Origin: an uncultured Clostridia bacterium
GTDB lineage: Bacteria; Bacillota; Clostridia; Christensenellales; Aristaeellaceae
Length of the DNA stretch: 38,716 bases
Reading direction: 5' to 3'
Assembly: GCA_946536315.1 (NCBI GenBank)
Contig: CAMNEH010000014.1
Coordinates: 1-38,716, forward strand
Made by a program: the position numbers and the translations under genes. The notes under the pieces are model-generated. The model did not search any database. It saw only the letters and a program-made list of their open reading frames with translations, and was not told the origin of the DNA. Below are positions 1 through 38,716 of this stretch, piece by piece. Numbering within the stretch: position 1 is the first letter of the stretch; the number at the start of each line of letters is the position of its first letter.

Positions 1-18
1 CCGCATGAGCGGTGGTGT

Positions 19-51
19 GGGAGGACGGGGGTTAGTCACCCCCTCCTACCC
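19..51. repeat. Long imperfect hairpin at the left edge
   Basis: GGG (19-21), AGGA (22-25) and GGGGGT (27-32) pair with ACCCCC (38-43), TCCT (44-47) and CCC (49-51), leaving a 5-base loop and single bulges at C26 and A48. No T-tract follows, so it is not a standard terminator. It may be the end of an upstream transcript or a copy of a dispersed intergenic repeat; the latter is only a suspicion. The rest of 1-120 shows nothing else I can name. Confidence 0.5.
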
Positions 52-121
52 GATTCTGCCATTGATGGAAGATTCGGTCACCCTGACAGGCGGAAATCTG
101 AGAGGATGGATTTCAGACAGG

Positions 122-150
122 TTGACATTTCTCAAAAAATATGTTATAAA
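122..150 (+). promoter_or_regulatory. SigA-type promoter of the tRNA-Arg gene
   Basis: A perfect -35 TTGACA (122-127) and a -10 TATAAA (145-150) are separated by exactly 17 bases, about 30 bases ahead of the tRNA. Transcription would start near 157, inside a perfect 7-bp inverted repeat (156-162 with 166-172, loop GAT). Confidence 0.8.
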
Positions 151-178
151 TACTATGCAGTCGATGACTGCATGATTT

Positions 179-255
179 GCGCCCGTAGCTCAGTTGGATA
201 GAGTGTCAGACTCCGACTCTGAAGGCCATGCGTTCGAATCGCACCGGGCGTACCA
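179..255 (+). tRNA. tRNA-Arg (anticodon CCG)
   Basis: The 77-base cloverleaf folds fully. The acceptor stem GCGCCCG (179-185) pairs with CGGGCGT (245-251) including a terminal G-U pair, the D stem is GCTC/GAGT, and the anticodon stem TCAGA/TCTGA encloses loop CTCCGAC with anticodon CCG at 213-215. The T loop is TTCGAAT, the discriminator is A252, and CCA is encoded at 253-255. It reads the arginine codon CGG, which is frequent in this GC-rich sequence. It has its own promoter and terminator. Its 3' end faces an integrase remnant, so it probably served as an attachment site. Confidence 0.95.
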
Positions 256-260
256 CACAA

Positions 261-300
261 AAAGCCTTGATTCTGCAAAGAGAATCGAGGCTTTCTTTTT
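261..300 (+). terminator. Rho-independent terminator of tRNA-Arg
   Basis: A 14-bp stem (261-274 with 281-294, one T-G wobble) with a 6-base loop is followed by CTTTTT at 295-300. It lies 5 bases after the tRNA CCA end. Confidence 0.9.
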
Positions 301-357
301 ATGCTTGTAAGGGCTATTTTGGGGGCATTTGGGTACTATTCTGGGCACTACAGCCCC

Positions 358-585
358 TTATTTCGCATCTTTCCGGGCATTGTCGAGGTCGCTTGCGATG
401 GCTTCCGTGGCGCGTGTATTGGCATCCATGAAAGCGTGGGCCTATATGTTCAGCGTGATCGAGGTCTGGGCGTGACCGAGGCGGGCCGCAACGTCACGGA
501 CATTCAGCCCCTGAGCAATCATGATCGTGGCTGCGGTGTGTCGGATAATGGGGCGGAGGATATACCGCTTCACGATCTTCTGATA
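358..585 (-). pseudogene. Decayed tyrosine recombinase (integrase) C-terminus
   Basis: On the minus strand the frame reads a typical integrase C-terminal core: RHTAATIMIAQG, then RDVAARLGHAQTS, then NI-stop-AHAF, MDANTRATEA, ending at TAA 358-360. In the family the residue between NI and AHAF is the catalytic tyrosine; here it is TAG (plus-strand CTA at 442-444). The HxxR box is also damaged: the histidine position (550-552) is proline. Sequence further upstream, to about 820, stays open but matches no integrase core that I can recognise. The remnant points at the tRNA-Arg 3' end, the usual position of int beside an att site. It is certainly non-functional as a recombinase. The family call rests on motif recognition only. 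Confidence 0.8.
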
Positions 586-728
586 CGCACCGGTTCTCTC
601 GCCAGGGCGCCATGCTTCCGCACAAGCCACCTTTTTTTCGGTATGGCTCTTTGCAAACCCAGCTTTTCGCATTATAATAGCAAGGACATCTTTTTCGACG
701 CGGGAGCGGGGAATCCTTGCGCTGCAGA

Positions 729-865
729 ATGGCGGACACCGTTGACCGCACAGACGCGCATATCGTGCTGGAGGGACGCCCGTCAGCCGGCAGGTGCAGC
801 TGAATGATCTGCGGGCCGGCACGGAGCAGGCGGTGTTGGTGGGCCAGCCGCTGAATGGAGGCTGA
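729..865 (+). pseudogene. Possible frameshifted 3' remnant of an unknown gene
   Basis: Two short stretches in different frames look protein-like: one from ATG 729 (ADTVDRTDAHIVLEGRP) and one ending at TGA 863-865 (RQVQLNDLRAGTEQAV). They would be continuous if one base were restored near 777-780. The end lies only 5 bases before the next gene's start and holds that gene's ribosome binding site, as expected if it is the stump of the gene that once preceded it in an operon. I cannot name a family, and the call is weak. Between about 586 and 728 I see nothing else. Confidence 0.2.
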
Positions 866-870
866 GACGG

Positions 871-1635
871 ATGACGAAAAGCAGGCTGTATCTCGCGCTG
901 CAGGCCGCGGTCTGTGTCGCGCTGGTGGCGTGGCTGTCCATCGCGGCGGTCGGGATCTTACAGGAGGGCTCGGCCCGCAAGGCGGAGCATCCCATGGAGA
1001 GCGTTTATACGCCGGAGGCAATCGCCAAAAGGTTCGCGCCCATCGCGCCGCTGCTCTTTACGGGTGTGGGCTTGCTGATCGCCGGCCTTGTGCTGGGCGT
1101 GAAGGATAAAAGCGCCGAAACACCCGTGAAGGATGCGGAGCTCCTGCGCGATCAGCTGGTTTCCCGCGTCGCGCAGCCCTCCGCGGTCATGGTCGCGGAG
1201 CGGCAGAAGCAAAACAGACTGCGGTGGACCGGGTGGGGCCTGTTTGCGCTGTGCATGGCCCCTGTTTTCGTGTATCTGCTGAATCCGGCCCACTTCCCGG
1301 AAAACGATTTGGAGGGCATGCTGGATGCGCTGCTGCGGGTTTTGCTGCCCTGGACCCTGGTGGGGCTTGGCGCGCTCACCGTGACATCGGCCCTGCAGGA
1401 AAAAAGCGTCCTGCGGGAGACGAGAGCGGCCCTGGATCGGCTGAAGGAAGAGCCATCTGAAGGCATCGCGGCCGGACCGAAGCCTGCCGAACCGCCGAAA
1501 AAAACGGCGACACTGCAAATCATCCTCATCGCCGCGGCCGGTATTCTCATCATGGCGGGAATCCTCAATGGCAGCGCGCTGGATGTACTCTATAAAGCAA
1601 TCACGATCTGTACGGAGTGTATCGGCCTTGGATAA
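871..1635 (+). CDS. Multi-spanning membrane protein with C-terminal CXXC tail (CD1871A-like)
   Basis: The protein has 254 aa with about five hydrophobic segments, near residues 7-29, 60-77, 115-136, 153-175 and 213-235. The last residues read TICTECIGLG, placing a CXXC pair (C247, C250) just after the final helix. This tail resembles the small clostridial CXXC proteins called the CD1871A family, which are usually only about 40-50 aa; here it ends a much longer protein. GGAGG at 857-861 sits 9 bases before ATG 871. The gene overlaps the next one by 8 bases, and that gene encodes membrane iron-sulfur centres plus a thioredoxin. The likely role is to pass electrons or disulfides across or at the membrane with that partner. 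The role is inferred and the tail motif is seen. It is not a recognised CcdA or DsbD. Confidence 0.65.
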   Translation: MTKSRLYLALQAAVCVALVAWLSIAAVGILQEGSARKAEHPMESVYTPEAIAKRFAPIAPLLFTGVGLLIAGLVLGVKDKSAETPVKDAELLRDQLVSRVAQPSAVMVAERQKQNRLRWTGWGLFALCMAPVFVYLLNPAHFPENDLEGMLDALLRVLLPWTLVGLGALTVTSALQEKSVLRETRAALDRLKEEPSEGIAAGPKPAEPPKKTATLQIILIAAAGILIMAGILNGSALDVLYKAITICTECIGLG

Positions 1636-3241
1636 ATTGAAAAAAGCCAGCTGGTGGCAGGAGCACAGGCCGACCACGCGGAGGCTCGCGCAATGGTATT
1701 CCGCGCTCCTGCACAATGCCTGCGTCAAAGGCTTTATTGAGGGGAAAATCTATACGGGCAACGCGAAAATCGTCTGTACCCCCGGGTTCAACTGCTATTC
1801 CTGCCCCGGCGCGGTCGGCGCTTGCCCACTGGGCGCCATTCAGAACGCGCTGGCTTCCGCAGGACATCGCTCCGGCTGGTACGTGCTGGGGATTCTGCTG
1901 CTCTACGGCGTGATTCTGGGCAGAACGATCTGCGGCTGGCTGTGCCCGCTGGGCCTGATTCAGGAGCTGCTGCACAAGATCCCGACGCCGAAGCTGAAAA
2001 AGAGCCGCCTGACCCGGGCGCTTTCATGGCTGAAATACGTAATCCTGGCCGTGTTCGTGACGGCCATTCCCCTGTGGTACGGCCTGCGGTACCAGATTCC
2101 CCTCCCCGCCTTCTGTAAGTACATCTGTCCGGCTGGCACCCTGGAGGGGGCGATCGGCCATCTCGCTCATCCGGTCAACGCTTCCTACTACAGCATGCTG
2201 GGCATCCTGTTCACCCGCAAGTACGTCGTCATGCTGGTGACCGGCCTGGCATGCGTGTTCTGCTATCGCAGCTTTTGCCGCTTTATCTGCCCGCTGGGGG
2301 CGATATACGGCCTTTTCAGCCGCTTCAGCGTGACAGGCGTCAAGGTGGACACCGGCCGCTGCAATCACTGCGGCGCGTGCGTGCGGCATTGCGGCATGGA
2401 CGTGCGGCGCGTAGGCGACCACGAGTGCATCCACTGTGGCAAGTGCATGGAAGCATGCGGCCAGGGCGCCATTTCCATCAAAGCGGGAGCCATCACCTTG
2501 AAGGCCCCGGCAATGGGCTGCGCGGGCGACACTCCCGATGCGCCGGCCCGCCGCCGGAGGTGGAGACAGATTCTTGGAGGCGCGGCGCTGGCGGTATTGT
2601 GTTTCGCCCTCGTATGGTTCAATTTCCTGGATCCGGCAGTCAGGAGCGAGGAAAAACAGAGCCAGAACACCGATGCGGTCGTGACCGAAGCCCCTGGCGG
2701 GACCGAAGCGCCCACTGTAAGCGCCATCCCCGCCATGATCAAAATGCCAGTTGTCACCGAGGCGCCCACGATGGCGGAGGCGTCTCCCCCGGCCGCCATT
2801 CATAATGAAGCGCCGGTCGGGCACGAGGTGGGTCAGCAGCTGGAAGACTTCACGCTGCAGTGCTATGACGGATCCGCGTTTCATTTGGCGGAAACGCGCG
2901 GCAAGATCGTCTTCATCAACCTCTGGGCGACCTACTGCACGCCCTGCGTGCATGAGCTGCCCTATTTCAGCGCGCTGTATGCGGCCCATCAGGACGACAT
3001 GGCCGTGATCGCCGTTCATTCCAGGCTGGTCACGCTGGACCCGGTCGCTTTCCTGGCCGACAAAGGTCTCGCGATGCCCTTCGCCACAGACACCGACGGC
3101 ACAGTCAACCGGATCGTTGGCGGCACCGGCACACTGCCGCAAACCATCGTGCTGAACCGGAAGGGCGAGGTCATTTACAACCAGATCGGCTCCGTGACCG
3201 GGGAGATGCTGGCGGCGCTGTATGCCGAGGCGGACAGATAA
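1628..3241 (+). CDS. Fused NapH-like 4Fe-4S membrane protein and TlpA-like thioredoxin
   Basis: I chose the TTG start at 1628 (GGAG at 1614-1617, spacing 10) because an upstream ATG at 1568 lies deep inside the previous gene; this gives 537 aa. Residues 1-230 contain several membrane helices and cysteine boxes of the NapH/NosR/RdxA-type polyferredoxin family (NCYSCPGAVGACPLG, CGWLCPLG, CKYICPAG, CRFICPLG). Two CX2CX2CX3C ferredoxin clusters follow (C245-C255 and C267-C277). After another helix (about 313-330) and a spacer rich in Ala, Pro, Thr and Glu comes a thioredoxin-fold domain from about residue 399, with active site CTPC (C437, C440) and cis-Pro motif LPQT. The most likely role is to move electrons from cytoplasmic donors through membrane iron-sulfur centres to an extracytoplasmic dithiol. 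In most genomes I know of, these two parts are separate genes. Confidence 0.8.
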   Translation: MDKLKKASWWQEHRPTTRRLAQWYSALLHNACVKGFIEGKIYTGNAKIVCTPGFNCYSCPGAVGACPLGAIQNALASAGHRSGWYVLGILLLYGVILGRTICGWLCPLGLIQELLHKIPTPKLKKSRLTRALSWLKYVILAVFVTAIPLWYGLRYQIPLPAFCKYICPAGTLEGAIGHLAHPVNASYYSMLGILFTRKYVVMLVTGLACVFCYRSFCRFICPLGAIYGLFSRFSVTGVKVDTGRCNHCGACVRHCGMDVRRVGDHECIHCGKCMEACGQGAISIKAGAITLKAPAMGCAGDTPDAPARRRRWRQILGGAALAVLCFALVWFNFLDPAVRSEEKQSQNTDAVVTEAPGGTEAPTVSAIPAMIKMPVVTEAPTMAEASPPAAIHNEAPVGHEVGQQLEDFTLQCYDGSAFHLAETRGKIVFINLWATYCTPCVHELPYFSALYAAHQDDMAVIAVHSRLVTLDPVAFLADKGLAMPFATDTDGTVNRIVGGTGTLPQTIVLNRKGEVIYNQIGSVTGEMLAALYAEADR

Positions 3242-3248
3242 CGGGAAT

Positions 3249-3276
3249 TGCATTTTCTGCGCATTGATGATAGAAT
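3249..3276 (+). promoter_or_regulatory. Candidate promoter of the GPH symporter
   Basis: TTGCAT (3249-3254) and TAGAAT (3271-3276) are 16 bases apart. A perfect TATAAT also occurs at 3290-3295, but its best -35 (TTGATG, 3264-3269) is 20 bases away. Either could start transcription of the gene at 3351. Confidence 0.4.
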
Positions 3277-3350
3277 GATAGCGATTGGATATAATCACTG
3301 AACGCATCCGCATATCCATCAAATCATCATCTGGAGGGGGAATCATTGAT

Positions 3351-4724
3351 ATGCAACTGACCTTTGGCAAAAAACTGGCCTATGGGATCGGCGCTGTCGG
3401 CAAGGACATGGTCTATGCGCTGTCAGCCAACTATGTCATGTATTATTATCAGGACATTCTCGGCCTTTCTCCGACCTTCGTCGGGCTGATTCTGATGATC
3501 GCTCGCGTATTTGACGCGCTGAATGACCCTTTCATGGGCATTCTTGTCGCGAAAACGAAGTCCCGCTTCGGCCGGTTCAGGCCCTGGCTGTTCACCGGCA
3601 CTGTTCTCAACGCGTTCGTCCTGTACGCGCTGTTCGCGGCGCCGGTGATGGAAAGCGCGCAGATGATGGTTTACTTCAGCGTGGTATATATTCTCTGGGG
3701 CGTGACCTACACGATGATGGACATTCCCTACTGGTCCATGATTCCCGCTGTCACGACGACCCCGAAGGATCGTGAAAACCTTTCGGTGGTCGGCCGCACC
3801 TGTGCGGGGATCGGCTCTGCGCTGATCGCCATGGGCACCATGCTGCTGGTGGGGATGCTCGGCGGAGACAGCGAGCGGAACGGCTTCCGTTCGGTCGCGC
3901 TCATCGTATCGGTGATTTTCGTGGTGACCGAGGTCATCTGCTGTCTGTTCATGAAGGAGCGCCCGGTTTCCGACACGAATACCGTGACCGTCAAGGAGAT
4001 GTTCCGTGCCCTGTTCAGGAACGATCAGGCGCTGGTCGTCGTATCCACCATCGTGCTGATCAACAGGGCGCTTTCCCTGACGAGCAACTTCATCATTTAT
4101 TTCTTCAAGTACGACTTCGGCGGCGAAGGCTGGAAGGGGACTTATACCCTGTTCAGCACCGTGGGCGGCGCGTTCCAGATTCTGGGCATGATGCTGGTAT
4201 ATCCGCTGCTGCGCGGCAGAAAGATGGCCAATGAGCAGATCTTTCGGTTGACCTGCGTTACGGCGATTTGCGCGTATCTGATCCTGCTCGCGCTGTGCCT
4301 GACCGGGTTTACGCACAATCTGATCGTTCTGTGTATTCCCGGCGCGCTGGTTTTCATGGCCAACGGCATTCTGTCCGTGCTGACGACCGTATTTCTTTCC
4401 TCTTCCGTCGATTACGGCGAAATCAAGTCCGGCCGGCGGGAGGAAAGCGTCATTTTCTCAATGCAGACCTTTGTGGTCAAAGCGGCATCCGGCCTGGCCG
4501 TGTTTATGACCGGCGTCGGCCTCGACCTGATCGGGCTGCAAGGGAATACGGATGAGACTGGACCGATCGTACAGCAGTCCGTACAGACCCTGACGGGTCT
4601 TCGGCTGCTGATGACCGTGCTGCCGATCCTCGGGCTGATCCTCGCGCTGGTCTTTTTCGTCCGCAGGTTCCGGCTGACTGACGACTATGCGCTGGAAATG
4701 AACCGTCAGCTGCACAAGCAGTGA
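3351..4724 (+). CDS. GPH-family (MelB/UidB-like) sugar:cation symporter
   Basis: The protein has 457 aa and about 12 membrane helices. Family signatures are visible: the N-terminal start KLAYGIGAVGKD, the loop after helix 2 with FDALNDPFMG and RFGRFRPW, and the central YGEIKSGRREESV. Members bring glycosides, pentosides or hexuronides into the cell with Na+ or H+. I chose ATG 3351 over an in-frame ATG at 3285 because GGAGGGGG (3333-3340) lies 10 bases before it and the family's N-terminus begins there. It is monocistronic and stands about 10 kb from the glycan locus, so its substrate cannot be guessed from context. A perfect hairpin follows the stop. Confidence 0.88.
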   Translation: MQLTFGKKLAYGIGAVGKDMVYALSANYVMYYYQDILGLSPTFVGLILMIARVFDALNDPFMGILVAKTKSRFGRFRPWLFTGTVLNAFVLYALFAAPVMESAQMMVYFSVVYILWGVTYTMMDIPYWSMIPAVTTTPKDRENLSVVGRTCAGIGSALIAMGTMLLVGMLGGDSERNGFRSVALIVSVIFVVTEVICCLFMKERPVSDTNTVTVKEMFRALFRNDQALVVVSTIVLINRALSLTSNFIIYFFKYDFGGEGWKGTYTLFSTVGGAFQILGMMLVYPLLRGRKMANEQIFRLTCVTAICAYLILLALCLTGFTHNLIVLCIPGALVFMANGILSVLTTVFLSSSVDYGEIKSGRREESVIFSMQTFVVKAASGLAVFMTGVGLDLIGLQGNTDETGPIVQQSVQTLTGLRLLMTVLPILGLILALVFFVRRFRLTDDYALEMNRQLHKQ

Positions 4725-4734
4725 TTCTCGCAAC

Positions 4735-4772
4735 AAGGCCCGCCGCCGGACCAGCTTCCGGCGGCGGGCCTT
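4735..4772. terminator. Convergent GC-rich hairpin
   Basis: A perfect 16-bp stem (4735-4750 with 4757-4772, loop CCAGCT) lies between two convergent genes. No T-tract follows on either strand, so its strength as an intrinsic terminator is uncertain, but its place fits a bidirectional terminator. Confidence 0.55.
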
Positions 4773-4789
4773 GCTGCGCAGCGGCATAG

Positions 4790-6100
4790 TCAGCCGCCCA
4801 GCGTATAACGGCTGTCAGCGTCCATGGCGAACGGCAGCTCATAGAACGTCCGCAGCGCTTCGGTCATGTAGGCGAGGTCACGGACACCGGCTGTTTCGTA
4901 GGACGAATGCATGGCGAGCTGCGCCAGTCCGATATCCACCGTCGGCATGGAGGCATGTGTGTTGGCGATATTGCCCAGCGTACTGCCGCCGAGGATATCC
5001 GACCGATTGGCAAAGTGCTGGCAGGGGACATTTGCCCGCGCGCAGATCTCTGTCATGATGGCCGAGGACAGGCCGTCCGTGGTATATTTCTGATTGGCGC
5101 TGTGCTTGATCACGACACCGCCGTTCATATAGACGCGGTTCTGCGCGTCGAACTTTTCCGGATGGTTGGGATGCAGCGCGTGCGCGTTATCGGCGGAGAT
5201 CATGAAGCTAGCGGCGATGGCGGCCAACGCTTCGCTGTGCGACATGCCGAGCGAATCACAAACGCGGCGCAGCGTGTCACTCAGCAGGGTCGAATCCGCT
5301 CCCTGACGGGATGTGGATCCCACCTCCTCATTGTCAAACAGGCAGAACACATTCGCCTGTGTGCACAACGGATGAGGCGCTGCAAAGGCATCGAGCGCGG
5401 TGAAGGCGCATTCCAGATCATCGATCCGGCCGATCGAGAAGTATTCTTCGGCAGCGCCCCATACGCTGCCCGGGACGCGGCTGTACAGGTAAAGATCGCT
5501 GCCCAACACCGCGTCGGGCGAAACCCCGGCGCGATCCGCCAATTCCCCCATCAAACGGCCCTGATCTGTCTGACTGCCGAACAGGGGCAGCATATCCTGC
5601 TGCGCGTTAAAGGCGTAGCCATCGTTCACTTCGCGGTTGAAGTGGATCGGCAGATTGGGAATGAGGACGGCGTCCCTGTTCAGGTCCACCAGGCGTGACG
5701 CCAGTCCGTTATCTGTCCGCACGATCAGCCTGCCCGCGACGGACAGCGGGCGGTCCAGCCAGGTGGACATGATCAGTCCTCCGTACTTCTCCACATTCAG
5801 TCGCAGATAGGGTCCGGACACGTCCTCTGCCTGCTCCTTCAGCTTCAATGTGGGCGAGTCCGCGTGCGCCGCGACCAGCCGGAACGATGACAGTCTGTCC
5901 TCCGGAAGCTCAAAGGCGATCAGCGCGGAACCATTGCGCGTCACATACCGCCTGTCGCCCGGCTTCAGGTTCCAGGCTTCTCCCTCATTCAGCGGTAAAT
6001 ATCCGGCGGCTGACAGCCTTTTTGCGGTCTCCTGCACCGCGTGGAAGGCCGTAGGCGAGGCATATACATAATCAAAAAAGCGTTGAACGTCCGTATACAT
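4790..6100 (-). CDS. apeB: M18-family aminopeptidase (aspartyl aminopeptidase-like)
   Basis: The protein has 436 aa, the usual length for bacterial M18 enzymes. Metal-site motifs are present in order: AAHADSPTLKLK (H79, D81), GRIDDLE (about 225-231), FDNEEVGSTSRQGADS (E258/E259) and SADNAHALHPNHP. M18 enzymes are cytosolic, two-zinc, usually dodecameric peptidases that remove acidic or other N-terminal residues from peptides. No signal peptide is seen. A strong ribosome binding site (AGGAGGGAG on the minus strand) precedes ATG, and a consensus promoter lies just upstream. It is divergent from the hybrid kinase gene. Confidence 0.93.
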   Translation of the reverse strand: MYTDVQRFFDYVYASPTAFHAVQETAKRLSAAGYLPLNEGEAWNLKPGDRRYVTRNGSALIAFELPEDRLSSFRLVAAHADSPTLKLKEQAEDVSGPYLRLNVEKYGGLIMSTWLDRPLSVAGRLIVRTDNGLASRLVDLNRDAVLIPNLPIHFNREVNDGYAFNAQQDMLPLFGSQTDQGRLMGELADRAGVSPDAVLGSDLYLYSRVPGSVWGAAEEYFSIGRIDDLECAFTALDAFAAPHPLCTQANVFCLFDNEEVGSTSRQGADSTLLSDTLRRVCDSLGMSHSEALAAIAASFMISADNAHALHPNHPEKFDAQNRVYMNGGVVIKHSANQKYTTDGLSSAIMTEICARANVPCQHFANRSDILGGSTLGNIANTHASMPTVDIGLAQLAMHSSYETAGVRDLAYMTEALRTFYELPFAMDADSRYTLGG

Positions 6101-6135
6101 GGCGCTCCCTCCTTCTGGTGGTTGGTCCGGATGGC

Positions 6136-6164
6136 ATTGTATATTTTTTGAGCAAAAACGTCAA
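6136..6164 (-). promoter_or_regulatory. SigA-type promoter of the M18 aminopeptidase
   Basis: On the minus strand TTGACG (6159-6164) and TACAAT (6136-6141) are exactly 17 bases apart, 36 bases before the ATG. Confidence 0.75.
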
Positions 6165-6171
6165 TAGGAAC

Positions 6172-6200
6172 TGGATAATGCGTACAGGATATGATATACT
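6172..6200 (+). promoter_or_regulatory. Candidate promoter of the hybrid histidine kinase
   Basis: TGGATA (6172-6177) and TATACT (6195-6200) are 17 bases apart, about 34 bases before the start codon. The -10 is good and the -35 is weak. It lies back to back with the aminopeptidase promoter. Confidence 0.5.
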
Positions 6201-6233
6201 GATTCCAGTGCGAAATGAAGGGAGCTGCCGGAA

Positions 6234-9200
6234 ATGAAGGACAAGCGGTTCGAACTGAATGAAGAATCACTCTCTGTGGTCGAAGAGATCGGCGACTTTA
6301 TGCCCGGCGGCTTCTTCATGTACAGGGACGATGACGCTCAGACCCTGATTTTCGTGAACAAAGCGGTGCTCGATATTTATGGCTGCGGCAGCCGGGAGGA
6401 GTTTGACGCGCTGACGGGCGGCTCCTTCAGGGGCATGGTGCACCCGGACGATGCTGCGCGCCTGAATGAATCGGTCCTCGAGCAGATCCGTCAAAGCCGT
6501 GACCAGATGGATCATGCCGAGTACCGGATCATCCGCAAGGACGGAGTCGTTCGCTGGGTGGACGATTACGGCCATTATGTGCACACGAAGGCGTACGGCG
6601 GCGTTTTCGTCGTATTCATTTCCGACATCACCGACAAGCGGGAACAGCGGGAAAGCGACGCCGCCACCAGGGACGCCGTGATCTCCGCACTGACCAACGT
6701 ATATAATACCGTCTGGCTGATCAACGACGTTCTCACCGAGCAATGCTCGCTTTACCACACGGATATGGACGCGGCGCACGGCGAAGCCATCCGCAACGCC
6801 CTGAGCCATGTCCGGTACACCGATACCAAGACCGAGTATGTCGCCACCATGGTTGCCAGGGAGGACCAGGCGCGCATGCAGGAACAGATCGGCCTGCCCT
6901 ACATTCTGAAGCAGTTTGAAACGCGCGATCATTTTTCCGTCAACTTTATCCGTGAGCTGGCGACCGGCCCCAGGCACTACAGAATCGACTTTGGCAAAGT
7001 CCACATGCCCGGCGGAAGGATCGGCGTGATGATGGGCTTTAAGGACGTCGACGATGAGGTGCGCCAGGGCCGCGCCATTCAGAAAGTGCTGGCGGAAGCG
7101 AAAAAGGCCGAGGCAGAAAACCGACGGCTTTCAGAAGAGATCCAGTCAGCCGCCAAATTGGCCGATCTGTTGGGCGCCGCGTCCTCGCTGCTGACCAATA
7201 TGCCGGCCATGAGCTTTTCCAAGGATATTACGACCGGCAAATACCTGGCTTGTAATCAGGCATTCGCGGAATATGCGGGAAAAGCCGCGCCCGAGGAAGT
7301 CGTCGGATTGACGGATCACGAAATCTTTGACCGGGCCACGGCGGACCACTTTGTGGAGGACGACCGGAAGGCCATCGCCATGGACCGGGCCTATCTGTTT
7401 TTTGAGGATGTTCCCGACGCCAGCGGCCAGGTCATCCGCAACCTTCAGACCACCAAATCCAAATTTCTGGATTCGACCGGCCGGCTGTGCCTGCTGGGCA
7501 TGTGCGTAGACGTGACCGAGATGACCCGCATCAAAACCGCCGAAGCCGAAGCGAACACCAAGCGCCAGGAGCTGGAAGAGAAGCTCGCGCTGCAGGAACG
7601 CCTGTTGGAGGAGGAGCGCAGCAGGGAACAGCAAAACCAGCTGATCACTGCGCTCAGCTCCGATTACTGGAGCGTGTACCTGGTCCATCTGGATAAGGAC
7701 GAGGGCATCTGCTATCAGGAATCGGGCGAAGACAAGGACTACAAGTTTGGCCAGCGTTTTCCCTACATGGAAAGCATCCGCGCTTACGCGGACGAATACG
7801 TGACCGACGAATACAGGGACAGCTTTCTGCGGTTTACCGAGCCGGACGCCATCCGCGAGGCGCTGCGCCGACAGCGCGTGATCTCCTACCGGTATCAGAT
7901 CATCAAAAATGGCCAGCTGATCTACGTCATGATCCGGTTTGCCGGGGTACGGCATCCGGAGGACCGCGACGACGGGCTGGTGCATTCCGTGGGACTGAGC
8001 TTTTCCAATGTGGACGCGGAAACCAGAAAAGCCATGGATCAGAACCGCGCGCTTAACGACGCCCTGGCCGCCGCCAAGGACGCCAATAAAGCCAAGACAG
8101 CCTTCTTGTCCAACATGAGCCATGAAATCAGAACCCCGATGAACGCGATCATCGGCCTGAACAACATCGCCATGAACGACCCCACCGCCAGCCCGAAGGT
8201 AAAGGAATACCTGGCCAGGATCGGCGATTCCGCCAATCACCTGCTAGGCATCATCAACGACATTCTGGATATGAGCCGGATCGAATCGGGCAGGATGACG
8301 ATCAAAAATGAGGAGTTTTCCTTCGCCAAGGCACTGGAGCAGGTCAATACGATGATCAGCGGCCAGTGCCGCGAGCGCGGGCTCAGCTATGAATGCCGCG
8401 TCGACAGCCAGGTCAGGAATTATTATATCGGCGATGACATGAAGCTGCGCCAGGTGATGATCAATATCCTGGGCAACGCGGTCAAGTTTACGCCCGAGGG
8501 CGGCAGCGTCACCATGGCCATTGAATCCGTGGCACAATTCAGCGGAAAATCCACCCTCCGCTTCACATTTGCCGATACGGGCATCGGGATGAGTCCGGAG
8601 TACCTGCCGAAGCTGTTTGACGCCTTCACCCAGGAGGATTCGTCCACCACCAGCCAGTACGGCAGCACAGGGCTCGGCATGCCGATTACCAAGAGCATTG
8701 TCGAGATGATGAACGGCAGCATTGAGGTGGAGAGCGAAAAGGGAAAGGGCACGACCTTCACAGTCACCCTGACGCTGCTTGATTCGGACAGGCAATCCGC
8801 CGTCGAAGAGGAGGGATTCCCTCGCCCGGACGAGATGTGTGTCCTGGTCATCGATGACGATCCCATCGCCTGCGAGCACGCGCAGATCGTGCTGGGCCAG
8901 GTGGGCATCCGCTGCGATAAAGCCCTGTCCGGCGCGGAAGGCGTTGAAATGGTCCGGCTGCGGCACGCGCGCAGAACCCCCTATCATCTGATCCTGGTCG
9001 ACTGGAGAATGCCCGGTATGGACGGCGTGGAGACGACGCGCCAGATTCGCAGCGCGGTGGGGCACGAAACGCCGGTCATCATTCTGACCTCCTACAGCTG
9101 GGAGGATATCGCGGAAGAAGCGAAGGCCGCAGGCGTGGATACGTTCGTGGCCAAACCGCTGTTCGCCGGCACCGTGATGGATGAATTCCGCACGGCGTTC

Positions 9201-9629
9201 AAGCAAAAGAATGCCCGCCTGGTTTCCGAGACCGCGGACCTGAAGGGCCGCCGTGTACTGCTGGCGGAGGACATCGCGGTGAATGCCGAGATCATGATCA
9301 TGGTGCTCTCGATGCGTGAAATCGAGGTCGAGCACGCGGAAAACGGCCGGATCGCGGTTGAAATGTTCCGAAATCATCCGGCAGGGTATTATGACGCCAT
9401 CCTGATGGACATGCGCATGCCGGAAATGGACGGCCTGGAAGCGACCTGCACCATCCGCGAGATCAAACGTCCGGACGCAAAAAGCATCCCCATCATCGCG
9501 CTGACCGCCAACGCGTTCGATGAGGATGTGCAACGGAGTATGCAGGCCGGGCTGAACGCCCACCTGAGCAAGCCGGTGGAACCGGATGCGCTGTTCAAAA
9601 CGCTGGAAGGGCTGATTCAGGCCCCTTAA
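6234..9629 (+). CDS. Soluble hybrid sensor histidine kinase with PAS domains and two receiver domains
   Basis: The protein has 1131 aa and no membrane helix or signal peptide, so it should sense a cytoplasmic cue. The N-terminus holds PAS-like domains (one about residues 10-135, another about 315-430, plus less clear ones at about 140-270 and 470-600) joined by coiled-coil stretches rich in Glu, Ala and Lys (about 275-305 and 430-470). The kinase core has H-box SNMSHEIRTP (His630), N-box NILGNAVKFT, G1 DTGIGMS and G2 GSTGLGMP. Two receiver domains follow, with phospho-acceptors Asp923 (LVDWRMPGMDG) and Asp1059 (LMDMRMPEMDG). No HPt domain is seen, and no DNA-binding partner lies nearby, so the output is unknown. 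Its stop codon overlaps that of the convergent glsB-like gene. Confidence 0.93.
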   Translation: MKDKRFELNEESLSVVEEIGDFMPGGFFMYRDDDAQTLIFVNKAVLDIYGCGSREEFDALTGGSFRGMVHPDDAARLNESVLEQIRQSRDQMDHAEYRIIRKDGVVRWVDDYGHYVHTKAYGGVFVVFISDITDKREQRESDAATRDAVISALTNVYNTVWLINDVLTEQCSLYHTDMDAAHGEAIRNALSHVRYTDTKTEYVATMVAREDQARMQEQIGLPYILKQFETRDHFSVNFIRELATGPRHYRIDFGKVHMPGGRIGVMMGFKDVDDEVRQGRAIQKVLAEAKKAEAENRRLSEEIQSAAKLADLLGAASSLLTNMPAMSFSKDITTGKYLACNQAFAEYAGKAAPEEVVGLTDHEIFDRATADHFVEDDRKAIAMDRAYLFFEDVPDASGQVIRNLQTTKSKFLDSTGRLCLLGMCVDVTEMTRIKTAEAEANTKRQELEEKLALQERLLEEERSREQQNQLITALSSDYWSVYLVHLDKDEGICYQESGEDKDYKFGQRFPYMESIRAYADEYVTDEYRDSFLRFTEPDAIREALRRQRVISYRYQIIKNGQLIYVMIRFAGVRHPEDRDDGLVHSVGLSFSNVDAETRKAMDQNRALNDALAAAKDANKAKTAFLSNMSHEIRTPMNAIIGLNNIAMNDPTASPKVKEYLARIGDSANHLLGIINDILDMSRIESGRMTIKNEEFSFAKALEQVNTMISGQCRERGLSYECRVDSQVRNYYIGDDMKLRQVMINILGNAVKFTPEGGSVTMAIESVAQFSGKSTLRFTFADTGIGMSPEYLPKLFDAFTQEDSSTTSQYGSTGLGMPITKSIVEMMNGSIEVESEKGKGTTFTVTLTLLDSDRQSAVEEEGFPRPDEMCVLVIDDDPIACEHAQIVLGQVGIRCDKALSGAEGVEMVRLRHARRTPYHLILVDWRMPGMDGVETTRQIRSAVGHETPVIILTSYSWEDIAEEAKAAGVDTFVAKPLFAGTVMDEFRTAFKQKNARLVSETADLKGRRVLLAEDIAVNAEIMIMVLSMREIEVEHAENGRIAVEMFRNHPAGYYDAILMDMRMPEMDGLEATCTIREIKRPDAKSIPIIALTANAFDEDVQRSMQAGLNAHLSKPVEPDALFKTLEGLIQAP

Positions 9630-9889
9630 TCAAACCATCTCCCTAAATTGAACCGCCTGACAAGCCAGATGACCAGGCATGCGCCGACGACGGAGATGAT
9701 GATCTCCCCGACAATGCCTCTGGAGCCGAGGCCGATGAGCCGGAAGGCGAAGTTCCCGATAAAGCCGCCGGCCAGGCCCAGAAGGATATTGCCCAGCAGG
9801 CCGTTCGGCTTACCGTCCTTCATGATCTTGCTGCCCAGATACCCGGCCAGCGTCCATAGAGCAATTCTCAGAATCCATTGAAACACCAT
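9626..9889 (-). CDS. GlsB/YeaQ/YmgE-family small membrane protein
   Basis: The protein has 87 aa and three hydrophobic segments (about 4-22, 30-52 and 60-78) with the glycine-rich core GNILLGLAGGFIGNF typical of this family, once called transglycosylase-associated. Members are linked to envelope or general stress, but their biochemical role is not settled. AAAGGATG precedes the start. The gene has a near-consensus promoter and a hairpin at the very start of its transcript. Its TAA and the kinase's TAA share the palindrome TTAA, so the two convergent genes overlap by 4 bases. Confidence 0.9.
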   Translation of the reverse strand: MVFQWILRIALWTLAGYLGSKIMKDGKPNGLLGNILLGLAGGFIGNFAFRLIGLGSRGIVGEIIISVVGACLVIWLVRRFNLGRWFD

Positions 9890-9919
9890 ATCCGATCATC
9901 CTTTCTGTTTTCAGGAATC

Positions 9920-9938
9920 GGGAAGACGCCGTCTTCCC
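9920..9938 (-). promoter_or_regulatory. Hairpin at the 5' end of the glsB-like transcript
   Basis: GGGAAGAC (9920-9927) and GTCTTCCC (9931-9938) form a perfect 8-bp stem with a 3-base loop. The promoter at 9945-9973 predicts a start near 9938, so the mRNA would begin with this stem. That would be expected to protect the 5' end from RNases; read on the plus strand it is followed by CTTTT and could also act as a terminator. Confidence 0.45.
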
Positions 9939-9944
9939 CTTTTC

Positions 9945-9973
9945 ATTATACTACAGCTTCAATCGCCGGTCAA
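9945..9973 (-). promoter_or_regulatory. SigA-type promoter of the glsB-like gene
   Basis: On the minus strand TTGACC (9968-9973) and a perfect TATAAT (9945-9950) are separated by 17 bases. It lies just after the stop of the serine dehydratase gene. Confidence 0.8.
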
Positions 9974-10001
9974 ATCTGCTGCGCCAGGATCTTTATAGCC
10001 G

Positions 10002-11201
10002 TCAGATAGTCCCGTCATAGATCTGGGCCAGTCCGCCGTGAGATGTCTCACGGTATTTTTCATCCATATCCCTGCCGGTGCGGTACATGGTGGCCACGAC
10101 CTCGTCGAAGGAAATCTTCCGCGTTAAATAGAGAAACCGCGACAGATTGACGGAACTGATGGCCCGCATGGCCGCGACGGCGTTGCGCTCGATGCAGGGA
10201 ATCTGCACCAGGCCCTTCACAGGGTCGCAGGTCAGGCCCAGGTTGTGCTCCATGGCGATCTCCGCGGCATACTCGATCTGATCAATATTCAGACCATACA
10301 GCGACGCCAGTGCCGCGGCGGTCATGGAGCACGCGCTGCCGATTTCCGCCTGGCAGCCGCATTCCGCGCCGGAAATAGAGGCGTTGGTGCGGATCACATT
10401 GCCGATCATGCCCGCTACTGACAGCGCGTCCAGGATTTCCTCCTCGGGGAATCCCCGATCCGTATGCATATAATACAGCACGGAGGGCAGTACGCCGCAG
10501 CTGCCGCAGGTGGGCGCCGTGACCACGACGTGCTCGTCGGCGTTATCCTCGCTGACAGCATAGGCATAGGCCGCTATGACGCGGTTCATTGTGACGTCGG
10601 CGCTTTCGTTATAGCACCGCTTCTGGTACAGCAGTCTGGCCTTCCGCGCCACGCCCAGGCCGCCCGGCAGCGTTCCTTCAGCGCTGAGCCCACGCCGGAC
10701 AGAGTCCTTCATGGCTTTCCACACTGTCTTCAATCCATCCCGGAGCCGGTCGTCCTCCATGCGGTAGATGAACTGCGCCAGATTGATGCTCCGCTGTCGG
10801 CAGATTTGAACGATTTCCGAGAAGCTCCGCTGAGGATAGATTTCCTTTTCGTCCTCAGACGGCTCCCCTTCGATGCGGATGGAGCCGCCGCCGATGCTGA
10901 ATATGCGGTTGGCGCCGATGCGCCGGCCATCCTTAAACGCTTCGAAGAGCATCGTGTTTGGGTGCGGAAGATCCTGCTGCTCCCGGTCGAACAGCACCTC
11001 CGCCCCGGGAAGGCCGGATATGATGGCCTTGCCGGTGCCGTGGCCCTCGCCGGTGCAGGCCAGGGAACCGAACAGCGTGACCCTGTAATGATCAGCCTCA
11101 GGCCAGCGCCGTCCGAAAACCTGAGCGGCATGGAATGGGCCGACGGTATGTGAGCTGGACGGCCCGTTGCCGATCTTGTAAACGCTTTGAATCGTTTTCA
11201 C
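10002..11201 (-). CDS. sdaA: L-serine dehydratase, iron-sulfur type, single chain
   Basis: The protein has 399 aa. It starts at the beta-domain motif IGNGPSSSHTVGP (residues 11-23) and continues into the alpha domain with APTCGSCG, ECGCQAEIGSACSM and LTCDPVKGLVQIPCIERN, which carry the cysteines that bind the [4Fe-4S] cluster. The enzyme deaminates L-serine to pyruvate and ammonia in the cytoplasm and is oxygen sensitive, in line with an anaerobe. The start is GTG at 11201, with GAGG (minus strand, about 11208-11211) six to seven bases before it. At about 400 aa it is shorter than the E. coli enzymes (about 450 aa). I see no clear promoter in the 128 bases upstream. Confidence 0.92.
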   Translation of the reverse strand: MKTIQSVYKIGNGPSSSHTVGPFHAAQVFGRRWPEADHYRVTLFGSLACTGEGHGTGKAIISGLPGAEVLFDREQQDLPHPNTMLFEAFKDGRRIGANRIFSIGGGSIRIEGEPSEDEKEIYPQRSFSEIVQICRQRSINLAQFIYRMEDDRLRDGLKTVWKAMKDSVRRGLSAEGTLPGGLGVARKARLLYQKRCYNESADVTMNRVIAAYAYAVSEDNADEHVVVTAPTCGSCGVLPSVLYYMHTDRGFPEEEILDALSVAGMIGNVIRTNASISGAECGCQAEIGSACSMTAAALASLYGLNIDQIEYAAEIAMEHNLGLTCDPVKGLVQIPCIERNAVAAMRAISSVNLSRFLYLTRKISFDEVVATMYRTGRDMDEKYRETSHGGLAQIYDGTI

Positions 11202-11297
11202 TTTCGAACCTCATTTGGACAAAGCATTGAGTATCTGAAGCAGGTATCCGCCCGCTTTGACCGCTGAATGGCGGCCGGGAACGCATCCGGGTCATCC

Positions 11298-11323
11298 TTT
11301 GCTGCCGCCAAAGCGGCGGCAAA
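11298..11323 (-). terminator. Hairpin after the exported hydrolase gene
   Basis: An 11-bp stem (11298-11308 with 11313-11323, one wobble, loop of 4) lies just after the stop of the hydrolase gene. On the minus strand no T-tract follows, so it is at best a weak terminator. Confidence 0.35.
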
Positions 11324-11329
11324 GTGTTT

Positions 11330-13441
11330 TCAGGCGACCGGGATCCTGACGAGCAGGCTGCTGTGGTCGATGGTGAATGAGTAATTGTAGTTGATGTAGT
11401 CGGTCTCCTGAGATGCGTCCAGGTTAAAGCTCTCGTCGAGGAAGACGCGGTAGGGGTCCCAGGTCATCAGGTAAAGCTCCAGGTGATGGCCTTCCGCCAT
11501 GGTATAGGCCGTGGGCTGAAGGTAGAAGGTATAGTCCTTGGCGACCCCCGCCTCGAGCCCGACCTCCTGCAGCACATATTCGCTGGCGTCAAACCCCATG
11601 CCGGGATTCTGCAGGTCGGTCCAGCCGATGCTGACGAGCTGCATCGGCACTTCTTCCTGCACAAAGCGCTGAATGACACGATCTTCGAGCCCGCCGCCCA
11701 TCCTGAACGTCATGTCAGTGCTCTCGGTGTTGACCAGCGGGTTTTCTTGCCCGTGCACGCGGTAAGCCGGGAACGTGCCTCTGTCTGACACATCCATCAG
11801 CAGCGCGGTGATCATCAGCCCATCGCGGTCGTCGTCCGGGGAGCTGAGCTTCAGATGCACCTCGGGCACGCCGAAAATGGTGGTATTATCGGGCAGCTCA
11901 ATCCGGTACACCGCCTTGAGCGGCGCTTCCATGCGCGCGTAGAAACGCTCCTGTTCCTCTACAGTCAGGTTATTTTGCGTGTTTTCCTCATATTCGCCGG
12001 TGTATTTGCCCATTCCGTTGGAGGCGACGGTCGTCTGCGCCTCACCGCTCTCGGGCCGGATATCCAGGTATTGAAAGTCCGCCCAGCTGTCGTAGGCGCG
12101 ATAGCTCCCGTCGATATTGCTCTGGGCCAGGACGGCGGGCAGAGTCTCCGCATCGTTCTGCACGCCATACAGGTAATGCGACAGCCACTTGTTGACCAGC
12201 TCCTGCCACGGCTGACCGAACACCAGCTGATCGTCCAGGTTGGTATGGCCGTTCTGGTGCAGCACGAGCTTGACGGTCTGGCCGGCTTTCTGGAAGGCGC
12301 GGACCATCTGGTCGGCGTTGCGGGTGGTCACGTTCGTGTCGTTCATGCCGTTAACGACCAGCGCGGAGCAGCGGATATGGTTCACCTCCGGGCGGGTGTA
12401 GTCCAGCAGTTCCCAGACCGGCGCGTAATCGCCGTTGGTTTCGTCCTGGTCCTGCGTGATCTGCCACAGCCAGGCGCCGTACCCGGGCTTGAGCCGGGTC
12501 AGCGCCTCAACCGTAAAACAGCCGCCGCAGTTATACGACGCAAGGTTATCCGCATAGTGGACATTGTTGATAATGGTCACGCCCTGGGAATTGGTGTAGT
12601 CGTACCAGCTGGCGATGCCGGCGTACGGGATGATGGTTTTGAGGCCGTTGACGCCGCTCGTGGCCACAGCGAAGGGCAGTGCGCCACCGTAGGAAGCGCC
12701 GGTCATAGCGACGCAGCCGTTGCACCAGTCCGCCCTGATCTCGATATTGCTCGTGCGGTCCGTGTACGCCTTGCGGTCGCCGGTCAGCCACTCAATCACG
12801 TTCTTGTGGCTGTCCCGCTCCAGGTCCATCCCGCAGAGCTCGAAGCCCTCAGAACCATAGGTGCCGATGCCCGCGGCCAGGACTACCGCAAAGCCGCGAA
12901 GGAGATAGTAGTCGTACTCATTGCTGTTATAATACCCCGGGGAGTCCGTGGCCGGGGGGACATAATTCCACTGCGTGGGTTCCGCCTTGAGGGCGGCCTC
13001 CATCGTGCTCATCTCGCCGGCCGGGGTGCGCTTCTCCCCGGCTGAGTACAGCAACTGATAATCAAAGGGTTCTTTGACATAGAGATCGTCGCAGTGATCA
13101 TCGTAGCGGTCGAGGACCCCGACGACGTATGGTGTGGGGTCATAGATGACCGCTGCCCTGTACCGGCCCTCGACCGCCGGGCGTGGCACCTGAATGAAAG
13201 CCTTCACCAGGTCTGCTTTGCCGTCGGCGTCGGTGTCTTGGTCCGTCTCCACCCACACGCAGAAGCGCAGGATGTCACTGCCCTCGTTGGTATACCGCTC
13301 GGCGCGCAGGTCGCTCCACTTCAAAAACGGCTGCATCATGCCGTTCTCCACAATCAGCGGGCTGCCGGCGCTCTCCGCGCCGCAAATAGTGACCGACAGG
13401 CAGAGGATGCCGGCCAGCATCAAAGATAAAATGGTTTTCAA
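11330..13441 (-). CDS. Exported CocE/PepX-like (S15 family) alpha/beta hydrolase
   Basis: I chose the TTG start at 13441 because AAGGAGG lies 8 bases before it and it gives a classic signal peptide (KTILSLMLAGILCLSVTICG); a longer ATG frame at 13519 would run through the promoter and spoil the signal. The protein has 703 aa. The alpha/beta hydrolase domain shows nucleophile motif TGASYGGA (Ser250), an acid in NGMNDTNV and a histidine in QNGHTNLDD, followed by the jelly-roll domain typical of X-prolyl dipeptidyl peptidases and cocaine-esterase-like enzymes. A short acidic stretch (TDQDTDADGKAD) looks like a calcium-binding loop. It probably acts outside the cell on peptides or esters. No strict lipobox is visible. 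Confidence 0.82.
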   Translation of the reverse strand: MKTILSLMLAGILCLSVTICGAESAGSPLIVENGMMQPFLKWSDLRAERYTNEGSDILRFCVWVETDQDTDADGKADLVKAFIQVPRPAVEGRYRAAVIYDPTPYVVGVLDRYDDHCDDLYVKEPFDYQLLYSAGEKRTPAGEMSTMEAALKAEPTQWNYVPPATDSPGYYNSNEYDYYLLRGFAVVLAAGIGTYGSEGFELCGMDLERDSHKNVIEWLTGDRKAYTDRTSNIEIRADWCNGCVAMTGASYGGALPFAVATSGVNGLKTIIPYAGIASWYDYTNSQGVTIINNVHYADNLASYNCGGCFTVEALTRLKPGYGAWLWQITQDQDETNGDYAPVWELLDYTRPEVNHIRCSALVVNGMNDTNVTTRNADQMVRAFQKAGQTVKLVLHQNGHTNLDDQLVFGQPWQELVNKWLSHYLYGVQNDAETLPAVLAQSNIDGSYRAYDSWADFQYLDIRPESGEAQTTVASNGMGKYTGEYEENTQNNLTVEEQERFYARMEAPLKAVYRIELPDNTTIFGVPEVHLKLSSPDDDRDGLMITALLMDVSDRGTFPAYRVHGQENPLVNTESTDMTFRMGGGLEDRVIQRFVQEEVPMQLVSIGWTDLQNPGMGFDASEYVLQEVGLEAGVAKDYTFYLQPTAYTMAEGHHLELYLMTWDPYRVFLDESFNLDASQETDYINYNYSFTIDHSSLLVRIPVA

Positions 13442-13490
13442 AGTGCTTTTCCTCCTTGCAGCCTGAGCGCCGCTATTGTTCAACAGAAGG

Positions 13491-13519
13491 ATTATACCGC
13501 GTTTACGATAAAGAATCAA
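13491..13519 (-). promoter_or_regulatory. SigA-type promoter of the exported hydrolase
   Basis: On the minus strand TTGATT (13514-13519) and a perfect TATAAT (13491-13496) are 17 bases apart. The -35 lies inside the last codons of the upstream sialidase-fold gene, so the hydrolase can be expressed apart from the glycan operon. Confidence 0.75.
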
Positions 13520-15284
13520 TATCCAGCCTGAACAGCCGAAATACGGCTTCCGGTCCGCGCTCCCCGGCTCGCGGAATATCGGGAAGGCAGACGTTTTTCA
13601 GTTCCGTCTCCATGGTGGGCCATTCCCGGCGCGGGCCTGTCCTGAGCACCAGGCGCTCCACCGTCCGGCAGGGCATCATGATCGGATAAACAGCCGGCTG
13701 CCCGCCATTCACGCCGGCCTTCACGCGCCCGGCGACGCAATCGACCTCCAGCGCCATGCGCTGCGTTTCGCCGTCACTGTAGGCCGCTATGGGCCATTGC
13801 CCGCCGCCGCCCCGTACCGCGGCCTGTCCGTCGGGCCGCAGCAGCAGCTTCACCGCCGTCATACCCCTGCTGTCCGTCACTTCGATCTGCAGCTCGCCGT
13901 GCGCGCTGCCTCCGGCGCTCAACTCAAGCAGCAGCCTCACGCGGGGCTGTTCCGGGAACACGCGGATCGCCTTCGCGGCATCACAGGGATCACTGTCCCG
14001 CAAGGTCAGGCTGCCATCCTCCAGGCGGACGGGGGCCCACAGTGGCGAATAGATATGCCAGCGCTCCGGCAGCACCCCCGGCATGTTGGCGTATACCTCG
14101 TGTACAGGGGCCGTTTCGCGCCATTCCACCTTCGCGGGCAGGCGGGTCACCCAGATATCCTCCTTGTTCATGGAATAGGTGAGCCATGTACTGCCATCCG
14201 GCGCGTCGTCATTGCCCGGCATGATGCACCGGACATAATTCGGACCCACGTTTTTGAGATAGCCGCCGTATCGGGTCGGCGGCACCTCGCCGCACACGCA
14301 GGTCAGATGGTCATAATGCAGTCCGTCGTCAGACACCGCCACAGCCAGCGGCCAGCGGTGCTGACCGTCCGGCGACGGGTTGCAGGCGATGCCCCACTGC
14401 CCGTTGCCCAGCCGGAACATGGCGCACTTGCCCATCGATGTGTACAGGCCGTCCATGCGTTCCGGTTCCGTCCAGGTCCGGCCGCCGTCACGGCTGATGG
14501 CCGTCAGGCCCATTTTGCCGATCACGCCGGTCTGTCCGTCCGGCAGGGCACAAAAGGAAGGCGCGCTGATATTCTTCAGCGGGAAAAACGCCTCATCGAG
14601 CCGTTCCTCCTCCCACCAGGCGCCATTCGCCAGACGGTCGGTGAGGACCGCGCGGCACGCCGCCACAAAATCGGGATCATCGCTGGTCTCATAGCCGAGA
14701 TAGGGAAAATGCTCCGGCTTCCAGCCCGCTTTTTCATTGACCCGCAGCACATAGATATCCCCCAGCCGCCCATCGTCGAAGATTCTGCGGACCACCCGGC
14801 CCATTCCATAGCCCGAATTGGGAGCAATGTGGATGCTGGGCGATACGCCGTGAAAGGTCATGGTCAGGAGCACATCGTTGGGCGCGCGATAGAAGCCCAT
14901 CCGGTGATGCACCACAGTCATAGCGTCTTTTTTCAGTTGTTCCGCCCCTTTGCCCCGGTACACGCCCGGCGGGACCGGGATTTCCGGAAACAGGATCCGG
15001 GGGAATTCCCAATGTATTCCGTCCTCGCTTTCCGTCAGCATGGCCCGGGCGAGGCCGTCGTGCTCATGCACCGGACTGGTCAGGTACATCAGGTGAAAGC
15101 GTCCGTGCCATCTGCAGAGCATCGGCGCGTGATTGTAAGTAAAGGGAAAGCCCTGGCCCAGCTCCGGATGCTCGCGGTTCGCGCGGAGCACCTGTATGCT
15201 GTGCGCGCCGATGACCGGCCGGAGCCCCCCGTCGTGAAAGCGGGTATCCGCGTTTTCCTCGCCGACATATCGAAACAGCGCCAT
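13503..15284 (-). CDS. Sialidase-fold (Asp-box beta-propeller) protein, likely carbohydrate-active
   Basis: The protein has 593 aa and no signal peptide. Propeller repeats are visible, such as GRFHLMYLTSP, ESEDGIHWEF, an Asp-box SRDGGRTWTEP and SDDGLHYDHL; the last 200 residues form a beta-rich domain (about 395-590). It is the last gene of the minus arm, 16 bases after the MGH1-like gene. The fold is shared by GH33 sialidases but also by several polysaccharide lyase families with BNR-type propellers, including enzymes acting on rhamnosyl-glucuronate links. I do not see the full arginine triad of true sialidases with confidence. Given the rhamnosidase-rich neighbourhood, a lyase or hydrolase of a plant-type glycan is as likely as a sialidase. 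Confidence 0.6.
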   Translation of the reverse strand: MALFRYVGEENADTRFHDGGLRPVIGAHSIQVLRANREHPELGQGFPFTYNHAPMLCRWHGRFHLMYLTSPVHEHDGLARAMLTESEDGIHWEFPRILFPEIPVPPGVYRGKGAEQLKKDAMTVVHHRMGFYRAPNDVLLTMTFHGVSPSIHIAPNSGYGMGRVVRRIFDDGRLGDIYVLRVNEKAGWKPEHFPYLGYETSDDPDFVAACRAVLTDRLANGAWWEEERLDEAFFPLKNISAPSFCALPDGQTGVIGKMGLTAISRDGGRTWTEPERMDGLYTSMGKCAMFRLGNGQWGIACNPSPDGQHRWPLAVAVSDDGLHYDHLTCVCGEVPPTRYGGYLKNVGPNYVRCIMPGNDDAPDGSTWLTYSMNKEDIWVTRLPAKVEWRETAPVHEVYANMPGVLPERWHIYSPLWAPVRLEDGSLTLRDSDPCDAAKAIRVFPEQPRVRLLLELSAGGSAHGELQIEVTDSRGMTAVKLLLRPDGQAAVRGGGGQWPIAAYSDGETQRMALEVDCVAGRVKAGVNGGQPAVYPIMMPCRTVERLVLRTGPRREWPTMETELKNVCLPDIPRAGERGPEAVFRLFRLDIDSLS

Positions 15285-15300
15285 ATGACCGCCGCCTTTC

Positions 15301-17460
15301 TTATTCAGCCATCAGTGTCACTGGGGCACTGCCGTCGCTATGACAGGCCTGTACCCCGTCCAGAAACACGGTATAGCCGGCCGGCAGCCCGGCATAGTGT
15401 TCCCCCGCCGTCCGCTGATAATATACCCCGATCTCATGCCCGCGGACCCACAGCCTGCGAAGTGCGAAATAATCCAGTCCCGTCCGCAGCGGATGAAACA
15501 CGACGCCCTGCGCTTCCGGCTCGATACCCGCAACATGGCGTATGATCAGGTCCGGATAGAAGGAATGCAGGTAATCCGCTTCCTCGCTCAGCGGCGCGCC
15601 CGTCCGGCTGTCGTAGAACTCCACCAGGTCCGGGGCCGTGTCCTCGCCGTCCGCAAAGTGCTCCGCGGTATACTCCGACAGATGCGCCCAGAAAGCATCG
15701 TCATACACATGGCCGAAGCGCTTCGACTGCCGGGCCAGGGCGTCCAGGGCGATGCCGGTGGTATAGGGCCAGGACGGCCCGTTCCACATGCAGCCGTGGG
15801 GGCCCTTGATTTTTTCCCCGCGCCAGCCGCCGTCGGACGAGAACACCGGGCAATCCGCGGCAGTGGAGGCAAAGCCCGAGCCCAGGGAAAAATAGTCAGG
15901 GCTCAGCAGGTATTCGAGGATATCTCGGTGCGCTTCCCCTGTGATGCCCGCCCACAGAGGATCGAACGCCACGATATTCCTGACATAGGCCTTCTCGTCC
16001 GTCTGCCAGTGCAGGTCATAGAAGCATCTGGACACCGGGTCCCACATCTTGTCCAGGATGTCGCGCCGGATCCGTTCCGCTTCCGTTTCAAAAAAGGCCG
16101 CGTCCGGGTCGCCCGTTTTCCGGCACAGAGCGGCCAGGCCCCGGAAATTCAGATACATGTACACCGACCGGTCCACGCGCTTCAGCGGCGTATATCCCTC
16201 CCGGGCCGGGCGGACCGTGTACGGAAAACAGTCGTCCGTAAAAAACCAGAAGCTGGGCTGATACTCCTTGCCGGTGAGGGCGTGGGTGAACTCGATCTGC
16301 AGGGAATCTCCCCGGCGTGAATGCTCATATACATGCCTGGCGTCCGTCTTATATGCGGACAGCACCTCCGCCACGAGCGCGGCGTCGTCATGAATCAGGT
16401 CGTACTGATACAGCGCCCAGGCCGCATAATGGGCATAGACCTTGTGAGAACCGTCCACCGCCGTGACGGCAAACATTCCTTCCTCATCGAGGCATCCCGC
16501 CAGCGCCCGCAGGGTATCCCGCGCCGCTGCGCCGCCCCGCAGCCAGCGCGCGTCTGACACCTGCAGCGGCACAGACAGAGGGATCAGACGGGGGAACTCC
16601 CAGCCCGAGGGCTGATAGGGCGTCTTGTCCATCCGATGGCCGCGTCCCTCATAGAAGCAGGGCCCCGGCAGCCTGCCCAGCCCGGGACAGGCCAGATTTT
16701 TCCGCAGAAGATACCACCGGTAATACCAGCACCTGGTCAGGCGGGCGTCGTCGCATTCCCAATCGGGCGCGTCGTCAAACCACGTTCTGTATGCCCGGGC
16801 CTGTTCATCCATCAGGGCTTCGCCGTTCCCCCGGCTCAGCGCCGCCTGAAGCCGGGCTTCCATAGCCGCTGTTTCTTCCCGCAGGCCCATGGCGGCAGCG
16901 ATCAGGAATTCCCGCCTTTCCCCCGGCGGCAGCGTCAGTCGGCCCTCCCGCCAGGGACCGCCGCATCGCATCAGCATCACCGGCGTGACACCATGGATCC
17001 GGCAGGGAAAGGCGTATGGCCGTCCCTCTTCTGCGCCATTTGGCAGCATGAGCTCCAGCGCAACCGGGTGGGAGGTGTGGTTTTCCCATATCTGCCAGGA
17101 CAGCGCCAGGTCGTCCCAGGTGATCAGCTTTCTTTCTGTCAGGGATACCCCGGCGTCATCGTAATCCAGCCGCGCCTCGTCGATCCGCCAGCGCATGCGC
17201 ACAGGCGAGAGCAGCCCATCCCTCCTGCCGGTCTGGCGAACGGAGAAGAGCAGCGGCAGGTTCATCTTATGGATAAAATCGGCCCTGCCGGAAAACCCCG
17301 GCGCTGGGTCCAGATAGTCCATCCACAGCCTTTTCCCGGTGGGTCCCAGCATCCAGCGGTCCGGATGCCCCGGCAGGGTGCGGTCCCAGGCTGACAGCAT
17401 GCCGGCGATATCCGGCCGTTCCCCGCCGCGTCCGGCAGGGACCTGCGCTTCAGGCTTCAC
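15301..17460 (-). CDS. (alpha/alpha)6-barrel glycosidase, MGH1/GH63-like
   Basis: The protein has 719 aa and a GTG start at 17460 that overlaps the stop of the previous gene (GTGA), so translation is probably coupled. The N-terminal 200 residues are beta-rich; from about 230 the protein is helical, with the barrel motifs WYYRWYLLRKN, EGRGHRMDKTPYQPSGWEFP and, late, KGPHGCMWNGPSWPYTTG, which is the hallmark of GH63, GH37 and mannosylglycerate hydrolase (MGH1)-type enzymes. The family acts by inversion on alpha-linked sugars. The substrate here is unknown; GH78 and GH106 partners suggest an alpha-linked sugar of the same glycan. No signal peptide is seen, so the enzyme is cytoplasmic. Confidence 0.72.
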   Translation of the reverse strand: MKPEAQVPAGRGGERPDIAGMLSAWDRTLPGHPDRWMLGPTGKRLWMDYLDPAPGFSGRADFIHKMNLPLLFSVRQTGRRDGLLSPVRMRWRIDEARLDYDDAGVSLTERKLITWDDLALSWQIWENHTSHPVALELMLPNGAEEGRPYAFPCRIHGVTPVMLMRCGGPWREGRLTLPPGERREFLIAAAMGLREETAAMEARLQAALSRGNGEALMDEQARAYRTWFDDAPDWECDDARLTRCWYYRWYLLRKNLACPGLGRLPGPCFYEGRGHRMDKTPYQPSGWEFPRLIPLSVPLQVSDARWLRGGAAARDTLRALAGCLDEEGMFAVTAVDGSHKVYAHYAAWALYQYDLIHDDAALVAEVLSAYKTDARHVYEHSRRGDSLQIEFTHALTGKEYQPSFWFFTDDCFPYTVRPAREGYTPLKRVDRSVYMYLNFRGLAALCRKTGDPDAAFFETEAERIRRDILDKMWDPVSRCFYDLHWQTDEKAYVRNIVAFDPLWAGITGEAHRDILEYLLSPDYFSLGSGFASTAADCPVFSSDGGWRGEKIKGPHGCMWNGPSWPYTTGIALDALARQSKRFGHVYDDAFWAHLSEYTAEHFADGEDTAPDLVEFYDSRTGAPLSEEADYLHSFYPDLIIRHVAGIEPEAQGVVFHPLRTGLDYFALRRLWVRGHEIGVYYQRTAGEHYAGLPAGYTVFLDGVQACHSDGSAPVTLMAE

Positions 17461-18770
17461 AGCGCCGCGGATGGGCCGGTCTTCAGGATCAGCACCCAGT
17501 CGTTCTGGTCACAGCGACGGTCCGGCGGCGCAAACCGCATCGTTTCCGCTGCAGGCGCCTTTCCGGCGTAGCTCCTTCCCCCGGAGACCGGATCCATCCA
17601 CCAGACCGCCGTCTCGCCCAGGATACGCGTATCCACCCCGAAGGGACGGCCCGTATAGCTGTAGACGCACAGCCCCCGAGCGGTTTTCAGCGCGAGGTTA
17701 TACTCATACCGTATCCCGTTGTTTCCCACCAGCAGGTCCTGCGCCGGCTGACCGGTCTGCCAGTCCATATCTTCCATCAGCCGCCGCGCATGGGTCATCT
17801 GCATACTGCCCGGATTGTGCAGCGCCTCCTGCCAGGTTTCAAACACGCCGAAGGCGCCGGGCTCGGTCCCGCGCCAGAACTGCATGATCGCATTGCTGCC
17901 GTAGGTAAACCCGGCGGCGCCTGCCAGCAGGGACCAGTAAGCATACCGGCGTACGTCGCGGGTCTGCCAGTAGGGCTGCGAAGGATCATGCAGGCCCTGC
18001 AGGATAAATTCATAGCTCGGCTCTCCGTCCAGCACCGGCCGGGGCGGGAGCAGGCCGCGGTCATGGGTCACGTAACGGTAATTATCTTCCCCCACAAACG
18101 CTTCCGCGTCGACCTTGTCATCCCACTGATTCAGCTTCATCTGGTCATACCGCCGGTGTCCGGACTGGAACAGGTGGAAGTCCAGCCAGTCCGCGTCCTG
18201 GAACCATTGGGAGGAGGAGCAGCGGCCGAAGGGATGGAAGCCGATCAGCTGGCGCGGGCACTTTTCCCGCAGACGGCGTCCGATATGCCGGAATTCCTCC
18301 GGTGCGTCCGAGCCGCGCACGTCGCCGCCCACCAGCCAGATCACATTTTCACAGTCGCCGAACCACTGGGCCAGAAAGTCGATATAAGGGTCGATGGCGC
18401 CTCCTGCGAGCTTGCCGGACGATACAAAATGGCCCCAGGACGGCAGCAGCGCCATGACGATGCCTCTGGCGGCCGCGGCGTCCACCAGGCTGCGCACCAT
18501 GGGCCAATAGGCCTCCGGGGCCGTATCCGGGTTCGGCCTGGCAAAATCATCGTCCAGCAACGCCGGGGAACCGGCGCGATTCCGGTAATCCGGGGTATGC
18601 ACCAGCGTCGCCTGTACGACCGTAAAGCCCTTAGCCGCCCGGTTGTCCAGATAGACCAGCGCCTCGTCCGGGGTCAGCTTCTGAAACAGCAGCCAGGCTG
18701 TATCGCCCAGCCAGAAAAAGGGCTTTCCGTCCCGCAGAAAATAGTGTCTGTCCTGTGTCAGCGTCAGCAT
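17457..18770 (-). CDS. GH140-like (DUF4038, apiosidase-like) glycoside hydrolase
   Basis: The protein has 437 aa. The N-terminus DGKPFFWLGDTAWLLFQKL is the hallmark of the DUF4038 apiosidase-like group, a TIM-barrel family. Candidate catalytic acids are Asp150 (LVGGDVRGSD) and Glu250 (VLDGEPSYE), the same spacing pattern as in GH140. Characterised GH140 enzymes release apiose from rhamnogalacturonan II side chains, but many DUF4038 proteins are untested. The ribosome binding site AGGAGG precedes ATG, 12 bases after the previous gene. No signal peptide is present. If it is a true apiosidase, it would be the strongest pointer in this locus to RG-II or to apiosylated plant glycosides. Confidence 0.75.
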   Translation of the reverse strand: MLTLTQDRHYFLRDGKPFFWLGDTAWLLFQKLTPDEALVYLDNRAAKGFTVVQATLVHTPDYRNRAGSPALLDDDFARPNPDTAPEAYWPMVRSLVDAAAARGIVMALLPSWGHFVSSGKLAGGAIDPYIDFLAQWFGDCENVIWLVGGDVRGSDAPEEFRHIGRRLREKCPRQLIGFHPFGRCSSSQWFQDADWLDFHLFQSGHRRYDQMKLNQWDDKVDAEAFVGEDNYRYVTHDRGLLPPRPVLDGEPSYEFILQGLHDPSQPYWQTRDVRRYAYWSLLAGAAGFTYGSNAIMQFWRGTEPGAFGVFETWQEALHNPGSMQMTHARRLMEDMDWQTGQPAQDLLVGNNGIRYEYNLALKTARGLCVYSYTGRPFGVDTRILGETAVWWMDPVSGGRSYAGKAPAAETMRFAPPDRRCDQNDWVLILKTGPSAAL

Positions 18771-18782
18771 GGATGACCTCCT

Positions 18783-19793
18783 TTATTTCTGCCATGGCGA
18801 GCTGCGCGCCACGGTGATGCAGCGGTATTCCGGGGAATAGGGAAACGTGGCGTCCCCGTCCGACGCCGGGCGACAGGCGCAGTAGAAATGATACAGAGCC
18901 CTGCCATCGTACAGGATGCCCGGCTTGTGCGCATGGATCTGATCCACAGATTTCCGGGTCCCGATGGTCAGAATCGGCACGGGGAATTTCGTCCAATTGC
19001 GAAGATCCGGGCTGACCGCCAGGCCCTCGCAGGCGGACAGGTTCCCCAGCCCGTAATAGTACATGACCCACTGACGCGCCCGGCTGTCATAAAACACCGC
19101 GGGATCGGAGGCAAAGACGCTGTCCCACGCCCCCGGCGTCACCGGCAGGACAGGATTGGCCGGATACCGCTGCCAGTGGAGCAGGTCCTCCGACGTCGCA
19201 AAGCCCGTCTGCTCGGTCCAGCCCTGTGCTGTTTCATCCGTCTTGGCGTTATAAAACAGGTAAAACAGGCCATCGTGCTCCAGCAGCCAGCCCTTGTAGA
19301 GCCCGCCGTGCTCCCAGGCCGCGCCATCCCGCCAGGAAAGGACCGGATCGCCGACGAAATGCCAGTCCAGCAGGTTTTCATCCTCGGTCCAGGCCAGGCC
19401 GATTTCCGCCGCCCCGGCCTCATAGCCCGTGCGCGGATAAGAATGATAGACCATCCAATACTTTCCAAACGCCTTTTTCAGCTTCCGGGGGCCGAAGAGA
19501 TCGTTTTCCATCAGCAGGCCCGTTCCGGCCATGCCGACCTGATCCCATGTCCGGTTGCCGCCGCGCGGGAGGATGACGCCCAGCTTTTCCCAGCACGTCA
19601 GGTCATCCGACACCGCCAGCCCCGTCTGGTAGCCGATCCCGTCAAAGCCGACAAACAGCAGATAATAGCGCCCGCGGTGCCAGAACGGCGTCGGGCAGTC
19701 AACCGCGTTGCGGTCGAATCGCCCTTCACAGCCGGTGCCGGTCAGCACCGGCTTGCCCCACTTGTAGGGGGTCAGCAAATGTTCGATATTCAT
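18783..19793 (-). CDS. Five-bladed beta-propeller glycosidase, GH43/GH130-like
   Basis: The protein has 336 aa. Repeated blades of the pattern acid-x-x-x-x-aromatic then YYLLF, YWMVY, FYLFY and WVMYY show a five-bladed propeller of the GH43/GH32/GH130/GH137 type. Candidate acids are Asp32 (AVDCPTPFW), the Glu in WEHGGLYKGW and the Asp in FASDPAVFYD. Typical substrates are arabinofuranosides, xylosides or fructosides, or phosphorolysis of mannosides in GH130; I cannot assign a family firmly. The ATG overlaps the stop of the GH106-like gene (ATGA). No signal peptide is present. Confidence 0.65.
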   Translation of the reverse strand: MNIEHLLTPYKWGKPVLTGTGCEGRFDRNAVDCPTPFWHRGRYYLLFVGFDGIGYQTGLAVSDDLTCWEKLGVILPRGGNRTWDQVGMAGTGLLMENDLFGPRKLKKAFGKYWMVYHSYPRTGYEAGAAEIGLAWTEDENLLDWHFVGDPVLSWRDGAAWEHGGLYKGWLLEHDGLFYLFYNAKTDETAQGWTEQTGFATSEDLLHWQRYPANPVLPVTPGAWDSVFASDPAVFYDSRARQWVMYYYGLGNLSACEGLAVSPDLRNWTKFPVPILTIGTRKSVDQIHAHKPGILYDGRALYHFYCACRPASDGDATFPYSPEYRCITVARSSPWQK

Positions 19794-22700
19794 GACTCCA
19801 ACTCCATCAGTTCAGTGGGCGAAAGCAGATAGCTCGGCCGCACCAGGTAATTGTCCGTCCACTCGTCGCCGGTCGTGCGGTACGCGTCCGGCCCGTACCA
19901 TTTGTAATTCGGGTTGGCGTTGTGCAGGGTGCCAAAGCCGTTGTACCGGCTGCCGCAGGCCAGGATCTCAATGCGATGGGGGCCCGGCGCCAGGCGCGGC
20001 AGTCTGACCCGCTGAGGCTGCCAGGCGATCTTGCCGGCTTCCTCGCCGTCCACAAAGACCGCCGCCACAGGCGAAGCCATGTGCGGGATGTGCAGCCAGG
20101 AGTTTTCGCGGGGCTGATCCAGCATGACCGTGAAGCGGTACCGCACGTTGCCGGTATAGAACGGCAGGCCCTGACGGGTCAGGTCATCCAGGGCCAGGAC
20201 GGACGGCGGATCCGTGAGCGTCAGGCGTGTGCCGGCGATCCGGACGCCAAAGTTTCCCAGCAGATACATCGCCTCCAGGTTGGTCCGCCGGGTAAGCGGC
20301 ACAATGAGGGTCAGCTCATTGTCTCCGGGGCGGACGTCCGGCAGCGGAAGGGTCCGGATCGCCTCGTCTACATACCATCCGTCAGGCCGACCCGCGACCG
20401 GTTCCCCATTCAGGCAGAGCGCCGCCTCTTCCGGCTGCTCCAGCGCAAGCCGAAGCCCGGAAAAGGCCCGCTCCGACCGGAAACGGAAGCGCAGTCTGGC
20501 CGTATGCGCCGCAGGCGTATGAGGAACCAGCCAGGGCTGTACCTGATTGCCATTGCGCTGTGGCAGTCCGGCCTGAGCGCGCAGGGCATTGTCCGCGCGC
20601 AGGATATCCTCCGGATCCTGCCACGGCCCGTCATCCAGCGCAACCGCGCAGCGGTCCAGCAGCAGGGCGTTGGGCTCGTCCAGCTCAAAATCGTCTGTCT
20701 CACGCAGCGTCAAGAAAGGCTGTGGGACAGTAGCCGTCAGCGGCTCCGGTGCGGCGCAGCAGCCGTAAACCAGGCGCAGGAGCAGGCTGTCCTGGGCGTC
20801 GCATGCCCAGCTGAACTCCGTGCTGCCTGCCCGCTGCGTACCGCCGAGCTCTCGGATCGTTCCGTCCAGCGCATTCATTCTCCACAGCCGCCACAGCCCC
20901 TTCAGCCGGACCGTATATACCCGGGGGCGCGCGGGGATCTCGTCGCGCACATGGCAGAGGAACAGAACATGCTCGTTTCCGTCCTCGCGCAGCTGATAGA
21001 ATACGTTGTCCGCCAGCCGTCCGGTGGCCCGGTTCCGGATCTCCACGTCGCGCAGCTCCTGCAGCGCTTCCAGCAGGGGCGCGCGTTCCATCGGCAGGCG
21101 GATCGCGCCGCTCCAGACAGGCCGGGCGTCGGCGGATGCCAGGCCGTCCACCAGGTCCGGCGCCTCGCCCAGGCAGATCAGCCTGCCTCCGGCCTGCCGG
21201 AAGGCCGACAGCCGTTCCAGGGTGGTGCGGCGGATGGTCCGGATGGGCGGGACGACCACCGCTTCATAGGCGCATTCACCGACCTGCAGCGGACAGCCGG
21301 CCTGCGGGCAGAGCCCCGGGAGCATGGACTCCGACAGATAATCATAGTCGATCCCGCCGTACAGCAGCCACTGCGCCAGGTTTTCAAACTGCTCGTCCAT
21401 CTGTTCCCGGCGCGTGAGCGTCTGACTGTTGGGCCCGAACAGCAGCCAGAAGGACTCGATGGGGTGCAGCACCGCCACGCGGGCCACTGCCCGGCCGCGC
21501 GTGAGCTGTGTATTGATCCGCGCAAAGTAATCCTCCAGGTAAGAATACTGCTGCCACCAGGGCGACTGCCAGCCGATGGCCGCGGGCCAGTCACGCTTGG
21601 CTTCGCCCCCCATGCTCATGAAGGCCAGGTGGTGCACCCGCGTCGTGACGCCCAACGCCGCCAGCCAGTCCCCCTGCAGCTTGTGCTGCCGGAACGTGAC
21701 ATCCCATTGCAGCACGCCGTACATTTCGCACACCAGGCCCTGACGGCCCTTCTGCCGTCGGACGGATTCGGCCTGTTTGACGGTGGTCAGCTCCAGCTGA
21801 CCCGCGAGAATGTCGATGCCCGGGAGCTGCTGGCTGCGGTACTGGCGCATCGTTTCCCCCAGCGCCAGCGTCTGGGAATACAGCGTCCGTTCGGACATGA
21901 AATGCCCGGTATACGCCATGCCGTGCGCTTCGCACCAGGCGCCGATCCGGTCGCCGTAAGCGGACGCGAACCGCTCCGTGACGTGCTCGTGATACCGGTA
22001 CCGCCATACGCTGGGGCCTGACCGAAGCTCCCAGATGAGCTCGGGCAGGATATCGGTCAGGGCGGTCCCGTACGCCTGACGGAACGTGTCGTCCATATCG
22101 TCCGTATAGGCCAGCCGGCCGCGTCCCGCCCGCGGGTCGGACATGCAGAATTTGCCCTCCATGCGCGGCTCATCCGTAAATATTGCCGGCACCGTGCGGC
22201 CGATATGGGGCTTCAACGCTTCATAGTACCGCTCGTGGGTGACGCGCAAAAAGGCGTCCACCGCCTCGGGATTGAAGACATCCACATAGGCCTCGCCATT
22301 GTACCACGGGCTCGGCGGCTGCAGTTGCACATACGCGTGGCAGTTCGCGTGATCTTCCGTTTTGGAATAGGACGCCAGAAACCCGTCGTCCCAGGTCAGG
22401 CGGTAGCCGCACAGAGCGTATCCCGCGGGCTTCTCCCCGCCGTCGATCCGGGCCTCAAACTCCTCCCGGCTGCCGCAGAAGCCCTCCAGCGGCTGCTCCG
22501 ACACCAGGATCCAGCGGGCGCGGTACCGGATGTTCCGGGTGACAATGCCGCCCGCCACGCCCGATGGAAAGCGCTCCTCGTCATAGAGCCAGCAGTCCAG
22601 GCCATTCTCTCTCAGCTGCTCTTCCGCATATGCCACCAGCGCCATATACTCGTCGGACAGGTACGGCGTATCCATCCCGGTTCTGGGATGCAGCATAACG

Positions 22701-22858
22701 CCGCCCATCCCCATCTGCCGGAAATACGCGGCCTGGCGTTGGATCTGCGCTTTGGTGACCTTGCAGTTCCACGCCCAGAAGGGCACGCCCCGGTACCGGG
22801 CGGGCGGGGCGCTGAAAACGGTATCCAATGCCGCCGGATGCTGCTGAGGCTTGTTCAT
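19790..22858 (-). CDS. GH106-like alpha-L-rhamnosidase
   Basis: The protein has 1022 aa. The N-terminus shows the GH106 pattern: YRGVPFWAWN (22-31), MGMGGVMLHPRTGM (49-62) and DCWLYDEERFPSG (88-100), then the acid motif IFTDEPR (Glu230). The C-terminal third is beta-rich and looks like carbohydrate-binding jelly rolls. GH106 enzymes remove alpha-L-rhamnose from pectic side chains by inversion. Most known ones come from Bacteroidetes and are exported; this one has no signal peptide. It is the first gene of the minus arm, with AAAGGAA before the start, and faces the shared divergent control region. A GH78 rhamnosidase sits in the other arm. Confidence 0.85.
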   Translation of the reverse strand: MNKPQQHPAALDTVFSAPPARYRGVPFWAWNCKVTKAQIQRQAAYFRQMGMGGVMLHPRTGMDTPYLSDEYMALVAYAEEQLRENGLDCWLYDEERFPSGVAGGIVTRNIRYRARWILVSEQPLEGFCGSREEFEARIDGGEKPAGYALCGYRLTWDDGFLASYSKTEDHANCHAYVQLQPPSPWYNGEAYVDVFNPEAVDAFLRVTHERYYEALKPHIGRTVPAIFTDEPRMEGKFCMSDPRAGRGRLAYTDDMDDTFRQAYGTALTDILPELIWELRSGPSVWRYRYHEHVTERFASAYGDRIGAWCEAHGMAYTGHFMSERTLYSQTLALGETMRQYRSQQLPGIDILAGQLELTTVKQAESVRRQKGRQGLVCEMYGVLQWDVTFRQHKLQGDWLAALGVTTRVHHLAFMSMGGEAKRDWPAAIGWQSPWWQQYSYLEDYFARINTQLTRGRAVARVAVLHPIESFWLLFGPNSQTLTRREQMDEQFENLAQWLLYGGIDYDYLSESMLPGLCPQAGCPLQVGECAYEAVVVPPIRTIRRTTLERLSAFRQAGGRLICLGEAPDLVDGLASADARPVWSGAIRLPMERAPLLEALQELRDVEIRNRATGRLADNVFYQLREDGNEHVLFLCHVRDEIPARPRVYTVRLKGLWRLWRMNALDGTIRELGGTQRAGSTEFSWACDAQDSLLLRLVYGCCAAPEPLTATVPQPFLTLRETDDFELDEPNALLLDRCAVALDDGPWQDPEDILRADNALRAQAGLPQRNGNQVQPWLVPHTPAAHTARLRFRFRSERAFSGLRLALEQPEEAALCLNGEPVAGRPDGWYVDEAIRTLPLPDVRPGDNELTLIVPLTRRTNLEAMYLLGNFGVRIAGTRLTLTDPPSVLALDDLTRQGLPFYTGNVRYRFTVMLDQPRENSWLHIPHMASPVAAVFVDGEEAGKIAWQPQRVRLPRLAPGPHRIEILACGSRYNGFGTLHNANPNYKWYGPDAYRTTGDEWTDNYLVRPSYLLSPTELMELES

Positions 22859-22968
22859 CTGCGTTTCATTCCTTTCGTTGACGTGACGCCCTGTGCAAAA
22901 TCATTCTCTTCATATATTTTACATCAAAGTCGATTTTCCTTCTGTAAAAACATTAGCCGCCAAATAAA

Positions 22969-22990
22969 ATTTACTAAAATATTTGTAAAT
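22969..22990. promoter_or_regulatory. Candidate operator, near-palindrome
   Basis: ATTTAC at 22969-22974 and GTAAAT at 22985-22990 are exact inverted copies; over 22 bases, 18 positions match the palindrome. It lies 111 bases before the GH106-like start, where it could control the minus arm. Confidence 0.4.
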
Positions 22991-23060
22991 CTTAGCTGAA
23001 TGAAGCAAAACAACCGGACGTTGAATGAGTTTGATGTATTTTTATTGACCATTTCATCTA

Positions 23061-23089
23061 TTCTCATCTGAACGCTGTTGAGCTATAAT
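23061..23089 (+). promoter_or_regulatory. Candidate promoter of the ABC transporter operon
   Basis: TTCTCA (23061-23066) and a perfect TATAAT (23084-23089) are 17 bases apart. A start near 23096 would put the inverted pair at 23099-23133 directly downstream, a common repressor position. Confidence 0.55.
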
Positions 23090-23098
23090 ATAAACGTC

Positions 23099-23133
23099 AA
23101 CGATTTTTGTTCAGCTTTGTTTAGTAAATCGTT
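23099..23133. promoter_or_regulatory. Candidate LacI-type operator pair
   Basis: AACGATTT (23099-23106) and AAATCGTT (23126-23133) are exact inverted copies, each with the central CG common in LacI-family half sites, 19 bases apart. A LacI-type gene lies in this operon at 32077. Confidence 0.4.
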
Positions 23134-23165
23134 CCGTTTCTTTTTTTGAAGGAAGGAGAATGTGT

Positions 23166-24131
23166 ATGAGCAACGCGAACGCTGTATATGCGCCGCCCAA
23201 AAAGACGGCGCTGGAGAGAATGAAACGATGGTTCCGCATTGTATGGCAGCAGCGCGCGCTGGTCGCGCTCTGCATTCTTCCTTTGGCAGTCGTGATCCTG
23301 TTTCAGTATGTGCCGATGTACGGCGTGCTGATCGCCTTCAAAAACTACAAGCCCAAGAAGGGCGTATGGGGCAGCGCCTGGCTGAACCCCTGGTATAAAA
23401 ACTTCCAGGAGTTTTTCAGGAACGTCAACTGTGAGCACATCATCCTTCAGACGCTGAAGGTCGGCATCTTCTCGCTGCTTTTCACCTATCCGATGCCGAT
23501 CATCCTCGCCCTGATGCTGAACGAAGTCCGCTCCAAATGGTTCAAGCGCTCCGTGCAGACCATTTCCTATCTGCCGCACTTCATTTCCATCGTGGTCATC
23601 TGCTCCATGCTGAACACCTTCGGGTCCCTGGACGGCTTATTCAACAACATCCGCGCGCTGTTCGGCCTGCAAAGGATCAACATGAACGCGGGCACTGCGT
23701 CCTTCATGCCGATGTTCATCGGCTCCGCGATCTGGCAGGGCGTCGGCTGGGGCAGTATCATCTACCTGTCCGCGCTCTCCAACGTCGATACTTCGCTGTA
23801 TGACGTGGCCAACATCGACGGAGCGAACCGCTTCCAGAAGATCCGCCATATCTGCCTGCCGGCCATCCTGCCGACCACGACAGTTGTCCTGATTTTGAAC
23901 ACGGGCAACATTTTCACTCAGGATTACACCAAGATCCTCCTGATGATGAACGAGACCAACCGGATGGACTTGGAGGTCATCAGCACCTATGTATACCGGA
24001 TGGGCATTCAGGACGGCCGCTTCGAGTTCGCGACCGCCGTCAACCTGTTCGTATCCCTGGTCAGCCTGATCCTGGTGGTCGGAACCAACTACATCGTCCG
24101 GTTCATCGATCCGGAACAGAGTATCTGGTGA
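23166..24131 (+). CDS. ABC sugar transporter permease, LplB/YteP type
   Basis: The protein has 321 aa and six predicted membrane helices. The start of the membrane domain (ILPLAVVILFQYVPMYGVLIAF, read as two pieces ILPLAVVILF and QYVPMYGVLIAF) and the EAA loop ANIDGANRFQKIRHICLP place it with LplB/YteP permeases, which handle large oligosaccharides such as rhamnogalacturonan fragments. I chose ATG 23166 because GGAAGGAG (23151-23158) is 7 bases away; an ATG at 23160 would be only one base from it. The next permease begins 12 bases after this stop. No ATPase gene is seen in the window; this transporter type commonly shares an MsmK-like ATPase encoded elsewhere. Confidence 0.92.
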   Translation: MSNANAVYAPPKKTALERMKRWFRIVWQQRALVALCILPLAVVILFQYVPMYGVLIAFKNYKPKKGVWGSAWLNPWYKNFQEFFRNVNCEHIILQTLKVGIFSLLFTYPMPIILALMLNEVRSKWFKRSVQTISYLPHFISIVVICSMLNTFGSLDGLFNNIRALFGLQRINMNAGTASFMPMFIGSAIWQGVGWGSIIYLSALSNVDTSLYDVANIDGANRFQKIRHICLPAILPTTTVVLILNTGNIFTQDYTKILLMMNETNRMDLEVISTYVYRMGIQDGRFEFATAVNLFVSLVSLILVVGTNYIVRFIDPEQSIW

Positions 24132-24143
24132 GGAGGCGGGAAC

Positions 24144-25058
24144 ATGAGCCAGAAAACCATCTCAAACCCGAAAAACAGGATCCGCATCGGAAACGTCGCC
24201 TTTGATATCACGCTGATTGCCCTGCTGCTCCTGTTCTGTGTGATCATCCTGTATCCCTTCCTCCATGTCATCGCTGTTTCGCTGTCGTCCAGCCGGATGA
24301 TCACCCGCGGCGCGGTCGGCATCCTGCCGGTGGAGCTGAACGTCAAGGGCTATGAAATCGTATTCACCAAGGCGACGATTTATACCGCCTACCTGTGGAC
24401 CATCTGGTACGCCCTCCTGTTCACGCTGCTGAACGTATCCCTGACATCCTGCCTGGGCTACGCGCTCTCCGTGCAGGAGTTCAAGCTCAAGGGCCCCATC
24501 AGCGTGATCATGCTGATCACCATGTTTTTCAGCGGCGGCACGATCCCGTCTTACCTGAACATCCGCAACCTGGGCCTGATGAATACCACCTGGGCGCTCG
24601 TGCTGCCCGGCTGTGTTTCCGCGTGGAACGTATTCATGTACCGTTCCTTCTTCAGAGGCATCTCCCATGAGATCCGCGAGGCGGCGCTGATCGACGGCGC
24701 GGGTGAGCTGAGGATCCTGGTCAGCGTCATCCTGCCGCTGTCCAAGGCGCTGATCGCCTCCTTCTCGCTGTTCGCCATCGTGGGCATGTGGAACAGTTAT
24801 TTCAGCGCGCTGTTGTACATCAAGGACGCGTCCCGCCATCCGATCCAGATGATCCTGCGCTCCATCGTCTTCACCTCGAACTCCATGGGCTCGTCCTTCG
24901 GCGGCGACGCCAACATCATGCTCACCAACGGCACCGTCAACCCCAAGAACGTACAGTACGCCTGCCTGGTGGCGACGATCGCGCCCCTGCTGCTGATCTA
25001 TCCGTTCATCCAGAAGTATTTCGAGCAGGGCATGCAGGTCGGCGCCGTGAAGGGCTAA
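24144..25058 (+). CDS. ABC sugar transporter permease, LplC/YtcP type
   Basis: The protein has 304 aa and six predicted helices, with EAA loop EAALIDGAGELRILVSVILP. It is the usual partner of the LplB-type permease, forming the transmembrane channel. A strong AGGAGG sits in the 12-base gap after the first permease gene. The C-terminal end FIQKYFEQGMQVGAVKG is typical for this family. It is followed by a 63-base gap with a small hairpin before the binding-protein gene. Confidence 0.92.
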   Translation: MSQKTISNPKNRIRIGNVAFDITLIALLLLFCVIILYPFLHVIAVSLSSSRMITRGAVGILPVELNVKGYEIVFTKATIYTAYLWTIWYALLFTLLNVSLTSCLGYALSVQEFKLKGPISVIMLITMFFSGGTIPSYLNIRNLGLMNTTWALVLPGCVSAWNVFMYRSFFRGISHEIREAALIDGAGELRILVSVILPLSKALIASFSLFAIVGMWNSYFSALLYIKDASRHPIQMILRSIVFTSNSMGSSFGGDANIMLTNGTVNPKNVQYACLVATIAPLLLIYPFIQKYFEQGMQVGAVKG

Positions 25059-25074
25059 TCAACCACGGATTTTT

Positions 25075-25091
25075 CCGCGGCCTGTCCGCGG
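25075..25091 (+). repeat. Small hairpin ahead of the binding-protein gene
   Basis: CCGCGG (25075-25080) pairs with CCGCGG (25086-25091) over a 5-base loop. No T-tract follows. It may mark a processing or stability boundary between permease and binding-protein mRNA. Confidence 0.4.
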
Positions 25092-25121
25092 TGAAATTAA
25101 ATCATCAAAGGAGGAATCCCC

Positions 25122-26810
25122 ATGAAAAAGACCCTCGCGCTGATCCTCGCGCTGGCCCTGGCACTGGGCTGCATGGCCTTCGCTTCCGCCGAAGGCACCA
25201 TGAACCGCGACGGACTCACCTTCCCCGAGCTGCCCAACAACACGCTCAAGCTGACCGTGACCACGGCCAACTGGGGCACCGACCAGCTCCCGACCAAGAT
25301 GCAGAAGCTCTGGCAGGAAAAGATGGAAGAATACCTGGGCTGCAAGCTGGACATTACCTGGCAGATCGCGCCCTGGAACGACTTCCGCAACAACGAATCC
25401 GTGAACCTCGCCGCCGGCGACCTGTCCGACATCAACACCTATTCCCAGGGCTCCCTGGTGAACGGCTACGGCAAGGATGAAGACGGCGATTCCACCGTGC
25501 TGGACATCATGGATTACAAGGATTACCTGGTGTACTATCCTGAGTTCGTCAACGGCCACGTGGGCGGCTGGGAAGGCGTCACCAACGCCGACGGCACCTC
25601 CTACGTGTTCTGGGACGGCTATGACAACGACCTGAACCTGGCCGGCGGTCAGTCCTTCTCCGCTTACGCCTACCGCTTCGACGTGCTCAAGAAGTACGAC
25701 CTGAAGCCCGCCACCACCTGGGAAGAGTTCAAGGCCCTGTGCGCGGTCCTGAAGGAAAAGATCGACGCCGGTGAGATCGAAAACGCGAAGTACGTCATGT
25801 CCAACGGCGCGTCCTGGATGGCCTTCTTCCGCGGCTTCGTCGGCACCTTCCACACCTGGGACACCACCTACTGGAACGGCACCGAATGGGCTTTCGGCCC
25901 CATCGAAGACAACTTCCGCACCATGCTGAAGGAAATGCATGAGCTCTACGCGGCTGGCTACATCGATCCCGAATACGCCACCGACGAATCCGTGGACGCC
26001 AAGGCGACCAACGGCAACGTCCTGATCGTGCCCACCCTCTGGGCCGGCTCTGTGCAGTCCTGGAACCAGGCGAAGGGCCTTGACGATATGGAATGGGGCC
26101 TGGCCTACCTGCCCTCCTCCGAATTCGGAACCGCCTGGAAGTGGGGCTCCAAGCTGAGCGGCAAGAACCTCGGCACCACCCTGACCATGGGCATCATCAT
26201 CGACGCTGAGACCGAGTATCCGGAATATGTCGTCCGCCTGATCGACTATCAGTATTCCGAAGACATCTACAAGATGCTCAACTGGGGCGTCGAAGGCGAA
26301 GACTTCGTGACCCTCGAGGACGGCACCCGCACCTATGTGGATGAGATCCTGAACGCTGAAAACCCCGGCCAGGCGCTCGCTGACCGCGGCATCATGGCTT
26401 CCGCCAGCGCCCGCACCGGCATCCCCTTCGTTCCGCAGATCTTCTCCACCATCCTGCAGTACTCCAGCACCGAACCCTGGTGGTCCCCGGAAAAGGGCTA
26501 CTATGAAGGCAAGTACTGGATCGACACCGCTGTGAACGGCGGCCCGGATTCCGTGTCTCCCTATGACCGCGCTCCGCTGACCAGCCTGAACGACGAAGAA
26601 AGCAAGCTGAAGTCCACCCTGACCTCCGCCTGCGAGAAGTATTCCAAGGTCGGCGCGAACCAGTTCATCACCGGTGAGCTGGACATCAACGATGACGCCG
26701 CGTGGGCTGCCTACGTGGCGGGCGTGAAGAGCCAGACCGAGGACTTCGACGGCTTCTTCAAGACCATCAACGAGAAGACCAACCTCGCTTCGCTGGAATA
26801 CTACAAGTAA
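25122..26810 (+). CDS. Extracellular solute-binding protein, LplA/YtcQ type
   Basis: The protein has 562 aa and begins with a clear signal peptide (MKKTLALILALALAL, then cleavage probably after FASA near residue 23). The mature part shows features of large oligosaccharide-binding proteins: a beginning with LPNNTLKLTVTTANW, and calcium-site-like acidic loops such as KDEDGDS. It captures the oligosaccharide for the two permeases. AAAGGAGG lies 8 bases before ATG. Codon use is far more biased (AAC, AAG, GAC, ACC and ATC almost exclusively) than in the glycosidases, a sign of high expression. A Cys follows Gly in the signal region (ALGC), but the context is not a proper lipobox. Confidence 0.92.
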   Translation: MKKTLALILALALALGCMAFASAEGTMNRDGLTFPELPNNTLKLTVTTANWGTDQLPTKMQKLWQEKMEEYLGCKLDITWQIAPWNDFRNNESVNLAAGDLSDINTYSQGSLVNGYGKDEDGDSTVLDIMDYKDYLVYYPEFVNGHVGGWEGVTNADGTSYVFWDGYDNDLNLAGGQSFSAYAYRFDVLKKYDLKPATTWEEFKALCAVLKEKIDAGEIENAKYVMSNGASWMAFFRGFVGTFHTWDTTYWNGTEWAFGPIEDNFRTMLKEMHELYAAGYIDPEYATDESVDAKATNGNVLIVPTLWAGSVQSWNQAKGLDDMEWGLAYLPSSEFGTAWKWGSKLSGKNLGTTLTMGIIIDAETEYPEYVVRLIDYQYSEDIYKMLNWGVEGEDFVTLEDGTRTYVDEILNAENPGQALADRGIMASASARTGIPFVPQIFSTILQYSSTEPWWSPEKGYYEGKYWIDTAVNGGPDSVSPYDRAPLTSLNDEESKLKSTLTSACEKYSKVGANQFITGELDINDDAAWAAYVAGVKSQTEDFDGFFKTINEKTNLASLEYYK

Positions 26811-26825
26811 TTCGGCCCAATCCCC

Positions 26826-26858
26826 GGGCCGGGAGGACATCCCTCCCGGCCCATTTTC
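26826..26858 (+). terminator. Hairpin after the binding-protein gene, likely leaky terminator
   Basis: A perfect 11-bp stem, GGGCCGGGAGG (26826-26836) with CCTCCCGGCCC (26842-26852), loop of 5, is followed by ATTTTC. The short T-run suggests partial termination, allowing lower expression of the enzymes that follow. Confidence 0.65.
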
Positions 26859-26913
26859 AAAGGAAACGCCTCTACGGCGCTTTCTCAACCATGAACATCA
26901 AAGGAACCTGAGC

Positions 26914-28311
26914 ATGTTTTACGGCGTTGAAATCACGACCCCGATCCAGGACTGGCAGGTGCTGCAGCGCCACGGGAGCAAGGCCAGGCTGACCATCGGC
27001 GGACGCTGGCAGCTCGAAAGCGGCGCGATCCGCGCCGGGGTATCCTCCGTCACGCCTGTGCTGCGGCTGGTGAATGAGCTGGACCAGAGCTGGATCTTTC
27101 CATGGACGCCCTGTACGTATCAGACGGGCGGCGACCAGCTGACCGGTCCCGAGGTCAAGGGCGAATGGCGTATGGAGGTCGAGCTGCCTGAGGGCGGTCC
27201 CTACCGTATCGAAACCTCGCTGGACGCGGTATCCAGGGCGAGCGGTGAGCATTGGATGTTCCGTGGGGATATCCGCGTTCATATCGGGGTCGGGGACGTG
27301 TTCTGTATGGCCGGGCAGTCGAACGCGGCCGGCTACGCCAAGGGCTGGGCGTACGATCCGCCGGATCCGCGGGTGCGCCTGAAGCGCAACCGCGGCAGCT
27401 GGGACATGGCCGCCCACCCGATGAACGACGCCACGGACGCGGCGGACTGCCTGAACGCGCCGATGAGCGTCACAGGCACGTCGCCCTTTTTATCCTTCGG
27501 ACGGCGTTACGCCGACCTGGCCGGCGTGCCCGTCGGACTGATCCAGGCCGCCCAGGGCGGATCTCCTATCAGCCGATGGGACGAAAGCCGCGACGGCGAC
27601 CTGTACCGCAACATGATCGAGAAGCTTGGCCCGGGCGCGGATGTCCGTGCGATCCTGTGGTACCAGGGCTGCGCGGACGCCGATCAGGACAACGCGGCAA
27701 GGTATGCCGACAGCTTCTCCCGCCTGGTCCACGCCACCCGCAGGGACGCGGGCTGGACAGTGCCGTTTTTTACCATGCAGCTGAACCGGTACGAGACACA
27801 GCCCGACGCCGCGGCGTGGGGCGCGATCAAGGAGATCCAGCGCCAGGCGGCGCTGACGATCGACCGGGTCTGGATCCTGCCGACCGCCGGGCTTCCTCAG
27901 TCGGACGAGATCCACAATTCCGCCGCGGGCAACGTGCGGCTGGGCGAGCTGCTGGCGCGCCAGGTCCACGGCGCGCTGAATAACGGCCCCCAGTTTGAAG
28001 CGCCCATGCTGCAGCAAACCGAAGCCATCCCGGGCGGCATCCGTCTGACCTTCGCGCACGCGGGACAGCTGGTCCGGCTGCGCGCGCAGCACGATGCCGC
28101 GGATTTTGAGATTGCCGACGAGAACGGTCCTCTCACGGTGCGGGATATTTCAGTGAACGGGCCTCAGCTGACGCTGACCCTGGACCGGCCGGCCGGCGCA
28201 GGAACGTATGTATCCTATGGCGGCCATCCTCATGGCCCCGAAGGCCTCATCATCGACCAACAGACCTGTTTGCCCCTGATATCATTTGATCACGTGGAGG
28301 TTGTGCTATGA
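26914..28311 (+). CDS. SGNH-type carbohydrate esterase, sialate O-acetylesterase-like
   Basis: The protein has 465 aa. After a beta-rich N-terminal part (1-120) comes the SGNH core: nucleophile motif FCMAGQSNAAG (Ser136), ILWYQGCAD (249-255) and the catalytic Asp-His in SDEIHNSAAGN (Asp331, His334). This is the SASA group, whose members remove O-acetyl groups from sugars, including sialic acids and plant glycans. It has no signal peptide, so it deacetylates imported oligosaccharides. It is the first enzyme after the transporter. Its TGA overlaps the ATG of the fucosidase gene. O-acetylation is common in pectic side chains, which suits the context, but the sugar is unproven. Confidence 0.83.
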   Translation: MFYGVEITTPIQDWQVLQRHGSKARLTIGGRWQLESGAIRAGVSSVTPVLRLVNELDQSWIFPWTPCTYQTGGDQLTGPEVKGEWRMEVELPEGGPYRIETSLDAVSRASGEHWMFRGDIRVHIGVGDVFCMAGQSNAAGYAKGWAYDPPDPRVRLKRNRGSWDMAAHPMNDATDAADCLNAPMSVTGTSPFLSFGRRYADLAGVPVGLIQAAQGGSPISRWDESRDGDLYRNMIEKLGPGADVRAILWYQGCADADQDNAARYADSFSRLVHATRRDAGWTVPFFTMQLNRYETQPDAAAWGAIKEIQRQAALTIDRVWILPTAGLPQSDEIHNSAAGNVRLGELLARQVHGALNNGPQFEAPMLQQTEAIPGGIRLTFAHAGQLVRLRAQHDAADFEIADENGPLTVRDISVNGPQLTLTLDRPAGAGTYVSYGGHPHGPEGLIIDQQTCLPLISFDHVEVVL

Positions 28312-29735
28312 ACTGGACGATGGATTGGAGTCCCCTGCGTCACGACGCGCCGCAGTGGATGCGGGACGGCAAGTTCGGCCTGTTTTTCCACTGGGGCGTA
28401 TACAGCGTGCCCGCCTGCGAAAACGAGTGGTACTCCAGAAACATGTATCTGAAGGGCTGCAAGCAGAACCTGGAGCACGAGCGCAGGTTCGGCAAGCTGA
28501 GCGAATTCGGCTACAAGGACTTCATTCCGATGTTCAGGGCGGAGCATTTCGACCCCGACGCCTGGGCTGACCTAGTCAAGCTCAGCGGCGCCCGATACGC
28601 GGGACCGGTCACGGAGCATGCCGACAACTATTCGCTCTGGGACAGCAAGGTCAATCCCATCAACTCCGTCAAAACGGGGCCCCACCGGGATGTGGCCGGC
28701 GAGTGCGCCGCCGCCTTCCGTCGTCAGGGCATCAAATATCTCGCCACCTTCCATCATCAGTGGCTCTGGGGTTGGTTTATGTCCACGGACAACGAAGCGG
28801 ACGTTTACGACCCCGCCAATGAGATCTACTACGGCCCCGCCCTTCCGCTGGAAACCAACCGGTATATCCCCTACCGTCTGCCGGATCAAAAGTTCTGCGA
28901 CACCTGGCTGGAAAAGATCCGGGAGGTGTGCGAGCAGTACCGGCCCGATGTGCTGTACTTTGACGGGCGGGTGCTGATCCTGCCGGAGAAATATCGCTAT
29001 GCCGCCGCCAAGTGCTATTACGACGCCGTGCCGCAGGGCATCATCACCTACAAGCAGGAGGACTTTCCCAAGGGCCTGGGCGTATTCGATGTGGAATGCG
29101 GGCGTTTTGCCGATCAGCAGCCGTTTTTCTGGCAGACGGATGACCGGCTGGAGGACAGGATCACCTGGTGCATCGTACAGGAGCCCAAGTATAAGCCGGC
29201 CGGGCGGATCATTCAGCAGATCGCTGATGTGACCGCCAAAAACGGCTGCCTGGTGCTGAACGTGGGTCCGCAGGAGGACGGCACCTTCCATCCCGACGCC
29301 GTGCGCGAGCTGACCCGCATCGGCGAATGGCTGAGCGTGAACGGGGAAGCGATCTACTCTACCCGCCCCTTCGCCGTCGCCGGGGAAGGCGTGACGGTCG
29401 GCGCGAACGAAGACTACAATGTGGAACGTGTCAAGCAGCAGATGAAGGACGGCCTCGCCATCGAGAGCGGCCAGTACCGGCTGACCGGCGACGACGTGCG
29501 CTATACGCAGACGGATGAGGCAGTGTACGTGATCGGGTTTGGTCATCCCCACGACAATACCCTGCGCCTGCGCGCCCTCCGCGAGGGCGGCGCGCTGGGC
29601 GAGGTCCGCTCCGTCCGGATGCTGGGCAGCGACAGCCCCATCGAATACGTCCGGGATGCGGAACAGATGACGATTCGTCTGCCCGAGCGGCGGCCCTTCG
29701 AGGAGGGCTTTGCCCTCCGTCTGGACAGGAAGTAA
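28308..29735 (+). CDS. GH29 alpha-L-fucosidase
   Basis: The protein has 475 aa. GH29 landmarks in order are KFGLFFHWGVYSVPA (22-36), EHADNYSLWDSKVNP (103-117), YLATFHHQW and the nucleophile motif VLYFDGR (Asp219), then KNGCLVLNVGPQEDG. The enzyme removes alpha-linked L-fucose with retention. There is no signal peptide. It starts by ATGA overlap with the esterase gene and is 6 bases from the GH2 gene. Together with the isomerase-like gene downstream it supports fucose, or a related 6-deoxysugar, as one product of this locus. Related GH29 subgroups can also act on alpha-L-galactose, which occurs in RG-II. Confidence 0.9.
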   Translation: MNWTMDWSPLRHDAPQWMRDGKFGLFFHWGVYSVPACENEWYSRNMYLKGCKQNLEHERRFGKLSEFGYKDFIPMFRAEHFDPDAWADLVKLSGARYAGPVTEHADNYSLWDSKVNPINSVKTGPHRDVAGECAAAFRRQGIKYLATFHHQWLWGWFMSTDNEADVYDPANEIYYGPALPLETNRYIPYRLPDQKFCDTWLEKIREVCEQYRPDVLYFDGRVLILPEKYRYAAAKCYYDAVPQGIITYKQEDFPKGLGVFDVECGRFADQQPFFWQTDDRLEDRITWCIVQEPKYKPAGRIIQQIADVTAKNGCLVLNVGPQEDGTFHPDAVRELTRIGEWLSVNGEAIYSTRPFAVAGEGVTVGANEDYNVERVKQQMKDGLAIESGQYRLTGDDVRYTQTDEAVYVIGFGHPHDNTLRLRALREGGALGEVRSVRMLGSDSPIEYVRDAEQMTIRLPERRPFEEGFALRLDRK

Positions 29736-29741
29736 GCCCCG

Positions 29742-32024
29742 ATGAAAAGCACGGATTTCTGCCGCGGCTGGACGTATCGCCTCTGGGGCGTGCCCGGAGA
29801 CACCCCCGTCACGCTGCCCCACGATGTCAGTCAGCACCTCCCCCGCCGGGCTGACAGCAAGTCCGGCAGCGCGGGCGGCTGGTTTCAGGGCGCCAACATC
29901 ATTTATGACCATGACCTGCAGGTGACGGAGGACATGCTCTCCGGCCGGATCATGCTCGCGTTTGAGGGCGTGTTCCCGAGCGCTGAGGTCTACCTGGACG
30001 ACGCGCTGCTCGTGCGGCAGCCTTACGGCTATCTGTCCTTCGTGGCCGACCTGACCGGCAGGCTGCGGACGGGCACTCAACACGTCCGCGTCAATGTGCA
30101 CGGCGACGCGCTGCCGAATTCCCGCTGGTATACCGGCACCGGCATCTGCCGTCCCGTGTGCCTGCTGACCGGGCCTCTGGCCGCGCTCGTGCCTGACGGG
30201 CTTCATGTACGGACACAGCAGAAAAGCCCGGACAACTGGTCGCTGCGGACAGACATACAGGTATATCCCGAGGCGGCGCAAGGCGGCTACAGAATTCGCC
30301 TGTGCCTGCTGGATAACGACAGCCTGCCACTGTGGGAAACGGAACGGAACGTGGACAGCGAGCGCCTGACCGTCACCGAAGCTGTACCCCGCGTGGAAGC
30401 CTGGTCGCCGGACACGCCGCGATTGTATACGCTGACCGCCGAGCTGATCCGGGATAGGGTCACGCTGGATGAAGCGGCGCTGCAGATCGGCTTCCGCGAA
30501 GTCCAGCTCGATCCTGACCGGGGGCTGACGCTCAACGGGCGTCCCATCAAGCTGCGCGGCGGCTGCGTGCATCACGACAACGGCCTGCTCGGCGCGGTCA
30601 GCTTGCCGGAGGCGGAATACCGCAAGGCGAAGCTGCTCAAGGACAGCGGCTTCAATGCCGTCCGATGCGCCCATAACCCGCCGGCCCCGGCATTCCTGGA
30701 CGCCTGCGACCGTCTGGGCTTGCTGGTGATGAACGAATTCACGGATGTATGGAACGTCGGCAAGAACCCCTACGACTACCATCTCTGGTTCCGGGAGCAC
30801 TGGCAGCAGGACCTGCGCGCGATGATTCAACGGGATTGGAACCATCCATCGGTCATCCTCTGGTCGATCGGCAACGAAATTCCGGAGCGCGACGGTTCCG
30901 GCGACGGATACGCCCTGTGCCGGCAGATGTGCGAAGCCGTCCGCGCCATGGACGAAACGCTGCTGGTGACCGCCGCGCTGAACAACATCGGGAAGCGGCG
31001 GCTGGACATGCTGGACGCCAACGTGCAGGCGGACGATCCGGACAGCATCGATTATTTCGGAGCGCTGAGCGAACGGTTCCTGGCCCCGCTTGACGTCGCC
31101 GGTTACAATTACCTGTCTCGCCGCTATGAGAAAGACCTGGCCGCCTGGCCACAGCGCTTTCTGTGCGGCACGGAAAGCGTCGCCCGGGAGGCGTCGGAAT
31201 GCTGGCGGCTGACGCTCGCGCAACCCCGCATCATCGGCGATTTTGCCTGGGCCGCCATCGATTATCTGGGCGAGGCCGGTATCGGCCATGTATGGCGACG
31301 GGCGGAGGACGGGCAGGGCTTTTTTGAACGCTGGCCCTGGCGTCAGGCCAACTGCGCCGATATGGACCTCTGCGGACGGATGAACCCGGCCGGCTATTAC
31401 CGGCGGGCCGTCTGGGGAACGCTGGAGCGGCCCTATATCGCCGTGCAGCATCCGGCCCATCATCGCGTCGACGGCGACGTATCCTACTGGGCCTGGCCGG
31501 AAAGGGATTCCGCCTGGGACTACCCGGGCTATGAAGGAAAGCCCGTCCTGGTGGAGGTGTACAGCGCCTCCCGGGAAATCACCCTTCGGCTCAACGGCCG
31601 GACGATCGACACAGCCCCCTGCAGGGATGGCATCGGCACTTTTGAGCTTCCCTACGCGCCCGGAATCCTGGAAGCATTCGATGAAAACGGCGCGTGCGCC
31701 TGCCTGCATACCCCGGGTGAAGCGGCCCGGCTGGCACTGCGCGCGGAAGGTGACGGCGCGCTGATCTTTGTGACGGCGGACATTGTAGACGCCGATGGCG
31801 TCCCCCGCGCGTTTGACCATCGGATGATCCGGTTCCGGGTAAGCGGCGGGACTCTGCTCGCCGCGGGCAGCGCCGATCCCGCCTCCGAGGAAGGCTTTCA
31901 GGACGGCGGCGCCCGCGCGTGGCGTGGCGCCGTGAGCGCCGTCATCCGCCGGGACGCCGGTCCGCTGCAGCTCACGGTATCCGCCAGCGGCCTCCCGGAC
32001 CTGATCTGGTCTGAAGCGACATAA
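29742..32024 (+). CDS. GH2 glycoside hydrolase (beta-galactosidase-like)
   Basis: The protein has 760 aa. An N-terminal sugar-binding jelly roll (VTLPHDV near 23-29, RWYTGTGICRPV near 128-139) and an Ig-like domain are followed by the TIM barrel with HHDNGLLGA, HNPPAPAFLD and WNHPSVILWSIGNEIP. The acid/base is Glu379 and the nucleophile Glu478 in FLCGTES. The C-terminal 200 residues look like the beta-sandwich domains of the long GH2 group. GH2 enzymes cleave beta-linked galactose, glucuronate, mannose or arabinopyranose; beta-galactosidase or beta-glucuronidase activity cannot be told apart here. No signal peptide is present. Confidence 0.88.
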   Translation: MKSTDFCRGWTYRLWGVPGDTPVTLPHDVSQHLPRRADSKSGSAGGWFQGANIIYDHDLQVTEDMLSGRIMLAFEGVFPSAEVYLDDALLVRQPYGYLSFVADLTGRLRTGTQHVRVNVHGDALPNSRWYTGTGICRPVCLLTGPLAALVPDGLHVRTQQKSPDNWSLRTDIQVYPEAAQGGYRIRLCLLDNDSLPLWETERNVDSERLTVTEAVPRVEAWSPDTPRLYTLTAELIRDRVTLDEAALQIGFREVQLDPDRGLTLNGRPIKLRGGCVHHDNGLLGAVSLPEAEYRKAKLLKDSGFNAVRCAHNPPAPAFLDACDRLGLLVMNEFTDVWNVGKNPYDYHLWFREHWQQDLRAMIQRDWNHPSVILWSIGNEIPERDGSGDGYALCRQMCEAVRAMDETLLVTAALNNIGKRRLDMLDANVQADDPDSIDYFGALSERFLAPLDVAGYNYLSRRYEKDLAAWPQRFLCGTESVAREASECWRLTLAQPRIIGDFAWAAIDYLGEAGIGHVWRRAEDGQGFFERWPWRQANCADMDLCGRMNPAGYYRRAVWGTLERPYIAVQHPAHHRVDGDVSYWAWPERDSAWDYPGYEGKPVLVEVYSASREITLRLNGRTIDTAPCRDGIGTFELPYAPGILEAFDENGACACLHTPGEAARLALRAEGDGALIFVTADIVDADGVPRAFDHRMIRFRVSGGTLLAAGSADPASEEGFQDGGARAWRGAVSAVIRRDAGPLQLTVSASGLPDLIWSEAT

Positions 32025-32076
32025 ACCATACCTGCCACGAAACACCATGAGACCTCCAGAAAAAGGGGAATGACCG

Positions 32077-33090
32077 ATGAAATATACGCTGCGGGACATT
32101 GCGAAACGCGCCAATGTCTCCCCCGCTACCGTCAGCAACGCGCTCAACGGACGCCCCGGCGTCAGCAAGTCCGTTCAGGAAACCATCATCGCCCTCGCCC
32201 ATGAAATGGGATACCAGCCGAGCCGGGAAAGCAACAGGGCCAGCCGCCACGTCCGCCTGATCATTTTCCGTTCCCACGGCATGGTGGTCATGGATACGCC
32301 GTTCTTTTCGGAGCTGATCGAAAGCATTCAGCTGGAATGCCACCGCATGGACCTCGAATTGTTCATCAGCCACATCAGCTCAAAGCTGGACAGCGATTAT
32401 CTGGACCAGATCAATGCGTTCCGTTCAGAGGAATGCGCCGGCATCATCCTGCTCGGCACGGAAATGAACGAAACAGAGCTGAAGCTGTACCGGAATTTCA
32501 GGTCCCCCATGGTCGTGCTGGACAACCTGTTCCGGATGGAGAATATCCATTCTGTGGTGATGAACAACTGGCAAGCCGGCTTTCTGGCCGCCGAAGCCCT
32601 GTTCGACGCCGGCCATCGCGACATTCAGCACATCACCAGCAGCATCAGCTTCAATAACATGACCGACCGCCAGCTGGGCCTGACGGCGGGGCTGGCCAGA
32701 CACGGCCTCCAGCTGGAGGACAGCATGATCTGGCCGGTCCAGCCGACCATGAACGGCGCCTACGAAGACATGAAGGCGCTGCTCCGCGCGGGGAAACCGC
32801 TGCCTGATGCCTTCTTCGCCGCCAACGACATCATGGCCATCGGCTGCATGCGGGCGATCCGGGAGGCGGGCTATCAGGTGCCCGACGACGTATCCATCAT
32901 CGGCATGGACGATACCGCCATCTGCCTGGCCTGCACGCCCCAGCTCAGCACTGTCCACGTATTCCGTCAGGAGCTCGGACGCACCGTCGTACGCACCCTG
33001 CTGACCCTGCCGCAGCAGCCGATGCCCTGCTGCATCAAAACCCAGGTCGGCGTCGAACTGGTGATGCGGGATTCCGTCAAATCAAAATAA
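32077..33090 (+). CDS. LacI-family transcription regulator
   Basis: The protein has 337 aa. The helix-turn-helix lies at residues 4-30 (LRDIAKRANVSPATVSNAL, then NGRPGVS), followed by the hinge helix and a sugar-binding PBP1-like domain (about 60-337) with FAANDIMAIGC and VSIIGMDDT, which are standard for the family. It very likely controls this locus in answer to a sugar released by the enzymes. Candidate operators with a central CG lie in the divergent region at 23099-23133. The gene sits between GH2 and GH42, so its product would be co-expressed with what it controls. AAAAGGGGAATG precedes the start. Confidence 0.93.
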   Translation: MKYTLRDIAKRANVSPATVSNALNGRPGVSKSVQETIIALAHEMGYQPSRESNRASRHVRLIIFRSHGMVVMDTPFFSELIESIQLECHRMDLELFISHISSKLDSDYLDQINAFRSEECAGIILLGTEMNETELKLYRNFRSPMVVLDNLFRMENIHSVVMNNWQAGFLAAEALFDAGHRDIQHITSSISFNNMTDRQLGLTAGLARHGLQLEDSMIWPVQPTMNGAYEDMKALLRAGKPLPDAFFAANDIMAIGCMRAIREAGYQVPDDVSIIGMDDTAICLACTPQLSTVHVFRQELGRTVVRTLLTLPQQPMPCCIKTQVGVELVMRDSVKSK

Positions 33091-33102
33091 AGGGGAATGA
33101 TA

Positions 33103-35136
33103 ATGAAACGAGCGGACCGGATCTACTATGGAGGAGATTACAACCCGGATCAGTGGGATGAAGCCACGCTGCAGGAGGATATGCGCCTGTTCAGAAAAGC
33201 GGGCATCAACCTGTTGACGCTTCCTGTGTTTTCATGGGCGAAGCTGGAGCCTGACGAGGGCGTGTACAACTTCGAATGGCTGGATCACATCCTCGATGTC
33301 ATCTGGCGCAACGGCATCCGCGTCTGTCTGGCGACGCCGACCACGGCCCAGCCGGCCTGGCTTTCCACCCGTTATCCCGAGGTCCTGCCTGTCGATATCC
33401 AGGGCAGAAAGCGCACCCACGGCATGCGCGTGTTTTTCTGCGTGAACAGCCTGAAATACCGGGAGCGCGCCGCGGCCATCGCGCACGAGTTCGGCCGGCG
33501 CTACGCCCATCATCCGGCCCTGGCGATGTGGCATGTGTCCAACGAATACGGCACCTCCTGCTACTGTCCCACCTGCCAGGCCCGGTTCCGCCTCTGGCTG
33601 CGCCGGCGTTACGGCAATGTCGACGGGCTGAACGAGCATTGGCACACCGCCTTCTGGGGCCGCACGGTCACATCCTTTGAAGAAGTCACGCTGCCGACGG
33701 AGCTGAATGACGACTACCGTTTCAATCCGGCCATCCAGCTGGACTATATGCGCTTCCTGACGGATTCGACCGTGGAGTGCTTCCGCAACGAATATGACGT
33801 CCTGAAAAGCTACAACCCCGAGATTCCCATACTGACCAACATGAGCGGCTTTATCAAAAAGCTGGACCAGTTCACCTTTACCCGCCAGATGGACGTGGTC
33901 GGGTGGGACAACTATCCCTGGCCGCAGGATCCGCCCCATTTCGTCGCCATGAAGCACGATATCATGCGCGGCCTGAAGGGCGGACAGTCCTTTGTGCTGA
34001 CGGAGCAGTCCCCCAACCAGCAGAACTGGCAGCCGTACAACAAGCTGAAGCGTCCCGGCGAGGTCCGCCTGCTGTCCTACCAGGCCATGGCCCACGGCGC
34101 GGATACCTGCCTCTTCTTTCAGATGCGCCAGTCCGTGGCCGGTCAGGAGAAATTCCACGGCGCCATCATCAGCCACGCCGGTCGTGACGATACGCGGGTC
34201 TTCCGGGAGGCCGAAACGCTCGGCCACGAGCTCGAACACCTGGGCGACGCCTTCCTGGAGGGCCGGACCCCCGCCAAAGCGGCCATCCTGATGGACTGGA
34301 ACAACTGGTGGGCGCTGGAGCTGTCCAGCGGGCCGAGCAAGGACATGGACTATCTGAAGACCCTCGCCCGGTACTATAAGCCCTTCCATGACCGCAACAT
34401 CGCGGTGGATTTTGTCAATCCCGCTGCGGATACCGATTACTCCGGCTATGCCCTGGTGGTGGCGCCGATGCTGTACATGACCAAGGCGGGCGTGGCCGAG
34501 CAGCTGACCGCCTATGTCCGCGACGGCGGCACGCTGGTGGCCACGGTCATGAGCGGCCTGGTGGATGAGAATGACCGCTGCGTATTCGGCGAGTATCCGG
34601 GCAAGCTGCGCGACGCGCTCGGCATCTGGGTGGAGGAGACCGACGCGCTGCGGCCGGACGAAAGCAACCGCATGATCGTGAACGGTCCCGTCCGCCTGCC
34701 TGCGGACAGCTATGGCTGCACCTTCCTCTGCGATCTGCTGCATGTCCGCGGCGCAGAGCCGCTGGCCGTTTACGGCGAGGATTTTTACGCCGGGATGCCA
34801 TGCGTCACGCGCAACGCCTTCGGAAAGGGCAAGGCCTATTACATCGGCACCCAGCCCGACGGGGCCTTCCTGTCGGATCTGCTGGAGGTGATCTGCGCGG
34901 ACACCGGCCTGAAGGGACTCTTCAACGCTGACCCGGGTGTGGAGATCACGCAGCGCGTCAATGACCGGGGCGTTACCTGCTTCGTCATCAATCACGGCCA
35001 GGAGCCCGCCCGGGTGGATTTCGGCGGCTGTGCGCTCAAGAGCCTGCTGACCGGTGAAACCGTCACCGGACAGGCGACGATTGCAGGCCGGGATGTGTGG
35101 GTACTGAGGGCGTCTCAGCCGGGAGGCCGCGAATGA
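33103..35136 (+). CDS. GH42 beta-galactosidase
   Basis: I chose ATG 33103 (AGGGG at 33091-33095, spacing 7) over ATG 33097, giving 677 aa. GH42 motifs are present: YYGGDYNPDQW (8-18), GINLLTLPVFSWAKLEP (34-50) and MWHVSNEYG with acid/base Glu148. Next to it is the zinc-type cluster CYCPTC (C153, C155, C158). The nucleophile is Glu301 in FVLTEQSP. The C-terminus carries the trimerisation and beta domains. It releases beta-linked galactose from short oligosaccharides in the cytoplasm. No signal peptide is seen. It ends in an ATGA overlap with the GH78 gene. Confidence 0.92.
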   Translation: MKRADRIYYGGDYNPDQWDEATLQEDMRLFRKAGINLLTLPVFSWAKLEPDEGVYNFEWLDHILDVIWRNGIRVCLATPTTAQPAWLSTRYPEVLPVDIQGRKRTHGMRVFFCVNSLKYRERAAAIAHEFGRRYAHHPALAMWHVSNEYGTSCYCPTCQARFRLWLRRRYGNVDGLNEHWHTAFWGRTVTSFEEVTLPTELNDDYRFNPAIQLDYMRFLTDSTVECFRNEYDVLKSYNPEIPILTNMSGFIKKLDQFTFTRQMDVVGWDNYPWPQDPPHFVAMKHDIMRGLKGGQSFVLTEQSPNQQNWQPYNKLKRPGEVRLLSYQAMAHGADTCLFFQMRQSVAGQEKFHGAIISHAGRDDTRVFREAETLGHELEHLGDAFLEGRTPAKAAILMDWNNWWALELSSGPSKDMDYLKTLARYYKPFHDRNIAVDFVNPAADTDYSGYALVVAPMLYMTKAGVAEQLTAYVRDGGTLVATVMSGLVDENDRCVFGEYPGKLRDALGIWVEETDALRPDESNRMIVNGPVRLPADSYGCTFLCDLLHVRGAEPLAVYGEDFYAGMPCVTRNAFGKGKAYYIGTQPDGAFLSDLLEVICADTGLKGLFNADPGVEITQRVNDRGVTCFVINHGQEPARVDFGGCALKSLLTGETVTGQATIAGRDVWVLRASQPGGRE

Positions 35137-37922
35137 TCCAGATTGAAAGCATCCTGTTCGATTACAGTCCCGTCCCGCCGGTGGGCGTGGAAACGCTGCC
35201 CAACCTGGGCTGGACGCTTGCGAGCGACGAGCGGAACGTGCGCCAGACCGCCTATCGGTGGCAGCTGGCGGACAACGACCGCTTCGAACGCTGTGTGTAT
35301 GACAGCGGACGCGTGGAAAGCGCCGAATCCGCGCATGTCCCCGTGCCGGAGCTTGCCCTACTGCCCTGCCGGAAGTACCATCTGCGCGCCATGGCCTGGA
35401 CCACTGCGGGCGTCACCGACTGGCGCAGCGCCTGCCTGATCACCGGCATGATCGGCAGACAGTGGCAGGGCCGCTTTATCACCGCGGAGCGCGAAAACGA
35501 CTGGGTCCAGTCCGGCGGCACGCTGCTGCGCACCGCCTGGCGCGTCGAAAAGCCCGTCCGCGAGGCCTTTGTCTGCGCGACCGCGCTGGGGCTGTACCAC
35601 CTGTATATCAACGGCGAGGCCGTCAATCATGAGAAGATGCTGCCTGGCTGGACCTCCTATCACGAGCACCTGTGCTATCAGACCTGGGAGGTCACCCGCC
35701 TGCTGAAGCAGGGAGAAAACGTTCTCGGCGCGCACCTGGGCGCTGGCTGGTACAAGGGAATGATGGGCTTCATTCACGAGCGCTGCATCTATGGCACGCG
35801 TACCGCCCTGCTGGCGCAGCTGACCCTGCGCTATGAGGACGGCACGGAGGACACCGTCGTGACCGACGAAAGCTGGCTGGGCTGCGCCTCTCCCGTCACC
35901 TTCTCAGAAATCTACGACGGCGAACGGTATGACGCGCGGCTGGCGCAGCCCGGCTGGAACGCGCCAGGGTTTACGCCCGCGCTCGGAGACGACCGGCCCG
36001 AGCCGCCCTTTACGCCGATCATCGATCGCATGAAGCAGAGCTACACCGACGAGGAGAAGAACGACCAGCGGCAATTTGCCCGGCAGTACCGGCCGGCGGA
36101 CACGCTGTGGCGCCCTGTCGGCACGGTGGCCTATCCGCTGACCGCCCTGAGCCCCCAGGCAGCGGCGCGCCCGGAAGTCGTCATGACGCTCCCTGTACGG
36201 GAGATCCTGACCACGCCCCGGGGCGAGACCGTGCTCGACTTCGGCCAGAACCTGACCGGCTATGTCCGGTTCACCGTACGCGGCCAGGCCGGCGCGCTGG
36301 CGCACCTGCGCTGCTTTGAAACCCTCGACGCGGACGGGAACGCTTATTTTGACAACCTGCGCGGCGCGCTCGCGGAGATCCGCTATCTCTGCCGGGACGA
36401 AAGCCCGGCCGTGTACGACGAGCTGTTCTCCTTCCAGGGCTTCCGCTACGCGCTGATCGAGGAGTGGCCGGAGGAGGTACGCGCGGAAGCCTTTACCGCC
36501 TGCGTCGTCCACTCCGAAATGCCGCAGACGGGCAGCTTTGCCTGCGCCGATCCGCTCGTCAACCGGCTGCAGCAGAACATTGAATGGAGCCTGCGGGGCA
36601 ATTTCCTGGATATTCCGACCGACTGCCCCCAGCGGGACGAGCGCATGGGCTGGACCGGGGACGCGCAGATCTTCTGCAGGACCGCGGCCTTCCTGCGCCA
36701 TACCTATCCGTTTTTCCGCAAGTGGCTGCGCGATGTGGCCATTGACCAGCGGGCATGCGGCGGCGGCGTGCCCCATATCGTGCCCAATCAGCTGCAGTAC
36801 GTGCAGGTGAATGACTGGCTGCTGGGCCAGGGCACCCATTCGGCGGCCGCCTGGGCCGACGTGGCCGTCATCCTGCCGTGGACGCTGTACCTGACCTACG
36901 GCGATACCGCTGTGCTGCGCGACCAGTTCGACAGCATGAAGGCCTGGATCGACTTCATGCGGGATCACGCGGTCGATGATATCTGGAACTACAAGCTCCA
37001 GTTCGGTGACTGGGTCGCCCTGGACGCCGCCGATGGCAGTTATTTCGGCGCCACGCCCAACGACCTGACCTGCACCGCTTACTATGCCTATTCCACCGGG
37101 CTGTTCGTCAAGGCGTGCCAGGTCCTGGGACGCACGGAACTGGCCCGGGAGTACGAAGCGCTCAGGCAGCGAATCATCCGGAAATTCCAGTCGACCTTCC
37201 TGGATGAGCGCGGCGTCATGAAGGTCCAGACCCAGACCGCCCATATCGTGGCCCTGTATTTCCGCCTGATCCCCCCGGAGGGCATCGCGGGGACGGCCGC
37301 CGGGCTCAGGCGGCTGCTGCGTCAGACCGGCGGTCACCTGGTCACCGGCTTCGTCGGCACGCCGTACTTCTGCCACGCGCTGAGCCAGAACGGCTGCGTC
37401 GACGAGGCCTACGATCTGCTCCTGAAGGAGGACTACCCTTCCTGGCTCTATGAGGTCAAGGCTGGCGCGACCACCATTTGGGAGCATTGGGACGGCCTGA
37501 AGCCCGACGGCACCATGTGGAGCCCGGACATGAACTCCTTCAATCATTACGCCTACGGGGCAGTCGGCGAATGGCTGTACCGGACCGTCGCCGGACTGGA
37601 AATTGACGAGCGTGCGCCGGGTTACGCCCATACGATCGTCTCTCCCAGGACCGGCCGCCGGCTTGACTGGGCGCAGGCGTCCTATGACAGCTCCTATGGC
37701 GCCGTAGCCTCCGCGTGGCGGCGCAGCGGCGATCAGATCACGCTCACCGTGACCGTCCCGGCCAACGCCACCGCCGCGATCGTCCTGGAGGAGGGCGCGC
37801 AGGCGCCGGAAAGCGAGCTGCCCTTTACCAAGAATCCCGCCGGATGCTGGCAGACCGAAACGGGCTCCGGCGTCTGGACTGTTGTCTATACCATCCAACC
37901 GCAGGATCATAAGGAGGTTTGA
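35133..37922 (+). CDS. GH78 alpha-L-rhamnosidase
   Basis: The protein has 929 aa, starting at ATG 35133, which overlaps the GH42 stop. It has the beta-sandwich N-domains, then the (alpha/alpha)6 barrel with DCPQRDERMGWTGDAQ (497-512; Asp502 and Glu503 in the acid motif) and GATTIWEHWDG with Glu784 as the probable general base. GH78 enzymes remove terminal alpha-L-rhamnose by inversion. With the GH106-like protein in the other arm, the locus has two unrelated rhamnosidase families, which suggests two rhamnose linkages in one substrate. No signal peptide is present. The isomerase-like gene follows after 2 bases. Confidence 0.93.
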   Translation: MIQIESILFDYSPVPPVGVETLPNLGWTLASDERNVRQTAYRWQLADNDRFERCVYDSGRVESAESAHVPVPELALLPCRKYHLRAMAWTTAGVTDWRSACLITGMIGRQWQGRFITAERENDWVQSGGTLLRTAWRVEKPVREAFVCATALGLYHLYINGEAVNHEKMLPGWTSYHEHLCYQTWEVTRLLKQGENVLGAHLGAGWYKGMMGFIHERCIYGTRTALLAQLTLRYEDGTEDTVVTDESWLGCASPVTFSEIYDGERYDARLAQPGWNAPGFTPALGDDRPEPPFTPIIDRMKQSYTDEEKNDQRQFARQYRPADTLWRPVGTVAYPLTALSPQAAARPEVVMTLPVREILTTPRGETVLDFGQNLTGYVRFTVRGQAGALAHLRCFETLDADGNAYFDNLRGALAEIRYLCRDESPAVYDELFSFQGFRYALIEEWPEEVRAEAFTACVVHSEMPQTGSFACADPLVNRLQQNIEWSLRGNFLDIPTDCPQRDERMGWTGDAQIFCRTAAFLRHTYPFFRKWLRDVAIDQRACGGGVPHIVPNQLQYVQVNDWLLGQGTHSAAAWADVAVILPWTLYLTYGDTAVLRDQFDSMKAWIDFMRDHAVDDIWNYKLQFGDWVALDAADGSYFGATPNDLTCTAYYAYSTGLFVKACQVLGRTELAREYEALRQRIIRKFQSTFLDERGVMKVQTQTAHIVALYFRLIPPEGIAGTAAGLRRLLRQTGGHLVTGFVGTPYFCHALSQNGCVDEAYDLLLKEDYPSWLYEVKAGATTIWEHWDGLKPDGTMWSPDMNSFNHYAYGAVGEWLYRTVAGLEIDERAPGYAHTIVSPRTGRRLDWAQASYDSSYGAVASAWRRSGDQITLTVTVPANATAAIVLEEGAQAPESELPFTKNPAGCWQTETGSGVWTVVYTIQPQDHKEV

Positions 37923-37924
37923 AC

Positions 37925-38716
37925 ATGAGCGCACAGATCAAACTGGGCTTCGCCCCTACCCGCCGGGCCATCTTCAGCGCGCCGGCCGCCGTGGAATACC
38001 GGAAGCTCACCGCCAGCCGTCTTCGGGAGCTGAACATCGACTTTGTGGACATTGACGACGTCAACGAAGAGGGCCTGCTCTATGACGACGCCGGCCTTGA
38101 GAAGATCATCGCCAAATTCCAGCAGGAAAAAGTCGACGGTCTGTTTTTACCGCACGCAAACTTCGGTACGGAATACGAATGCGCCAGGCTGGCCAAGGCG
38201 CTGAACGTCCCCGTTCTGCTGTGGGGACCGCGTGACGAGCGCCCGGATGCCAACGGCATGCGGCTGAGGGACAGCCAGTGCGGCCTGTTCGCCACCGGCA
38301 AGGTGCTGCGCCGCTTCCGCGTGCCGTTCACCTATATGAACAACTGCAATCTCGAGGACCCCGAATTCGAGCGCGGCATCCGGGATTTCCTGGCGGTGTG
38401 CAACGTCGTGCGGGTGTTCCGCCATACCCGCATCCTGCAGATCGGGCCCAGGCCCTTCGACTTCTGGAGCACCATGTGCAACGAGGGCGAGCTGCTTGAA
38501 AAATTCAACATCCAGCTCGCTCCCATCCCCCTGCCAGAGCTGTACGCCGAAATGCGGAAATGGCGGGAAGAACAGCGCGAGGTTCAGAAGGTCGTGGATT
38601 ACTGCAAGGCCAATATGACCTGCAAAATCGAGAACGAGTACCTGGCGCACGTGGCCGAGCTCAAGGTGGCCATGAAGTCCCTGGCGGACAAATACGGCTG
38701 CAACGCCATCGCCCTT
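37925..38716 (+). CDS. L-fucose/L-arabinose isomerase-like protein, cut by the window end
   Basis: The first 264 codons are present and still open at the window edge. AAGGAGG ends 6 bases before ATG 37925. The N-terminal part has a Rossmann-like layout (IKLGFAPTRRAIFS, KVDGLFLPHANFG) and then the fucose-isomerase-type stretch RPFDFWSTMCNEGELLEKFN, close to the equivalent region of FucI and related isomerases. Catalytic residues of the family lie further on and cannot be checked. A role in turning a released sugar (fucose, arabinose, rhamnose or another) into its ketose would suit its place as the first catabolic gene after the glycosidases. Confidence 0.75.
   Translation, partial: MSAQIKLGFAPTRRAIFSAPAAVEYRKLTASRLRELNIDFVDIDDVNEEGLLYDDAGLEKIIAKFQQEKVDGLFLPHANFGTEYECARLAKALNVPVLLWGPRDERPDANGMRLRDSQCGLFATGKVLRRFRVPFTYMNNCNLEDPEFERGIRDFLAVCNVVRVFRHTRILQIGPRPFDFWSTMCNEGELLEKFNIQLAPIPLPELYAEMRKWREEQREVQKVVDYCKANMTCKIENEYLAHVAELKVAMKSLADKYGCNAIAL

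Follow-up and report, generated by a model that had tools for sequence, protein, structure and literature searches.

Organization of the locus

The analysed window is an entire contig (C14) of 38,716 bases, belonging to a metagenome-assembled genome of 2.87 Mb with 83% completeness. It harbours two divergent operons, running from 22,858 to 13,503 on the minus strand and from 23,160 to 38,716 on the plus strand, which meet at 22,859–23,159. From the promoter outward, the minus operon encodes GH106-like, GH137, GH140, GH142-like and GH143 proteins, while the plus operon is formed from the genes of LplB, LplC, a binding protein, a SASA esterase, GH29, GH2, LacI, GH42, GH78 and a partial isomerase, successively. 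All genes listed in a first-pass annotation of this DNA are present in these positions as long, adjacent open frames, and its family labels for GH29, GH2, GH42, GH78, GH140, the SASA esterase and LacI hold in Pfam.

Two further genes of the window were noted. A large hybrid sensor kinase with PAS, HisKA, HATPase and receiver domains (6,234–9,629) has no evident tie to the glycan locus. An S15/X-Pro dipeptidyl-peptidase-like protein with a signal-like N-terminus (11,330–13,519) adjoins GH143, and a homologue (59%) adjoins GH140 in the related genome G015, in the opposite orientation. The S15 peptidase was rejected as a part of the operon core, as none is located downstream of GH143 in the related loci L014–L016.

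Enzymes of the minus operon

The GH143 protein (13,503–15,284, minus strand) possesses no signal peptide and matches PF24067 (E 7e-79). Over its whole length (query 5–587 to chain 29–607, E 1.9e-126) it is aligned with the N-terminal half of BT1020, which we take to be the protein of structure 5mqr (chain A), the names in the PDB table being different. By sequence it is a DHA hydrolase homologue. The neighbouring GH142-like gene (15,301–17,460, minus strand) encodes a beta-L-arabinofuranosidase homologue corresponding to the C-terminal half of BT1020. The single sequence matches 5mqr_A from residues 432–710 to 823–1097 (E 5e-14), and a profile of five orthologues matches it from 209–695 to 648–1096 (E 2.7e-24). 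The same profile is nearly as near to 6m5a, a beta-L-arabinobiosidase (E 1.6e-21); since this match almost equals that to the C-terminal half of BT1020, “GH142-like” is the safe wording. As the GH143 and GH142-like proteins match its two halves, one Bacteroides protein is represented here by two genes.

The GH140 apiosidase homologue (17,457–18,770, minus strand) matches the Pfam family Apiosidase (E 4e-92) and, over its full length, the structures 3kzs/5msy (E 2.5e-87), the latter presumably a BT1012-type GH140 under another name in the PDB table; its match to the apiosidase 8t9w is weaker (E 7e-59). The GH137 beta-L-arabinofuranosidase homologue (18,783–19,793, minus strand) was recognised by NF049877 (E 1e-38) and by 5mt2/5muj (E 1.1e-28, residues 4–312 to 39–356), which indicates homology to the N-terminal domain of BT0996, presumably the protein of 5mt2, whose PDB table name likewise differs. 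The enzymes first called GH43-like, MGH1-like and sialidase-fold are thus present, with labels refined to GH137, GH142-like and GH143 (5mt2 and the two halves of 5mqr). It had also been considered that the enzymes might fall into subfamilies for unrelated glycans; instead, GH143, GH142-like, GH137 and GH140 find their matches among RG-II enzymes of solved structure.

The label GH106, given earlier to the largest protein of this operon (19,790–22,858, minus strand), stands in part. The protein matches NF049897, the NCBIfam model of BT4145 (E 1e-10), whereas PF17132 is matched at E of about 2e-4 in all four orthologues, with 20.3 bits against a Pfam cut-off of 29. Because this score is below the curated cut-off, the protein is kept out of GH106 proper and described as a divergent GH106-like protein, a candidate rhamnosidase for the Rha-apiose linkage. 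Neither the single sequence nor a profile gave a PDB match, and an AlphaFold2 model computed with four close orthologues (mean pLDDT 36) was unusable.

Transporter, enzymes and regulator of the plus operon

All genes described in this section lie on the plus strand. The first two encode ABC permeases matching PF00528, one of LplB type (23,160–24,131, E 3.5e-17; 90–92% identity in related loci) and one of LplC type (24,144–25,058, E 2e-10; 90–94%). They are followed by an extracellular substrate-binding protein of LplA-like size (25,122–26,810), whose hydrophobic N-terminus (KD 2.84) indicates a signal peptide and whose full-length orthologues in G041 and G015 are 92.5–93% identical. Of the LplABC-type transporter proposed at first, the two permeases are accordingly of the LplB/C type, and the binding protein has its signal peptide but matches no Pfam or NCBIfam model.

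The enzymes of this operon are (i) a SASA-family acetylesterase (26,914–28,311, PF03629 E 3.4e-42), candidate for the O-acetyl groups of RG-II chain B; (ii) a GH29 fucosidase (28,308–29,735, PF01120 E 6.6e-81), candidate 2-O-methyl-L-fucosidase; (iii) a GH2 enzyme (29,742–32,024, PF02836 E 1e-24; about 324 bits against the GalA/GalB models, below their cut-off), candidate beta-galactosidase for Gal-aceric acid or arabinopyranosidase; (iv) a GH42 enzyme (33,097–35,136, PF02449 E 5e-142), candidate arabinopyranosidase or beta-galactosidase; (v) a GH78 alpha-L-rhamnosidase (35,097–37,922, PF17389 E 3e-115). We infer the order of roles among GH2, GH42 and GH78 as well as the role of the SASA esterase. 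The last gene, cut by the contig end (37,919–38,716), is the 5' part of a FucI/SftI-like sugar isomerase (NF048012 E 1e-13), a candidate apiose isomerase. The window holds its first 266 codons, and the orthologues in G040–G042 are full-length proteins of 474 aa with about 92% identity.

A LacI-type regulator (32,077–33,090, PF00356 E 3e-13, PF13377 E 6e-31) is encoded between GH2 and GH42. Alignment of the divergent promoter region (22,859–23,159) from five species revealed TTTACTAAA/TTTAGTAAA half-sites, which form the perfect palindrome CAGTAAAATTTTACTG in two of the five species and are degenerate in the window. The TTTACTAAA-type half-sites are a candidate LacI operator.

Catabolic genes beyond the contig

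The genes to the right of the window, to which the first-pass annotation had pointed, are absent from this assembly because the window is the whole contig, and they were seen instead in the continued operon of relatives. In G040–G042 and G015 the operon runs on beyond the isomerase with genes for a split transketolase, an FGGY kinase, GH127, a four-carbon-acid kinase and BKACE; the isomerase, the FGGY kinase and the split transketolase are present in all four genomes. Another contig of the window's genome (C118, locus L120, 2,035–7,665) carries GH127, the four-carbon-acid kinase and BKACE in the relatives' order, with 82%, 72% and 87% identity; an iron-containing alcohol dehydrogenase comes after BKACE, and a GH30 lies beyond it on the opposite strand. 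A search of the 83%-complete assembly detected no orthologues of the transketolase and kinase; both seem to lie in a stretch that the assembly leaves out, with a size of about 4 kb as estimated from the relatives.

The C118 GH127 matches 5mqo, the aceric-acid hydrolase structure, which we assume to be BT1003 although the PDB table names differ, with E 1e-154, far ahead of other GH127s. Its G042 orthologue reaches 740 bits against the NF049879 equivalog cut-off of 950. The enzyme is therefore predicted to be of the aceric-acid-hydrolase type, BT1003-like in function, with no claim to membership of the NF049879 equivalog. The adjoining four-carbon-acid kinase, BKACE and iron alcohol dehydrogenase possibly serve the catabolism of aceric acid or DHA.

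A cluster of E. coli SE15 with AptA, AptB and AplK supports growth on apiose (PMC13001218). The split transketolase and FGGY kinase of the relatives share 37–41% identity with these three proteins, a further transketolase half of the genome is no less similar, and the FGGY kinase also passes the glycerol-kinase subfamily cut-off. For these reasons the apiose assignment is based on the gene set and on its neighbourhood in an apiosidase locus.

Conservation in related genomes

The block is kept, together with its gene order, in five related genomes (G040, G041, G042, G015 and G045), with losses in G015 and G045; the carriers are Clostridia from the rumen and from herbivores. In L014, L015 and L016 (G040, G041 and G042, respectively) the order and orientation of GH106-like, GH137, GH140, GH142, GH143, LplB, LplC and the binding protein are retained, and the plus operon continues identically. 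The block of G015, a member of the same family, has neither GH142 nor GH143, and that of G045 is in pieces, without GH142 and with GH140 directly followed by GH143. Among 391 genomes sampled class-wide, GH143 was above the cut-off in four. Since the block and its gene order are kept in five relatives and GH143 is rare in the class, the arrangement is not a matter of chance. The identity to the related loci is 90–95% for the transporter parts and 65–88% for the enzymes; the transporter and binding protein being the most conserved parts, one constant ligand is suggested.

Recent transfer from Bacteroidota was considered and is unsupported, as the GH143 tree (midpoint root, long branches, quick method) sets a Clostridia clade outside the 69 Bacteroidota sequences. 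Diverged GH143 genes (41%) were also observed in the same family in L010 and L011 (G015 and G014), where they adjoin distantly related GH106-like genes, to which G014 adds a transporter. They probably represent a different RG-II-related locus.

The chain D pair, GH142 and GH143, is missing from the G015 block. The Clostridia locus L017 and the Paenibacillus piri locus L054 share with the window the LplBC permeases, a GH142-like gene and a GH143 without signal peptide; in both loci the pair has its own transporter, and its neighbourhood is free of chain B enzymes. Judging from these gene arrangements, the chain D pair is a separable module. Unlike the window, L017 carries a DapA-family aldolase with PdxA, and L054 a DapA-family aldolase with an iron alcohol dehydrogenase. 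A DapA-family aldolase, an iron alcohol dehydrogenase, a four-carbon-acid kinase and a PdxA homologue were likewise observed near GH143 in nine Bacteroidota loci (L021, L024, L026, L043, L048, L063, L077, L081 and L084), and part of the set in L017, L053, L054, L064 and L079. This set is a candidate for DHA catabolism, with a split to pyruvate and a four-carbon acid.

Location of the enzymes and release of the side chains

According to the N-terminal hydrophobicity rule used here for signal peptides, none of the enzymes of the locus has a hydrophobic N-terminus, in agreement with the earlier remark that they lack signal peptides; the binding protein and the adjoining S15 protein have one. A signal peptide was found in at least 66 of the 69 Bacteroidota GH143 proteins (by eye also in two others, with one left undecided) and in 0 of 14 sequences from Clostridia, Chloroflexota and Paenibacillus. 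Omp85 was not found in the window's genome by a search that matched in diderm controls. The enzymes might get to the surface by a route that needs no classical signal peptide, so that RG-II would be digested outside and mono- or disaccharides imported. Hydrophobicity is the one measure by which signal peptides were judged, and as far as sequence can tell, non-classical export is conceivable; the missing N-terminal hydrophobic stretch in all locus enzymes and in 14 of 14 non-Bacteroidota GH143s, when the binding and S15 proteins possess one, makes surface digestion highly improbable.

How the side chains would be released is a separate matter. No member of PL1 was detected in six carriers, the GH28 inspected in the window's genome shows no recognisable signal peptide, and among cultured rumen isolates RG-II utilisation loci have been reported from Bacteroidetes only (PMC6118326). 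Cross-feeding on RG-II fragments released by Bacteroidota is plausible. In a stricter version of the import-first reading, the cell would scavenge only short fragments released in this way and its enzymes would act on trimmed pieces. Such scavenging is a real possibility, falling somewhat short of even odds: the enzyme set reaches from GH137, for the outermost Araf of chain B, to GH140, for the apiose attached to the backbone, and would be superfluous for trimmed pieces.

Substrate and proposed route

Aceric acid and DHA are sugars of RG-II, whose linkage details are in part general knowledge. To our knowledge, no substrate outside RG-II has been described for GH143, GH142, GH137 or GH127 of the aceric-acid-hydrolase type. 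The linkage details applied here were taken from PMC12282258, PMC12168206 and PMC11739564. RG-II carries its chains A and B on apiose-rhamnose, its chain D consists of Araf-DHA, and 2-O-methyl-fucose is a constituent of chain B (PMC12282258); BT0993, a GH2 enzyme, cuts Gal-beta-1,2-aceric acid (PMC11739564). In a co-occurrence study, GH137, GH138, GH139, GH141, GH142 and GH143 were grouped as RG-II debranching families, found mainly in Bacteroidetes (PMC7922503).

The enzyme set of the locus appears to account for almost every linkage of chain B, and for chain D too; chain A is not clearly covered (GH95 being patchy). Another apiose- or rhamnose-bearing plant compound, such as apiosylated or rhamnosylated glycosides, RG-I side chains or gums, might be degraded by re-used RG-II families. 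GH78, GH42, GH2, GH29 and GH106 are indeed broad families, and the solved GH140 homologue 8t9w is named “Apiosidase” only. However, GH143, GH142, GH137 and the aceric-acid-hydrolase-type GH127 occur together, and the GH140 of the locus is nearer to 5msy than to 8t9w, which leaves this explanation unlikely. The “similar glycan” that the first-pass annotation allowed beside RG-II has likewise become unlikely with a set that specifically matches chains B and D; its proposal that a Gram-positive-type cell would use RG-II by importing it before digestion gains support from RG-II families without signal peptides beside an LplBC-type transporter.

One linkage of chain B calls for separate consideration. 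According to a 2025 study, no family other than GH139 is known to release alpha-1,2-linked 2-O-methyl-fucose, and GH29 is said to act on unmethylated fucose only (PMC12282258). GH139, with the structures 9HYQ and 9HMB, was searched as PF18961, whose link to these structures was confirmed via a Bacteroidota homologue. It was above the cut-off in none of ten carriers and relatives, and a control genome matched; the absence is weakened by the 83% completeness of the window's genome, though the relatives agree. Because GH139 is absent from the ten genomes, the GH29 of the operon is the candidate 2-O-methyl-L-fucosidase, a prediction rather than a deduction in view of the activity reported for GH29. 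GH95, considered as the enzyme for MeFuc or L-galactose, was rejected, being patchy (four of six genomes) and located outside the locus.

The RG-II families without signal peptides, the LplBC transporter, the arrangement kept in relatives and the lack of Omp85 all argue for import before digestion. The locus is best read as an import-first system for RG-II side chains, mainly chain B with its acetyls and apiose, together with chain D (probability about 0.8). The binding protein and LplBC permease would import a side-chain oligosaccharide, from which GH137 would remove the terminal beta-Araf inside the cell, GH78 the Rha, GH42 and GH2 the Arap and Gal, GH29 the 2-O-methyl-fucose, and the GH127 of contig C118 the aceric acid. 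The GH106-like enzyme would cut Rha from apiose and GH140 apiose from GalA, with the SASA esterase taking off acetyl groups and GH142 and GH143 dismantling the Araf-DHA of chain D. Apiose would probably be consumed via the isomerase, kinase and split transketolase, as deduced from the loci of relatives, and LacI would control the divergent promoters. We infer the intact side chain as ligand, the exact linkage of each enzyme, the apiose catabolism in this organism and the regulation. A complete cytoplasmic route for chain B is proposed more tentatively, as the less probable case; in it the acetylated and methylated chain would be imported with its apiose, GH29 would stand in for GH139, and a dedicated pathway would consume apiose as well as the rare acid sugars (aceric acid or DHA), these acids via the four-carbon-acid kinase, BKACE and iron alcohol dehydrogenase.

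In earlier descriptions the breakdown of RG-II is a capacity of Bacteroidota, and a literature search, in a collection without most subscription journals, turned up no paper on an import-first RG-II locus in a Gram-positive bacterium. Such a locus would alter the view of RG-II users in rumen and gut. It predicts a new activity for GH29 and would link three rare sugars, apiose, aceric acid and DHA, with candidate genes for their catabolism which, as far as found, are unassigned in such a setting.

Comparison with known systems

The RG-II loci of B. thetaiotaomicron (BT1020, BT1012, BT0996, BT1003, BT0984 and others) share with this locus homologues of GH143, GH142, GH140, GH137, GH127, GH2, GH78 and GH106 type. 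The differences relate to the enzymes without signal peptides, the LplBC-type ABC import, the LacI regulator, the separate genes of GH143 and GH142, the lack of GH139, and the presence of GH29 and GH42 in the operon. With the D-apiose cluster of E. coli SE15 (PMC13001218), the loci of the relatives have the split transketolase and FGGY kinase in common. In contrast to SE15, a FucI/SftI-like isomerase replaces the two oxidoreductases, and the genes are located inside an RG-II locus with an apiosidase.

Import-first pectin loci are known from Gram-positive bacteria, an example being the RG-I uptake system YtcQ-YteP-YtcP of Bacillus subtilis. An LplABC-type importer and cytoplasmic glycosidases are common to these loci and the window, whereas the enzyme families are those of RG-I in the former and of RG-II in the latter.
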